DNA of 64,000 nucleotides from contig OY725490.1 in NCBI GenBank assembly GCA_963281255.1, positions 2,976,001 through 3,040,000 on the forward strand. The letters run 5' to 3'. Positions 1-64,000 of this stretch are shown here, in pieces (the stretch's first letter is position 1; the number at the start of each line of letters is the position of its first letter). The translations under genes and the position numbers were made by a program. The notes beneath the pieces are model-generated. The model did not search any database, was not told the DNA's origin, and was given only the letters and a program-made list of their open reading frames with translations. This DNA comes from Aphrocallistes beatrix. Lineage: Eukaryota > Porifera > Hexactinellida > Sceptrulophora > Aphrocallistidae.

Positions 1-34
1 AAAATTGCCAGAATCGTGCTTAAAATGACCTGTT

Positions 35-160
35 GCGCAATGATATGATGACTTATCGAAATTTTGACAACGGATATATGTACTTTGATACCATGTTTAT
101 ATATGCTGGTAATACATTCTTAATGCCTATTCTACATGGTTAACGATTTTATAATATTCG
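35..160 (+). repeat. dispersed repeat, copy 1
   Basis: A segment running from TTGCGCAATGATATGATGAC through GCTGGTAATACATTC recurs at about 3088-3260, in part at 15570-15670, and inverted at about 57210-57370. The copies differ by scattered substitutions, so this is an old interspersed family. I see no coding potential and cannot assign a class. The rest of 1-410 is AT-rich with nothing else recognisable. Confidence 0.6.
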
Positions 161-409
161 AATTCTAAAAAATATCTTAGCATTTTAATAATTAAGATAT
201 ATTCATATTTTAACACCACCACTGCAAAGATTTGTTTAAAGATATAAGCAAGATCTCAACCACTAATTTGAAAGTAATAACATGAATATTTTATGAGTTA
301 TTATTAACATATTGATATATACATATTTTCATACCTTTTAAAAAAAGTTTTATTTTGAACTAAAAGCGAGTTCTCAACTGCTAATATAGGATATTTTAAT
401 ATGTAGATT

Positions 410-600
410 CCGATTTTCACGCGACATTAAGATAACAGCTGAGGAGATAGTAGTGACAGGAGGAGAACATTGGAGTCGTTACTATAATTACACTCATCAG
501 CTGACTAGGAAGTTAATTGCATGTGTAGAAGGTGGGCATGTGATTAATCCATGGCATTTCTGTCTGGATGCAGAACACGACCATGTATTTCTGTTATTAG
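410..600 (+). pseudogene. inverted fragment of an NHL protein gene
   Basis: On the plus strand this reads as part of the C-terminal half of an NHL beta-propeller protein (RYYNYTHQLTRKLI, NPWHFCLDAE). The same segment occurs on the minus strand at about 830-1000 in the neighbouring pseudogene, so the two form inverted arms around a spacer. At about 600 the fragment joins sequence (to about 720) that matches the 3' flank of the NHL copy ending at 3653. It is a rearrangement product with no start region of its own. Confidence 0.75.
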
Positions 601-669
601 AAATACATGGTCATAAACTAATAACTAGAGTAGGAGCAGTAGGAGAGTTAGAATATCTGAAGACAAAAG

Positions 670-1839
670 CTAGGAACGAGAAACTACTATGATTCTATTT
701 TCAGAATCGACAGCTATTCCTCTAGGGTAAGATAATTCTCCTCTTCCTGTTTCTTCGCCACCGAACTTGTGTATCAGCTCTCCTTTGCTTGAAAATATTA
801 GGACGCAATGAGCTGATGAATCAGTTATTAGAATATTCTGTTCTGCATCCAGACAGAAATGCCATGGATTAGTCACATGCCCACCTTCTCCACATGGAAT
901 TAACTTCCTAGTCAACTGATGAGTGTAATTATAGTAACGAATCCAATATTTTCCTTCTGTCAGCACTACTATCTCCTCAGCTGTTTTCTTAATGTCGCTA
1001 AGGAATATCTGAAATAACTGAATTAAATGTAAGATTCAAGTTCAAACATTGAATTCTATTATTTAAATGATCGCATATGTAAATTCTATTTTTATCGTTG
1101 GAAGCAGCAACACCACGAGGATAGTCAAATTCGTTTCTTCTTTCCCGACTGATTTCAAGAATTTCCCTTCAGCAGTGTACTCATTCAGCCAATTACCCCA
1201 TTTCTGTGTAACATACACTGACTAAATGGATAATACATCTTTTCACTGAAATCAAACAAGAACTGCAAAGATCTGGTAAAGACTTGGACATGATGATTCT
1301 CCGATTCACATACATAAACATTGTTAGTTTCAGGATGAATAGTGATTGATTGAGGAAAATAGAACACTCCAGCTAACCTAAATTTCTTTTCACTATGTAC
1401 ACCAGCTACGATTACTGGGTTTTCTATTTCCTTATAGTCCCGAACAGAACTCACCCTAATCGCTCCTAACTCACTCAATCTAGTTTTCAACTCTGCATCC
1501 CACTCCAACACTACTCTCCTCATGCTAGCTCTCTCCTTCTCCCAATCTTCCCTTAGCTTCCTCATACGATCATCCAAATCGGAAACGTGTTGCATCACTA
1601 TATCTTTGTTTTTGTTCACTTTTGATGTAGCTAACTCAACCTCTTCCAATTTTCCAAATCCTCAATCTGCTCAGTAATGGCATCTCCCCTGTATCGCTCC
1701 TCTATCTGATCCAACTCTGATTGCAGTTCGGTCTCTCTCTCCTAGCACCTGATGAACCCTAAAGAACTTATTTCCTCTCTCACTCTCTCTACCTTCGACC
1801 GAAACCTATCCTCGCTTAACACACTATAACACTAGCCAT
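670..1839 (-). pseudogene. coiled-coil NHL protein pseudogene (tandem copy 1)
   Basis: The minus strand encodes the same kind of protein as the copy at 3653-4881: a coiled coil (TSKVNKNKDIVMQHVSDLDD), a linker, then NHL propeller blades (NNVYVCESENHHVQVF, NILITDSSAHCVLIF). The frame is open at about 1649-1185 and again at 966-670, with a broken stretch between. The family start ATG is at 1839-1837 but is followed by a stop within a few codons. The C-terminus ends early relative to the family ending CLQIF/CLQLF. It is non-functional as a full-length protein. Its 5' flank matches that of the second tandem copy almost base for base, so the duplication is recent relative to the decay. Confidence 0.85.
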
Positions 1840-2410
1840 TTCTTCCAGTCAAACTCACTCACTTCTTGCAAATAGCAAGTCGTATATATTCAATCATCAT
1901 TCTATATAGCTTTATATACATGTCTATTCTACATTGAAACATGTTCTATCAGTGTTAGTACCAATTGGAACAAAGGGGGCGAATCATCCTTGAATGTTTT
2001 TGTGGAAAATTAGGAATAATTCTAAATTTGGAAAGAACTTTCTATGAAAATAAAAACCATGTTTGTTGTTTTGTGCATAGTTTTGTCTACAGTTCGTAAC
2101 CACCTACATCAGTTGTCCCATCAGCAACTTATCAGTAACAGAGTTCAAACTAATCATGCAAGATTGGTTAGTGGAAGTGGTCACACGACACAAACCACTT
2201 TCATTCTTATTCATTAAAATTCAAATGGTGGTTGATAGGAATGCTCCTAGAGTATTTGAAGTCTTTGTAATGTTTGAAATTTTGCAAAAGGCTAAACAGC
2301 AAGTATCCGTTGAAAGACCAAATATTTGATTCTGGTAAGTGTCGAGAAAGATAGAGAATTAATAGCCTCAACTCCACAGCTCAATCAATCCATATAACTG
2401 AATATGAGTC
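1840..2410 (-). repeat. 5' flank of NHL cassette, tandem copy 1
   Basis: This stretch is nearly identical to about 4882-5460, 3045 bp downstream. Both lie upstream of a minus-strand NHL gene copy. Part of it (about 1740-2110) recurs inverted at 31440-31785 with no gene attached. It presumably carries the original promoter, but I can point to no specific element. Confidence 0.75.
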
Positions 2411-3087
2411 ATCTACTGATTACTCTGAGTCCGAATAAACGAGCATCCCTGCTTATTAATTTATGGGCTTTCTTCTGAACCCCTCACTTATTCCAACTCC
2501 CCCTTTTATTCAGACCTCTATAGTTCCCCCGCCTAAAAGACAGATTATATATTCGTATTTCTTTGCTGTGGACTTTGAAGCAAATCTCATTTTCTTTCAA
2601 AAAATCCGGTGTCATAGTGCCATATCCCCCCCCCGGATATCCCCACGGACCTTCCAATTTCTATTCAGGGGGTTCGCTGATTTTGTTGCGGTTGTTGTAC
2701 CAACTTTAGAGTAGTGTAATAAGCCATCAGCTTCTCAAAACCTCTCCTACGAATACTGCGGAGATTATTTTTCAAAACATTCTAAGGATATCGATTGAAA
2801 GCTTCCATCATACAAACTCTCCAACATGAATAAAACAAAAAAAATATGATTAAGTGACTACAGGAAATTAAATTTATAGGTATTGGCAGCCATAAGCTTT
2901 CAAAGTTATCGGAAGTCTCACGATCGGGCATGCCTAATCACCGGGACGGGACGGGTTATGAATCTCAGGGTTGGAATTTAACCTGGGTTAAATAGGTTTT
3001 GCCCAGCCCAGTGGGTTAAACCCGGGTAAACGGCCTCAAAATCACTAAATTTGTCACAAGAAAATCACTAAATTTTCACAAATATAA
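2411..3087. other. intergenic, transposon debris
   Basis: At 2425-2450 there is a GTCCGAATAAACGAGC motif, also seen at 5467, 47258 and in the tiny MITE at 53679. Around 2930-3030 is a GGGACGGGACGGGTT-rich stretch related to the hAT-like MITE at 39612. No gene is visible; the 83-codon open frame at 2463 has no recognisable content. Confidence 0.5.
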
Positions 3088-3260
3088 CTTATTGAGCAAT
3101 CATATGGTGACTAATCTAAATTTTAACAACGGATATGGGTACTTTTACACCATATTTATATATGCTGGTAATACATTCCTAAGCTCTATTGTTGGTTAAT
3201 GATTTAAGGCAGTTCATGTATTAGTTCAAGCATCTTCTACCGCATCCCTAGTCCCAAATC
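3088..3260 (+). repeat. dispersed repeat, copy 2
   Basis: Longest plus-strand copy of the family also found at 35-160. It extends through GCTGGTAATACATTCC to an ATCTTCTACCGCATCC end that matches 15640-15667 and, inverted, 57210-57230. Confidence 0.6.
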
Positions 3261-3652
3261 CGCAAGTTACTGTGAAGCCTTATGTGCAGTAGGCTATGGA
3301 AGCACTAAATTGGTAACAATATTTAGTGCAAATAATGCGCGATTGTAAGCCTTTTATTTAGCTTACTGTGTTATTATTATTAGCTACACCACTTAATAGT
3401 ATGTTGTAAAAACATGTTCCATATTAACCAGATGTGATAATGGAATGATTGTTACTAATTCTGTATTAACTACAGAGGAATTTAGTTTTAGTCATTGTGG
3501 AACTCATAAAATCAATTTTTGAACATATGTATTCATTAATAATAGAAATCAACAACTGAGCATATTGTAGTAGAATACAGAACATTAGGAACAATACAGT
3601 AATAGAAATACATGGTCATAAACTAATAACTAGAGTAGGAGCAGTAGGAGAG

Positions 3653-4881
3653 TTAGAATATCTGAAGGCAGAAGTTAGGATTGAGAGAAGCTACTATGAT
3701 TCTATTTTCAGAATCGACAGCTATTCCTGCAGGATTAGAGAATTCTCCTCTTCCTGTTCCTTCTCTTCCGAACTTGTGTTTCAGCTCTCCTTTGCTTGAA
3801 AATATTTGGACGCAATGAGCTGACCAATCAGTTATTAGAATTTTCTGTTCAGCATCCAGACAGAAACGCCATGGATCAGTCACGAACCCACCTTCTCCAC
3901 GTGGAATTATCTCCCTAATCAGCTGGTGAGTGTAATTATAGTAACGAAGGCAATGTTTTCCCTCTGCCAGCACTACTATCTCCTCAGCTGTTATCTTGAT
4001 GTCGCGAGGGTGAGGAATATCTGAAATAACTGAATTGAATGTAAGATTCAAGTTCAAACATTGAATTCTACTATTGTCCCAGTCACATACGTAAATTCTA
4101 TTTTTAACGTTGGAAGCTGCAACACCAGTAGGTTTGATAAATTCGAGTTTGTTCTTTCCTTCTTTCCCGACTGACTTCAAGAATTTTCCTTCAGCAGTGT
4201 ACTTATTCAGACAATGACTCATAAACTGTGTAACATACACTGAGTTGTTACTGATGCACATACCATATGGAAGATTCATCTTTTCACTGAAATCAAATAA
4301 GAACTGCAAAGATTTGGTAAAGACTTGGACCCGATTATTCACAGCATCACATACATAAACGTTGTTTGTTTCCGGATGAATAGCGATTGAGCGAGGGTTA
4401 CAGAACACTCCAGCAAACTTAGATATACTATAACTGTGTTTACCAACTACAATGACTGGATTTTCTAATTCATTATAGTCCCGAAATGCACTCACTCTAA
4501 TCTCTCCTAACTCACTCAATCTAGCTTCCAATTCTGCATTCCACTCCAACTCTACTCTCCTCATGCTAGCTCTCACCTTTTCCCAATCTTCCCTTAGCTT
4601 CCTCACACGGTCATCCAACTCTGAAACGTGTTGTATTATTATATCTTTGTTTTTGTTCACCTTTGATGTTGATAACTCAACCTCTTCCAATTTTTTCAAG
4701 TCCTCAATCTGTTCAGTAATAGCATTCCCCCTGTATCGCTCCTCTAGCTGATCCAACTCTGATTGCAGTTCGGTCTCTCTCTCCTAGCACCTGATGAACC
4801 CTAAAGAACTTATTTCCTCTCTCACTATCTCTACCTTCGACCGAAACCTATCCTCGCTTAACACACTATAACACTAGCCAT
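3653..4881 (-). pseudogene. coiled-coil NHL protein, N-terminus disrupted (tandem copy 2)
   Basis: A continuous frame of about 367 codons ends with the normal family C-terminus (CLQIF, stop at 3653). It contains a coiled coil (about residues 1-110) and roughly six NHL blades, for example NNVYVCDAVNNRVQVF, NRIYVCDWDNSRIQCL, and ILITDWSAHCVQIF. The family start ATG (4881-4879) is followed by an in-frame stop after about seven codons, and the main frame has no ATG at its N-terminus. The codon at 4756 is TTG. Remnants of the expected N-terminal helix (EIVREEIS, then ETELQSELDQLEE) appear in two other frames. It is therefore either a recent pseudogene or a gene starting elsewhere, for instance from an upstream exon. 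NHL propellers usually bind RNA or protein; no RING or B-box is present here. Confidence 0.75.
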
Positions 4882-5460
4882 TTCTTCCAGTCAAACTCAC
4901 TCACTTCTTGCAAATAGCAAGTCGTATATATTCAATCATCATTCTATATAGCTTTATATACATGTCTATTCTACATTGAAACATGTTCTATCAGTGTTAG
5001 TACCAATTGGAACAAAGGGGGCGAATCATCCTTGAATGTTTTTGTGGAAAATTAGGAATAATTCTAAATTTGGAAAGAACTTTCTATGAAAATAAAAACC
5101 ATGTTTGTTGTTTTGTGCATAGTTTTGTCTACAGTTCGTAACCACCTACATCAGTTGTCCCATCAGCAACTTATCAGTAACAGAGTTCAAACTAATCATG
5201 CAAGATTGGTTAGTGGAAGTGGTCACACGACACAAACCACTTTCATTCTTATTCATCTAAGTTCAATTAATGGTTGAAAGGAATGCTCCTCGAGTATTTG
5301 AAGTCTTTGTAGTGTTTGCGATTTTATAAAAAGCTAAACAGCTAAATTGTCTGTTAAAAGACCAAATATTTGATTCTGGTAAGTGTCGAGAAAGAAAGAG
5401 AATTAATAGTCTCAGCTCCAATGTCCAATCAATCCATATAACTGAATATGAGTCATCTAC
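4882..5460 (-). repeat. 5' flank of NHL cassette, tandem copy 2
   Basis: Near-identical partner of 1840-2410. Small differences begin around 5265. The open frame inside it on the plus strand (5086-5277) is also present in copy 1 but in shortened form, so I do not treat it as a gene. Confidence 0.75.
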
Positions 5461-6260
5461 TGATTTCTCTGGGTTCGAATAAACGAGTACTCCCGCTTAC
5501 TAATTTATAGGTTTTCTCCTGACCCCCACACTTATTCCAACTCCCTTGTTTATTAGATTCTTAAATTGTCTTATCCAAAAGCTATTTTTCATCGCATGTT
5601 TGCATCAATTATCTTCTATCTGGATTCTATATAATACTATATATTCTTATTCTATGTAATATGATACGTATTACTATGCACTAATACAGTGGAGTCTCCG
5701 AATAACGGATACATTGAGGACATGGCTTTTGTCCGTTGTAGAGAATTCTCGGAGACTAGTCCATATTTTTATCAAAACACTCAATATGCATCATTTTAAA
5801 TGCACGTCTACATGTATTAAAGTTAAATAGTTACCGGAAAAGTCACAACTTTTATGAGCTATTAAAAACGTTCATCCGCATGCGGATATCGCATGCGAAT
5901 TGCGAGAATGAAAATTAAGTAATAAAAGAAATTTTGGAATTAAAAAGGACACATATATAAAGGTAGCAAGGTCCTTGGACAAATTAAACGTCCCCAGAGT
6001 AGTTATAGACAAGGCCTTCAGACATGGGGCGGCCATGGCCGCCCCACTTTTGACAAAGCATCTGATGGGTAGGTCTGGGAGGTTAGTTAGTAGGCCTGGG
6101 GTGGCTAGTAGGTATGCAGAGGTATGGCTGGGGGAGGTTAATGGGTAGGCAAGGCGGCCATGGCAGCAACAATTTGAGGAGCTTCCGACGACACTGGTTA
6201 TAGATGAGGGTAGGCTCAAGTAGAGTTGGTGAGGCCCTGGCTCTACCAATAATCTGTAGG
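5461..6260. other. intergenic with transposon ends
   Basis: At 5688-5767, CAGTGGAGTCTCCGAATAACGG opens and a CTCGGAGACTAG complement closes a short inverted pair. CAGTGGA plus CTCCG fits a pogo/Tigger-type end. At 6020-6260 there is a G-rich segment built around CATGGCCGCCCC; its minus-strand open frame is compositional. No gene. Confidence 0.4.
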
Positions 6261-7440
6261 GCATTTAGATCACGTGATCATTGACCGATTGATCACGATC
6301 GTGATTCTATTTTGATGATCGAATGAAGTCGGATCCTTTTTTGAATGATCGGTTAGGAGATTGTGAACCTTTTTTATCCCGATCATTTTTCTAATCATTT
6401 TGAGGAGAGTTGTATTATCTTTTCTCCTCACCATCATTGACTTATTCTATTTTTCTATGCTGTTGTCAATTTGAGTCTTTTCCAGATCCATTAAAAAACC
6501 TTAGCGCATGGACTGATTGCCTCTTAGATTATGTGCTGCTTATTGTAGGATATCTGAACATTGGTTGCAACTAAAACCTAGAAGGGACGGGAAGGGAATA
6601 AGCCTGGGATATCCTATGTTTCACATTAGGCGTAACCTATCAATTCTGATAGCAAAAAATTGATCCCTTACACACTTAGAGATTAGTTTGATGCTACATT
6701 GGGACGAGCAAACAAATTATACTTAAGTATGTACTATAAATATGTCCACTGATCCACATTCAACCCCCATGAGTTCAGTGCATTCGAATTCTCCCTCCCA
6801 AATTTTGAGAAAAATTTGAAACTTTTTCTTCGGTGAGTTGGGGGTATCCCCCCCCGGAATTGGATATCCCAGGCAGTATTAGTGCAAATAACAAATCCAT
6901 CTTTCAGTCAGCACCAGGTTCATTACTTGCAATCTGCCGTTCATAGCCTATACGTAGTCTTGCTAGTAAGATACTTGATGTAAGCAAGTTATCTAGTAAA
7001 ATTTCACAAGGTGCCACAATTTGCAGATGTTGCATTGTTTCATTGGTGCCGACTTTCTTTATTCCTGGGATACGGAAAATGTAGTGAACTGAAATAATAT
7101 CACTGCCTTTTATCCAGGGAATGAAAGGTTCACGAAGAACTTATTAAACTTGAACTGAACGAACTGAACGCAAAACTCTTAATGGATTTACACTGAACGA
7201 ACTGAAAGAACGCCTGCGGTTGTCAAACTGCAGTTGAACGTGAACTGAACGAACTGAACTGAATAATTATAAATATTTATTCATAATATAGAAATAGATC
7301 AATAAGGGTGCTAATTCCAGACATCCATCGTGGGCTCATGTCTGCTTGTTGCACTTAATCACCACGAAGATCTTCCGACATCTTCGCGCGGGCGGGACGA
7401 CTTTAAGCAAAGTATTGTAACAATATTAGTATAATGTAGA
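6260..7440. other. intergenic, repeat fragments
   Basis: 6265-6365 is rich in GATCACGATCG-type words related to the element at 57405-58195. 7140-7260 holds several copies of GAACTGAACGAACTGAA, in part inverted. No open frame with recognisable content. Confidence 0.4.
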
Positions 7441-7446
7441 TTGTAT

Positions 7447-8052
7447 TACTGTTCTGCGCCAAGTAGGAGTTCCTACTTGGCGAAACAAAGTTGGAATAAT
7501 TTGTATTTTTTGAAACATTCCCATTTAGCGCTGCGGAAAGTAGAAAATAGGAATATATTTCATTCAAATACTGTTAAGAAAAATTTTTTGGATGTATCTT
7601 TTGAAAATCATACAGTTAAAATGTAGAGAAACGGATGTACCATTATTTGGCAAATAGAGTAGATTCCATTCATTCCATTGGTTGCCGAAATGATGTAACC
7701 GAAAAAAATACAATTTAATTGCCAGAATAAGATTATCTGTCTCTACAGTAACAATGTTCCCATACTCTCCTACTCTCCATGTTCCCATCAGGGGTGTAGT
7801 CCTAGAAAAAATAGTGGGGGGATGCTCACTTAGCCAACTACCCATTGAAATTAAAAAATACAATTCGTGTATCATACAGGGCATAGGCGCCAAGTTATGA
7901 AAATAGAATAAAACCTGGGGGGTCCAAGAGCGAGCGATGGTAATGGGGGGTCTGGGGGCTTGTCCCCCAGAAATTTTTTTCCAACTTTGTTGCGCCAAGT
8001 AAGAATATATATTATCCCTTACTTGGCGCAGAACATTACTACGACAGTAAGG
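7447..8052. mobile_element. foldback MITE with GCGCCAAGTA ends
   Basis: TACTGTTCTGCGCCAAGTA at the left is mirrored by TTACTTGGCGCAGAACATTA at the right, and both sides carry a smaller nested GCGCCAAGTA/TACTTGGCG palindrome next to AAAGTTGGAA. The interior near 7880-7980 contains a piece of the CATAGGCGCCAAG / AAACCTGGGGGG family that recurs at 26558-26915 and 37560-37755. It has no transposase, so it is a non-autonomous element. I could not read a clear target-site duplication. Confidence 0.55.
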
Positions 8053-8247
8053 CATGAAATCACATTAATTTATCACTGCTGACTTATTCTGTGATCTGAT
8101 AGCTCTTGGCACACAGATTTATAGTACAATTCATATATTCCATATTGCTTTCTTTTACTATTTATTGAAAATTGATTTTGTTTCCGTATTTTATTTATTT
8201 TTATAACAGAACTTATTTGTTACCCTGTATAGTCATATACAAGCACG

Positions 8248-8470
8248 CTTCGCTTGCTTGCATCCTTCGGGTCCCTGGGCTCACAATGATTAACTATAAG
8301 AGAGATAGCATCTCAAAATATGTACTTTACTGTTATAATCGATATCACTCGAAAAATCATTTGTCATTATTAAATTTTTGATGCGCAATGATTACGCCAT
8401 AACAGAGTGATGAATCATTATTTGCTTTCTGTGCCTGGAAGTTTCTTCAATCAATTCGTTACATATATAT
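8248..8470 (-). repeat. hairpin-ended repeat, TGACGTCA-type subfamily (inverted)
   Basis: It begins with the complement of the hairpin terminus (ACGCTTCGCTTGCTTGCA), followed by TTATAATCGATATCACTCG, TTTTTGATGCGCAATGA and CATAACAGAGTGATGA. The same order occurs at 12397-12620 and 34149-34420, all in the same orientation, opposite to the 141-bp-core members. Confidence 0.65.
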
Positions 8471-9020
8471 GTATATATCGAGTTTTAATATTAAGGATGT
8501 ACCTAGCATTCGAGATTATTTAAATTTAATTTTAAAGAAATACAGGCAATTGCATAGCAAAACAGTTAAAATAATATTTATAATTTTCGAGAAAAACGAA
8601 ATTTCGGATGTTAGATTCACTAGTCGTAAGTATAATACATCAGCAAAAATTTTGGATCACCCTGTACACTGTTTGGATGCTAAGGCTTGCTCTAAATTCC
8701 AACTCGCTAAAAGATTTGAAGTGGCTAGGAGTACAATTTCTCAAATGCATATGAACAGAAACTTGATTATCGCCCGAATACGAAGTGGTGATTTTAAATC
8801 AGATCTTAAGAAGGTTTCGTAATAGTGGATTTCAAGAGGTAGAAGTCGAATTATTGGAATGGTTCAATTTGCCTGCGATCGAAATCTCGAGGGAATAACC
8901 GAACTTTCTTTATTAGAAAAGGTCAGATCTATAGGAGAGAAGCAGGGATTATCTGAAATCAATATGATCAAAATTAATATTGTTTGGGTTAAACGTTGGA
9001 AAAAACGTCTGCAAGCCGCG
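8469..9020 (+). mobile_element. pogo/Tigger-type transposase relic, N-terminal half
   Basis: The first open part contains a helix-turn-helix (KFQLAKRFEVARSTISQM), typical of the CENP-B N-terminal psq-type domain. After a break the second part reads LLEKVRSIGEKQGLSEIN and VKRWKKRL, which fits the second CENP-B HTH of Tigger transposases. The catalytic domain is absent. The coding relic stops at about 9010, exactly where a hairpin-ended repeat begins. A related relic that lacks this insertion lies at 29137-29390. Confidence 0.75.
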
Positions 9021-9045
9021 CAGCGCAAGCAAGCGAAGCGCGCTT

Positions 9046-9190
9046 GAATAATTATATAATAATTATATAATAATTATATAATAATTGTATAATAATTATA
9101 TAATAATTATATAATAATTGTATAATAATTATATAATAATTATATAATAATTATATAATAATTATATAATAATTTTAGAATAATTATGTT
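9046..9190 (+). repeat. ATAATTAT array
   Basis: About 145 bp of ATAATTAT/ATAATTGT units directly after the hairpin terminus. The homologous array at 29846-30412 is about four times longer between the same flanks, so it varies in length. Confidence 0.9.
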
Positions 9191-9199
9191 GCAGTGTAA

Positions 9200-9742
9200 A
9201 TTCGAAACTGGTGGATTCGCGAATACACTGAATATAGTTGGTGGATTCGCGAATACACGGGTGCAAATGCGAAACCTTTTTATCTTAAATCTTATGGTTG
9301 ATTTATATTTCTCATAGGAACAACTAGATTACAACAAAACTTTTAATCAAGATCAATGAATGTAAAACCTTATTCTAAATCGTTTTCATGTAATCTTCAA
9401 GTATGATAAATTATTCTTACATTACAGACATCACTCCTCATGCTATGCTATACTATTTGCTTTTTGGTATGTTTTAAGTTTTAGAAACTTTACTTTCTCA
9501 CGCCAAAAATGTAGTTGTATAGTAGCTTTGAAAACATGTTGTTTCCATCATCTTACTGTCAATTTTTTAGTTATGAAACAGCTGAGTATTACTAATAATA
9601 GTGTAAATACTACGTATTTCCTTTGAGTTATATAATTAACCAACCATAAGATTTAAGATAAAAAGGTTTCGCATTTGCACCGGTGTTTTCGCGAATCCAC
9701 CAACTATTCAGTGTATTCGCGAATCCACTAACTATTCAGTGT
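9200..9742. mobile_element. foldback MITE (GGTGGATTCGCGAATACAC ends)
   Basis: The left arm (about 9203-9305) contains two GTGGATTCGCGAATACAC boxes, then GTGCAAATGCGAAACC and TCTTAAATCTTATGGTTG. The right arm (about 9643-9742) is the complement in reverse order, including both boxes. The arms are about 100 bp and the centre is non-coding AT-rich DNA. The left half recurs at 30425-30660 without the right arm. Confidence 0.8.
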
Positions 9743-9923
9743 ATGCTAGATATTTTCGGATCGATATGCGAAATTTTTTGTTAACCTTTGTTTAAAATAT
9801 TTATATGAAGTAAAAAGAATCCCAGGATAGGTTAGATTGAGTATCTCTAGGCGCCCGCAGGGCGACTCTGCGGACACGCAGTGTCCGCAAGCCGCGCAGC
9901 GCAAGCAAGCGAAGCGCGCTTGT

Positions 9924-10524
9924 ATATATAAAAATCCAATATTTTTCAATGCTCTGGGATTAAATTGCTCAAATATCCTATTTCAGGAAATTCAGAGCAT
10001 TGAAGATGCCATCCATATTGTAAAGTCCAATGATATTCATCAGACATATTTGGAAACTTACTTCAAATCAATCAGTATATGTCGTTCGAATAATTATCTA
10101 CTATCGTCTTACATTGTATTTACGTACATCTCTCTTATTATGTTCTCATATTTCGACTTGCCCTACCTATACTACATCGATTATTTTGTACCTTCATACC
10201 TACATAGATTATTATTGATACGTTTATACGTATGTTTTAATGATATTTTATTAAAATTTTTATTTCAAGATTTATTTACGTGATTAATATCGTCTGCCTA
10301 ATGTGAACATCATAAAATCTAATTCACAATAAGAGAACTGAGGAAGGAGTTTGCATAATATGAAGTTCTTTTATTATGGAATAATCTCGTGGTCCCTGTG
10401 TGTTCATAATAAACGACCCTGACTGTATAATGATGGAAGTCACTGATGTTTTTGCTTTCAAGTCAATATCAATTAACAAAAAGGTGAAAGGTGAAGAAAT
10501 TGCATAGCCTAGTAAAATGGAGAC
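9924..10524. other. unassigned AT-rich stretch
   Basis: Open frames across 9930-10280 are low-complexity (Ile, Tyr, Leu-rich) and show no family I recognise. 10540-10600 contains a direct repeat of a TATAGATACCTTAATAGGCCTC word. I see no gene. Confidence 0.5.
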
Positions 10525-10599
10525 ATGCAGATTTTGTGGAGTTATACATATTATATAGATACCTTAATAGGCCTCTATGTATATAGATACCTTAATAGG

Positions 10600-11953
10600 C
10601 CTCAGCTTTCGGAAAAAAGCGCAAATTCACTGGGAAAGAATTGGCTATGTATAATTATCCGTCGGGATAACGCACATGTAGCGGTGCATGGAAAAGTGTA
10701 CGATGTCAGTTCCTACATTGGGCAGCACCCTGAGGGTGCTGACCAGATAGCGCTAGGAGCGGGGCGTGATATTTCGCAGGTGTTTGAGTCCTATCACAGT
10801 GACAAAGCATTCGAAATGCTAGAAAGGTTCTATGTTGGCGATCTCGTATCCAGTGAGTATCCAGTTTATCCTCCACGCGGTGAATTTTATCGCACCTTGA
10901 AACAGAGAGTTGAAAAGTATTTCAAAGAGAATAATATCGACCCTAAGTACGACCCATGAATGTTTGTACGATACGCGTTTTTCCTCAGTTTAGCGGTTTT
11001 ATTCCCGTTCTGTATAATATATATTCATGAAATCATCCCAAAACTCTGCATCTTCATCACTGTTATATGGAGAATTGATTTGGCATTGGTTGCCCTCACA
11101 TTGACTCACGACTCATCGCATTTCTCATTCACACACAAACCTTGGGTGTGGCGAGCGTTTGGATCAGTGCATGATCTATTCTTGGGTGTTTCTTTCTTTT
11201 TTGGGTGCATCAACATATCATTGGACATCACCCTTATACTAATATCGATGGGAAGGACCCTGATACTTATACACAACGTGATCATTCACATGCCTTGCGT
11301 ATTAAACGCAGCCAGTCCTGGATCTCCCCTTACCTATATCAGCACGTATATGGACCCATTATCTACTGTTTTCTTGGCATGAAAACCAGGGTTCAAGAAT
11401 TTATCTTCTTGAAAAACGGTAGCAGCAATACTATGCCTCTAACCATACCAACGTATTCGCAGCTCATACAATTCTTTGTGGGAAAGTTTTTGCACTTCAA
11501 TTACAGGTTCACATTGTTTTACTTACAGTATATATGCCGTTTTGGAAGGTAGTAATGTGCAACCTGATTGGTGAGTTCGTAGTGAGCTACTGGCTGGCTC
11601 TCTTTATTCAAACTTCGCACGTGATCAGTGAGGTAGAGTGGCCACAACCAGATACAGAGAATAAGATGCACCGGGATTGGGCTGAACTGCAGGTTGCTAC
11701 AACCCAGGACTTTGCAACGGATAGCTGGTTCTGGTCTGTGTTCAGTGGTTCTATCAACCATCAAACTATGCACCATCTATTCCCTGGAGTGATACAGTCT
11801 CATTACAGACATATTACGCCTATTCTCAAGCAAACCTGTAAGGAATTCGGTGTCAAGTATCATTACGTGCAGAGCTACTGGGAGGCACTAGGCTGCCACA
11901 TCAATCACCTGAAAAAACTAGGACAAAGAGAGGCAAGTCCTAAGCAGGCCTGA
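10600..11953 (+). pseudogene. cytochrome b5-fused front-end fatty acid desaturase, copy 1 (broken)
   Basis: The protein begins with a cytochrome b5 domain (VAVHGKVYDVSSYIGQHPEGAD, with the haem His in HPEG and the second in ESYHSDKAF). It continues into a membrane desaturase with all three histidine boxes: HDSSH (about 11107), HQHIIGHH (about 11205) and NHQTMHHLFP (about 11756). The third box starts with Q, as in front-end (delta-5/6/8-type) desaturases that use b5 as the electron donor at the ER. Its length suits the usual 430-450 residues. It is not intact. A frame change lies near 10660, a TGA at 10957-10959 separates the b5 and desaturase parts, one T is missing in a T-run near 11195 relative to copy 2, and a 5-bp insertion lies near 11527. 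All coding is in one uninterrupted block without introns. ATG choice is unclear; 10525 is the first in frame with the b5 part. Confidence 0.85.
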
Positions 11954-12396
11954 AGTTGTGCATTTTATAGTGTGGACAACTCATTTTTTATTACAAAAAT
12001 ATTAGAGAACTGTAGGGAACAAGAGTCTACAATTATAGGAAATGTAATCATTTAGTCTCTGTTATTGATTGTATATTTCTTTTAGGCCTTTAGATATATG
12101 TTCTTAGATTCCTATTAGCTTTGTAAAGTGGTCTATTTCTACAATAATATATTATCTGGGTAGCTAGTTTTTTAGTTAGTAGTATCTTACCCCGTAACGG
12201 GGATTCAAGGGAAACCCATATGTAGATTATCATCAGATGGACCATTTTGGTTCCAAGATGTGAAATGTTCATCGGATCAGGAAGTTACTAAACTTACTAT
12301 ACGATTTTCAACGGTTCATCTTGGGTTTGTAAGGGTATATATTCCAAAAATCATATTTGCGAGACTATTTGATAAATATTTTTTTGTCTTTGTTCA
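11954..12396. other. 3' flank of desaturase copy 1, then unassigned
   Basis: 11954-12110 matches 27830-27970 (inverted) behind desaturase copy 2, so the duplicated unit included about 150 bp of 3' flank. Copy 1 has a short extra piece near 12002-12016. Beyond 12110 I see nothing. Confidence 0.6.
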
Positions 12397-12620
12397 CAAG
12401 CGCGCTTGCTTGCTTGCGCTGCGCAGCTGTCGGGCGTCCTGCGGGCGCATAGGTTCGCATTGATTAGTTATATGATAGGCAGCATCTTTAAATATGTCTG
12501 TCTTACTGTTATAATCGATATCGCTCGATAAATCACTAAATTTGTCAATTCTTCAATTTTTTTATACGTAATGATGACGTCATAACACAGTGATGAGTAA
12601 TCATTTCGCTGAGAGTTTCA
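12397..12620 (-). repeat. hairpin-ended repeat, TGACGTCA-type subfamily (inverted)
   Basis: Opens with CAAGCGCGCTTGCTTGCTTG and GCGTCCTGCGGGCGC, the complement of the family terminus, then TTATAATCGATATCGCTCG and AATGATGACGTCATAACA. Companion of 8248-8470 and 34149-34420. Confidence 0.7.
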
Positions 12621-12654
12621 TATGTGAGATATATTAATATACACAAATTTGATT

Positions 12655-13085
12655 TCTCTTTTTATGTACTTTCACAATAGCTCATCTACGTATACATCCA
12701 TACTCTTAACGCATTGATTTCTCCATAACCATCAAGATACAGAGTGATCTCTCTACTTGTCCACCATGGTAAAGTGACCCCAGTTGTATTATTATAGAAC
12801 AGTGGACAACTAGATTGACTTGTTTATACTATTTTCTTCCTATTTTGTCCATTAATTCAGGGGTCAAGGCGAAATATTACGGAACATGGACAATGAGAGA
12901 GAACAGACTGTCCATTGAAAGTTATATCGACTGTATAACTCAATCAATAGTAATAATTTCCCTGTACCTATAATATATGGGGATACTCATTGCAATAATA
13001 ACAATAATGACAATATATGCGGAGCTAACTATTGATGGAGTGGAGGAGCTGAAACATGTTTCCAATTAACAGTGACCTTTTTACC
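12655..13085 (+). repeat. solo 3' flank of an NHL cassette
   Basis: From GTACTTTCACAATAGCTCATC to GCTGAAACATG this matches the 3' flanks of the intact NHL genes (17095-17440 plus, 21660-22085 minus). No NHL coding sequence lies upstream of it here, only a hairpin-ended repeat. It is probably the scar of a lost gene copy. Confidence 0.8.
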
Positions 13086-13189
13086 ACCACTGTTCGTGAT
13101 ACTTTATAACCTTATCTCACGGTTAGTTAGATGGCAGGTTGAGAGGCATTCTATTGAGACTTGAAAGTGATGGTGAATCCCGATATATA

Positions 13190-14030
13190 TTATGAAAATA
13201 CCAACAATTGTTTTTAATTCAGAAAACAATTACTTATTTGTCCTTCTTTTCTACTAGAATTAGTTGACACATCAGACTAATCAAAGGAATAATAGTATAT
13301 TGATAGTATATAATAATTGTTAAGATACTATGATTAAATAACTACTCTTATGGGTAATAGATTCGCAGCAAATTCCTGAAATTAATCAGAAAACTATCTC
13401 GAAAGTCGTTAAATGCACAGTGCGATCGATAACTTTATTACTAGTAAATCCCTGAATTTCGAGCGATTGTGAGAGATGATGGAGATATTTTTTACAATTT
13501 ATCTATTAATTAATGGTAATATTAAAACAGTTTACGTACACAGTTTACGTATAGAAAAAGTTACTAATTAAGAGTTCACCTGGAAACTGTATCAGTAAGA
13601 ATTTGCTTAAGGAACAATGATCTTAGAATATTCATACTTAGTAATCTAACTGTAAATAAAGGCATTGCCTTCTAGAATATAGCCAAAACCTATAAATATG
13701 TACGTACTTGATGAAACTACTGATAATATACGGATAATACCTAAACTGATCTCAGTATGCATGAATCAAAAATCGACAAATCGTACCAATTGAATTCAAA
13801 TAATACTTACTTCGATTACTCTTTAAGAAGACCTTTTTTCAATCATTGAAATGTTAGTTATTCTTTATAATTATAATACTGTATATATTATTTAATAAAT
13901 AAAAGTCCGCACAGAAGGGATGGGAGTGTGCTTGCACAATTCCTGAGTTGGTAACACAACATTACGTATATACGCATTACCAACCCAAGAATGTGTAAGC
14001 ACACCCCTACCCCGTCTGTGGAGGGATTTC
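13190..14030 (+). repeat. NHL cassette 5' flank, left arm of inverted duplication
   Basis: This block is the inverted match of 23590-24420, which lies upstream of the minus-strand NHL gene. Shared landmarks include CGAAAGTCGTTAAATGCACAG, ATCCCTGAATTTCGAGCG and AATTGAATTCAAATAATAC. A more diverged copy lies at 21240-21410 upstream of the NHL fragment. Its repeated position 5' of NHL genes suggests it is part of the amplified unit. Confidence 0.8.
13905..14030. mobile_element. short foldback element (stem-loop MITE), left-arm copy
   Basis: GTCCGCACAGAAGGGATGGGAGTGTGC-type left arm and a complementary GCACACCCCTACCCCGTCTGTGG right arm surround TTGGTAACACAACATTACGTATATACGCATTACCAA. The whole 120 bp can fold on itself. 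The paralogous copy is at 23595-23712. Confidence 0.75.
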
Positions 14031-14786
14031 TTCGCCACTAATTAATGGTTTGATATACTTTTGCATGATAAAACGTGGATTTATATTTTTTTGTTGTGTA
14101 ATCATTACGTCACCATGATGACATTAGCATAATATTTTAGAGACATCTGTACTGAATATTTTATAAATCTTTTATTTTATCTCTTATTATTCGTAAGATA
14201 TGCACTTTTTAAACATAAAAAATGATGATGACGCATCTAAATTTTTGACTAAATAAGCTTTAGTATGAAAATGTCCAATCGAATTGAGAGTAAAATAGGT
14301 TGATCACTATCTGTCTTTAGTTGAATATATTGAATTGCTATGTTGAATAGTCTTATGATTATTAACAAAAGGGTATAATCACTAAATGCTGTGTAATCAT
14401 GCTAACTTTTGCATATTTTGAAAATTGAAGGATTATGTTGAGGATTATCTAATTACTCGTAATTCAGAGTCTCAACTCAAATACTTATTCTTATCTAGAA
14501 AATTATCAACCTTTGCCACTTTGTGTCACTAATCGCCATCATATATAATGGCTGTGACTTGGGACAAGTAGTATCAAGTATCAAATATTGATATTTATTA
14601 ACTTGGGAGTTAGTAATTGAGTTAAGGCTATCAATTATGAGTAATTAGAAAGTGTAGTTTACGAATTTGAAATAAAAAATGGAGTATTCCTCACGGTTTG
14701 AGTACATATTCCTTTATGAATATACCCACTTTAATACTATTTGTATGGAAGTTTCTGTGGTGGTCGAATACTTTTGTCCGGGTACT
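14031..14786. other. unassigned, with a Tc1-type terminal fragment at the right
   Basis: About 14090-14140 contains GTAATCATTACGTCACCATGATGAC, faintly like the TGACGTCA repeats. 14695-14786 (TTAATACTATTTGTATGGAAG ... AATACTTTTGTCCGG) matches 34800-34870 and looks like a Tc1-like transposon end. No gene. Confidence 0.45.
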
Positions 14787-15566
14787 GTATAAGGTGGCCC
14801 ATAAGTTATGTCCCAAGCTTTATTTGGTATAAAATTTCTTATACTCAAACAATATTAGTTATTATTGTCTTTAGAGATTGTAATTCGAATACTTTCAACG
14901 ATTTAAAAATATTTTTCGAGTCTGAGACCTAGAACTGTGTTTTGTACGGTGAGTTTGGTGAATAAAAAATGTGTCCTGGTTCGCAGCGAAAATCGCGAAT
15001 CAGAGGCCACTGCTTTTCGAATTATCTTTCTAGAGTCTTCAAATTATCGGAAAAATAGCTCTCACATTTTCCTCGAACACTCTAAATTTGTAGAAATATA
15101 CGATGTGAAGATCAGTGCATTTTCAGGACAAATTGGATCAGATTTTTTTGTGATGTGAAAAAAAGTGCCATTTTAGGGAATTTTGCAAAATATACCTAAT
15201 TTGAACTGCGAGTGAATAACTTTTTCTTATGTCTGAAAATGAATTCAGTGGATTCGTGAAATATTTCTATGGTGAATGAAAGGTATCTGGTGTTAAATCG
15301 TCATGGAACATCGATTATGTAGACAATTTATACAGAAGCAGCGGGACCTGATTTGCGATTTTCGCTGCGAACCAGGACACATTTTTTATTCACCAAACTC
15401 ACCATACAAAACACAGTTCTAGGTCTCAGACTCGAAAAATCTTTTTAAATCGTTGAAAGTATTCGAATTACAATCTCTAAAGACCATAATAAACTAAGAC
15501 TGTTTGAGTATTAAAAATTTTATACCTAATGAAGCTTGGGACAGAACTTATGGGCCACCCTGTATA
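14787..15566. mobile_element. mariner-type MITE with about 220-bp inverted repeats, copy 1
   Basis: Left end AAGGTGGCCCATAAGTTATG; right end ATGGGCCACCCTGTATA. The arms stay complementary for about 220 bp, through GAGATTGTAATTCGAATAC and TGTGTCCTGGTTCGCAGCG, where the right arm is CGCTGCGAACCAGGACACA. A TACAGGGTGNCCCA-type end next to TA is characteristic of mariner-like elements. No transposase is present. The apparent open frames at 14741 and 14937 are inside the arms and are not genes. A second copy is at 46406-47145. Confidence 0.8.
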
Positions 15567-15825
15567 TATTATGCTGGTAATACATTCCTCCATTCCTAAC
15601 TCTATTCTGCGTGGTTAATGATTTTAGGCAGATCCTGTATTAGTTCAACCATCTTCGACCGCATCCTTGGTTCATTTTTGAGATTTAGATGGCAGGCCTT
15701 ATATACAGAGCGGGAGGGCTATGGTGAAGCGTGTTTATCATAAAAAAATAGGAAGGACGAATCTCCCAATCTAGAGTGTTTGTATATAATCAAGTATAGT
15801 ATTTTATTTACCTAGCGTTTAGACA
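15567..15825 (+). other. dispersed repeat remnant and leader of the next gene
   Basis: 15570-15670 matches the family at 3163-3260 (GCTGGTAATACATTCC, ATCTTCGACCGCATCC). The last 45 bases before the ATG (TCAAGTATAGTATTTTATTTAC, then GCGTTTAGACA) are nearly identical to the leader of the gene at 22123-23352. Confidence 0.6.
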
Positions 15826-17058
15826 ATGGCTAGTGCCAGCGTGTCAGATGACTCATTCCTGACACAGGTAGAAAGAGCACGTGAGGAGATAGGTGTGAAG
15901 TTCCACAGAGCTCACCAGGTGCTGGTGGATAGAGAAGAAGACCTGTTATTAGAACTGCAAAAGTTAGAAGCTAGTTACAAGGGAGAGGGAGTATCCGAAC
16001 AGATACGAGAGATAACTGCTTCCAAAGAACAGCTAATAGCAATAATGAAAGGGAATGAGAATCAGGAAACTTTAAAACAGAGTGTAACACCATTGGATGC
16101 TCGTATGAGGGAGTTAAAAATTGGTCTGGAGACAGTTAAAGATAGACTGGGGAGTGTCGTGTTTGAGTGGGATGGAGAACTGGAGAGAATGCTGAGTGAG
16201 ACAGGAGTGATTCGAGTGAGAGCAGCACTGGACTACAAGAAGAAAGGAGAACCTGTCAAGACAGCTTGTAAGTTCCAGAAAGGAAGAACGATAACAGATG
16301 GTGTGTTCCATTGTCCGACTTCAATCGCCATTTGTCCCATAACAGAATACATTTATATTAGTGATGGTGATGCTAATTGTGTGCAAGTTTTTACTAAATC
16401 CTTTGAATTTCTATTCAAATTTAGTGAGAAGATGAATGAGCCATTTGGTATGTGTATCAGTGAGAACAAACTATTCGTTATACAATTTAAAGGCAATACT
16501 CTGATTGTATACTCTACTGAAGGTAAATTTTTGCAATCAGTTGGGAGGAAAGGTGGCAAACAAATTGAATTTAATTGTCCTTCAAGCATTTCTGCTACAT
16601 CTGTCAAGAGACTCATTTACATTTGTGATACGGAAAATCTTCGAATTCAGTGTTTGAATTTGGATCTGACATTCCATTCATTTATTCCTACTGATGTCCG
16701 ACCTTTGAGAATTCACTGTACTTCTGATGAAATTATAGTTTTGAAAGCGAAAAGTCCTTGTATCAGTTTCTATGATTATTCTCATAAACTTCTGAGAGAG
16801 ATTATTCCTATTGGAGAAAGTACTACGATCAAAGCTCCTGTCAATTTCTGTGTCGATCATCAGAACAATATTCTATTTACTGACATTTTAGTTAATTGCG
16901 TAGTAATATTCTTCAATAATGGAGAACTCATACACAAGTTCGGTCAGAAAGGAGAAGGCAGGGGAGAATTCATAGATCCAATAGCTATAGCACTAGATTC
17001 TGAAGACAGGATTATCGTAGCTTCAAAGAATCCTGAACATTGTTTACAACTCTTATAA
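15826..17058 (+). CDS. coiled-coil NHL beta-propeller protein B
   Basis: Intact 410-residue intronless gene starting at the family ATG (ATGGCTAGTGCCAGC). Residues 10-125 form a long charged coiled coil (REEIGVKFHRAHQVL, LLLELQKLEA). A linker with KKKGEPVKTACKFQ follows, then about six NHL blades, for example EYIYISDGDANCVQVF (about 172), LIYICDTENLRIQCL (about 265), NNILFTDILVNCVVIF (about 347) and EDRIIVASKNPEHCLQLL at the end. This is the TRIM/NHL layout without RING or B-box, so it cannot itself be a RING ligase. NHL propellers bind RNA or protein partners; the actual role is unknown. It is very similar to the gene at 22123-23352, its mirror partner in a large inverted duplication. Confidence 0.9.
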   Translation: MASASVSDDSFLTQVERAREEIGVKFHRAHQVLVDREEDLLLELQKLEASYKGEGVSEQIREITASKEQLIAIMKGNENQETLKQSVTPLDARMRELKIGLETVKDRLGSVVFEWDGELERMLSETGVIRVRAALDYKKKGEPVKTACKFQKGRTITDGVFHCPTSIAICPITEYIYISDGDANCVQVFTKSFEFLFKFSEKMNEPFGMCISENKLFVIQFKGNTLIVYSTEGKFLQSVGRKGGKQIEFNCPSSISATSVKRLIYICDTENLRIQCLNLDLTFHSFIPTDVRPLRIHCTSDEIIVLKAKSPCISFYDYSHKLLREIIPIGESTTIKAPVNFCVDHQNNILFTDILVNCVVIFFNNGELIHKFGQKGEGRGEFIDPIAIALDSEDRIIVASKNPEHCLQLL

Positions 17059-17445
17059 ACTGGATTTTGATTTCTCTTCTTTGTTTATGTTATTTTTATG
17101 TACTTTCACAGTAACTCATCTATGTAGTATACATCCATACTCTTGAGGCATTGATTTCTCCATAGCCATCAAGATACGGAGTGTTCTCTCTCCTTGTCCC
17201 CCTTGGTAAAGTGACCCCAGTTGTATTATTAGGACAGTGGACAACTAGATTGACTTTTTAAAATTATTTCTCCCTATTTTCCCATTAATTCAAGGGTCAA
17301 GATGGACTATTAACTGAATATAGATAATTAGAGAGAAATTAGTGTCGATTGAAATGCTAGTTATTATATTGATTGTATACAAGCAGTTCAATCAATAGTA
17401 ATAAATTCCCTACACCAGGAATATAATGGGATATTAATGAGGTAT
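17059..17445 (+). repeat. 3' flank of NHL gene B
   Basis: Shared with the solo flank at 12655-13085 and inverted at 21720-22110. It contains AAGTGACCCCAGTTGTATTATT and ATCAATAGTAATAAATTCCC. Confidence 0.8.
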
Positions 17446-17995
17446 TAAAAACTACTATTCGCATGCGAACAAGCTACTATTCGCATGTATTCAAGGAAAT
17501 GTCACAAAAATTTTGGACTCCCACTCCGGTCGGGTTGGTAGGACTATTGCCTTACATGAATTAGCCGATACGAATGATACGAAGTTAACATAAATTAATT
17601 ATACTGGAACATAAGAATATTTAATTGATGCTAAACATGTGCTGAGATAGCCCAAACATATTCCCTTAGTGTAATAGTGTCTTGACGTAATCTGATTTTC
17701 AAGGACTCTATTTTGTTGTCCTTCTCAATGTATTTCTTGGCCCTTTTGGGAGTCTGGGAGCCTATTGCTAGTTGAGCGATGGAAACCTCAGTATTCGCCT
17801 GCTCCTGTTTGAATATTTCAATTAATTCATAAACATTAGGGTGGGATTTTTTTGCGATACATTTAAGCTTTTTATGTCAACCTTCAATGTGATTATTGGT
17901 TCCGCTGTTATTGACCATTCTCCCTCAAAGTGAACTTCATCCCTAGACATTGGGAGTAGTGGAAGTCGATTTGCGGAAATAAAATATTCGGAATT
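17446..17995. other. unassigned intergenic
   Basis: 17455-17505 has two ACTACTATTCGCATG words in AT-rich DNA. 17640-17930 has short minus-strand open stretches without a family signature. I see no gene. Confidence 0.4.
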
Positions 17996-18100
17996 ATGTG
18001 TAATTACACGTGTAATTACATGTGTAATTACATGTGTAATTACATGTGTAATTACACGTGTAATTACATGTGTAATTACATGTGTAATTACACATGTAAA
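17996..18100 (+). repeat. 12-bp minisatellite GTGTAATTACAY
   Basis: About eight units of GTGTAATTACAY in tandem. TGTAATTACA is itself palindromic, so the array can form alternating small hairpins. Repeating open frames (MCNYT, VITHVITH) on the two strands are artefacts. Confidence 0.9.
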
Positions 18101-18376
18101 CCCCCTCACGAAATAAAAATACCACTCTCGCGTGCCATTTGGTATCATTTCAAACCCAAAATGCCTACTTTCTCTTTGCTCTTATACATAATACTCTCCA
18201 AAATCCTCACTCCTATTAATTATATTCAGCTTGAGAACCAATTCATGTTTCCTAACAGTTTGTAATTCTATTAGGAGAGATATCAGCGACGAAACATCCG
18301 TTTACCGTTAATAACAGGAGTTTCTGTAGATTGTCTTTACCCTCAATTTGTTCAAATGACAAGATATACATATATT

Positions 18377-19350
18377 ATGGCTAGCTTAGGTTCAGCTAGT
18401 TTGAAACTGGGTGTTAAATTGCTCTGCATATTGATTGGCATTCTAGCAAGTGAGAAGTCCACTTTCATTCATTCTTTCAAGAGCTATCTCGAATCAACTG
18501 AGTCTAATTTGAATTTAATTTGTGTTAGTTTGATGCATTTCTTCCGAGGGATACTATATGTCAAGCTGGAGGTTCTCCTGATGAAACTTTCATTTGGAAA
18601 AAGCATCGAGATTTTTTGCGAGAACATATTGACAGTTACTTAGGCTATCCTTTTGGAGAGTGCCCTGATACACAGTTTTCTGATTTGCTAATATCACAAT
18701 TGCATACAGACTTCAATAATAAAGCCATACTACTTGTCCTCGACGATACATTCCACTACAGGAGCATGCGGTACGAATACTACAGACTTGCTAGGAAGCA
18801 TAGAACTGGTTTCTTACAGCTTTGCTTTGAAACAAGTCTTGAAGAGTGCATAGTCCGCAACAAGGAAAGAGAACACCCAGTCCCTGAGCAAGTTATTCTA
18901 AACATTCATGGACAATTGTCTAATCCAGCTGGGTCCGTTTTCAAATGGGAACAAGAAACAATCAAGATTGATACTGCTAAAGAGTTTGAATTCGATGCAA
19001 TTGTCACAAAAATGCAGGAATCTTTATTAAAACTATCGCCTCCTTTAGCAGATTCTGAGCAGATCCTCTCCCATAAAGAAGCAGCTCGGAACGAAACGAA
19101 TACTAGTATCACACACCAATGCGACATCGCGCTTAGAAAGTTAGTAGGAAGTATGGTAAAGGAGGAAAGTAAGAAGGAATTGGGAAAGCAAGCTCTCAAA
19201 CTGTCAAAAAATGCTGAGAAGTGCAATGTAAAAAGAAGAGAAGTTCTGAATCAGTTGAGTGAAGAAATTTTCGAGAACGAAGTGACACCAAGCGAGATTG
19301 AACTCGTAGTTGTTCAAATGATGAAGGAAGCAATGCTTGGAACTCAGTAG
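18377..19350 (+). pseudogene. PSTK: L-seryl-tRNA(Sec) kinase (PSTK), damaged
   Basis: The downstream 245 codons match PSTK clearly: LLVLDDTFHYRSMRYEYYRL, ARKHRTGFLQLCFETSLEEC and the following RNKERE region, then a helical C-terminal part. PSTK phosphorylates Ser-tRNA(Sec), the step before SepSecS in eukaryotic selenocysteine synthesis. The N-terminal part from ATG 18377 carries the P-loop region, but it reads GILASEKST where kinases have G-x-x-x-x-GKS/T; a Glu replaces the key Gly. A one-base frame change near 18530 separates the two parts; the sequence DAFLPRDTICQAGGSPDE runs in the second frame. Both lesions would inactivate the kinase. It may be a second, decaying copy, or the frame change may be an assembly error. 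It has no introns, so it may be a retrocopy. Confidence 0.85.
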
Positions 19351-19477
19351 GTAGCTAATATTAGAAATTAGTAATTGATATCCCGGTTGAGATAGTTATG
19401 TATGCAGATGTTGTTATTCAATTTATTAATAGTCTGATTAGAACCTTATAGTTAGACTTAATGATAGACATACATGT

Positions 19478-19622
19478 AATCAAATATAACTTTAGGATTT
19501 GCTACAGATTACGAATTCTATTTTTTTTAACTGATCGTTTGGAAGTCCCCTTTCCAAACGATCAGTTAAAAAAATTTAGGATTCGTAATCTGTAGCAACT
19601 CTCTGTAGCAACTCCTAAAATT
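19478..19622. repeat. long near-perfect hairpin
   Basis: Arms at 19501-19545 (GCTACAGATTACGAATTC ... ACTGATCGTTTGGAA) and 19551-19596 are almost perfectly complementary around a 5-6 base loop (GTCCCC). Weaker pairing continues outwards (ACTTTAGGATTTGCTACAG with CTGTAGCAACTCCTAAAA), interrupted by a short CTCTGTAGCAA duplication. It could be a small foldback element or be transcribed into a hairpin RNA. Confidence 0.85.
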
Positions 19623-19727
19623 ATACATATGTGTGAATGAGTGCTATATTCATTATTTGTCAACGGAAAAGATGGGAATAAACAACAATACGAATTTTGT
19701 GCTAATACCAATCTGAAGTACCTATAG

Positions 19728-19890
19728 GCAGTGGCGTCGCGTGGTTTTAAAATTGGGGGGGGGGGCAAATGAAAATCTGGTGGGCACAAGTGAAGATCTG
19801 TGAGGAAAAAGTGAAAATCTAGGGGACTAGAAAAAATTTTGGTGGGCCCGGTCCCCCCTGGGACTATGGGCACGACGCCCTTGCCTATAT
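19728..19890. mobile_element. short G-rich foldback element
   Basis: TATAGGCAGTGGCGTCGCG at the left and CACGACGCCCTTGCCTATA at the right are inverted partners around a G-rich core. The style matches the CATAGGCG elements at 7882, 23405 and 26558. No coding content. Confidence 0.6.
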
Positions 19891-20240
19891 CGGTTACTCG
19901 TTGATTATCTCATTGGCTACCTGGATGGTGAAACTTATTTAAACAAGGAAGATGCTACACATCTCTCAGGAATAGCTCAGACATTCTACCAAGTCATATC
20001 GATTCAGATATTCCTTTTGCAGGATTGTCTTAATGGGGGACAATTTGGCAAAAGGAGCATTCCGTGATTGAAGTTACCTCCAAATCGAATTTCAACAGAT
20101 AAAATAATTCCACTCTGACTAATCGACTTGCAAAGGGCTTGCCAACTCAGGATAAATTCTATGATGAGGAAATTAGTGTTTTCGCACTCCATACTCCTAC
20201 ACGAGATGCCAAGTCAATTTGTAATTGCATATACGTAGTA

Positions 20241-20412
20241 TATGTGTTACAGTTAAAACGTCAAATCAGTTATCATAATTTCAGCAGATATTATTATGTA
20301 TAATAGTACCTGAAAATTCCAGGCATTTCCAATCAGTTATTAAGCATACTGCCTGAAATTTTCAGATATTTTACTTTACAAGATTTGACGTTTTAATTAA
20401 TTGTAAAACATA
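20241..20412. mobile_element. foldback MITE (TTAAAACGTCAAAT ends)
   Basis: CAGTTAAAACGTCAAATCAG is mirrored by GATTTGACGTTTTAATTAATTG. Inside, CTGAAAATTCCAGGCA and TGCCTGAAATTTTCAG are a second inverted pair. It is non-coding. Confidence 0.65.
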
Positions 20413-20782
20413 TGTGAATTATTGATTGTTCTAGCTTTACTACTTGTATCTGTAATATATCAGTCCCTGGAGCCTATTCTCGGTTGAGGAAATTAAAATG
20501 TATACTTAGATATTCAAAACACGTAAAGATAATTTAAATATGTTTACTAGACTCCATGCATCGAGTTAAATACCCTTGTTCTTCCACCCTGTTTATATTG
20601 GGTTCGATTAAATATTCAGCAGGACATAATACTCAATTCCGCTACACTTCTGTATTATTTCAATCAATTAATTCAGTTTTTAGTGCAGCTCCTAGTATAG
20701 GAGATGTCTTATGTCATGATCGGCGTGCGACGTCCGTCCGTCCGTCCGTCCGTCGCTCCTGGAAATTCTATTGGACCAAAGT
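20413..20782. other. unassigned, with a CGTC microsatellite
   Basis: 20735-20756 is a GTCCGTCCGTCCGTC run after CGGCGTGCGAC. A related CGGCATGCAATGTCCGTCCG stretch is at 57913. No gene. Confidence 0.5.
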
Positions 20783-21166
20783 CTATGCTATAAATAGAAT
20801 TGCCCCTAGTAGTCGTCGGCTATCTGCTGTAGAGAGTATGTAATGAGTAGAGAGTATGTGAGATGTATGATCCGATTCTATTTCTGTATTAGTTCCAGTA
20901 TAGTCTCTCCCCTCTTGAACTGTCTCAAGTTCTTCTATCGCGAGATCATATATTTCTTCAAGAATTGGCAACATTAACGGATTATCATCTTCTTCCATTT
21001 GTTCCGGTAGCTCTCTTTTGGAAGCTGTTAACTTTTGTATCCCTTCAGTTACTCCCTCTCCTTTGCACAAAGCTTCAAGCTGCTGCAGTTCTGATAACAG
21101 AGTTGATTCTCTATCCAGCAGCATCTGGTGAGTTCTGCGGAACTTCACACCTATCTTCTCACGCAC
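20783..21166 (-). pseudogene. NHL family N-terminal coiled-coil fragment
   Basis: The N-terminal helix of the family is recognisable (REKIGVKFRRTHQMLLDRE, LQQLEALCKGEGV), then the sequence loses similarity and stops with no NHL blades. The initiating segment MASASxS is also missing. Upstream, at 21240-21410, lies a diverged copy of the NHL 5' flank, so this was once a full cassette in the same orientation as the gene at 22123. Confidence 0.8.
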
Positions 21167-21720
21167 TCTCTCTACCTCATTATTACGGTTGCATCTTATT
21201 TCAGTGTATTGTGACTCAACAAACCAGAATTCATGGAATTTGAAACTCGATATGAATTATTTGATAAATTGTAGAAAATATCTACATCATCTCTCATCAA
21301 TCGCTAGAAATTCAGGGATCTAATGAAGTCAACAGTCGAACTGTGTATTTAATGACTTATCGAGATAGTTTTCTGATTAAATTGAAGAATTTGTCGCGAA
21401 TCACTCGAGTGTATCAAAGTGAAATCGAATCCTTAACGTCGATCCGAGGAGGATTAACTCCTTGCAGATACGTAGAAAGGGGTGTTTAATGACCCCAGTA
21501 AAACACCCCTGTGCACTAGTGCTTGTCCTATTTCATTTTATTTTGTTACATTCTTCAAAATAAAGTTTTGTTGTCAACTACTTTCTCATGTAAAAATGTT
21601 GATTACTTTATGACGAACGCTTTCTTTTTAATCACACAATCGCCCATAGGAGTAGTTACTACGTCAATATATTATTATTAAACATGTTTCAGCTCCTCCA
21701 CCCATCAATATTTAGCTAGC
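21167..21720 (-). repeat. diverged NHL 5' flank, then unassigned
   Basis: 21240-21410 matches 24180-24340 (CGCTAGAAATTCAGGGATCTA, TATCGAGATAGTTTTCTGATTA). 21440-21720 contains no recognisable gene. Confidence 0.65.
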
Positions 21721-22122
21721 GCATATATTGTTATTATTACAATCAATATCCCATCATATTACAGGTGTAGGGAATTTATTATTATTGATCGAGTTACTTG
21801 TATACAGTCAATATAATAACTAACATTTCAATCGACACTAAGTTATCTCTAATTATCCATATTCTGTTAATAGTCCATCTTGCTCTTGAATTAATGGACA
21901 AAATAGGGAGAAATAATTTAAATAAGTCAATCTAGTTGTGCACTGTTTTCTAATAATACAACTGGGGTCACTTTACCAAGGGGGACAAGTAGAGAGAACA
22001 CTCGGTATCTTGATGGTTATGGAGAAATCAATACGTTAAGAGTATAGATATATACTACATAGATGAGTTACTGTGAAAGTACAACAAAATAACATAACAA
22101 AGAAGAGAAATCAAAATCCAGT
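21720..22122 (-). repeat. 3' flank of NHL gene C
   Basis: Inverted match of 17059-17445 and 12655-13085, directly abutting the stop codon of the NHL gene. Confidence 0.8.
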
Positions 22123-23352
22123 TTAAAAGAGTTGCAAACAATGTTCAGGATTCTTTGAAGCTACGATAATCCTGTCTTCAGAATCTAGTGCTATAGCCAT
22201 TGGATCTATGAATTCTCCTCTGCCTTCTCCTTTCTGACCGAACTTGTGTATGAGTTCTTCATTATTGGAGAATATTACTACACAATTAGCTGAAAAGTCA
22301 GTAAATAGAATATTGTTCTGATGATCAACATAGAAATTGACAGGAGCTTTGATAGTACTTTCTCCAATAGGAATAATCTCTTTCACAAGTTTATGTGAAT
22401 AATTATAGAAACTGATACAAGGACTTTTCGCTTTCAAAACTATAATTTCTTCAGAAGTGCAGTGAATTCTCAAAGGTCGGACATCAGTAGGAATAAATGA
22501 ATGGAATGTCAGATCCAAATTCAAACACTGAATTCGAAGATTTTCCGTATCACAAATGTAAATGAGTCTCTTGACAGATGTAGCAGAAATGCTTGAAGGA
22601 CTATTGAATTCAGTTTGTTTGCCACCTCTCCTCCCAACTGATTGCAAAAATTCACCTTCAGTAGAGTATACATTCAGAGTATTGCCTTTAAATTGTATAA
22701 CGAATAGTTTGTTCTCACTGATACACATACCAAATGGCTCATTCATCTTTTCACTAAATTTGAATAGAAATTCAAAAGATTTAGTAAAAACTTGCACAAT
22801 ATTAGCATCACCATCACTAATGTAAATGTTTTCTGTTTTGGGACAAATGGCGATTGAAGTCGGACAATGGAACACACCATCTGTTATCGTTCTTCCTTTC
22901 TGGAACTTACAAGCTGTCTTGACAGGTTCTCCTTTCTTCTTGTAGTCCAGTGCTGCTCTCACTCGAATCACTCCTGTCTCACTCAGCATTCTCTCCAGTT
23001 CTCCATCCCACTCAAACACGACACTCCCCAGTTTATCCTTAACTGTCTCCAGACCAATTTCTAACTCCTTCATACGGGCATCCAGTGGTGCTACACTCTG
23101 TTTTAAAGTTTCTTGATTCTCATTCCCTTTCATAATTGCTATTAGCTGTTCTTTAGAAGCAGTTATCTCTCGTATCTGTTCGGATACTCCCCCTCCCTTG
23201 TAACTCAATTCTAGCTGCTGCAGTTCTAATAACAGGTCTTCTTCTCTATCCACCAGCACCTGGTGAGCTCTGTGGAACTTCACACCTATCTCTTCACGTA
23301 CTCTCTCTACCTGTGTCAGGAATGAGTCTCCTGACAAGCTGGCACTAGCCAT
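22123..23352 (-). CDS. coiled-coil NHL beta-propeller protein C
   Basis: Intact 409-residue intronless gene with start ATG at 23352-23350, in the same context and leader as gene B (GCGTTTAGACAATGGCTAG). The coiled coil spans residues 10-125 and about six NHL blades follow (ENIYISDGDANIVQVF, LIYICDTENLRIQCL, NNILFTDFSANCVVIF, CLQLF at the end). It differs from B only by scattered substitutions and one residue in length. Such closeness between oppositely oriented copies suggests recent inverted duplication or gene conversion. As in B, no RING or B-box is present, and the partner bound by the propeller is unknown. Confidence 0.9.
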   Translation of the reverse strand: MASASLSGDSFLTQVERVREEIGVKFHRAHQVLVDREEDLLLELQQLELSYKGGGVSEQIREITASKEQLIAIMKGNENQETLKQSVAPLDARMKELEIGLETVKDKLGSVVFEWDGELERMLSETGVIRVRAALDYKKKGEPVKTACKFQKGRTITDGVFHCPTSIAICPKTENIYISDGDANIVQVFTKSFEFLFKFSEKMNEPFGMCISENKLFVIQFKGNTLNVYSTEGEFLQSVGRRGGKQTEFNSPSSISATSVKRLIYICDTENLRIQCLNLDLTFHSFIPTDVRPLRIHCTSEEIIVLKAKSPCISFYNYSHKLVKEIIPIGESTIKAPVNFYVDHQNNILFTDFSANCVVIFSNNEELIHKFGQKGEGRGEFIDPMAIALDSEDRIIVASKNPEHCLQLF

Positions 23353-23589
23353 TGTCTAAACGCTAAGTAAATACTATACTTGATAAAATATATACAAACT
23401 CTCATAGGCGTAGAATAGGGGGGGCAGGGGGGGCATTGCCCCTCCATGCCTTGGCCATGGGAGGGCGGCCATTACTAAAATCACACCCTTATTGGTTATC
23501 AAAGATTTATGTTGAAACTGAGAATAATTTATTTAATGTGGTTGAGTGACACTATTTTAAAAAGTGAAGAAATGAACTAGGAATAAAAT
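23353..23589. other. 5' leader of gene C and a G-rich repeat
   Basis: 23360-23400 contains the leader shared with gene B. 23404-23475 (CATAGGCGTAGAATAGGGGG ... GGGAGGGCGGCC) belongs to the G-rich CATAGGCG group. Nothing coding. Confidence 0.5.
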
Positions 23590-24420
23590 CCCTCTACAGA
23601 CGGGGTGGGGATGTGCTTACACATTCTTGGGTTGGTAATGCGTATATAGGTAATGTTGTGTTACCAACTCAGGAATTGTGCAAGCACACTCCCATCCCAT
23701 CTATGCGGACTTTTATTTATTAAATAATATATACACTATACCAGGGGCTCCCAACCTGGGGTCCATGGACCCCTTAGTGGTCCATAGGATTCGAAATAAG
23801 GTTGAAAACTGCTGCACTATACAGTATTCTAATTTTAAAGAATGACTAACATTTCAATGATTGAAAAAAGGTCTTCTTAAAGAGTAATCGAAGTAAGTAT
23901 TATTTGAATTCAATTGGTACGATTTGTCGATTTTTGATTCATGCATACTGAGATCAGTTTAGGTATTATCCGTATATTATCAGTAGTTTCATCAAGTACG
24001 TACATATTTATAGGTTTTGGCTATATTCTAGAATGCAATGCCTATATTTACAGTTTGATTACTAAGTATGAATATTCTAAGATCATTGTTCCTTAAGCAA
24101 ATTCTTACTGATACAGTTTCCAGGTGCACTCTTAATTAGTAACTTTTTGTATACGTAAACTGTGTACGTAAACTGTTTGAATCTTACCATTAATAGATAA
24201 ATTGTAAAAAATTTCTCCATCATCTCTCACAATCGCTCGAAATTCAGGGATTTACTAGTAATAAAGTTATCGATCGCACTGTGCATTTAACGACTTTCGA
24301 GATAGTTTTCTGATTAATTTCAGGAATTTGCTGCGAATCTATTACCCATAAGAGTAGTTATTTAATTATGGTATCTTAACAATTATTATATACTATCAAT
24401 ATACTATTATTCCAAGAAAT
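23590..24420 (-). repeat. NHL cassette 5' flank, right arm of inverted duplication
   Basis: Inverted counterpart of 13190-14030, including the short foldback element at 23595-23712. It carries one insertion absent from the left arm, the hAT MITE at 23742-23814. Confidence 0.85.
23742..23814 (+). mobile_element. 73-bp hAT MITE with 8-bp target duplication
   Basis: It begins CAGGGGCTCCCAACCTGGGG and ends GGTTGAAAACTGCTG, the style of hAT ends. The flanking octamer CACTATAC is present on both sides (23734-23741 and 23815-23822). The paralogous position in the left arm, near 13880, has no such insertion, which acts as an empty site. Confidence 0.85.
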
Positions 24421-24556
24421 AGTCATATATTAGTATTTTGAATTAATAACTGACTTTAGGAATACAAAAATATTTTTAATCAGGAAAAAATAGTTATTTT
24501 CGAACTTGACATTTTTGAAATCAGATTATTGGAGTCCCGGGTGAGGTATTAAAATT

Positions 24557-24840
24557 CCTTATTCGACAGTCGCTTAACTCTTAATCGACAGTCGCTTAAC
24601 TCTTAATCGACAGTCGCTTAACTCTTATTCGACAGTCGCTTAACTCTTATTCGACAGTCGCTTAACTCTTATTCGACCGTCGCATAACTCTTATTCGACC
24701 GTCGCTTAACTCTTATTCGACAGTCGCTTAACTCTTATTCGACAGTCGCTTAACTCTTATTCGACAGTCGCTTAACTCTTATTCGACAGCCGCTTAACTC
24801 GTATTCGACAGTCGCTTAACTCGTATTCGCAGTTGAACTT
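24557..24840 (+). repeat. left 22-bp tandem array
   Basis: Units read TCGACAGTCGCTTAACTCTTAT with occasional variants (TTAATCGAC, TTCGACCGTCG). It is continuous tandem repetition without spacers, so not a CRISPR. Confidence 0.9.
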
Positions 24841-26502
24841 CTATTAAACTACTGTATTAGGTTTCTAAAAATATTAGTAACTACATGGCTGAGAACAAAA
24901 ATTTTCTGATTTTAAAACCAACTAAAAAAGGAGAAAATCTATGGAGATGGAAGAGACTTTCTCATTATTCGAAAGTGTTGGCATTTCCAATAAAGAGCAA
25001 TGCACACAGTTGACAAATTATAATGAATCGATCGATTTTTATTATGAGGCAACATAATTTGAAATTTCACATGGCCTACAATATTCAGCTAAGCGAGGTT
25101 TTTTGACAACCTCAGGGTATTCAATGCCATCATAATCGATAGAATGAGTTTTCGAATCACCATTATAAACGTCATTTACTATGGTGTGCCGAAGATCTCG
25201 GATGCCAATCAATTTTACTTAACCCACTTCTCTCGTCCCAGGTACACCATATGCAAGGCCAGACATGATTCCTAGGCACAAAGAAGCTGCTTTGAGGTCG
25301 ACTGTGAAAGAGACATGGTATTCTTCTAACAAGCGTAAATCTGTTCATCCTTAAGCATAACTGACAAGTTGTGTTTCGTTTCAGGTGCACTTTTCATTTT
25401 GCAGACAAATGAAATTATAGACTTTCTCAATGAGAGCTTCTACATTACAGCATCTCACGATCCAAGTATCCATGTATTCTGGACTATATTTCTCTAACTA
25501 AATACATTCGAAGATATCACCGCACATTAAATGGCGTTCGTCATAATACTTCCATTGATGGACAGTGAACTCCAATTTTTCTAATGACTTGTGTTATAGC
25601 CTTAAAGCTGTTTATTAGACATAGAGTGGTCTGTCGACTTCAATTGTCAATTGTGTAATGGCTTAGTTGAAGCACACAACAAGATTCTCAAAACGTAATG
25701 TTTTTATTTCTTGAATTACCTCTTAATTTAGGGAGAACAGTCAGTCAATTGGAAAGAATTTCAAAATTTTAAAAATGCTTCATTTTGTGTAAAGAAGTTA
25801 TTAAATTTTTTCCGTGTATTCCGAATGGTCGGCCAGACAAAGCGATAAGTGATTTTTGGTCATAACTCTCCAGAAGATCTTTTGAGAAAATACAGTTTGC
25901 AGGTATTGCACACTACTTTGGGGTGGTTCTCTTCGAAGATATCGATTACTTCGAAGAACTGAGTAGTAATTTCATGTCTTTAAGACTGTTGTTTTTGATT
26001 CTTATTTTACCAACTTTGAAGCAACACTAACGACATATTTTATCTTTAGCAGATTCGTGTTTACTTATTTTGGGAAGGTTTAGGGAATGAAACAAATTTC
26101 TTGTTCAGTTTGTTAGTATGGCTATGGTAGAATCGATTTAACACTGAATCCATAAATTATGTTTATATATTCGTTTAATAGTGTGCAATAAATATAATAT
26201 GGCATTTTCTTTTGATATCTTCATTTAAGCACATTAGACAGCTTGTTTAAAATACTTGTACAAACAAGAACTCTACTATTTGAATGGTGATGATAATGTG
26301 AAATTTAATGTGTTGTCACATTTTCAGCAATTCTCTCGGGAATGTCAATTTATTCATAACAAAACTAGAATTTGAAATCAATTACAAAAAAATATTGCTT
26401 TAGTACAGATTCAGATTCGCCATAAAATTCTGAGTCATAAAATCAAAAAAATCTTATTGACCATATAATAGTAATCAAAAATTGGTTTAGTTACCTGTGA
26501 GT

Positions 26503-26948
26503 AGAGGTCGCAAGCCCGACCCGAGCCCGAAGCCCGATTGGGCTCGGGCCTCGGGCCATAGGCGCCAAGTGTGGGTACCAGGGGGCGCACCCCCAGGTTT
26601 GGAGCCTGTGGGGGGCCGTGGTGCTGGGCAATGGAGCAGTAGAGGAAGCTGTGGTATAGCAGGACTCCACACAAACTGATAGGTTACAACTAAACCCCAA
26701 AAATTATGTTAATTGAATCTAAATATATATCCCAATTACAATTTTCTTCCACTTTAGTCCGAGATTTTCTTTTCCCTAGGTAACAACAATAGCTGTATAT
26801 CGATATTTGAGCATCTAAGATTTTAAAAATTCCCCAGATCCCCCATTACCGTCGCTCGCTATTGGCCCACCCCCAGGTTTTATTCTAGTTTCCAAAACTT
26901 GGCGCCTATGCCTCGGACAGAGAATTCAGGCCCGTTGCGACCTCTACC
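26503..26948. mobile_element. hAT MITE inside the foldback-like element
   Basis: Left end TAGAGGTCGCAAGCCCG, right end CGGGCC(T)...TTGCGACCTCTA, flanked on both sides by CCTGTGAG, an 8-bp target duplication. The left end continues in a CCCGACCCGAGCCCG palindrome. A second element is inserted in it at about 26558-26915. Confidence 0.8.
26558..26915. mobile_element. nested CATAGGCGCCAAGT element
   Basis: Left CATAGGCGCCAAGT and right ACTTGGCGCCTATG are inverted ends, and CCTCGG occurs just outside both, consistent with a target duplication. The right half contains AAACCTGGGGGTGGG-type sequence in complement, shared with 7900-7975 and 37588-37755. Open frames on both strands here are GC-rich artefacts. 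Confidence 0.7.
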
Positions 26949-27084
26949 TGTGAGCTCAGTCAGTATTTTTACCATCAACGAAGTCAAAAATAAAATGTTC
27001 CAGCTAACTTTGAAATATTTTTTGATTGCTCGAAATAGTGATAACTCTGATAACAATTCAAATAAGAAATTTCCAGAGGGAATT

Positions 27085-27540
27085 AATCGACTGTCGAATA
27101 AGAGTTAAGCGACTGTCGAATAAGAGTTAAGCGACTGTCGATTAAGAGTTAAGCGACTCGAATAAGAGTTAAGCGACTGTCGAATAAGAGTTAAGCGACT
27201 GTCGATTAAGAGTTAAGCGACTCGAATAAGAGTTAAGCGACTGTCGATTAAGAGTTAAGCGACTGTCGAATAAGAGTTAAGCGGCTGTCGAATAAGAGTT
27301 AAGCGACTGTCGATTAAGAGTTAAGCGACTGTCGAATAAGAGTTAAGCGACTGTCGATTAAGAGTTAAGCGACTGTCGATTAAGAGTTAAGCGACTGTCG
27401 AATAAGAGTTAAGCGACTGTCGATTAAGAGTTAAGCGACTGTCGAATAAGAGTTAAGCGACTGTCGATTAAGAGTTAAGCGACTGTCGAATAAGAGTTAA
27501 GCGACTGTCGATTAAGAGTTAAGCGACTGTCGAATAAGGG
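27085..27540 (-). repeat. right 22-bp tandem array
   Basis: About 21 units of GAATAAGAGTTAAGCGACTGTC, the complement of the left array. Several units lack the CTGT tetranucleotide (GCGACTCGAATAAG). Confidence 0.9.
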
Positions 27541-27559
27541 TATTTAATATATGCCCGGG

Positions 27560-27829
27560 TATGTAATATTTCAAAAATTTTTATCAAAAATATTTTGTGT
27601 AATGAATAGTGTTAATTTCTAAACTAGAAGAGTGCTAGATTCCATAGACGCAAACCGATTTAAAGTTAAACTAAATTATCTTGGTCAAATCAACAAGTAA
27701 AATTTATTGTTGCAGAACTTTTGGCGCACCCTGTAGTTAGTAACTTACAAAGCGGGCTAAAAATATTTATGCGGGCTTCTTGCGGGCCGATTAATTTAGT
27801 TGCTGGCCGCGGTTACAAATTTAGGAAAC
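27560..27829. other. unassigned, one mariner-like end
   Basis: 27708-27738 (TTGTTGCAGAACTTTTGGCG, then CACCCTGTA) resembles the ends at 32929 and 61207. 27750-27810 is a GCGGGC-rich piece. No gene. Confidence 0.5.
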
Positions 27830-29135
27830 TAAGAACATATATCTAAAGGCCTAAAAGTAATATACAATCAATAACAGAGACTAAATGATTACATTTCCTA
27901 TAATTGTGGACTCTTGTTCCCTACAGTATTTTTGTAATAAAAAATGAGTTGTCCACACTATAAAATGCACAACTTCAGGCCTGCTTAGGACTTGCCTCTC
28001 TTTGTCCTAGTTTTTTCAGGTGATTGATGTGGCAGCCTAGTGCCTCCCAGTAGCTCTGCACGTAATGATACTTGACACCGAATTCCTTACAGGCTTGCTT
28101 GAGAATAGGCGTAATATGTCTGTAATGAGACTGTATCACTCCAGGGAATAGATGGTGCATAGTTTGATGGTTGAGAGAACCACTGAACACAGACCAGAAC
28201 CAGCTATCCGTTGCAAAGTCCTGGGTTGTAGCCACCTGCAGTTCAGCCCAATCCCGGTGCATCTTATTCTCTGTATCTGGTTGTGGCCACTCTACCTCAC
28301 TGATCACGTGCGAAGTTTGAATGAAGAGAGCCAGCCAGTAGCTCACTACGAACTCACCAATCAGGTTGCACATTACTCCCTTCCAAAACGGCATGTATAA
28401 GTAAAACAATGTGAACCTGTAATTGAAGTGCAAAAACTTTCCCACAAAGAATTGTATGAGCTGCGAATACGTTGGTATGGTTAGAGGCATAGTATTGCTG
28501 CTACAGTTTTTCAAGAAGATAAATTCTTGAACCCTGGTTTTCATGCCAAGAAAACAGTAGATAATAGGTCCATATACGTGTTGATATAGGTGAGGGGAGA
28601 TCCAGGACTGGCTGCGTTTAATACGCAAGGCATGTGAATGATCACGTTGTGTATAAGTATCAGGGTCCTTCCCATCGATATTAGTATAAGGGTGATGCCC
28701 AATGATATGTTGATGCACCCAAAAAAAGAAAGAAACACCCAAGAATAGATCATGCACTGATCCAAAAGCTCGCTACACCCAAGGTTTGTGTGTGAATGAG
28801 AAATGCGACGAGTCGTGAGTCAATGTGAGGGCAACCAATGCCAAATCAATTCTCCATATAACAGTGATGAAGATGCAGAGTGGGATGATTTCATGAATAT
28901 ATATTATACAGAACGGGAATAAAACCGCTAAACTGAGGAAAAACGCGTATCGTACAAACATTCATGGGTCGTACTTAGGGTCGATATTATTCTCTTTGAA
29001 ATACTTTTCAACTCTCTGTTTCAGGGTGCGGTAAAATTCACCGCGTGGAGGATGAACTGGATACTCACTGGATACGAGATCGCCAACATAGAACCTTTCT
29101 AGCATTTCGAATGCTTTGACACTGTGATAGGACGA
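27830..29135 (-). pseudogene. cytochrome b5/front-end desaturase, copy 2 (5'-truncated, broken)
   Basis: An inverted copy of the gene at 10600-11953, including about 140 bp of 3' flank. The stretch 28757-27975 is open, with the HQHIIGHH and NHQTMHHLFP boxes intact. HDSSH is in the preceding open piece (28961-28773). A TAG at 28775-28773 replaces a Trp codon of copy 1. A TGA at 28964-28962 lies at exactly the same codon as the TGA of copy 1. The b5 domain is cut off: similarity starts only at the second haem-ligand region (about 29133), where the gene joins a Tigger relic. The T-run that is one base short in copy 1 is full length here. Confidence 0.85.
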
Positions 29136-29136
29136 T

Positions 29137-29390
29137 GTAAAGTTATGGTTGTATGAAGTAATTTCCAGAATAAGCCTGCTTCATCTATTTTGAAGAAATC
29201 ATTTTCATGAAATCGCTCTAGAGTATAAGGGAAAAATTATTATACCATTCGTTAGTCATTTCATCTGTGACATCAGCCTCTTCGCCAATCATTCTTTTAC
29301 GAATGAAGTTTTTTCCAACGTTTAATCGAACCAATATTAATTTTGATCATATTGATTTTAGATAATGATTTCAGATAACCAATCAATTAT
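29137..29390 (-). mobile_element. pogo/Tigger-type transposase relic
   Basis: In minus orientation it reads IKINIGSIKRWKKLHS, then KRMIGEEADVTDEMTNEW, then, after a one-base frame change, FKIDEAGLFWKLLHTT. This is the end of the CENP-B-type HTH followed by the start of the DDE catalytic domain (the D of DEAGLFWKLL is the expected first catalytic Asp). It overlaps the 8469-9020 relic in the IKINI/KRWKK part. It runs straight into the truncated desaturase. Confidence 0.8.
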
Positions 29391-29789
29391 CAGCCTTTTA
29401 TAATGCCATTCACACGATTCTATTTCATATAAATGATTGAATACTACTATTTTGAGTCTATAATTTGATTGTTAACAACAATTAAAGTGTGTTATATGCT
29501 ACGATCAATCAATTCGATCATAAAATAACTTTTAACGACATGGACTGGAATTGATTATTTAAGTATGATAATCTTTAGCAATGTGAACTTTGTGTATTCA
29601 AATTGAGCTTACAATCAGGATTAGTAGACTTAATACGAAGTAAATCATATTTATCACGAAACAAAATTTCTGCTACAGTTCTGATTTCATAAATGTAACC
29701 GTAGACGAATGACAATCCAGCGTACTTAGTATAAAACAAGAAAGCGACGTATTGTTTCTCTAATATCCGCAAGCGCCCACTGGGGAAAT
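29391..29789. other. unassigned AT-rich stretch
   Basis: AT-rich with no open frame I can assign. Confidence 0.4.
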
Positions 29790-31277
29790 CTGCAGACACG
29801 TAGTGTCTGCAAGCCGCGCAGCGCAAGCAAGCGAAGCGCGCTTGAATAATTATATAATAATTATAAAATAATTATATAATAATTATCAAATAATTATCAA
29901 ATAATTATATAATAATTATATAATAATTATATAATAATTATAAAATAATTATATAATAATTATATAATAATTATAAAATAATTATATAATAATTATAAAA
30001 TAATTATATAATAATTATATAATAATTATATAATAATTATAAATAATTATATAATAATTATATAATAATTATATAATTATTATAAAATAATTATATAATA
30101 ATTATATAATTATTATAAAATAATTATATAATAATTATATAATAATTATAAAATAATTATAAAATAATTATATAATAATTATATAATTATTATATAATTA
30201 TTATAAAATAATTATGTAATAATTATATAATAATTATATAATAATTATAAAATAATTATATAATAATTATATAATAATTATATAATAATTATATAATAAT
30301 TATAAAATAATTATATAATAATTATATAATTATTATATAATAATTATATAATTATTATAAAATAATTATATAATAATTTTAAAATAATTATATAATAATG
30401 ATAAAATAATTATGTTGCAGTGTCAATTCGAAACTGGTGGATTCGCGAATATATTGAATATAGTTGGTGGATTCGCGAATACACGGGTGCAAATGCGAAA
30501 CCTTTTTATCTTAAATCTTATGGTTGATTTATATTTCTCATAGGAACAACTAGATTACAACAAAACTTTTAATCAAGATCAATGAATGTAAAACCTTTCT
30601 AAATCGTTTTCATGTAATCTTCAAGCATGATAAATTATTCTTACATTACAGACATCACTCCTCATGCTACTTAGGTCATTTCAAAAGTACTGATCACTAT
30701 TGATTTTTGACAGTTAGTGTATATCTAATGCTAAAAGATTCGGACAGGATTGGTAATAAAAAGATTATTTGCATATTTTTACACCTTTATATACATATTT
30801 TCACACCATTTGATGAATTTTGAAAATAATGCTAGAGACTAGCTTCCAACGGGTGACATGGGCTTTTCAGGTTTTGTAGATTTCGAGTATCATATTTTCA
30901 TATCTATATGATAAATTATTTGTTTACTTTTGTTTACAATAGATACATAAAGTAAACAAATCTCAAAAATATGCTAGAAACTTGCTTTCAACGGTTGATA
31001 TGGGGTTTTCAGAGGCGTAGGTTTCGAATATCATATTTTCGAGTAGATTTGAAAATTAATTTGTTTACTTTTGTTCACGATAGATACATAAAGTAAACAA
31101 ATTTAAAAAAATAGGCTAGATATTTTCGGATCGATATGAGAAATTTTTTGTTAACCTTTGTTTAAAATATTTATATGAAGTATAAAAAATCCCAGAATAG
31201 GTTAGATTGAGTATCTCTAGGCGCCCGCAGGGCGACTCTGCGGACACACAGTGTCCGCAAGCCGCGCAGCGCGCTTG
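29790..31277 (+). repeat. composite hairpin-ended repeat II
   Basis: The order is hairpin terminus (29768-29844), long ATAATTAT array (29846-30412), left half of the GTGGATTCGCGAATA foldback MITE (30425-30660), a spacer, a core-family start (AGATTATTTGCATATTT, about 30757), about three 141-bp core units, then a hairpin terminus (31218-31277). The element from 30757 to 31277 is a complete family member of about 520 bp. It has the same orientation and order as composite I. Confidence 0.7.
29846..30412 (+). repeat. long ATAATTAT array
   Basis: About 570 bp of ATAATTAT, ATAAAATAATTAT and ATAATTATTATA units. Local inversions of the unit (ATAATTATTAT) make the array self-complementary throughout. 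Confidence 0.95.
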
Positions 31278-31329
31278 TATCTTTAATATTCTAACAATAC
31301 TAAATTTATTATAATTAATGCCCTATTGA

Positions 31330-31430
31330 ATTGGTGTTATTTCACTAATCGGAACAAATTCACTGATCCGAACGATTTTTTCGAACATTGGAACAGAGCT
31401 GTTCGGATTACCGAGGGTGTACTGTAATAA
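31330..31430. mobile_element. pogo/Tigger-type terminal fragment
   Basis: The right end GGATTACCGAGGGTGTACTGTA reads, inverted, TACAGTACACCCTCGGTAAT, the classic form of Tigger ends with a TA target. Only one end and about 100 bp are visible. Confidence 0.6.
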
Positions 31431-31439
31431 GTTGCTGAT

Positions 31440-31785
31440 TCGACTACTAGGTGGTTACGAATTGTAGACGAAACTATGCACAAAACAACAAATATGGTTC
31501 AATTTCATAGAAAGTTCCTTCCAAATTTAGAATTATTCTTACAAATAATATACCACAGAAACATTCAAGGATGATTTGCCCGCTCAATTTAGTTCCAATT
31601 GGTACTAACACTGATATAACAGTTTCGATGTAGAATAGACAGATATATAAAGCTATATAGAATGATGATTGAATATATACGATTTGCTATTTGGAAGAAG
31701 TGAGTGAGTTTGACTGGAAGAAATTGCTAGTGTTAGTGTGTTACGCGAGGATAGGTTTGAGAGAGGAAATAAGAAGGAAATTCAA
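31440..31785 (+). repeat. orphan NHL cassette 5' flank (third copy, inverted)
   Basis: This matches the complement of 1740-2110 and 4785-5155, the region around the start of the tandem NHL copies. The start codon position here reads TTG instead of ATG, and homology stops at about 31785 soon after AGGATAGGTTT and GAGAGAGGAAATAAG. No NHL coding sequence follows, so it is a leader without a gene. Confidence 0.8.
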
Positions 31786-31878
31786 ATTATTTGGATAAGG
31801 AATACAAACATTAAGTAGCTAAGGGTATTACCAAAATGTAGAGAGACTATGTAGTTAGAAATAAAATCAGTATTGTTT

Positions 31879-32448
31879 TTAATAGCCACACTGTACCACC
31901 CTAACACTAAGACTTGATTGTCGGATTGATATAAAGTAGAACATAATGGCAGAAGCTAATCCAAGAATGACAGAAGCTACTCCAAGAGCTAAAGCGACCC
32001 AGCTGAGAGCCAGTGCTGAGTTGTATCTTTTGTCGCTGAATTCAGAGTAGGCACACAAAGCTACGCAAAAGGCACATATACCGATGGGAAATGAGCAGCA
32101 CATAGAGAGGCAAGCTAGACCAAGGATGACCTCGAAATAAACTGGTTTGGTAGCGAAATCGCAAATGATTTCATCAGGCGTTTGTTTTGCAGGCAAACTC
32201 ACTCTAGTCGTGACGGGGGCGTTCCAGGTGTAGTCCTGATCCCAGGGAGGGAGAGGAATATTTCTCTGAGTGCGTGAGTCTCCCTGCTGAATGGGAGCCT
32301 GTCTGTCTTGTGGTTGATGAGTGACTGGCAGAGGAGGACACCCTTCCAATAGCTGCTCAGTATCACTAGGAACGAGGTCACTTTCAAGTGGTGGTGCAGT
32401 GGGCTGTACCTCAGGGGTGTCAGAGTATGCAGGTGGAAATTGAGACAT
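31879..32448 (-). CDS. CD225/dispanin-family membrane protein
   Basis: A 189-residue protein starting at ATG 32448-32446. Residues 1-90 are Pro-rich and soluble, with a PPAY motif at 5-8 that could bind WW domains (for example Nedd4-type ligases). Residues 101-135 form a re-entrant or transmembrane segment with SMCCSFPIGICAF, the CD225 signature (double Cys, then P-x-G-I). A short loop with SDKRYNSA follows, then a second membrane helix at about 146-173. Family members (IFITM, PRRT, SynDIG) act at cell-surface or endosomal membranes, often palmitoylated on the double Cys. The function here is not known. The gene is intronless and uninterrupted. Confidence 0.8.
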   Translation of the reverse strand: MSQFPPAYSDTPEVQPTAPPLESDLVPSDTEQLLEGCPPLPVTHQPQDRQAPIQQGDSRTQRNIPLPPWDQDYTWNAPVTTRVSLPAKQTPDEIICDFATKPVYFEVILGLACLSMCCSFPIGICAFCVALCAYSEFSDKRYNSALALSWVALALGVASVILGLASAIMFYFISIRQSSLSVRVVQCGY

Positions 32449-32530
32449 TTGTCAACTCGAAATTGAATTTGAAGTCCTTTTTGTGATGAATACTGTGAAA
32501 GAGTGTAGATATTGCATTCTTTGATTCAAC

Positions 32531-32538
32531 TATTTATA
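32531..32538 (-). promoter_or_regulatory. candidate TATA box of the CD225 gene
   Basis: On the minus strand TATAAATA lies about 85 bp upstream of the CD225 start codon, the spacing expected for a TATA promoter with a short 5' leader. AT-rich context makes chance occurrence possible. Confidence 0.35.
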
Positions 32539-32928
32539 CGTAATAAAGGGTTACGTAATACTAAATTATCCTTTCTCATGACTCTTGTAGGTTCTTGAAC
32601 TCGTGCCTATTATGCAAGAAGTACCCCTTTTCTCCATGTCAAATGGGATAAATTAAAAGACGAAACCTAGTAACATCGATACGGAAGCGATCAAGTAAAC
32701 TTCTCAACCGGAATTAATCACAGAAAGAAACAAGTTGAAAACAGCAAAACACAAATGTACAATCATTAATCAGGAATCTAAATAGTCACGTTAGTGTGAA
32801 AAGTACTGAAAACACATTCAGAATATTAAATAGAAATATCAACAAAGAAAATATCTCAACATTCAATCAGTGCTAAAATATCAGAATACGGTGGCTGTAT
32901 CCTACAAGAATGATTATCCCTCTTGCAT

Positions 32929-33600
32929 CTACAGGGTGATCCACAAGTTCTGCAACAAAATTCAAAATGCTTGATTTTTATCAAACCATTTATGATTTAC
33001 GTGGCTAACTCATACACGTTGCTTTCCAACACTTACATTTTTCTGCTGAAGAACATTTTTCTGCTGAAAATCTTCCTCTTATCCTGGCCAATCCAAGGTC
33101 CCAAAACGATTCTTTGCTATGAATATTAATATTAATATACGTATCTCTTATTTTGTAAAGATGTCCATTCATCAAATGTACAGAGAATAACTTTTCATTT
33201 TTCAATTTACTAGTTAGCAAACATCTGGCAACTCTTAGGCGTAAATCAATAACGTATTTCATAACTTGTTCTTTAATTCCATTTGCAGATTTAGGTAGAG
33301 AATGGCCAAGAGCATTAAGAGATTTTCTAAGGTCAGGGGAAGTTACTAAAATATAAATGAAAGGCCATCACAAGCTTTCATTCTGGCAAGAACAGCTGGA
33401 AGACTAGCATCATTGATAAAACGGTCAAGTTTTCCAGCTACATTAGGTTTTGATATATGGTCAGAATTACCCTCCGAGCGAGTCAGTTTAAGTATTTCAA
33501 TTTGATGGATGATTTTCACGTGAACATGCAAACCTTTTGTTGATCCGCCATCACACTTGATTATCTTCTTGCAGATTTTATTTTGCCGCATTTGATCGTT
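32929..33600 (-). mobile_element. hAT transposase relic (BED finger and N-terminal catalytic part)
   Basis: In minus orientation the piece 33591-33346 reads KKIIKCDGGSTKGLHVHVK (BED-type zinc finger region) and SLPAVLARMKACDGLSF. The next piece (33360-33005, another frame) reads LVTSPDLRKSLNALGHSLPK, then FWDLGLARIRGRFSAEKC. These are successive blocks of hAT transposases. The first catalytic Asp (FDEW) is present in the DNA but lies in a shifted frame. The C-terminal half is missing. The right-hand limit near 32929 is a TACAGGGTGATCCACAAGTT mariner-like end that probably cut the element. Confidence 0.75.
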
Positions 33601-34148
33601 TGAAATGCTGCCAAATCTCAGCTCCTACAAATGGTCGAAATATAATAAAAGTAACCTCTTCGAGCTTTTGTGAACCTGATTTGTGGCTGTGAGACATAAT
33701 TGATCGTTAATATTAATACGAGTATAGCCAAATATTTGTTTCCACGTATAGTATATATTAATTTGGTGTTCAAGTAAATGTAGACTGGCATGCGCATTAC
33801 TAACATGTAGAAAATATATTTTGACATATTTTGATATAATTTTATAGGTGTAATAGGTGTTGTTAATACTTTGAGGTGTAAGTATGAAATGAATACAGGG
33901 ATTCAAGTGAAATATATTTATTAATAGTAAGATAACTTACCCCTTGAGCTCAAAATTACCCTATCGGTTGAAAAACATTTGCATTTAGAAAAGATACACG
34001 ATTTACAATCTCATTACTAATCACTTAGAGTATTTATAAATGCAACTCGCCATAATAAATGGTTTGCTTACTTTCTGTTCATATCAAATCCATCCCCCTA
34101 GCACTTATTCTGGTAATGACGGTACTCCTAAAATTTCACCAATACCAC
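33601..34148. other. unassigned AT-rich stretch
   Basis: Overlapping short minus-strand open frames (Ile/Tyr rich) have no family signature. No gene supported. Confidence 0.4.
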
Positions 34149-34620
34149 AAGCGCGCTGCGCGGCTGGCGGATACTTTGTGTTCACCAGAGGCGCCTGGGG
34201 TCACATTGATTAATAATAAGGGGGCTGCTAAAATCGATATCACTCCAAAAATCAACAAATTTGTCGATTTTTAAATTTTTGATGCGCAATGATGACGTCA
34301 TAACAGTGATGAGTCGCCATTTTTGGATGATAGTTGTATCACATGTGAAAAATATTAATATACATATTCTATTAAAATTTCAGCCTTTTATCACCTAAAA
34401 TGGCTGAGTTATAGCCGAAAAACTGAAATTTCTAATCATAAACAAAGGTGACAATGACGGCATAATTCCATGATGAGTCTACATTTTCGTCTGAGCTCAG
34501 AACTTAGTGGAGCCATAGCCCAAAGACTCCCACTTGCCAAAAATCAGCTTTCTGCGCGTGGCAGTTTCATCAATCAATTCGTTACAGATATATATATACT
34601 GCTGAAAAGAATTCAAACTC
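34149..34620 (-). repeat. hairpin-ended repeat, TGACGTCA-type subfamily (inverted)
   Basis: CAAGCGCGCTGCGCGGCTGGCGG, then TCGATATCACTCC and ATTTTTGATGCGCAATGATG with a TGACGTCA core, in the same order as 8248-8470 and 12397-12620. From 34440 a second partial unit starts (GACAATGACGGCATAATTCC), ending with ATCAATTCGTTACAGATATAT, also seen at 8450. Confidence 0.65.
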
Positions 34621-34769
34621 TAAGAGCTATTAAGAGTGATTTAAGATTCGAAATCTCACATTCGAATTAGTAATAGTTAAAGATTTCTAATAAATTGCTC
34701 AACTCAATGAATAAAATTACAACCTGTGCCACAAGGAGTATTACATTACCATCATGTATAGTGATAAAA

Positions 34770-34873
34770 ATGGACATATGTGGCACAAGGTGGCCCTTAA
34801 TGAAAAGATTCAATTTAGTACTATTTGTATGGGGAATAATATAGTGTACAAATACTTTTGTCCGGTTAGTGTA
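34770..34873 (-). mobile_element. Tc1-like terminal fragment
   Basis: The end TACACTAACCGGACAAAAGTATTTG (here in complement, 34849-34873) is typical of Tc1-like inverted repeats. A matching fragment is at 14700-14780. Confidence 0.5.
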
Positions 34874-35408
34874 TATATACACACATTAATCGAGTCTTAA
34901 TAGTTAGGATAAATTTTATTATTGTTTCAAATCAATTCACACTTAATCTCAATATACTAATACAAACTCATGAAAAACACAATCACACCTAAAATTCATT
35001 AAAATCGCAATCACATCTAAAACATTTGCATCTGTGTTTTCCTCATAAGTTCAATCTTTCCATCTCTTTGATGATCTCTCTCTCTTTTGCCCTCGTAGCT
35101 ATCCTTCTTCCCTTTGTTATTAAATTTAATCTATATAAAAATACTTGTTATTTATTTTGTTTTTTATTTATTATTAATTATATCTTCCATTTCGCTTACA
35201 TTTCCTCTACTATTTATTTTCCCAATATCATCAAATGCCCCCCTCCCATTTGCCTATAATATTTATCTGCCGTATTTGGCTGATGCTGCATATAATCAGC
35301 TACTATTTGGCTTTTCTAGGGATTTGATTTTGCAATAAATGTTGACAACTCTTGATTGAGTACTAGTTAAATTTTTAGACCCAGTTAATTCTGCCAGTCT
35401 ATTTAAAC
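34874..35408. other. unassigned AT-rich stretch
   Basis: Hydrophobic open frames at 35026-35338 arise from T-rich sequence. 35260-35300 holds a TATTTGGCTGATGC / CTACTATTTGGCTT near-repeat. No gene supported. Confidence 0.4.
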
Positions 35409-35874
35409 TCATTTGTACCCCGGCATGGCTATTTTTTCCCCTTTAAATGAAACAAAAAACGGACCATCTTCCTCAGTGGCGCCTATTTGAGGGAGTATAA
35501 CTTTTCTAAATGTCATTAGTGCTTCATAAGCATTACTTTCTAGAAAAACCACTGCAGGTTTTAGTTTTCCTGTCTTATGGTGATAAACGATTATTTTAAG
35601 CTTATTCCCCTGCATTTGAGTATTGTCCACTTCACTTTTTTCATCCCAATATTACTCCACTCTGCTGTGCATTTCTAAATATTATTTCGCCAATCAAAGC
35701 AGCTCTGAATTCATAATATTCTCTTTGAGTAATCTTGTTTTTATTACACTCAACAATTGCTCTTAGCATATTTTCCCTGACTTTACTGGATAGATATTTT
35801 TCAATCGTAATTATGTTGCTTGATGTACTGTGTTCAGTTGTCCTCCTTTTTTCGACACTTTCGCGCGATGCCAT
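35409..35874 (-). mobile_element. tyrosine-recombinase-like fossil, broken
   Basis: Two adjoining open pieces in different frames resemble consecutive parts of the phage-integrase-like domain found in Crypton-type elements: an EFRAALIGEIIFRNAQQSGV block, then a VYHHKTGKLKPAVVFLE block. It is a broken partial copy; no ends or repeats could be recognised. A host-domesticated recombinase domain is an alternative. The call rests on motif style only. Confidence 0.4.
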
Positions 35875-35929
35875 CTATGAAATTTGCATAGAATTAGAAC
35901 CAATCCCATTACAGGCAGACACTTAAAAC

Positions 35930-36925
35930 CCCAACATACACGATGCAACCAAGTTACATCGTGTATGTTGACTTGTTACAAAGTTGCATCTAGCGTGAGC
36001 TTTAGCGATACATATCAATAATTTCGGGCGAAGCTTTTTTTGCTTGCTTATGTCAAGTCACGATGACAAATTGAATAACTTAAGCAAGGCGGAATTTCTA
36101 TCAATAATTAAGGCACAAATTTATATATATTATGCAAAAAATATATGCTTGAAATTTTTTATCTATACGTGTACGTGTACGCATACATATATATTAGAGT
36201 TTTATAATACTTAATTTGTAATAGTTAATTGGACATACCTTTCTATCCTATTCTGTATATTGCTGTAAATATTCAGAGGAAATATTGTTCCATAATTTTG
36301 GTGTAGAAAGAGCGAAAACGCAGAATAATAGCGTAAACATACGTTTGTACTGGAGGCTGTCAGCTCTTTTTTCATGTTTCGTTGTAAAATAGGAGCTAAT
36401 GTTTCCGGGATGCATTATCTCGTTAATGCATACAACATGCTGATTTCAAAAGTGTGACAGCCACCGTCCATGCTCCTCATCCAACTTTGGAAATGCTCCA
36501 GTAATACTCTCTTTATTGGCATTCGTATACAATTATCTTGCGGTAGATTTTCATCTTCGAGCACATCAAGCGTGAAATATTCACTGTCTGAAGCGAAAGT
36601 TGTTGGACTGATGAAGTCATTCGTTATTAACGTCGTTAGGGATTGAAATGTTTTCCGGAATTATGTCGTCTTCATTGGTACTGCTTTCAACAATCAAGGG
36701 AGTTAGAGAGAATTGGACCTTTTTTGGAATTGGGGATCAGGACTCGGGAGATTAAATGTTACACTGTTTGTATCAGATATTGCTTCGAGCATTTCTTGTG
36801 TTTCGCTGGGTGTAATCCCTACTACTTGCAGACTTTGCTCTGAGCATCAGTTCTTTACCAAGAGAGAGCGATATAGGATAAGATTTTCAATAGAAGAATA
36901 AGTTTATTAGCACTTTAGAATAGTA
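35930..36925. other. unassigned; one short hairpin
   Basis: 35932-35972 contains ACATACACGATGCAACC and its complement GGTT(A)CATCGTGTATGT in tight inversion. The remainder shows no gene; the open frames at 36643-36901 have no signature. Confidence 0.45.
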
Positions 36926-37081
36926 CAGTGGTCTTCAAACGGGGTACGCGAGCTCTCTTTGAGACGAGTCTGTTAAGTATGTTATATCTCATTCAACCAT
37001 AATTTCTCCTTACTTGGGGGTACGGGTAAAGTTCAAAAAATAGCCAGGGGGTACGCTGGGAAAAAAGTTTGAAGACCACTG
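36926..37081 (+). mobile_element. 156-bp hAT MITE with 8-bp target duplication
   Basis: Ends CAGTGGTCTTCAAACGGGGTACGCG and (inverted) CAGTGGTCTTCAAACTTTTTTCC. The octamer GAATAGTA flanks both sides (36918-36925 and 37082-37089). No coding content. Exact duplication and clean ends indicate a relatively recent insertion. Confidence 0.92.
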
Positions 37082-37890
37082 GAATAGTACATGTTTTCGA
37101 TCTATATAAAATCTCATCAGATACATTATGGTTAGACAAGAAATGGTTAAGTAATAAGGAGTAGCACAGTTTATTTGTTCTGAAGGGGATCTACGCAGAG
37201 GGCATTAGTCCTCAGTTATCTGTAAGGGGGCTTCTGCGGATTTAACCGCGTCATAGAATTCGGCTGCATCATGAATGATGAATTGAGTTTTGGGAGTGTA
37301 GCTTGGAGGCAGTGGTGCTCTCGAGGGAGGTATCCATACGGGTGGGGGTCTGAAATTATTTTAAGAATTTGCCACCTACTTCTGAAATTATTTTAAGAAT
37401 TCAACCCTACTTCAAGTTCTGTAGAGATTGTTTGTGTTTATCTCTTTCTCTCTTAAAAGTGTCGAGAATCTGTTCCAACTCAATCACAAGTTATCTCCTC
37501 CTCTCTCTCAAGCGATTGATCAGTTCACGGAAACGAGTTTTTATCAAATGTTTTGCTTCAGAGATTTCATAGTTTTGGAAAATAGAATAAAACCTGGGGG
37601 GGAAGAGCGAGCAATGATAAGGGGAGGTCTGGGAGGCTTGGCCCCCGAATTTTTTAAAAATCTTAGATGCTCAAATATCGATATACAGTATTTGTTGTTA
37701 CCTAGGGAAAAGAAAATATCGGACTATATTGGAAGAAAAATGTAATTGGGATATATAGTATAGATGTATACTACGTAGATGAGCTATTGTGAAAGTACAT
37801 AAAAATAACATAAAAAAGAGAAATCAAAATCCAGTTTAAAAGAGTTGTAAACAATGTTCAGAATTCTCAGAAGCTACGATAATCCTGTCT
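37082..37890. other. intergenic with CATAGGCG-family fragment and NHL 3' flank
   Basis: 37348-37410 holds a tandem duplication of CTGAAATTATTTTAAGAATT. 37570-37755 is a fragment of the AAACCTGGGGGG family that ends ATGTAATTGGGATATA, as in complement at 26715. 37758-37890 is the NHL gene 3' flank (AGATGAGCTATTGTGAAAGTAC). Confidence 0.55.
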
Positions 37891-39078
37891 TCAGAATTTA
37901 GTGCTATAGGCTATAGCCATTGGATCTATGAATTCTCCCCTGCCTTCTCCTTTCTGACCGAACTTGTGTATGAGTTCTCCGTTATTGGAGAATATTACTA
38001 CGCAATTAACTAAAATGTCAGTAAATAGAATATTGTTCTGATGATCAACGCAGAAATTGGCAGGAACTTCCATTGTAGTACTTTCTCCAATAGGAATAAT
38101 CTTTCTCAGAAGTTGATGAGAATAATCATAGAAACTGATACAAGGACTTTTTGCTTCCAAAACTATAATTTCATCAGAAGTACAGTGAATTCTCAAAGGT
38201 CGGACATCAGTAGGAATAAATGAATGGAATGTCAGATCTGAGTTCAAACATTGAATTCGAAGATTTTCCGTATCACAAATGTAAATGAATCTCTTGACAG
38301 ATGTAGCAGAAACGCTTGAAGGACTATTAAATTCAAGCTGTTTATTACCTTTCCTTCCAACTAATTGCAAAAATTTACCTTCAGTAGAATATACATTCAG
38401 AGTATTGCCTTTAAGTTGTATGACAAATAGTTTGTTCTCACTGATACACATACCAAATGGCCCACTCATCTTCTCACTAAATTTGAATAGAAATTCAAAG
38501 GATTTAGTAAAAACTTGCACAATATTAGCATCAAAATCACTAATGTAAATGTTCTCCGTTTTGGAACTAATAACGATCGAAATCGGACAATGGAACACAC
38601 CGTCTGTTGTTGTACTTCCTTTCTGGAACTTACAAGCTGTCTTGACAGGTTCTCCTTTCTTCTTGTAGTCCAGTGCTGCTCTCACTCGAATCACTCCTGT
38701 CTCACTCAGCATTCTCTCCAGTTCTCCATCCCACTCAAACACGACACTCCCCAGTCTATCTTTAACAGTCTCCAGACCAATTTCTAACTCCCTCATACGG
38801 ACATCCAGTAGTGCTACACTCTGTTTTAAAGTTTCCTGATTCTCATTCCCTTTCATTATTGTCATTAGCTGTTCTTTAGAAGCAGTTATCTCTCGCATCT
38901 GTTCGGATACTCCCTCTCCTCTGTACCTAGCTTCTAGCTGCTGCAGTTCTAATAACAGGTCTGCTTCTCTATCCATCAGCACCTGGTGAGCTCTGCGGAA
39001 CTTCACACCTATCTTCTCGCGTACTCTCTCTACCTGTGTCAGGAATGAGTCAACTCCTGACATGCTGGCACTAGCCAT
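37891..39078 (-). CDS. coiled-coil NHL beta-propeller protein D
   Basis: A 395-residue intronless gene with start ATG 39078-39076. Coiled coil at 10-125 (REKIGVKFRRAHQVLMDRE), then about six NHL blades (ENIYISDFDANIVQVF, FIYICDTENLRIQCL, NNILFTDILVNCVVIF). The C-terminus differs from its paralogues. After FIDPMAIA the frame reads YSTKF and stops, because a duplication of the CTATAGC word (37900-37920) shifts it out of the family ending EDRIIVASxNPEHCLQLF, which remains readable in the adjacent frame. The last blade therefore loses its closing strand, which may weaken propeller closure. Otherwise it is intact and close to genes C and E. Confidence 0.85.
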   Translation of the reverse strand: MASASMSGVDSFLTQVERVREKIGVKFRRAHQVLMDREADLLLELQQLEARYRGEGVSEQMREITASKEQLMTIMKGNENQETLKQSVALLDVRMRELEIGLETVKDRLGSVVFEWDGELERMLSETGVIRVRAALDYKKKGEPVKTACKFQKGSTTTDGVFHCPISIVISSKTENIYISDFDANIVQVFTKSFEFLFKFSEKMSGPFGMCISENKLFVIQLKGNTLNVYSTEGKFLQLVGRKGNKQLEFNSPSSVSATSVKRFIYICDTENLRIQCLNSDLTFHSFIPTDVRPLRIHCTSDEIIVLEAKSPCISFYDYSHQLLRKIIPIGESTTMEVPANFCVDHQNNILFTDILVNCVVIFSNNGELIHKFGQKGEGRGEFIDPMAIAYSTKF

Positions 39079-39611
39079 TGCCTAAATGCTTAATAAACAC
39101 TTGTGAATAAAACCAATAATCAGGACTTTATATACTATACTGATTAGCGTTTGATGTACGTTACACTATCCATGGCATTAAAGTTAAATTACGCTAACTC
39201 AAGAAGTACTATTTTGGACAAAAAAAGATGCTAAAGACCATCAACTTTAAAACACCACAGCTCGCAAAAACGGTTCTGCGTCGATTGCCGTCAAGACAAT
39301 CATGATAGTGTCATGTCTATGCTAATTACGTACTTTAGTAAAAACCCAATAGTTTCCTAGATAAGTCTAGTAGTATTAGTGAGATTAGTCATTAGTGTAG
39401 TAGCCACTAATTTAGTTTTCTTAACTGTGTGTATCTAGCTAATTTGTATATTATATTGGTCCAGACTAATTGCCTTTGCACTTAACAATAGCATGAAAAC
39501 TCGCTGAGTTAGACTGACGCAAAGGTTTCGTGAATTTTTTGCAAATAGCTCCTGTTCAAGTTACTTTTCCTATAGGACGATTTTGGTACCCATTTTTGGG
39601 GGAGAATAGGA
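39079..39611. other. 5' flank of NHL gene D, unassigned
   Basis: The leader before the ATG (TATTAAGCATTTAGGCA) still resembles that of genes B and C, but the farther upstream region does not. No other feature seen. Confidence 0.4.
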
Positions 39612-39795
39612 GGACATGCCTAATTTCCGGGACGGGACGGCATCCCGTCGGAAATTAGGCATCTTAACCCGTCCCATCCCGGAAATTAGGTACCTTTCTG
39701 TCCCGTCCCGGAGATTAAGTAGGTATCTTGACTCGTCCCGTCCCGGAAATTAGGTACCTGATGGTTCCGTCCCGACCCGGAAATTAGGCATGCCC
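39612..39795. mobile_element. 184-bp MITE with GGRCATGCCTAATTTCC ends
   Basis: Inverted ends GGACATGCCTAATTTCCGGG and (complement) GGGCATGCCTAATTTCCGGG enclose several GGGACGGGACGG / CCCGTCCCGGAAATTAGG units. The flanks GAATAGGA (39604-39611) and GAATAGGG (39796-39803) look like an 8-bp target duplication with one change. A decayed relative is at 2930-3030. Confidence 0.8.
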
Positions 39796-39819
39796 GAATA
39801 GGGAAGTTTAATTAACAAG

Positions 39820-40499
39820 TACTTTGTCCAATGGCGTGAATTGAAGAAGAAAATAAGTGAGCAACCAGAGAAAAGTTGGAAGATTCGGAGTAATGAAGTG
39901 GTCGAAGGTAATGATCTGGAAGCAGTGGTGTTTTAGTGGGGGGGTAGGGCGTGAGCCCCATTTTAGGTGGTCATTTCTTTAAGAGTAATCAGATTTAGAT
40001 ATACGTTGGCAAATTGAGAATCATCCAAGAGTCTATAGGCATTTGCAACTTTCTCCTTCACGACACATTTCATTCACCCTTAATTTGATACTTAAAATAC
40101 TGGTTGCCTTTCTAAATTATTTAGAACATTCTTCAATTGTCAAGCAATGTTGCCATATCATGAACAAAGTTCATAGATTTGAGCATTTTCATGAACTTTG
40201 ATTTGTGGCATGAATATGGCATAATTCTTTTTGACATAAACATGGCCAGAACTTTTTACTTGGATGAAAATGGAATTTGGCACGAACTTTTAATTTTGGC
40301 AAGAACTTTGCATGAACATTTGAAGGTATGTGGCATAAACATGCTTAACAACTCATCTGGAAACACTGTATCACAGTTACGTTTTTCTCTCTATCTCTCT
40401 TGTCATGTCAGCGGACGAAAGCTGAGTTCGTTTATCCTCTTTCTCTCTAACTTTACACATGTAGTTAGTTAGCGTTAGGTTGGTATTGTCTTGAATATT
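39820..40499 (+). repeat. local duplication, unit 1
   Basis: Similar along its length to 41580-42390 (AAGAAAATAAGTGAGCAACC, GTTTTAGTGGGG, CATAAACATGCTTAACAAC, GAAAGCTGAGTTCG). It contains a degenerate GCATGAACTTT-type tandem stretch at 40155-40345. At its right end (TTGTCTTGAATATTCTTAG) a hairpin-ended repeat begins, while unit 2 continues. Confidence 0.8.
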
Positions 40500-41087
40500 C
40501 TTAGAGATTATTTGCATATTTTCACACCTTTATATACATATTTTCACACCATTTGATGAATTTTGAAAATAATGCTAGAAACTTGCTTTCAACGGTTGGC
40601 ATGTGGTTTTCAGGGGTGTTGATTTCGAATATCATATTTTCAGATCTATATGATAAATTAATTGTTTACTTTTGTTTACATTAGATACATAAAGTAAACA
40701 AATCTCAAAAATATGCTAGAAACTTGCTTTCAACGGTTGACATGGGGTTTTCAAGGGTGCAGATTTCGAATATCACATTTTCGAGTAAATTTGTTGATCA
40801 ATTTGTTTACTTTTGTTTACAATAGATACATAAAGTAAACAAATTACAAAAATAGGCTAGAGACTAGCTTCCAACGGTTGACATGGGGTTTTTAGTGCTG
40901 TAGATTTAGAATATTATATTTTCGGACCCATATGAGAAATTATTCGTTGACCTTTGTTTACAATATTTATATAAAGGAAAAGAATTCTCAAAATATGTTA
41001 GATTAAGTAACTCCAGCCGCCCGCAGGGCGACTCTGCGGACACGTAGTGTCCGCAAGTCGCGCAGCGAAGCAAGCGAACCGTGCTTG
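40500..41087 (+). repeat. hairpin-ended repeat with four 141-bp core units
   Basis: The start AGATTATTTGCATATTTTCA is followed by core units whose GCTAGA landmark recurs at 40573, 40714, 40856 and about 40997, a period of 141-142 bp. It ends with the double hairpin (GCCCGCAGGGCGACTCTGCGG ... GTGCTTG). This is the cleanest copy for defining the family. Confidence 0.8.
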
Positions 41088-41579
41088 TTATTTTTAATGT
41101 GACTCCTATATACATTGGATATTGGAGCATATTGGATCATATATCTTAGAATATAATAATTTCGGTGCACGGTTCTAAAATGGGTGTTGGTGTCAGACAA
41201 ACTTTCTCTTCTAGCAAGAGTTTAAAGGGCAATGACAAAATTTGTAAGGTGGGACAGCATGTAAATTTGCACATAACTTTTTGATTTTCAAAATATGCAA
41301 AGTAATCATGACTACGCAGCGCTTAGTGATTTTGTGCTTCCAGACAGTTGTGTTTTGCTAAAATAAATAGGGGGGGCTCCAATTTTAATGACCCAAACGC
41401 TAGCAACAAAAATTATATTGAAATGTGAAGTATTTTTTAAAACAAAATTCGATAGAAATAATGTGTGTCAATTTATTGTGGTTGAATAAAATTGAGTAAA
41501 TAATCCCAAAGTAGATGATCAACGAGTATTGTAACTGAAGGTGAGCGCCCAAAAAGGGGTGTGGGGTGCGGGAATTATG
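41088..41579. other. unassigned AT-rich stretch
   Basis: Nothing recognised apart from a short G-rich piece near 41368. Confidence 0.4.
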
Positions 41580-42400
41580 GCGTGAACTGAAGAAGAAAAT
41601 AAGTGAGCAACCAGAGAAAAGGTGGATTCGGAGTAATGAAGTGGTCGAATGTAATCTGGAAGCAGGGGTGTTTTAGTGGGGAGAGGGCGCGAGCCCCATT
41701 TTTGTTGGTCCCTTCTTTAAGAGTAAGATCAGATTTATATATACGTTGACAAATTGAGAATTATCCTTGAGTTTATAGACATTTGCTACTTTCTCCTTTA
41801 CGACACATTTCATCCACCCTTAATTTGATGTGTTTAAAATACTGGTTGCCTTTCTAAATTCTTTAGAACATTCTTCAATTGTCATGCAATGTTGCCATAT
41901 CATGACAAAGTTCATAGATTTGAGCATTTTCATGAACCTTTGAGTTGTGGCATGAACATGGCATAAACTTTTTACATTTAGCATGAATTTGGCCTGAACT
42001 TTTTAATTTTAGCATGAACTTGGCATATTTTTTGACATAAACATGGCCAGAACTTTTTACTTGGGGATGAACATGGAATTTGGCAAGAACTTTGCATGAA
42101 CATTTAATGCTGTATGGCATGAACTTGGCATGAACATTTGAAGGTATGTGGCATAAACATGCTTAACAACTAATCTGGCAACAAGGTGTCACAGTCACGT
42201 TTTTATCTCTATATCTCTTATCATGCTCAGCAGACGAAAGCTGAGTTCGTTTATTCTCTTTCTCTCTAACTTCACACATGTAATCCATGTTCACTTGTGT
42301 AGCCGCAGAAGCAGCCTCAGAAAAGGATTGGAAAGTTTTAGTATTTCCATTAACTAGGTTGGTATTGTCTTGAATTTTCTTAGAAATTTCTCCTACTATT
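41580..42400 (+). repeat. local duplication, unit 2
   Basis: Partner of 39820-40499, with a longer degenerate GCATGAACTTGGCATGAAC region (41900-42170). Past the site where unit 1 is interrupted it continues as TTTTCTTAGAAATTTCTCC, giving an empty-site reference for the hairpin-ended repeat. Confidence 0.75.
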
Positions 42401-42848
42401 CCTCAATTGTTTCAGATTCGAACTAGCTTCATCTCTTTTTATATTTTCATAATCTTGGGGCTTGGCAGCTCTTTCCCTATCTCAATCTGATTAGGCTCGG
42501 AATGCTTAAAAGAGGGCAAAGTTTCATCACTAATATCATCTAATGCCATCTCACTAACTTATTCGCAGATCCTTCCCGCCTTATTTATATAAAGGAATCC
42601 TCACACAGAGAAAGAATCTTGAGTAATAATATTGGCCTTCAGGGTATACATAGCTAATAGCTGTATAAATGGGGCATTTTTACTGTGGAAAAATATACCC
42701 TTTATCTCACAGTTTTAGTAAGTTGATAGGTATATCAAATATCGAATTATGTTAATACCTAATTAGCATCATGAACTAAAGTACTATTATATGCATGTAT
42801 ATACTTGTATGTATATAATAGATTGCCTGTACGTTCATATACTAAAAG
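42401..42848. other. unassigned intergenic
   Basis: No gene or repeat recognised. Confidence 0.4.
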
Positions 42849-43250
42849 TGATTACCGTATTGCTTCGAATAAGCGCCCGGGCGCTTATTTATTTCGTGCA
42901 CCCTTTAGACCCGGCGCTTATTCAAACCGGCGCTTAATTTTTTTCATTCGCTATTTTGACCCGGCGCTCTTTTTTTGCTTACTACATTGACTGGCACTTT
43001 TATTTTTGACACAACTGAGAATGTTAGTTCTATTAAAAAAGGATATTGTAATGTTTCAAAAAGCACTTCTATCTATGCCACTACTGAGAATACTAGTTTG
43101 ATATGATTTTCAGAGAACTAAAATGCCCCGGCGTCAGACGCTTATTCGAGCCCCGGCGCTTATTCAAGCCCCGGCGCTTATTTATTTCGCTCACCCTTTA
43201 GACCCGGCGCTTATTCAAGCCCCCGGCGGTTATTCAGGGAAATACGGTAA
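42849..43250. mobile_element. MITE with TTACCGTATT ends and GGCGCTTATT repeats
   Basis: Left TTACCGTATTGCTTCGAATAAGCG and right (complement) TTACCGTATTTCCCTGAATAACCG are inverted ends. Several internal CCCGGCGCTTATTC units stand on both sides. Flanks share CTAAAA (about 42840 and 43250), perhaps a target duplication. No transposase. Confidence 0.7.
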
Positions 43251-43521
43251 CTAAAATAGACATTTAACATCAAGGGGGGCCAAGTATTATGCAAGTATAC
43301 TTGTTACATAATTTTATTTACATATTTTTGATAAATCATTCAGAAAACTTTCGGCTAATCGAATAAACATAAAATATTTTGGGAAAATTCAATAGTTACA
43401 AAATCTGCATTATTGACACCTTCCGGTTAAAACCTGCACATTAGCACCTTCATACAAATAATTTGAACTACCATATTGATACACTTCAGACAACTCTGCT
43501 ATCGAAACCAGATCAACAATC

Positions 43522-46044
43522 ATGGCAGCAAAAGAAAAAGTCCTCGAAGTAGATGTTTTGATTATCGGTTCAGGACCACTTGGATGCACCTTTGCGAGGA
43601 AAATACTTGATAAAACCGACGATGTGCGTGTGACTATAGTCGATATTGGTGCGCAATTATCAGCCAGACCGGGTGAGAACGTGAAAAACGCTGCGTTCTT
43701 TCAGAGTGATATAAATAGCTTTACTGGAATCGTCCAAGCCCACCAGCATCTACTATCAGTTCCATCCGACGAATCGACTGTTCCAACTTTAGACCCAAGT
43801 GCATACCACTTTGATGTTCACAATTATCCGGGGTAAGTCTTAATCCTATTTTATATCGTTAAGAAGCTCGAACATAGTCTCTAGCTTATTTTTTTAATTT
43901 GTTTACCTTATGTATCTAATATTATAAACATATTTATCATATAGACAAAATATTTATCATATAGATTCAAAAATATGATATTCGTATTCTACACCCCTAA
44001 AGACCCCAGTTCAAATCCTATTAAAAATTTTCTTGTTGGGGGAATACCCCTATCGCCACTGGATCTGGATTACTTGCTGATTAAAAGAGTCGCTAAGTCT
44101 GGTGTATTAAACAAGTCGGAATTATTGTTATCTGCGCATCATAACAATATTATATATCACAATTCGATATTTCTAAAATTGGTGTGGAATTATGCTACCA
44201 AACAAGATCTTGTATGCATTTCAATGTTTTCATATAGTTACGTACAAAAAGGGCAGAATCCCAAGCAAAAGCCTTACGAAAATCTTCCAAACGCTGCAGC
44301 TACCTACGCAGTCGGTGGAATGGCTACCCACTGGACTGCTTGCACACCACGGGAAAATGGAGAAGGAGAGAGACCTGAACGTAGCAATCTGTTCGGAGAT
44401 GAGGAATGGAAAAGTATGTATTCTGAGGCTGAATTTCTTTTGAACACACATAGTGATGTGTTTGATGATTCTCTACGTCAACAAGCAATACTCAAGGCCT
44501 TACAGCCAGACTTTCCAGAGGTACGTCCACTACCACTAGGTGTCGAGAGAGTGAAGAACGACTGTACATTCTTGGTCAAGTGGACAGGAGCTGATAATGT
44601 ATTAGGAGAAAATAATATTCAATTGCTAAATGTTCCGGATTCAAGATTTTCCATCAAGGTAAGAAAATGTGTGACAAAGTATATTTCGATTACAGTAGTT
44701 TCTAAATTTTTATCTCTGAACTCTATTTGCATTCACTCATTATAATTTTCTAATTGGACGATATTAAAGTACGGGCGCCGAACTTTTATGATGTTGATGT
44801 GGAAGAGCCCCTAGTATCTCATTACAAAATCGAGACCGACTACTCAAAAAGGAGTAGAAAATAATATGTTAACCATGTACTTTGATATACAAATATGTTA
44901 CTACCTGCTAACAGTCACAACCACAGCAGCATGGTATTCAAGCCACAAACTTGAGTTTGGAGAAAAATTGATTCTTAAAATCCCGCTTTGTCTATATATG
45001 CAACATCCTATATATACAAGTACAAGTAGTTATTAACCTTTGTATTTTCAGTCACAACACATTTGTCTGAAGTTAGAAGTATCTGAGTCTACCGCCTCAA
45101 CAATAGAGTCAGCACTAGTGAAGAACTATCAAACTGGAAAAAAAGTTTCGGATTAAAGCTAAGGTTTTTGTCGTTGCTGCTGGAGCCATACTGACCCCTC
45201 AGTTGTTGTATGCTTCAAAGATACGACCTCATGCTCTAGGAAGATATCTTTGTGAGCAACCAATGGCATTTTGTCAGATCGTTCTAAGTAATACAATTAT
45301 CAACGGTATAGCAAATGACAAATCAGGTTCTGTACAAAAGCATAAAGCTGATCATCCTAAAGATCCAGTGCCTATCCCTCTAGATGATCCAAACCCCCAG
45401 GTAAGAGATTCGTGCATAATTGTTGAATACAGTTTGAATCGAATTTCATAAATTTAACTATAGATTTTTATGTTATTGTTTGAAAGTTTTCACACAAATA
45501 TACTTTTTTGACTTTGACTTCAATACCTGAATCCAATTTACCTGTAATTCACTAAACTAGGATACCGTCGAATAGTGCCCGCCCTCATGTATCATAATAG
45601 CCCTCAAATCGGTGAAATATCTTCTCCTTACAACCCAGTGCCGGGGCCAAAATTTGTGTACAGTATTTACTAAAGTTAATGCACATTTCTTTTAATTAGT
45701 TAGGATGGCGTGTAACTGCTGATCACTTATATCATTGCCAAATTCACCGCGATTCCTTTGCATACGGAGGAGTTGTTCCAAATGTTGACACAAGGTTGAT
45801 CGTGGATCTTCGATGGTTCGGACGTAGTACACCCCAGTGTGAAAACCATGTGTCTTTTGACGAAGATTGCAACGATATATTTGGAATGCCACAGCCTACG
45901 TTCCATTTTAAACTTAGCAAAGAAGACTCAGAAGATGCAGGACTAATGATGAAGGAGATGTGCAATGTTGCTACTACTCTTGGTGGATACTTACCAGGTG
46001 CTGAACCAAGTTTTCTCAAACCTGGAACTGCGCTTCATATTACA
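43522..46044 (+). CDS. pyranose 2-oxidase-like GMC flavoprotein, 3' exon missing
   Basis: Four exons can be joined by GT-AG sites: 43522-43832, 44238-44658, 45052-45400 and 45700-46044. The N-terminus has the FAD-binding dinucleotide motif ([14 protein letters not shown], residues 12-25). Exon 2 contains [13 protein letters not shown]; in fungal pyranose 2-oxidase the His of THW is the covalent FAD attachment site. Later blocks [49 protein letters not shown] and [10 protein letters not shown] also fit that enzyme. The final exon, which should carry GTHRMG and NPTLT with the catalytic His/Asn, is not found before transposon sequence starts at 46406. In exon 3, near 45145, one extra base in an A-run shifts the frame between TGKK and [10 protein letters not shown]. 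The enzyme would oxidise aldopyranoses at C2 with O2. With these defects it may be inactive. Confidence 0.8.
43873..44010 (-). repeat. single 141-bp core unit inside intron 1
   Basis: In complement it reads GGTGTAGAATACGAATATCAT, GATACATAAGGTAAACAAA and AATAAGCTAGAGACTA, one core unit of the hairpin-ended family without a terminus. It lies within the first intron of the pyranose oxidase-like gene. Confidence 0.7.
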
Positions 46045-46405
46045 GTAAGTCAGAGATAATATGAATACATGTTAATCACTCCGGTTTAAACGAATTCCAG
46101 ATAATACGATCAAATTTCCCCTTGGTGTTCATTAAAGCCGCAACGATAGGTTGAGAGCGTAGATATGTTTCTGTATCAAAAATCCCTGTATTTTTTAGCT
46201 TTTCAACTACTTCCAAAATCTGATCATAATGCTGTTGTAATGTCATAACTAGGGCATTGTGGCTGCTAATTGGAAGATGCATCATTTCACTAATCTTTAT
46301 CTGTGCAATTAGTCTTGCAAATAAGTCCATACCGCGCTGCATTTCTTTCTCCAATTCCTCCAGGCGCATTGCCACTCTTTCCCCATTAATACTAGCTCTA
46401 TCTAC
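46045..46405. other. unidentified minus-strand open frame next to the oxidase gene
   Basis: A minus-strand frame of about 110 codons (46423-46076) is helical in character (RLEELEKEMQRGMDLFARLI, QHYDQILEVVEKLK) and ends with a stop. It has no ATG at its upstream end, which runs into the MITE at 46406. It could be a fragment of an older transposable element or an exon of a host gene. I do not recognise the family. Confidence 0.4.
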
Positions 46406-47145
46406 AAAATTTCTTAGACTCAAACGATCTTAGTTATTATGGTCCTTAGAGATTGTAATTCGAATATTTTCAATGATTTTAAAAGATTTTTCGATTCTAT
46501 GACTTAGAAATGTGTTTTGTATGGTGAGTTTTGAGGAAAAAAAAATGTGTCCTGGCTCGCAGCGAAAATCGCGAATCAGGGCCCACTGCTTTTGTAAAAA
46601 ATGTCTTCATAATCGATGTCCCATGACGATTTAGCACCAGAGACCTTTCATTCAACATAGAAATATTTCATAAATCCACTGAATTCGTTATCAGAAACGA
46701 GAAAAAGTTATTCAGTCGCAGTTCAAATTAGGTTACATTTTGCAAAATTCCCCAAAATGGCACTTTTTTTCACATCACAAAAAAATCTGATCCAAATGGT
46801 CTTCAAAATGCACTGATCTAAACATCTTATATCTCTACAAATTTAGAGTGTTCGAGGAAAATGTGTGAGCTAATTTTTCCTATAATTTGAAGACTCTGGG
46901 AAGATAACTTGAAAAGCAGTGGGCCCTGATTCACGATTTTCGCTGCGAGCCAGGACACATTTTTTTTTCTCAAAACTCACCATACAAAACACATTTCTAA
47001 GTCATAGTATCGAAAAATCTTTTAAAATCATTGAAAATATTCGAATTACAATCTCTAAGGACCATAATAACTAAGATCGTTTGAGTATAAGAAATTTTAT
47101 ACCTAATGAAGCTTGTAACAGAACTTAATTGACACCCTGTATATA
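46406..47145. mobile_element. mariner-type MITE with long inverted repeats, copy 2
   Basis: Second copy of the element at 14787-15566: GAGATTGTAATTCGAATA and TGTGTCCTGGCTCGCAGCG on the left, their complements on the right. The right end is complete (GACACCCTGTATA). The left end lacks about its outermost 45 bases, which are replaced by the sequence carrying the unidentified frame. Confidence 0.8.
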
Positions 47146-47988
47146 AAACGTTCACGAATATTTTGGTATAATTTGAGATAATATTGATACGACTGTAATT
47201 CCTTCAAATAATTAGAATGAAATTGCAGTCTATTAAGAGCGTACTACTCAAGGGGTCCGAACAAACACTCCCCCGTTTATTCGAATTTCGAACCCTAGAG
47301 AATATACACGACTAGCTAAGCATAGTAATACAGTATAAGTCAGTTATCTGAACCCCTCGGTACCAAACACGTATACCCAATTAGTAAGTGATTCAGACGA
47401 TCAATAAACTTAAAAAAATCTAAACATTTTGCCATACCACTTTTTATTGATTTTTGCCAAACCACCATTAGTTTGATTCTCCTGGCCATGAAATGGGAGC
47501 AAAATCAAATTTCTTTTGAGAGGAAATAACTCAAATTATGTAAAGTATACTTGTACTTGTATGTATGATGTCAACAACCGATTTGATAGTAAATACATTT
47601 AAGTAGATCAATGCTATCGCAATGATAATATGCTTAACAGAGATCGCCTACTGATAATGATGTCAAAACACCTATCTGAATGAAGTGCTGTTTTTTAGTC
47701 ACTTTGCTGGTTCGCTGGTTTTGTACTGGAAATGGTGATCACTTGAGGTGTATGTAAGACTAAATCATAAATATACTCTGAATACTCAGATAGAGCTGCG
47801 GATCGGGGAGTGAGAAGTTGTGTAATTTCGGTGTCTTAGTGCGAGCAGTCCCACGGACCCTTTGTTCTAGGGTTAGATGTCCCCATTTTTAGGTCAGATG
47901 TCTCTCCCCCTGGACCTCTGGTTCTGAAGTGAGGAGTCCCCTCGGATCTCTCTCCCTCCGACTAGTCGTTCATCTTTAGAATTACGAG
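47146..47988. other. unassigned, with transposon-end fragments
   Basis: 47250-47310 has GGGGTCCGAACAAACACTCC and CGTTTATTCGAATTTCGAACCC, a decayed relative of the mini-MITE at 53679. No sequence fitting the missing oxidase exon was found here. Confidence 0.45.
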
Positions 47989-48370
47989 ATGTCCAGAATT
48001 TTAGACAAGAATCAAACGTTCTACATCAAATTTTTGAAAACATGTGGAAATGCTCTTTTTAAAACATGTGGAAATGCTCTTTTTAATTGCATCCAGACAA
48101 CTGTCAGACACGGGAGAGGAGGCATAATGGTATGGGGTTGTATCACTTCAAATGGTGTTGGATTACTTTGTAAAGTAGATGGAAAGTTGAATGGAGAGTC
48201 TTACATTAATATTTTAGAGAATTCATTAATACCTTAAATACATTTGCACACTTTGACTGGCATTTCAATATTCAAGCAAGACAATGCATGCGCCTTGCCA
48301 CCGGGCCCGTATAGTGAAGGATTGGTTTGAAGCCGAAAGTGTCGAAGTTATGGAGTGGCTAGCAGGGTTT
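47989..48370 (+). mobile_element. Tc1-like transposase relic
   Basis: TTVRHGRGGIMVWGCITSNG matches the central Tc1 block, followed by YINILENSLIP. Beyond a stop, FKQDNACA (expected QDNAP/CH) and RARIVKDWFEAESVEVMEW appear in other frames. The start is missing, the KTCGNALF word is duplicated in tandem, and at about 48368 the coding relic is cut by a CCATGGGAATG repeat. Confidence 0.85.
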
Positions 48371-48583
48371 CCATGGGAATGAAATTTCAATTCCCATTCC
48401 CATAGAATTCCTGTGGGAATATCAATGGGGATTCTCATAGGACCCTGTGGGAATCCCCATAGGAATCCTATGGGATTCTCATAGAAACACACGGGGGAGT
48501 GTGTAATTCTTTTTGACCACAGTGTAGATGAGCTACTGTCAGAGTACATAAAAATAACATAAAAAAGAGAAATCAAATTCAGT
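48370..48583. repeat. CATGGGAATCC-type repeat and NHL 3' flank
   Basis: 48370-48500 is built of inverted and direct CCTATGGGATTCTCATAGG-type words; a relative is at 56740-56850. 48520-48583 is the 3' flank shared by the NHL genes (AAAAGAGAAATCAAATTCAG). Confidence 0.6.
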
Positions 48584-49819
48584 TTAAAAGAGTTGTAAAC
48601 AATGTTCAGGATTCTCAGAAGCGACTATAATCCTGTCTTCAGAATCTAGTGCTATAGCAATTGGATCTATGAATTCTCCTCTGCCTTCTCCTTTCTGACC
48701 GAACTTGTGTATGAATTCTCCATTATTGGAGAATATTGCTACGCAATTAGCTGAAATGTCAGTAAATAGAATATTGTTCTGATGATCGACACAGAAACTA
48801 AAAGGCCTCCTGATGGATGTACCTTTTCCACGAGGAATAATCTCTCTCAGAAGTTGATGAGAATAATCATAGAAACTGATACAAGGACTTTTTGCTTTCA
48901 AAACTATAATTTCGTCAGAAGTACAGTGAATTCTTAGAGGTGGGACATCAGTAGGAATAAATGAATGGAATGTCAGATCTGAGTTCAAACATTGAATTCG
49001 ACAATTTCCTGCATCACAAATGTAAATACGTCTTTTAACAAATAGAATAGAAACGCTTGAAGGACCATTATATTCAAGTTGTTTATCACCTTTCCTTCCA
49101 GTTGATTGCAAAAATTTACCTTTAGTAGAGTATACATTCAGAGTATTGCCGGTAAGTTGTGTAGTGAATACTTTGTTCTCACTGATACACATACCAGATG
49201 GGTCACTCATCTTTTCACTAAATTTGAACAGAAATTCAAAGGATTTAGTAAAAACTTGCACACAATCAGCGTCACCATAACTAATGTAAATGTTCCCAGT
49301 TTCAGGATAAATAACAATCGAAGACGGAGAAAGGAACACACTCTCTGTTATCGTTCTTCCTTTCTGGAACTTACAAGCTGTCTTGACAGGTTCTCCTTTC
49401 TTCTTGTAGTCCAGTGCTGCTCTCACTCGAATCACTCCTGTCTCACTCAGCATTCTCTCCAGTTCTCCATCCCACTCAAACACGACACTCCCCAGTCTAT
49501 CCTTAACAGTCTCCAGACCAATTTCTAACTCCTTCATACGGACATCCAGTAGTGCTACACTCTGTTTCAAAGTATCCTTATTCTCATTCCCTTTCATTGT
49601 TGTCATTAGCTGCTCTTTAGAAGCAGTTATCTCTTGCATCTGTTCGGATACTCCATCTCCCCTGTACCTAGCTTCTAGCTGCTGCAGTTCTGATAACAGA
49701 GCTGATTCTCTATTCATCAGCACCTGGTGAGCTTTGCGGAACTTCAGGCCTATCTCCTCACGTACTCTCTCTACCTGTGTCAGGAATGAGTCATCTACTG
49801 ACATGCTGGCACTAGCCAT
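48584..49819 (-). CDS. coiled-coil NHL beta-propeller protein E
   Basis: Intact 411-residue intronless gene, start ATG 49819-49817. The coiled coil (REEIGLKFRKAHQVLMNRE, ELQQLEARYRGDGV) is followed by about six NHL blades (GNIYISYGDADCVQVF, RIYICDAGNCRIQCL, NNILFTDISANCVAIF) and the normal ending HCLQLF. The propeller has diverged more than the coiled coil relative to B, C and D, including a RGKGTSIRRPFSF blade that recalls the tandem pair at 0.7-4.9 kb. This pattern fits selection or recombination focused on the propeller surface. Its upstream leader retains only the GTTTTAGGCA part. Confidence 0.9.
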   Translation of the reverse strand: MASASMSVDDSFLTQVERVREEIGLKFRKAHQVLMNRESALLSELQQLEARYRGDGVSEQMQEITASKEQLMTTMKGNENKDTLKQSVALLDVRMKELEIGLETVKDRLGSVVFEWDGELERMLSETGVIRVRAALDYKKKGEPVKTACKFQKGRTITESVFLSPSSIVIYPETGNIYISYGDADCVQVFTKSFEFLFKFSEKMSDPSGMCISENKVFTTQLTGNTLNVYSTKGKFLQSTGRKGDKQLEYNGPSSVSILFVKRRIYICDAGNCRIQCLNSDLTFHSFIPTDVPPLRIHCTSDEIIVLKAKSPCISFYDYSHQLLREIIPRGKGTSIRRPFSFCVDHQNNILFTDISANCVAIFSNNGEFIHKFGQKGEGRGEFIDPIAIALDSEDRIIVASENPEHCLQLF

Positions 49820-50253
49820 TGCCTAAAACTCTAGTTGCTTAGAAAAACTGCGATGCTCAATTGTATATAATAATCAAACTCGTTTATTGCATGGCCCCAC
49901 TCAACTTGCCAAAATGTACATGTGTACTAAACCTATGCACTAATTTTACTATGCTAACTTTAATGTTGAAAATATATTTTTCTCTTCGATTCTACTGCAA
50001 TCCATTTGAAAACCAGAGTAAATCTCCGAAAATTGTTGAGGTTGTATATCCCATAACCGTAGGTGTCAAGTGATATGACTACGATTGATTTCTAAGATCT
50101 AAGCAAATCTTTCACACCTCTACAAAAACCTTTTCTATACAATATATATGACTACACTATCACAATAGATCGTCATTGTTATTAACTTCAAAGCCACAAC
50201 TTGTGTGATATCTTCAATGTATTATAGTTTGTAGCAATAAAAAAGATTATGTG
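49820..50253. other. unassigned intergenic
   Basis: AT-rich; no gene or repeat recognised. Confidence 0.4.
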
Positions 50254-50435
50254 CATATTTTCACATCTTTATATACATATTTTCACACCATTTGACGAAT
50301 TTTGAAAAATATGCTAGATATTAGCTTTCAACGGTTGACATGGGGTTTTCAGGGGTGGAGATTACGAATATCATATTTTCGAGTAAATATGATAATTCCA
50401 TGCGTCCGCAGGGCGATTTTGCGAACACGCATCAA
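50254..50435 (+). repeat. short hairpin-ended repeat, single core unit
   Basis: AGATTATGTGCATATTTTCAC start, one core unit (GCTTTCAACGGTTGACATGGG) and a reduced terminus whose stem is ATGCGTCCGCAGG/...GCGAACACGCAT. The second stem-loop of other copies is missing. Confidence 0.7.
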
Positions 50436-50977
50436 TTTGGACAAACAAGCAAAAAAATCCTAGCGTTTTAATATCCGCTTAATCGGGACACTTTTTGTAG
50501 GACCGGAATAGCTCTAACACATATAAGCCAGCTTCTAGCCCTTTTTTATGTATTATGCGTATATATTTTTGAAAATATGATATCCGAAATCAAGACCCAC
50601 AAAAACTCGAAATCAACTATCGATAGTTAGTAACTATAAAAAAATTTAAAAATTGTCGACTTTATGAAACAATTGTAAACCATAAGAAGTGAGCAATGCT
50701 CAACTCTTGGTCTTTCCACCGAAGTAGTTAGGTTCTAAAGAATCATGAATTATATCATAAATCAGTTAGCTCATCCTCTTAGACTTAGACGAACTACTAG
50801 GCACTAGTTCGCCTAGGACCTCTGTCTTAGTGTAAGCAGAGTACTACCACTCTAAGTATTTAAGCAAATAATAGAAACTATACATATAAACACCACTAAT
50901 AATAAGTAATATAATATTAAATCTAAAAATACTAATTTTTAACTACAAGTTAGGAAAATATATTACAAATATATCGC
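50436..50977. other. unassigned intergenic
   Basis: 50560-50610 contains a further partial core word (TATTTTTGAAAATATGATATCCGAAATC). Otherwise nothing recognised. Confidence 0.4.
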
Positions 50978-52216
50978 TTAGAACGCCATCAAATTCTGAG
51001 TGCATCCCCTCAATAGTACAAATATTCTACCGTCAGAGACGAGCACCTGAGAACATTTGTATCGAACAGGTGTTACTTCAAAATCCTCGCTAACGGGAGT
51101 GATCGGTATTGCCAATTGATTCTTGATATTTCCTTCAGGCGAGACGATGCAGAGTTGGAGATAGGGTAATCCCTTCCTAACAGGCGTAAATAGATTCTGT
51201 TGAGATTCTTGTTTCAATGGAGCGGACCCGATCCGGGCGAGGAGGAAACACTTTTGTGAAAGGAGATAGAAGCACTCGAGCGGCTCAAAAATATCCTTAC
51301 TCAAATAACATTCACAAAATTTTCCAAACTTCATATCGAATTTTAAGATTCTAAAATCGATATCTCTATAGATTATGAAGACGTAATTATCTAGTGTTTG
51401 TAGGCCTAACACCTTCCTACAGTTTTCCAAGTACCCAGACTCTAAATAGAGGGTGGTGCAGGGTGCAACGTTTTTATTGATATCAACATAGCCGTGTTCA
51501 ATATGATGGTCCGTTACGTCATAGGAGAAGTAGTGGAGATGGTTTTCGGGGGACAGAGATAGCGTAATTACTCTGGGTATTCCTTTCACGTGAAATTTCT
51601 CTGACAGATCTGCAGCATCGAATGCTATGAAGTGAAAGTTAACTGGATTCACGCACGAGTCAGATGCATAGAGCCAAATTATCTGATTACAAGAATCGAG
51701 GATTAACAGCTCTGGAATTGGAGTTTTGGAATGGAGATCATTCAAAGGTCGGACTCTTATAGTCTGCCCATCTTTGCCAAAAATGCTAATTCTCTGGTTC
51801 TCTCTATCCGCTACATACAGTTTGAGCTCAACAGGGTCGTATGAAAGGCTAGTCGCACCGCGGAGTTCGTTTCTACCACTTCCGTTGTCACATTTTTCCC
51901 ATAAATGTGATTTCGTGAGAAAGCCATTCTCACAAGCTAATTCTAACTCACAAACATTCTCTACTGCTTGAGTGAAGTTTGTTCTATGCCATACAATTTC
52001 TCTAGCTAAGTTTGAATTAGATTGATTGGGGGAATTTAGCATATTCATCATTTCTTGCTGCTTTTTATCTAACTCTGCTCGCATTTCTTCGAAATTTGAC
52101 AGTAACTCTTTTTCGGCATCAGATGTATCCCTAGTATTCGTATCGACATTGGATGTATTGGGGTATAGTACTAGATTGGGTTGAGGTGAATTGCCATGAA
52201 CATTTTTCATCGCCAT
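50978..52216 (-). CDS. divergent coiled-coil/NHL-like protein F
   Basis: A 412-residue intronless gene, start ATG 52216-52214, following gene E in the same orientation. An N-terminal low-complexity part (residues 1-35) precedes a helical segment (SDAEKELLSNFEEMRAELDK). An NHL-type blade follows (LRGATSLSYDPVELKLYVAD, NQRISIFGKDG). Later blades are weak but keep the spacing of a propeller. Its length equals that of its neighbours, yet it shares little sequence with them and lacks their flanks, so it is an old paralogue or a different NHL gene. Confidence 0.75.
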   Translation of the reverse strand: MAMKNVHGNSPQPNLVLYPNTSNVDTNTRDTSDAEKELLSNFEEMRAELDKKQQEMMNMLNSPNQSNSNLAREIVWHRTNFTQAVENVCELELACENGFLTKSHLWEKCDNGSGRNELRGATSLSYDPVELKLYVADRENQRISIFGKDGQTIRVRPLNDLHSKTPIPELLILDSCNQIIWLYASDSCVNPVNFHFIAFDAADLSEKFHVKGIPRVITLSLSPENHLHYFSYDVTDHHIEHGYVDINKNVAPCTTLYLESGYLENCRKVLGLQTLDNYVFIIYRDIDFRILKFDMKFGKFCECYLSKDIFEPLECFYLLSQKCFLLARIGSAPLKQESQQNLFTPVRKGLPYLQLCIVSPEGNIKNQLAIPITPVSEDFEVTPVRYKCSQVLVSDGRIFVLLRGCTQNLMAF

Positions 52217-52283
52217 TTGCTAATGTATTATCTGTTAATAGAAGAAATTTATTAATTCGAATGAAATATTTATAAGAAAGAAA

Positions 52284-52922
52284 TTGTTGTAAAGTTGACT
52301 AGTAGGGCTAAATTCAAATTAACCAAATACAAGCCAAACGCAAATGTAAAATTACGATACTATTGCATGAGTACTCAACTAATTCTCTGCTGTAAGATTG
52401 GTGCGCATGAGATGGAGAAATATTCACAAAATTAAAAATGAGTTGTATTATCGCAGTGGACCAACATGTTTAAACATGTTTAAACATGTTTAAACATGTT
52501 TAATTAAACGTGTTTAAACATGTTTAAACATGTTTAAACGTGTATAAACGTGTTTAAACATGTTTAAACGTGTTTAATTAAACGTGTTTAAACGTGTATA
52601 AACGTGTTTAAACATGTTTAAACGTGTTTAATTAAACGTGTTTAAACATATTTAAACATGTTTAAACGTGTTTAATTAAACGTGTTTAAACGTGTTTAAA
52701 CATGTTTAAACGTGTTTAATTAAACGTGTTTAAACATGTTGGTCCACTGCGATAATACTACTCATTTTTAATTTTGTGAATATTTCTCCATCTCATGCAC
52801 ACCAATCTTACAGCAGAGAATTAGTTGAGTACTCATGCAATAGTATTGTAATTTTACATTTGCGTTTGGCTTGTATTTGGTTAATTTGAATTTAGCCCTA
52901 CTAGTCAACTTTACAACAAATT
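52284..52922. repeat. 640-bp palindrome with TTTAAACATG array
   Basis: Outer arms 52284-52468 and 52738-52922 are almost perfect complements (GTTGTAAAGTTGACTAGTAG; GCAGTGGACCAACATG). The centre 52468-52738 is a tandem array of GTTTAAACATGTTTAAACGT with TTTAATTAAACG interruptions, itself self-complementary. A third single arm follows at 52925-53070 in the left-arm orientation. The DNA could extrude as a cruciform. No coding content. Confidence 0.9.
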
Positions 52923-52924
52923 CG

Positions 52925-53075
52925 CCAAATTACGATACTATTGCATGAGTACTCAACTAATTCTCTGCTGTAAAATTGGTGTGCATGAGATGGAGAAATA
53001 TTCACAAAATTAAAAATGAGTAGTATTATCGCAGTGGACCAACATTTTTAAACATGTTTAAACATGTTTAAACGT
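52925..53075 (+). repeat. third palindrome arm
   Basis: Repeats the inner part of the left arm from AATTACGATACTATTGCATG to GCAGTGGACCAACAT, then three to four GTTTAAAC units, before stopping at the hairpin terminus at 53083. Confidence 0.85.
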
Positions 53076-53512
53076 GTTTAAACGTAGCGCAAGCAAGCGA
53101 AGCGTGCTTGTGATGAATTATTTGCTTACTTTAATTTGCAATATATACATGAAGTAAACAAATCTCAAAAATATGCTAGAAACTGCTTTCAACGGTTGAC
53201 ATGGGTTTTTGGAGGTGTAGATTTCGAATATCATATTTTCGAGTAAATTTGATAATTATTTTTACTTTTGTTTACAATAGATACATAAAGTAAACAAATC
53301 TCAAAAATAAGCTAGAGACTAGCTTTCAAAGGTTGACATGGGTTTTGGGGGTGTAGATTTCGAAAATTATATTTTCGGATCTATATGAGAAATCTTTTGT
53401 TTACAATATTTATATAAATAAACAAATTTCCAATATGGGCTAGATTGAGTGACTCCAGGCGCTCGGAGGGCGACGGATACGAAGTGTCCGCAAGTAAGCG
53501 AAGCGCGCTTAT
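53076..53512 (+). repeat. hairpin-ended repeats, two termini
   Basis: An isolated terminus (GCGCAAGCAAGCGAAGCGTGC, 53087-53108) is followed by about two 141-bp core units (GCTAGA at about 53177 and 53312) and a degenerate terminus (53455-53511). It is the same hairpin-plus-element arrangement as composites I and II. Confidence 0.75.
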
Positions 53513-54116
53513 AACAGACTAAATTGCTTTATCGTTATGCCATTGTGTTGGGTCGGAGGCGTGGTCAGCTGAATTTTAGGGTGCGGTAAGGATGCGGCAC
53601 AAAATCATTTGGTTGAGGCCTTGGCCGCGTGTGCCGCACCATTGCTAATTATTCAATAAAACTACTTTTATGTAGTTACTCTAGGGTCCGAATAAACGGG
53701 GCCCCCGCTTATAATTTATGGATTTTCTTCTGACCCCCCGCGTTTATTCGGACCCCTAGAGTAGGAAAAGATCGCGCTACAACAAAGTTCGGTTCAGAGT
53801 ATGGACTCTGTCCTAAATAGCTAGGAACCTGTTATTCTACATATATAGTATCTGTGCTATTGGAAGATGTCGAATGGCCAACATCTTCCGTAACATATCG
53901 ATTTTTTAACAACGAATAAGATAGAATAAATTAATTCCAAGAATGTCAGTATGTAGTTACAACTGCAACCAAGCAATGTAGAATCACAGAATGAGAAATA
54001 CAAAAATTTTAAAAATGATCAAAATACCAAATTCTAATGGATCAAGTACTAATGTAACAGTATTCTGCAGAAATCATTTGGCCAATGTTACTCTAAGAGT
54101 GTGATCATGACTTGTA
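53513..54116. other. intergenic downstream of the helicase gene
   Basis: Contains the mini-MITE at 53679. Otherwise AT-rich DNA with a GTGCCGCACC-containing stretch near 53590-53640. No gene. Confidence 0.45.
53679..53761. mobile_element. 83-bp mini-MITE with TA target
   Basis: Ends CTCTAGGGTCCGAATAAACG and its complement, flanked by TA on both sides, as for mariner-type elements. Decayed relatives occur at 2425, 5467 and 47250. Confidence 0.85.
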
Positions 54117-56573
54117 TCAGTTCCAGTCATCATCAGAGGTATAATCGATAACATAATCATCCAGAGACAGAGTCTCTATAAGGGGAAGCCGGGAGTCTTC
54201 TACCCCCCCGAATAGACAAGGTTGAGAAGGAGAAAGAAAAGAAAGGGGAGAAGGAGGAGAAGGGGGGAAAGTTTCACGTTGCTCCGCCTTACAGGCTGTC
54301 ATTACTTCTGATAGCAGAACTCCATCTAGGATTGATACAATGCATATCGAGAATTGTTTGGGAACAGTTTGCATGCAAGAATAGTAGAATAGAGAAGGGT
54401 AGGAGCTGCTTTTAGGATCTAGGATGCTCGAAGGATGCAGAGTTACTGTAAGTTTATCACGCTGCGTCGTGTAATGCTGTTTATATGACTTAGATTTTTT
54501 CTGGATGTGAGCGATATTCCCTAAACTCCCGGCGAGAATAGCTTTCGTTATGTTCTTATCGTTCAGGCCTGAGAGTAGGATGGAGCGAGTTTTCATGAGA
54601 CCAAGTTCACACATCAGAGAGGTGAGCTGGTTTCTAATCGTGTTAGACTCAGATAACAGTTTATAATTGATGAAGTTCTCCCTGCACCAGGCCTCACTAT
54701 GACCAGTGGATTTGAATATGTTGAACACGTTAATATACGTAATGTGGTCACCGAGAGGATGGCAGAACTTGTCTTTACATAACTTCGCTTTCTCTTTTTC
54801 TTTCTTCTCAACCATGAATACATTACTGGGACGATCACAACTAAGAATGGCAGCTAACGTTATAATGTCTTGCTGACAGTTGTAGACTTGACTGGCTACC
54901 AGCATCCTAGCTACATCTGCGTCTACAGGAAACCGAGACATCTTAACTCCGATACTCGAGACTGCTTCAAGACTGTCAAGAGCGTTCAACTGCTTCAGAT
55001 TCATAATGGCCTGAGCAAATGCTTCAGGAGTAGGAGGATCTACAGACTCGAAATGTTCAATGTCAATTCCCATCACTTTCAGTTGGAGAATAATGCTAGT
55101 CAGGTCACAACGAAGTATTTCAGGAACTGTGTCTTTCTCCAGTTTATCGAAATTAGCTTTCGAGTAGAGTCTGTAACACTTCCCAGGCCGTGTCCTTCCA
55201 GCTCTGCCAGCCCTCTGATCCGCACTGGACTGAGAGATGTCGACAGGGAGGAGAGACTTCAAGTGGCTCGTTCCGAGGACGCTGGAGAGTTTCACCTTTC
55301 CTGAATCGATGACAAAGACCACTCCATCTATCGTGATGGAGGTTTCTGCTATGTTCGTGGAGACTATGCATTTCCTGCCAATCTTACCAAACGTTGATGG
55401 AGGAGAAGGCCCGAATATTCTCTGTTGGCTGTTGTAAGGAAGATCTCCGTAGAGTGGAATAACTGCAATCTCTCCCATTTTATCTCTGTGAGCGGCTACA
55501 AGGTCGCCAATCTTGTTACAAATGTAATCGATTTCGTCCTTCCCAGAGACAAATACAAGAATATCGCCACTGGTTTTCTCCATTAAGCATATCTCAATTA
55601 CAACATTTATCGCATCGAACACAAACTGTAAAAACTTACTTTTATCATCATTATTGAAAACACAGCGTGGAATAACTGCTGGGGAGTAGGAGATCTCGAT
55701 GGGATGGAGTTTTCCTGGTATACAGAGGTGAGGACAGTTATCAAAGAACTCACAAAACTTATTCACATTCATAGTGGCACTCATAATAATAACTTTAAGG
55801 TCCAATCTGTAATGGAGAATATCCTTTATAACTCCCAACACAATGTCTGTGACCATTCTTCTCTCGTGAACTTCGTCTATGATGATGACGTCATAACGTG
55901 ATAGGGCACGATCCTCGATTACATGACGCAGCAATATCCCATCCGTTACGTACTTCAACACAGTTTTAGGACCAGCTTTATGTTCAAACCTAACTACAAA
56001 CCCCACTTCTTGTCCCACTCTCACATCCATCTCCTGTGCCACTCTCTGCGCTAAGCTGATGGCAGCTATTCGTCTCGGCTGTGTGCAGACAACTTGTTTA
56101 ATTCCAGGCAGTTCTAAGCACCATTGAGGCACCTGTGTGCTCTTGCCTGATCCAGTCTCTCCCTCTATCACTACCACTTGTGAGCTCTGTATCAGCTTAA
56201 TAATTTCATTTTTATAACTCCATATCGGTAACGCTTTACGTCTCTCGAGCAGTTTATAGTAGTGACCAGTGTGTGGCTGCTTAACTCCAGATCCCTTAGT
56301 AACATCACTATATGATGATATGAGGGATCTTCCTCTTCCCCATGCATGAGGATTAGGAGTTGGTCCGGACTTACCGTCATAGTTATTCTGTTTTTTCTTT
56401 CTCGATGCCTGTACAGTGGGCTGTGACTGCGTTCTAGGAAGTGGTGTCTGTTTTCCTTTTTTTGTTTGTTTGTTTTCTCCTTGCTTTTTATTATTTTGTG
56501 TCTGCTTTTTGCTGTTTTGTGCTTTTGCTGCCTTTTTAGATGGTTGCTTCATTTTAGGATTAGCTTCAGCCAT
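54117..56573 (-). CDS. DEVH-box (DEAH/RHA family) RNA helicase 1
   Basis: An 818-residue intronless gene, start ATG 56573-56571. Residues 1-70 are a Lys/Gln/Asn-rich basic tail. The helicase core has motif I GETGSGKST (138-146), Ia TQPRRIAA (164-171), II DEVHER (233-238), III SATMN (265-269), V STNIAETSITID, and VI QRAGRAGRTRPGKCYRLY. A winged-helix/HA2 part (NALDSLEAVSSIGVKMSRFP) and a C-terminal OB-fold-like region follow. DEVH rather than DEAH at motif II points to the DHX29/DHX57/DHX36-like branch, not the spliceosomal Prp enzymes. All catalytic motifs are intact. The C-terminus adds a Ser/Pro-rich tail (FPPSPPSPLSFLSPS) that its paralogue lacks. The exact substrate is unknown. Confidence 0.9.
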   Translation of the reverse strand: MAEANPKMKQPSKKAAKAQNSKKQTQNNKKQGENKQTKKGKQTPLPRTQSQPTVQASRKKKQNNYDGKSGPTPNPHAWGRGRSLISSYSDVTKGSGVKQPHTGHYYKLLERRKALPIWSYKNEIIKLIQSSQVVVIEGETGSGKSTQVPQWCLELPGIKQVVCTQPRRIAAISLAQRVAQEMDVRVGQEVGFVVRFEHKAGPKTVLKYVTDGILLRHVIEDRALSRYDVIIIDEVHERRMVTDIVLGVIKDILHYRLDLKVIIMSATMNVNKFCEFFDNCPHLCIPGKLHPIEISYSPAVIPRCVFNNDDKSKFLQFVFDAINVVIEICLMEKTSGDILVFVSGKDEIDYICNKIGDLVAAHRDKMGEIAVIPLYGDLPYNSQQRIFGPSPPSTFGKIGRKCIVSTNIAETSITIDGVVFVIDSGKVKLSSVLGTSHLKSLLPVDISQSSADQRAGRAGRTRPGKCYRLYSKANFDKLEKDTVPEILRCDLTSIILQLKVMGIDIEHFESVDPPTPEAFAQAIMNLKQLNALDSLEAVSSIGVKMSRFPVDADVARMLVASQVYNCQQDIITLAAILSCDRPSNVFMVEKKEKEKAKLCKDKFCHPLGDHITYINVFNIFKSTGHSEAWCRENFINYKLLSESNTIRNQLTSLMCELGLMKTRSILLSGLNDKNITKAILAGSLGNIAHIQKKSKSYKQHYTTQRDKLTVTLHPSSILDPKSSSYPSLFYYSCMQTVPKQFSICIVSILDGVLLSEVMTACKAEQRETFPPSPPSPLSFLSPSQPCLFGGVEDSRLPLIETLSLDDYVIDYTSDDDWN

Positions 56574-57404
56574 TTTCTAATAAACTACGTAAAAAAACAA
56601 ACATTAAAAGTGCTAGATAATGATTATCTATGCAAAATATGTTGAGATCAGGCGAGATGCAACATCTCGTCTGATAGTGGGTTAGGTTCAGGTTCAAATC
56701 GAGTCAGTTCTCGAGGCGCTGGAATTGCTCTACTGCCAATTTTCAGGATTGACATGGGAACGGATTTTCAATCCCCACTACCACTGGATTTCTGTGGGGA
56801 ATTCTCAAAGATATTCTACTAATTTCATAAAATGTTCTACAGGATCCCCACAGAAAGTTCACAATGAAAGTTCAAAAAGTTTTTTCAAATAAAAATAACG
56901 ATTGACAGACCGATAATGCAGTTCCATTAAAATATCAGGGATTATAGTCTACTGTATATAAGGCCCAGGGGTTTATCTAGGTGCTCGGCCAGCACTTTTA
57001 GGTGCCAGTCTGGTATCGTACGAGGAGCCAAGGTGCTTGCAGTGTGATTCGATTTTGGTGCTAGGTTTCCATCACCCCTGGAATTACACAAAATAACCCC
57101 CTGTTTGGGTGCCATATAACTTTTATCACCTCCAAAAAAGTGCCGGGCTGGAAAATCCTAGATAAACCCATGATAAGGCCTCACAATAACTTGCGGATTT
57201 TGGACTAAGGATGCGGTTGAAGATGGTTGAACAAATACATGAGCTGCCTTAAATCAGTAAACAAGCACATTAGAGCTTAAAAAAATAATGTATTACCAGC
57301 ATATATAAATATGCTATCAAAGTACTCATATCCGTTGTTAAAATTCAGAATAGTCACCATAAAATTATAAGGTTATATTCTACAGTGAAATACCCTATTA
57401 GTAG
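56574..57404. other. intergenic between helicases, part 1
   Basis: 56740-56850 is a fragment of the CATGGGAATCC-type repeat. 57205-57370 is an inverted copy of the dispersed repeat at 35 and 3088. No gene. Confidence 0.5.
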
Positions 57405-58195
57405 GGCATTAGTCGATCCTCAAAAAGAGGATCTAGATCCAGATCCTAATTTTATAAAAGGATCTTCGACCCGATTACGATCCTAATTTTATAAAATGAT
57501 CTTCGATCCGATCACGATCCCTTCCTTTCAATGATAGTCAGAGGACTGTTGCATGAAAAAATGCCCTCACCATGGATATTCATGTAATATGGGGGGGGGC
57601 AAAATCTCATGGAGTTAGCGTGAAAAATTGCCCCCACCATGGATATTCTTGAGTTTAACACTAAATATTGCTGATACTATTTATATACGATACATTTATG
57701 AAAGTCATAATTATTACTTCACACGACTAGTTTGTTGATTTGCAATGCTTTAGTAAACGAATAGAAGCCAAATAGCATTCAAAATGTTTTGTATAAGCAT
57801 TGGCATACTTTAGAATATCCATTGTGGGGGCATTTTTTCACGGGGGGGCATTTTTCATGCAACAGGACTATCATTTTTTGTACAGCTCTTGGAAGATGCC
57901 TTATGACATGGACGGCATGCAATGTCCGTCCGTTTGCGGCAGCCTGGGGCGTACTTAGTGCTTAAGTTAGTATACAAACCATTAAACACATTAAAAAATA
58001 CATTTAATCAATATAAGTTTCAACACTTTCACCTCCAACTTGGGAAGTAAAAAGAAGAAGGATCGGATCGAATTCAGTAAAAGTTTCGACCCGATCCAGA
58101 TGCTACTTTTACAGAGGATCGTCGATCCGATCTCGATCCTCAAAAAAAGGATCGCGATCCGGATTTTTCGATCATGGATCGAAAGATCATAATTC
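57405..58195. mobile_element. nested foldback elements
   Basis: The outer parts (57410-57525 and 58065-58195) consist of inverted GATCCTCAAAAAGAGGATC and TCGACCCGATC-type words. Between them sits an inner element whose ends ACTGTTGCATGAAAAAATGCC (57547) and GGCATTTTTCATGCAACAGG (57849-57868) are inverted partners, each followed by GGGGGG runs. The inner one must be younger than the outer. No coding content. Confidence 0.65.
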
Positions 58196-58910
58196 CCTAC
58201 CTGTTAGCCATATTAATGTGGACAACAAATATTTGGGGCCTTTACCGTTTTAATCAGTACGAAAATGAAACCTGAAGAGTAGGTTCCAATTATTATATAT
58301 TATTTTGAGGGCGTATATTTCGAATATCATACTTAAAGACATGCTAACTCTCAAGGAAATCCGTGAATCTCACAGAATTTCCGTGAGAGTTGGGATGTTT
58401 GTTAATTTATGGTTACTCGGCGCAAGACATCACTAAATAGCGCATCAGTTATCAATTCCCCGCCCACAGGAAAATTCCCGATGTTCGGATGGTTCAATTT
58501 GCTCCTGGTTATGACAATGGCATTTCCACTGCGAAGTAGAACAAATTTATATATGATTTCTCCATACAAAATTTAATTAAACAGTAACAACAAACACACT
58601 AGCAAGTATGAAAGATAAATAATAAGAAAACACAATAATAAATAAATAAGTGAGAAACAATAGATCAAGATATTCTATATATCAGGTGGTAGTATAGTTT
58701 TAAGCCTGTAGTAGGTCTTTGTAAGAGCATTTCGTTGTTAGATATCAAATCAAAATTATAAATTATTACTTTTGCAAGTAAACTAGTTGAGCAATTACGT
58801 AAATAAACTCAATACAACATATAAAAGTGTACTTTTATGTTATTTCGATAATGTTACGATTAAGTAGTACTGCTACCAAGTTAGTTACTGAGTTTTGATT
58901 TAGACCATTT
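58196..58910. other. intergenic between helicases, part 2
   Basis: AT-rich; no gene or clear repeat seen. Confidence 0.4.
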
Positions 58911-61118
58911 TTAAGGGACAGATTCTAATCGGGAGGATTCTGATATTTCAGATAATAATTCTTTATCAATCACAGACACAATAGACAATGTAGGATGTCT
59001 TGGAACTGTTTCAATGCAGGAATGGTAGCAGAGCAGTGGATAGGACTTAGATTTAGCATCTAGAATGCATGAAGGATGTAGAGTTGCCTTAATCTCATCC
59101 CGCATTGTAACATATCGCTGTTTAGAAGATCTAGAAGATTTAGAAGATTTTAGGATGCGAGCATTGTTGTAGAAAGTACCAGTAAGGATAGCTTTCAATA
59201 CGTCTCTAGGACGGGTAGAATATTTGTAACAGGAAGTCATTGGTCCGAGCTTAAGCATTTTATTGACAAGTTGATCCCTAATCATTTTAGCTTCCATCAA
59301 GAGTTTATAATTGATGAAGTTCTCCCTGCACCAGACCTCACTATGACCTTTGGATCTGAATATGTTGAACACGTTAATATACGTAATGTGATCACCGAGA
59401 GGATGGCAAAACTTGTCTTTACATAACTTTGCTTTTTCCGTTTCTTTCTTTCCAACCATGAATACATTATTAGAACGATCACAACTAAGAATGGCAGCTA
59501 ACGTTATAATGTCTTGCTGACAGTTGTAGACTTGACTGGCTACCAGCATCCTAGCTACATCTGCATCTACAGGGAACCGAGACATCTTAACTCCGATACT
59601 CGTGACTGCTTCAAGACTGTCAAGAGCGTTCAACTGCTTCAGATTCATAATGGCCTGAGCGTATGCTTCAGGAGTAGGGGGATCTACAGACTCGAAATGT
59701 TCAATGCTAATTCCCATCACTTTCAGTTGGAGAATAATGCTAGTCAGGTCACAACGAAGTATTTCAGGAATTGTGTCTTTCTCCAGTTTATCGAAATTAG
59801 CTTTCGAATAGAGTCTGTAACACTTCCCAGGCCGTGTCCTTCCAGCTCTGCCAGCCCTCTGATCCGCACTGGACTGAGAGATGTCGACAGGGAGGAGAGA
59901 CTTCAAGTGGCTGGTTCCGAGTACGCTGGAGAGTTTCACTTTTCCTGAATCGATGACAAAGACCACTCCATCTATCGTGATGGAGGTTTCTGCTATGTTC
60001 GTGGAAACTATGCATTTCCTACTAATTCTACCATGTTTTGAAGGTGGAGTAGGGTAAAATATTCTCCGTTGATTTTTGTACGGGAGAGTTCCGTAGAGTG
60101 GGATAATAACAATCTCTCCCATACGCCTCTCATAGCCGTTTTCTATTATGTTTTTAAGTGATTTACAAATAAATTCAATTTCATCTCTCCCAGGGACAAA
60201 TACGAGAATATCACCTTGGGTTTTCTCCATTAAGCATATCTCCATTATAACATCGACAATTTTAAACACGAATGATAAAAACTTGCTCTTGCCCTCTCTG
60301 CTGACTAAACAGCGTGGAGGAACAGTTGGAGAGTATATCATTTGAACTGGATACAGCTTTCCTCGAATATGGACTAAAGGACAGTTGTCAAAGAAATCAC
60401 GAATCTTATTCACGTTCATCGTAGCACTCATGATGATAACTTTCAGCTTAGGTCTGGCAGGAAGAATATCCTTAATCAATCCTAAGAGGACATCTGTTAC
60501 CAGAGCTCGCTCGTGGACTTCGTCTATGATGATGACGTCATAGCTTGATAGGGCACGATCCTTCATGGTTTTACGTAACAGAGTACCATCCGTTACGTAC
60601 CTTAGAACAGTTTTAGGACTAACTTTATGTTCAAACCTAACCACAAACCCCACTTCATGTCCCACTCTCACATCCATCTCCTGAGCCACTCTCTGCGCTA
60701 AGCTGATGGCAGCTATTCGTCTCGGCTGTGTGCAGACAACTTGTTTAATTCCAGGCAGTTCTAAGCACCATTGAGGCACCTGTGTGCTCTTGCCTGATCC
60801 AGTCTCTCCCTCTATCACTACCACTTGAGAAGTTGATATTTTTGATATAATTCTATCTTTACAACTCGATATAGGCAATGCTTTACGTTTTCTTTCCATG
60901 TTTCTTCTTTTCGACTGCCTTGTAAAACGAGGACATTTGTCTTTACGGTGATTTCTTTTCCGGCGTCTAAACTCATGCTCATTAAGTTGGGTATTGGCAT
61001 ACTTCAATACCTTTGAAATTGGAGCATGTTTTATAGGATATTTAGATTTTCTTGAAGGATTTTCGTAAAATTCATGATGCAATTCGAATTTTTCAGCTCT
61101 AACAGACGATTTTGCCAT
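58911..61118 (-). CDS. DEVH-box (DEAH/RHA family) RNA helicase 2
   Basis: A 735-residue intronless gene, start ATG 61118-61116, in the same orientation as helicase 1 and clearly its paralogue. The N-terminus differs: instead of the Gln/Lys tail it has a short basic region (RRRKRNHRKDKCPRF). All core motifs are present (GETGSGKST, TQPRRIAA, DEVHER, SATMN, STNIAETSITID, QRAGRAGRTRPGKCYRLY). The stretch around motifs V-VI into the HA2 domain is almost identical to helicase 1 (for example DSGKVKLSSVLGTSHLKSLL). The region between motifs III and V and the C-terminus have diverged. This patchwork suggests tandem duplication with later gene conversion over the core. No C-terminal Ser/Pro tail. Confidence 0.9.
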   Translation of the reverse strand: MAKSSVRAEKFELHHEFYENPSRKSKYPIKHAPISKVLKYANTQLNEHEFRRRKRNHRKDKCPRFTRQSKRRNMERKRKALPISSCKDRIISKISTSQVVVIEGETGSGKSTQVPQWCLELPGIKQVVCTQPRRIAAISLAQRVAQEMDVRVGHEVGFVVRFEHKVSPKTVLRYVTDGTLLRKTMKDRALSSYDVIIIDEVHERALVTDVLLGLIKDILPARPKLKVIIMSATMNVNKIRDFFDNCPLVHIRGKLYPVQMIYSPTVPPRCLVSREGKSKFLSFVFKIVDVIMEICLMEKTQGDILVFVPGRDEIEFICKSLKNIIENGYERRMGEIVIIPLYGTLPYKNQRRIFYPTPPSKHGRISRKCIVSTNIAETSITIDGVVFVIDSGKVKLSSVLGTSHLKSLLPVDISQSSADQRAGRAGRTRPGKCYRLYSKANFDKLEKDTIPEILRCDLTSIILQLKVMGISIEHFESVDPPTPEAYAQAIMNLKQLNALDSLEAVTSIGVKMSRFPVDADVARMLVASQVYNCQQDIITLAAILSCDRSNNVFMVGKKETEKAKLCKDKFCHPLGDHITYINVFNIFRSKGHSEVWCRENFINYKLLMEAKMIRDQLVNKMLKLGPMTSCYKYSTRPRDVLKAILTGTFYNNARILKSSKSSRSSKQRYVTMRDEIKATLHPSCILDAKSKSYPLLCYHSCIETVPRHPTLSIVSVIDKELLSEISESSRLESVP

Positions 61119-62082
61119 CTAACATTAGAGAATATCAATAATTAAATAATAATATCATAAATATCGACCCACAAAATATAAGTAGAATCTGGAGAAATTG
61201 ATTATGTATAGGGTGTCTCAAAAGTTCTGCAACAACCAATTTTATTTTGTTAATTTTACTAAGATCACTTGGTTTTAGTCCAAATTAGCCTCCATAAATG
61301 AAATCTAACACCCTTCTTGCATAGAAATGAGCTCAAATCATTACGCAAAAGACATTTCTTATAAAATTTTAAATAATTACATACCCTTGACTACAGAATT
61401 TGGAACTCAAAAGTGTCAAGTTTGAAGATCTCAATTTTTCTGATGAAATATTACATTAATCACTTCTATATTCTGTAATTGATTCATAATACTAATATAA
61501 TAGTATTACTTTTGATTTATGCAACGGAAATCTTCGATAAGATCGAGTATTTTTAAGTACAGCCGTAAAATGTACCATGGATATGAGTTTTTTTATTGAG
61601 ATAAAAAATATTCTTTACTTTATATACAGTCAACTCCCTTCCTAAAGTCTTGATGTATGCTGCAATTATAGCTAACAATGGAAACAATAGGAACAACAAA
61701 AAAAACTAAATAATGTCTATTGAAATTGTTATATACTTGACCGACTATTGTTTTAATGTACATAGGTGATCCGGAACTACTTGGGATGATACAAGTATGG
61801 TGACGTATATTCGTATATAAATATGTCGCAATGTGTGGATTCAAAAAGGACTGCTGCAAGAAATATGAGAAGGAATTTAGTAATATTTCAAAACTACAAA
61901 CTCGGGCTTGGTAGGTTAGCATTGTATGTTACAGAATATAGATTGCATGACTCCTTAGTGATAACAAGAATAGTCAAACAATACAATCATACTTAACAAA
62001 GAATAATCAGGATATTCGTAAATGGGCAAATAGAACTAATCTTGATAGGAGATAAGTGATTGGGTTACTTAGCAGGAGAACA
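61119..62082. other. intergenic, mariner-like end
   Basis: 61205-61240 (ATAGGGTGTCTCAAAAGTTCTG, then CAACAACCAATTTTA) resembles the ends at 27708 and 32929. The open frame at 61620-61922 shows no family. The nearest 100-200 bases to 62083 are probably the IFT172 3' UTR. Confidence 0.5.
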
Positions 62083-63672
62083 TCACTTGACAGGAGTACC
62101 GCACCACGTGGTAATAAAGTGGACAATGTTAGAACATTCAGAACTGTGCGTTTGCTTTGTGCCCAGAATGAATGCGTTCCAATCCTCCTTGTTAGCTGAA
62201 TGACCCCCGAACTTGAAGTTGACGCTGTCTTTAATGGCCGGGTAGCCAGTGATGATGCACGGGGTAGAAGGCTTAGGCTGGTTAGGAGCGGTTAGAGAGG
62301 ATTGAAACACGCCACGAAAATCCTTAGGTAAGCTCTGCTCCACGCTCTGTCAAACGTAAAATTAAATATGCATACATTCCAAACTCTCCAAGGACAAAAA
62401 CGGGACATAAGTAGTATTTAATCGGGACATGGTATATTTGTATTAGTTCTATACCCTGAAAAACGGGACAATTCCACTTTTTGAACTTTTTCGCAGGACA
62501 TTACTTTCAACATATGTCTGAAAAAGCGGGACGTCCCGCCAAAGATGGGACAGTTGGCAAGTATGAATATGGATGAGTTGATGGATTAGAATCTGTTCAG
62601 AAAATATCTCGGCTATTTCCTGAGATCAACTTTCTAGTAACTCCTGACAAAATTCTTGATAAATTTCTGGAATATTTCCTACCAACCTACCTGGTCTACT
62701 GAGACAGTGAGTACCCACTCCTTCGCTTCCTCTCGTTTCACTTCCTGCACACAACAGCGCTCTGGAAGTGGGATCTCAAAAGGAATATCCGAGTTCAGGA
62801 AGTCAGTATGGTCCAGTCCATCTAGATTCTGCTCGTCGATAGCATCACAGAGGTCGAGGAATCGGTTCAGAAATACAAACGCCATTCCGCCCCACCCCTG
62901 CTCTTTAGCCGCACAGCCCGCCTCGTAGAAGCACTTGTCGGCGGGAAGGAGGTCGGTGTGGCGGAGGAGGGAGACGCAGATCTTAGCAGAGATAGAAGAG
63001 AGTTGCTTATGAGGCTGGCAAGCTGCTCGGAGTGAATGCCAGTGAGAGATGAGGAGGAGTTTGGTGAAGAGATGACAGTCTTCTGTCTCGTCGAGAGATG
63101 CTTTCTATAGAAAAATGCAAGACTGTACAAGTTAATCTTCTAAGATTCTTCATTATCTCTTTGACTGTTTGTTAATAATTATTCTTAGAGTTGGGTTATT
63201 CAATCGTTATTGAAATTGAAACGCCATTTTAGAAAAAAAATTGATAATTAAAAATTATTATCTACGTATATTATTTGTATGAAATTTTGCAGTGGAAGTA
63301 CGGTATGAAGTTCTGAGGATTTCAGATTGGAAATATATAAAATAATTGCTTTATCACTGAGTTTCTAATGATTTAAAATAAATTGTTGATCCACAACTAC
63401 ATCTGCAATCTGACCCTAAATCCGATAATCAAGTCATAGAGCACATCTCTCAGCTCCGAGTAAGCAGGGAAGAGAGTCACTCCTGTGTACGGCTGGGATA
63501 GGACGTCCAGAGCTAAGCGCTTGTAGATGTTGAAGTTCTGAGGGATGGGAGGAGCGCCGTACTTCTTGTACAGTCTCAGCGCCTGTGAGGCGTGTCCGTC
63601 CTTAATGAGAGTAGCAGCGTACTTCGCGATGTACTTATTCAGGAGCTGCTCGTTCTTCTCGCTCTCTGCTAC
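62083..63672 (-). CDS. IFT172: IFT172, last three exons (5' end outside the window)
   Basis: Three exons join in phase 0: 63672-63415, 63104-62691 and 62346-62083, each bounded by AG and GT on the minus strand. The protein reads [30 protein letters not shown], then [38 protein letters not shown] and [20 protein letters not shown], then [10 protein letters not shown], and finally [19 protein letters not shown] and HFITTWCG. This is the conserved C-terminus of IFT172, an intraflagellar transport complex B subunit needed for the turnaround at the ciliary tip. The family normally exceeds 1,700 residues, so about 310 are seen here. Its presence shows that the organism builds cilia. No defect is visible. 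Confidence 0.92.
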
Positions 63673-64000
63673 CTAAATACATACAGAGGCCAGGTTTATT
63701 ATCTAGCTCCCAAGGATACGTTTCTGATATCAATTTCATAAATAAATTATAGTAGAAGAAAATATTAAAAATTTTTGCTCAAAAACTCGATTGGAAAAAT
63801 ATCATATGCCTAATAAGGGGAGCAAACAATCTGGTGGAAAAAGCGATTGAGACGCGTTTGAAACGCAATTGAAATATAATTGGGGGCCAAAAAGAGATCT
63901 GAAATATTAATAATAATAAAGTGTCAAAGATTTGTTGAAACATTGCTTATTTTTACACAGTACCTCGTCAACATGTAGCGGATATTAATTAAGAAAGGTT
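63673..64000 (-). other. IFT172 intron (partial)
   Basis: The acceptor TTTAG lies just before the exon at 63672. The remaining bases to the window edge are AT-rich and show no coding match; the preceding exon is outside the window. Confidence 0.7.

Follow-up and report, generated by a model that had tools for sequence, protein, structure and literature searches.

The window, the whole 64-kb stretch of Aphrocallistes beatrix DNA analyzed here, contains a series of genes encoding coiled-coil NHL proteins. Copies B (15826–17058, + strand, 410 aa), C (22123–23352, − strand, 409 aa), which is the inverted partner of B, and E (48584–49819, − strand, 411 aa) are intact. Copy D (37891–39078, − strand) is an ORF of 395 aa that ends early, its last ~21 C-terminal residues continuing in a different frame at 37907–37845, and copy F (50978–52216, − strand, 412 aa) is a divergent member with a single NHL match barely above the cut-off. 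Copy A1 (651–1839, − strand) is disrupted, with its pieces spread over three frames, and A2 (3656–4881, − strand) is full length with one in-frame stop. Together with an N-terminal fragment (20924–21181, − strand) and an inverted C-terminal fragment (396–581, + strand), all of the at least nine loci counted in an earlier sequence-only reading were located. Both gene-less flanks that it described were also found. The 5′ flank (31420–31758, + strand) corresponds to approximately −298 to +38 of A2 and aligns at 86.5% (E 1e-113) with the 5′ ends of both A1 and A2, and the 3′ flank (12659–13061, + strand) aligns at 80–81% (best E 1e-106) with the 3′ flanking sequences of B and C; these E values exclude chance matches. 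The NHL genes are intronless, as had been stated, yet this is no distinguishing feature in this genome; two Smad MH2 domains are likewise each contained in one open frame (467 and 590 aa). The compact genome and its single-exon genes would tentatively suit a glass sponge; a Wnt search, which included no control, gave no match.

At least 184 matching loci were present in this 100-Mb animal genome: 102 matched copy B (103 rows), and 82 further loci, with no overlap, matched the N-terminal end of a second branch at E ≤ 1e-20. Seventy loci (L009–L078) were fetched, and 67 of them contained a single frame ≥ 330 aa long, the exceptions being L052, L053, and L057. The sample was drawn from the best matches to B and hence favours intact copies. 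Five main groups comprised 47 of the 67 members, and nine more were used in a later test with five proteins of L002–L006. Eleven members fell in no group (L015, L018, L031, L037, L044, L049, L050, L051, L072, L074, and L078); L049 was included in one flank alignment and left out of later groups. The reading frames begin at the coiled coil. In a Pfam scan of 47 members, NHL was detected in all, none matched RING (E 0.01), B-box, or filamin models, and no NLR module appeared; the sole zinc-finger match was a weak zf-SAP30 in eight members. The description of these genes as lacking RING was thus borne out. Across the whole genome, 48 candidates yielded 24 B-box matches.

The structure of one member, copy E, was modeled with a mean pLDDT of 90.1. 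The model predicts helices at residues 8–53, 55–75, 81–108, and 118–125, followed by the propeller; the helical region (residues 8–125) is encoded at 49445–49798 (− strand), and its helices probably pair as a coiled coil. A coiled coil followed by a C-terminal domain of NHL repeats in a six-bladed propeller is therefore the predicted architecture. The best fold matches were the NHL domains of TRIM71, Thin, TRIM2, and Brat (Foldseek E 1e-21 to 1e-13).

Within the NHL propeller, five positions per blade were hypervariable, flanking a constant proline and lying just past strand b. The identical five of 27 blade-relative positions were chosen in all five leave-one-group-out runs. For blade 6, a proline register replaced the DSSP register; both selected the same five positions, and the held-out values changed from 1.09 to 0.83 in group C14 and from 1.12 to 0.94 in WIN, the window's own group. 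The resulting ring of 30 codons lies in copy E at 48611–49333 (− strand, residues 163–403), namely at residues 163, 164, 166, 182, and 183; 205, 206, 208, 222, and 223; 251, 252, 254, 270, and 271; 292, 293, 295, 309, and 310; 337, 338, 340, 355, and 356; and 384, 385, 387, 402, and 403 of the six successive blades. The ring strings of all 67 members were different, with a mean of 24.0 differences in 30 positions, and were enriched in Tyr (8.4 vs 3.4%), Trp (2.5 vs 0.2%), and Arg (8.9 vs 3.9%).

Selection on the ring was estimated by pooled counting and by codon models. The pooled counting dN/dS was 1.47 in the ring (bootstrap 1.10–1.88) and 0.37 in the remaining propeller. Codon models were fitted in iqtree, with omega = 1 fits over a grid of eight kappa values. 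The ring omega was 3.78 in the ANV group (LR 24.5) and 2.25 in SVSV (LR 13.9), both at p < 0.001; the ring holds 30 codons only, and in the ANV fit the program warned that 32 parameters exceed the number of sites. Five groups outside the ring definition (two of them, C9 and C3, from the second branch) gave ring counting dN/dS of 1.49–2.15 vs 0.16–0.78 outside the ring. Synonymous divergence was also higher in the ring (0.349 vs 0.246, pooled), so that part of the signal may stem from local hypermutation, changes of several bases at once, or exchange. Positive selection across the whole propeller was unsupported, as whole-propeller counting dN/dS was 0.40–0.80, and the idea that selection had sped up the divergence of B and C was rejected at a dN/dS of 0.41. 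The proposal of a diversifying recognition family was supported: copy number is expanded, and positive selection on the putative binding face was significant in two of six groups.

The ring coincides with a known ligand site. When the register was verified on the letters of the solved chain, all 14 RNA-contact residues given for zebrafish LIN41 in the available part of the source fell on ring positions. Judging from homology to LIN41 and from strand order, the variable positions would form one upper face. The mean charge of the 30 ring positions was +1.15 vs −5.22 on 49 opposite-side loop positions. Both observations would suit LIN41/Brat-like RNA-binding repressors that radiated in this lineage, each acting on an RNA target of its own and having no defence role. 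The net ring charge ranged, however, from −4 to +6 and was negative or zero in 23 of the 67 members; being positive in only 44, it gives no support for a LIN41-like mode common to all. Positive selection this strong is, moreover, unusual for housekeeping regulators. Most RNA-contact residues are identical among LIN41 proteins of different species, according to the available text of Kumari et al. 2018 (PMC5908797), whereas the same positions are hypervariable here, and conserved basic contact residues of the LIN41 type were not found in the family. We consider such a radiation of regulators rather unlikely, though a serious alternative.

Relaxed constraint was also considered, in which redundant copies drift and surface loops change fastest without selection for new binding. 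Overall dN/dS is high, and the ring omega was 0.94 in WIN and 0.87 in C14, neither above 1, and 1.41 in LYES and 1.43 in MATPN, neither significant, all of which would fit drift. Against it stand the two significant groups, ANV and SVSV, and the opposite-side loops, which remained at 0.30–0.58 in six groups. Furthermore, the sites between the variable ones were constant, with pN of 0.040 at the proline and 0.048 at the strand-b end. Relaxed constraint alone therefore seems improbable to us. A comparison of dN/dS by domain, in which equal and neutral values were to count against diversification, gave unequal values: 0.39–0.89 in the coiled coil, 0.30–0.68 in the rest of the propeller, and 0.87–3.78 in the ring.

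The contrast of a conserved coiled coil with a varying propeller, also noted in the sequence-only reading, was seen as a pattern, but it is not simply the result of selection. Synonymous divergence of the coiled coil was also lower in three of five groups (permutation p 0.008, 0.006, and 0.0005), with p of 0.077 in LYES and 0.86 in SVSV. Selection alone is thus insufficient to explain the conservation of the coiled coil and was rejected as a full account. The PHI test did not indicate exchange in ANV, where 534 of 1000 permutations were ≤ observed, or in SVSV (333 of 1000).

As for the mode of copying, B and C sit among colinear inverted pieces that include a desaturase gene. Arm 1 (10788–17438, + strand) consists of the desaturase (10788–12114), a spacer (13286–14029), and the B block (15774–17438), and arm 2 (21742–29133, − strand) consists of the C block (21742–23403), the spacer (23586–24413), and the desaturase (27822–29133). 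The stretches of arm 1 between these pieces are not common to arm 2, and only these two high-identity copies of the spacer were detected in a genome search. That flanks travel with the genes held for some pairs, such as B and C, which share a block from −52 to +380, but not for others: D and E share only −8 to approximately +60, and D/E and L012 have little or nothing in common outside the coding part. A motif before the ATG of B–E, TTTAG(A/G)CA, had suggested a splice acceptor or trans-splicing behind a constant 5′ border; this idea was dropped because other subfamilies carry different sequences there.

An origin as retrogenes, intronless copies derived from mRNA, would agree with single-exon genes scattered across many chromosomes and with the short 5′ and 3′ ends shared in several groups, but the shared 5′ flanks extend upstream of TATA-like boxes (~1 kb in a few pairs of SVSV), inspection of aligned 3′ ends revealed no poly(A) tail, and other local genes, such as the two Smads, are also single-frame; we regard it as very unlikely. 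Over 228 pairs from five subfamilies, the borders of the shared blocks ranged from 1 to 1007 nt on the 5′ side and from −9 to 1181 nt on the 3′ side. Colinear homology picked up again past the borders in 58 of the 228 pairs, although some short blocks may be dispersed repeats. Of 456 borders, 35 resembled one-sided insertions, and the other 421 had no such explanation in the fetched flanks; the borders of L069/L070 were insertion edges, one of them a Tc1-like element. No target-site duplications or terminal repeats were recognised at the ends of the gene units when the aligned borders were read by eye. Constant cassette borders were thus not observed in general, though 5′ borders did cluster within two subfamilies, at about −132 for many pairs within ANV and at about −375 within SVSV; this comes largely, not wholly, to the random borders in every copy that had been named beforehand as evidence against a cassette. 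The earlier proposal of a mobile cassette, in which promoter, gene, and 3′ end would transpose together as one unit with fixed borders, could draw on this clustering, on 5′ flanks with a TATA-like box common to copies even across chromosomes, and on copies in both orientations, but given the wide border variation, the resumed homology, the insertion edges, and the larger inverted pieces with their two-copy spacer around B and C, it was not supported, and we regard it as very unlikely.

The greatest differences between members lie at the spots with which a related protein grips RNA, and the genes therefore look like an inherited recognition set rather than jumping genes. We consider it probable, from the sequence comparisons, that this large germline family, whose coiled-coil NHL proteins have no RING, forms a recognition repertoire with a blade-modular binding face, whose ligand may be RNA or protein. 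Each protein would combine a helical coiled coil with a six-bladed NHL propeller, as in the one modeled member. The coiled coil would dimerise, the variable face would bind diverse RNA or protein ligands, and the constant parts might relay a signal or just neutralise the target. Family growth would be upheld by selection for new binding, probably through parasites or self/non-self recognition. Copies would arise through segmental and tandem DNA duplication and be exchanged between paralogues in some groups, and their flanks would be eroded by insertions; transposition of the gene itself would be unnecessary. A bolder version, which we put forward only tentatively, is that well over 100 germline genes employ the NHL propeller as an antibody-like scaffold. 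Every blade would then bear a recurring paratope of five residues, reshaped from the TRIM-NHL RNA-binding site with the ubiquitin-ligase part absent, and positive selection together with exchange between paralogues would have diversified it to serve immunity or self/non-self recognition.

The family was compared with known systems. TRIM-NHL proteins (LIN41/TRIM71, Brat, TRIM2/3, Mei-P26, and Thin) have the same six-bladed NHL propeller (Foldseek), and the variable positions here equal the RNA-contact positions of LIN41 in the available part of its description, but the family lacks RING, B-box, and filamin matches and has more than 100 copies. The fish TRIM-B30.2 genes (finTRIM, btr, and trim35/hltr) are likewise TRIM-type families expanded in a lineage-specific manner, and the ligand loops of their C-terminal domain are hypervariable and under positive selection, according to the available sections of PMC3137616. 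They differ in having a B30.2 sandwich instead of an NHL propeller and an RBCC-B30.2 organization, hence RING and B-box, and their variability is described there in six loops, whereas here it is repeated per blade. HET-D/HET-E of Podospora, in the accessible portion of PMC12222747, also have a β-propeller in which every repeat has hypervariable sites under diversifying selection, located on the predicted contact surface. In these fungal NLRs, concerted evolution keeps the WD40 repeats similar to one another, whereas the six blades differ here in sequence and no NLR module was seen in the Pfam scan. In the glass sponge Aphrocallistes vastus, AIG1 clusters are also large, mostly single-exon, and interleaved with other genes, and the expansion mechanism was left open by the authors in the available part of PMC10282587. 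That family carries the AIG1 domain and ours NHL, a term with no occurrence in the main text of PMC10282587. No such NHL family was described in the titles and abstracts among the matches listed by a full-text literature search, which covers neither preprints nor most subscription papers.

A common view is that animals lacking antibodies depend on large germline recognition families, and to our knowledge few scaffolds are known for such families. Here, a fold best known for developmental RNA regulation appears, from sequence variation, to be used as a variable scaffold for binding. The variable sites coincide with a known ligand site, which makes a direct test possible, as the ring residues predict where the ligand would be located. 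Those five positions of each blade can also be compared in other species and in populations.

Self-comparison, frame listing and tblastn on the window (contig C3, 2976001-3040000; 64 kb of a 100.5 Mb assembly in 28 contigs) recovered all the coiled-coil NHL loci of the sequence-only reading, whose coordinates were right to within tens of bases. These comprised copies B, C, D and E; F, which is divergent; A1 and A2, which form a disrupted pair; two fragments, one N-terminal and the other C-terminal and inverted; and two gene-less flanks, which are most simply explained as remnants of deleted copies. A genome search with protein B, in which only the best candidates were scored, yielded 103 rows, four of them with internal stops, from 102 loci spread across many chromosomes. 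A similar search with 130 N-terminal residues of the second branch of coiled-coil NHL genes gave 142 rows, of which 82 had E<=1e-20 and none of these overlapped a locus matching protein B. Hence, at least 184 loci match in the genome; the second search covered the coiled-coil end only, although several of the clusters it hit also contain NHL repeats. Tandem clusters were present in the family. Five second-branch copies at C12:4251225-4265122 lie in tandem at a spacing of exactly 3380 bases, which reflects either recent amplification or an assembly artefact.

Pfam detected NHL in all 47 aligned members and a weak zf-SAP30 match in eight, while RING, B-box and filamin were found in none of the 47, in line with the proposed lack of RING. 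B-box and Smad MH2 domains were found elsewhere in the genome, which is therefore probably that of an animal. Of the 70 fetched loci matching B, 67 contain one frame spanning 330 aa or more. The proposed intronless structure holds for the family but is not peculiar to it, since the two full-length MH2 matches (among five rows) are likewise each encoded in one open frame, of 467 and 590 aa. AlphaFold2 modelling of E with 47 family members (mean pLDDT 90.1, pTM 0.73) predicted helices over residues 8-125 followed by a six-bladed propeller. The best Foldseek matches of this one model were the NHL domains of zebrafish LIN41, fly Thin, mammalian TRIM71, TRIM2, TRIM3 and Brat.

Substitutions were then counted per codon within five subfamilies, using the strand list of the E model rather than its coordinates. 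The dN/dS values of the b-c, d-a, a-b and c-d loops were 0.88, 0.60, 0.44 and 0.29, respectively. With a0 denoting the proline of strand a, and b0 the end of strand b, where all six LIN41 blades have aspartate, variability was concentrated at a-2, a-1, a+1, b+1 and b+2 of each blade (pN 0.30-0.43), between which a0 (0.040) and b0 (0.048) were near-constant. Because the pattern had been noticed before this ring was defined, it was checked in two ways. When each group was left out in turn, the remaining four converged in all five runs on the same five positions out of 27, and the held-out counting dN/dS of the ring was 2.77 in ANV, 2.28 in SVSV, 0.83 in C14, 0.94 in the window's own group and 1.56 in LYES, against 0.28-0.59 in the propeller outside it. 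Five groups unused in the definition, two of them single pairs and two with high synonymous divergence, had ring values of 1.49-2.15 against 0.16-0.78 outside it. Pooled by blade, ring dN/dS ranged from 1.41 to 2.37 over blades 1-5 and was 0.62 for blade 6. The ring strings of all 67 members were distinct, some differing by as little as one residue.

Omega was estimated for six groups using a codon model on fixed whole-gene trees. Positive selection on the ring was detected in two of them, ANV (omega 3.78, LR 24.5; the program warned of 32 parameters against 30 codons) and SVSV (2.25, LR 13.9, p 0.0002). The values were 1.41 in LYES (p 0.21), 1.43 in MATPN (p 0.34), 0.94 in the window group (p 0.85) and 0.87 in C14 (p 0.64). 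In all six groups the ring exceeded the rest of the propeller (0.30-0.68); opposite-side loops gave 0.30-0.58 and the coiled coil 0.39-0.89. Equal and neutral dN/dS in both domains, which would have spoken against a recognition family, was not observed. Synonymous divergence was also raised in the ring (0.349 vs 0.246), so part of the signal there may come from local hypermutation or multi-base changes.

Ring residues were enriched in Tyr, Trp, Arg, Gly and Ser, a composition reminiscent of antibody binding sites. Their net charge averaged +1.15 and was positive in 44 of 67 members, but ranged from -4 to +6, unlike the uniformly basic pocket of LIN41. Kumari et al. 2018 (PMC5908797) name 14 residues of zebrafish LIN41 as RNA contacts, and LIN41 chain segments fit all 14 letters at one numbering offset. 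All 14 of these named contacts fall at a-2, a-1, a+1, b+1 or b+2, although they are not independent coincidences because both sets come only from exposed portions of a single face. This correspondence nevertheless ties the variable positions to the ligand-binding face.

The contrast of a conserved coiled coil with a varying propeller is not due to selection alone, because the synonymous divergence of the coiled coil was also below that of the propeller in three of five groups (permutation p 0.008 in ANV, 0.006 in C14 and 0.0005 in the window group). There was no significant lowering in LYES (0.077) and none in SVSV (0.86). In the former three groups, younger age or homogenisation may account for part of the conservation of the coiled coil, in addition to constraint on its protein. 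Over the first 40 alignment columns, synonymous divergence was very low (0.04-0.09) in four of the five groups and 0.22 in SVSV. The PHI test for exchange between paralogues was significant in C14 and LYES (0/1000 permutations each), borderline in the window group (43/1000) and not significant in ANV (534/1000) or SVSV (333/1000).

The proposal that genes and flanks travel as a mobile cassette was examined at the 456 borders of 228 pairs (47 members, five subfamilies, flanks of 1 to 1.5 kb). Median 5' borders lay at 59 (range 16-250) in ANV, 379 (116-831) in SVSV, 132 (94-1007) in C14, 8 (1-52) in the window group and 31 (25-254) in LYES; the 3' medians were 83, 59, 161, 55 and 75, respectively, and 3' borders overall ranged from -9 to 1181, with the distance for D counted from its early stop. 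Borders cluster within ANV and SVSV, and a cassette therefore looks plausible by eye; across the 228 pairs, however, the shared blocks end at very different points, against constant borders. Colinear homology resumes past the border in 58 pairs, although some short blocks there may be dispersed repeats. Thirty-five borders were shaped as an insertion in one copy, and the other 421 could not be accounted for in this way over the flank covered. Insertion edges are clearest in the pair of loci L069 and L070, whose common block is 97.5% alike with an insertion edge at each side. One insertion of ~896 bases (~C3:1442563-1443458) has inverted repeats that start with CAGTGAAGATTGG and is accompanied by a TA duplication, as in Tc1/mariner elements; that on the opposite side is 1.46 kb, and homology continues past both. 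Between the insertions 39 of 1820 sites differ, compared with 71 of 1049 in the outer parts, suggesting that the gene block was exchanged later between the two loci or is more strongly constrained.

Copies B and C lie amid colinear inverted pieces (window 10788-17438 and 21742-29133) with identities of 97.1% in desaturase sequence, 97.2% and 95.5% in spacer and 93.8% in the gene block. The genome search found only two high-identity copies of the spacer, both in these arms, and the arrangement is most simply explained by local segmental duplication. A single event is nevertheless insufficient, and either another event or exchange with other paralogues must be invoked, because the gene block diverges more than spacer and desaturase (13/600 and 21/1328 mismatches, respectively), synonymous sites included (dS 0.086). 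The fatty-acid desaturase sequence occupies 10788-12114 and 27822-29133; the second copy carries PF00487 in its 189 aa frame, and the first looks disrupted because no frame of 150 aa was listed there. Two fold-back elements (14793-15568 and 46403-47145), one directly upstream of B, have inverted arms of ~190-224 bases that are 88% alike.

Elsewhere in the window, neighbouring single-frame DEAH-type helicase genes at 54117-56573 (818 aa) and 58911-61118 (735 aa) are 85% alike in DNA over 1.6 kb. A 189-aa frame at 31879-32448 matches CD225 (interferon-induced transmembrane protein) weakly, under the family cut-off. An 11-base minisatellite, AATAATTATAT, occurs at 29845-30413 (~52 copies) and 9047-9187 (~13 copies) and self-matches in both orientations.

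The nearest functional analogues found are fish TRIM-B30.2 families (PMC3137616) and fungal HET-D/E WD40 sensors (PMC12222747), both built on folds other than NHL. The family combines high copy number and a RING-less architecture with hypervariability at equivalent positions of the blades, positive selection in two groups and coincidence with the LIN41 site, all in favour of the recognition family first suggested by the sequence-only reading. We infer that its members may dimerise, bind RNA or protein ligands and act in defence or self-recognition. The most economical reading is that the family is a germline repertoire of RING-less putative binders.
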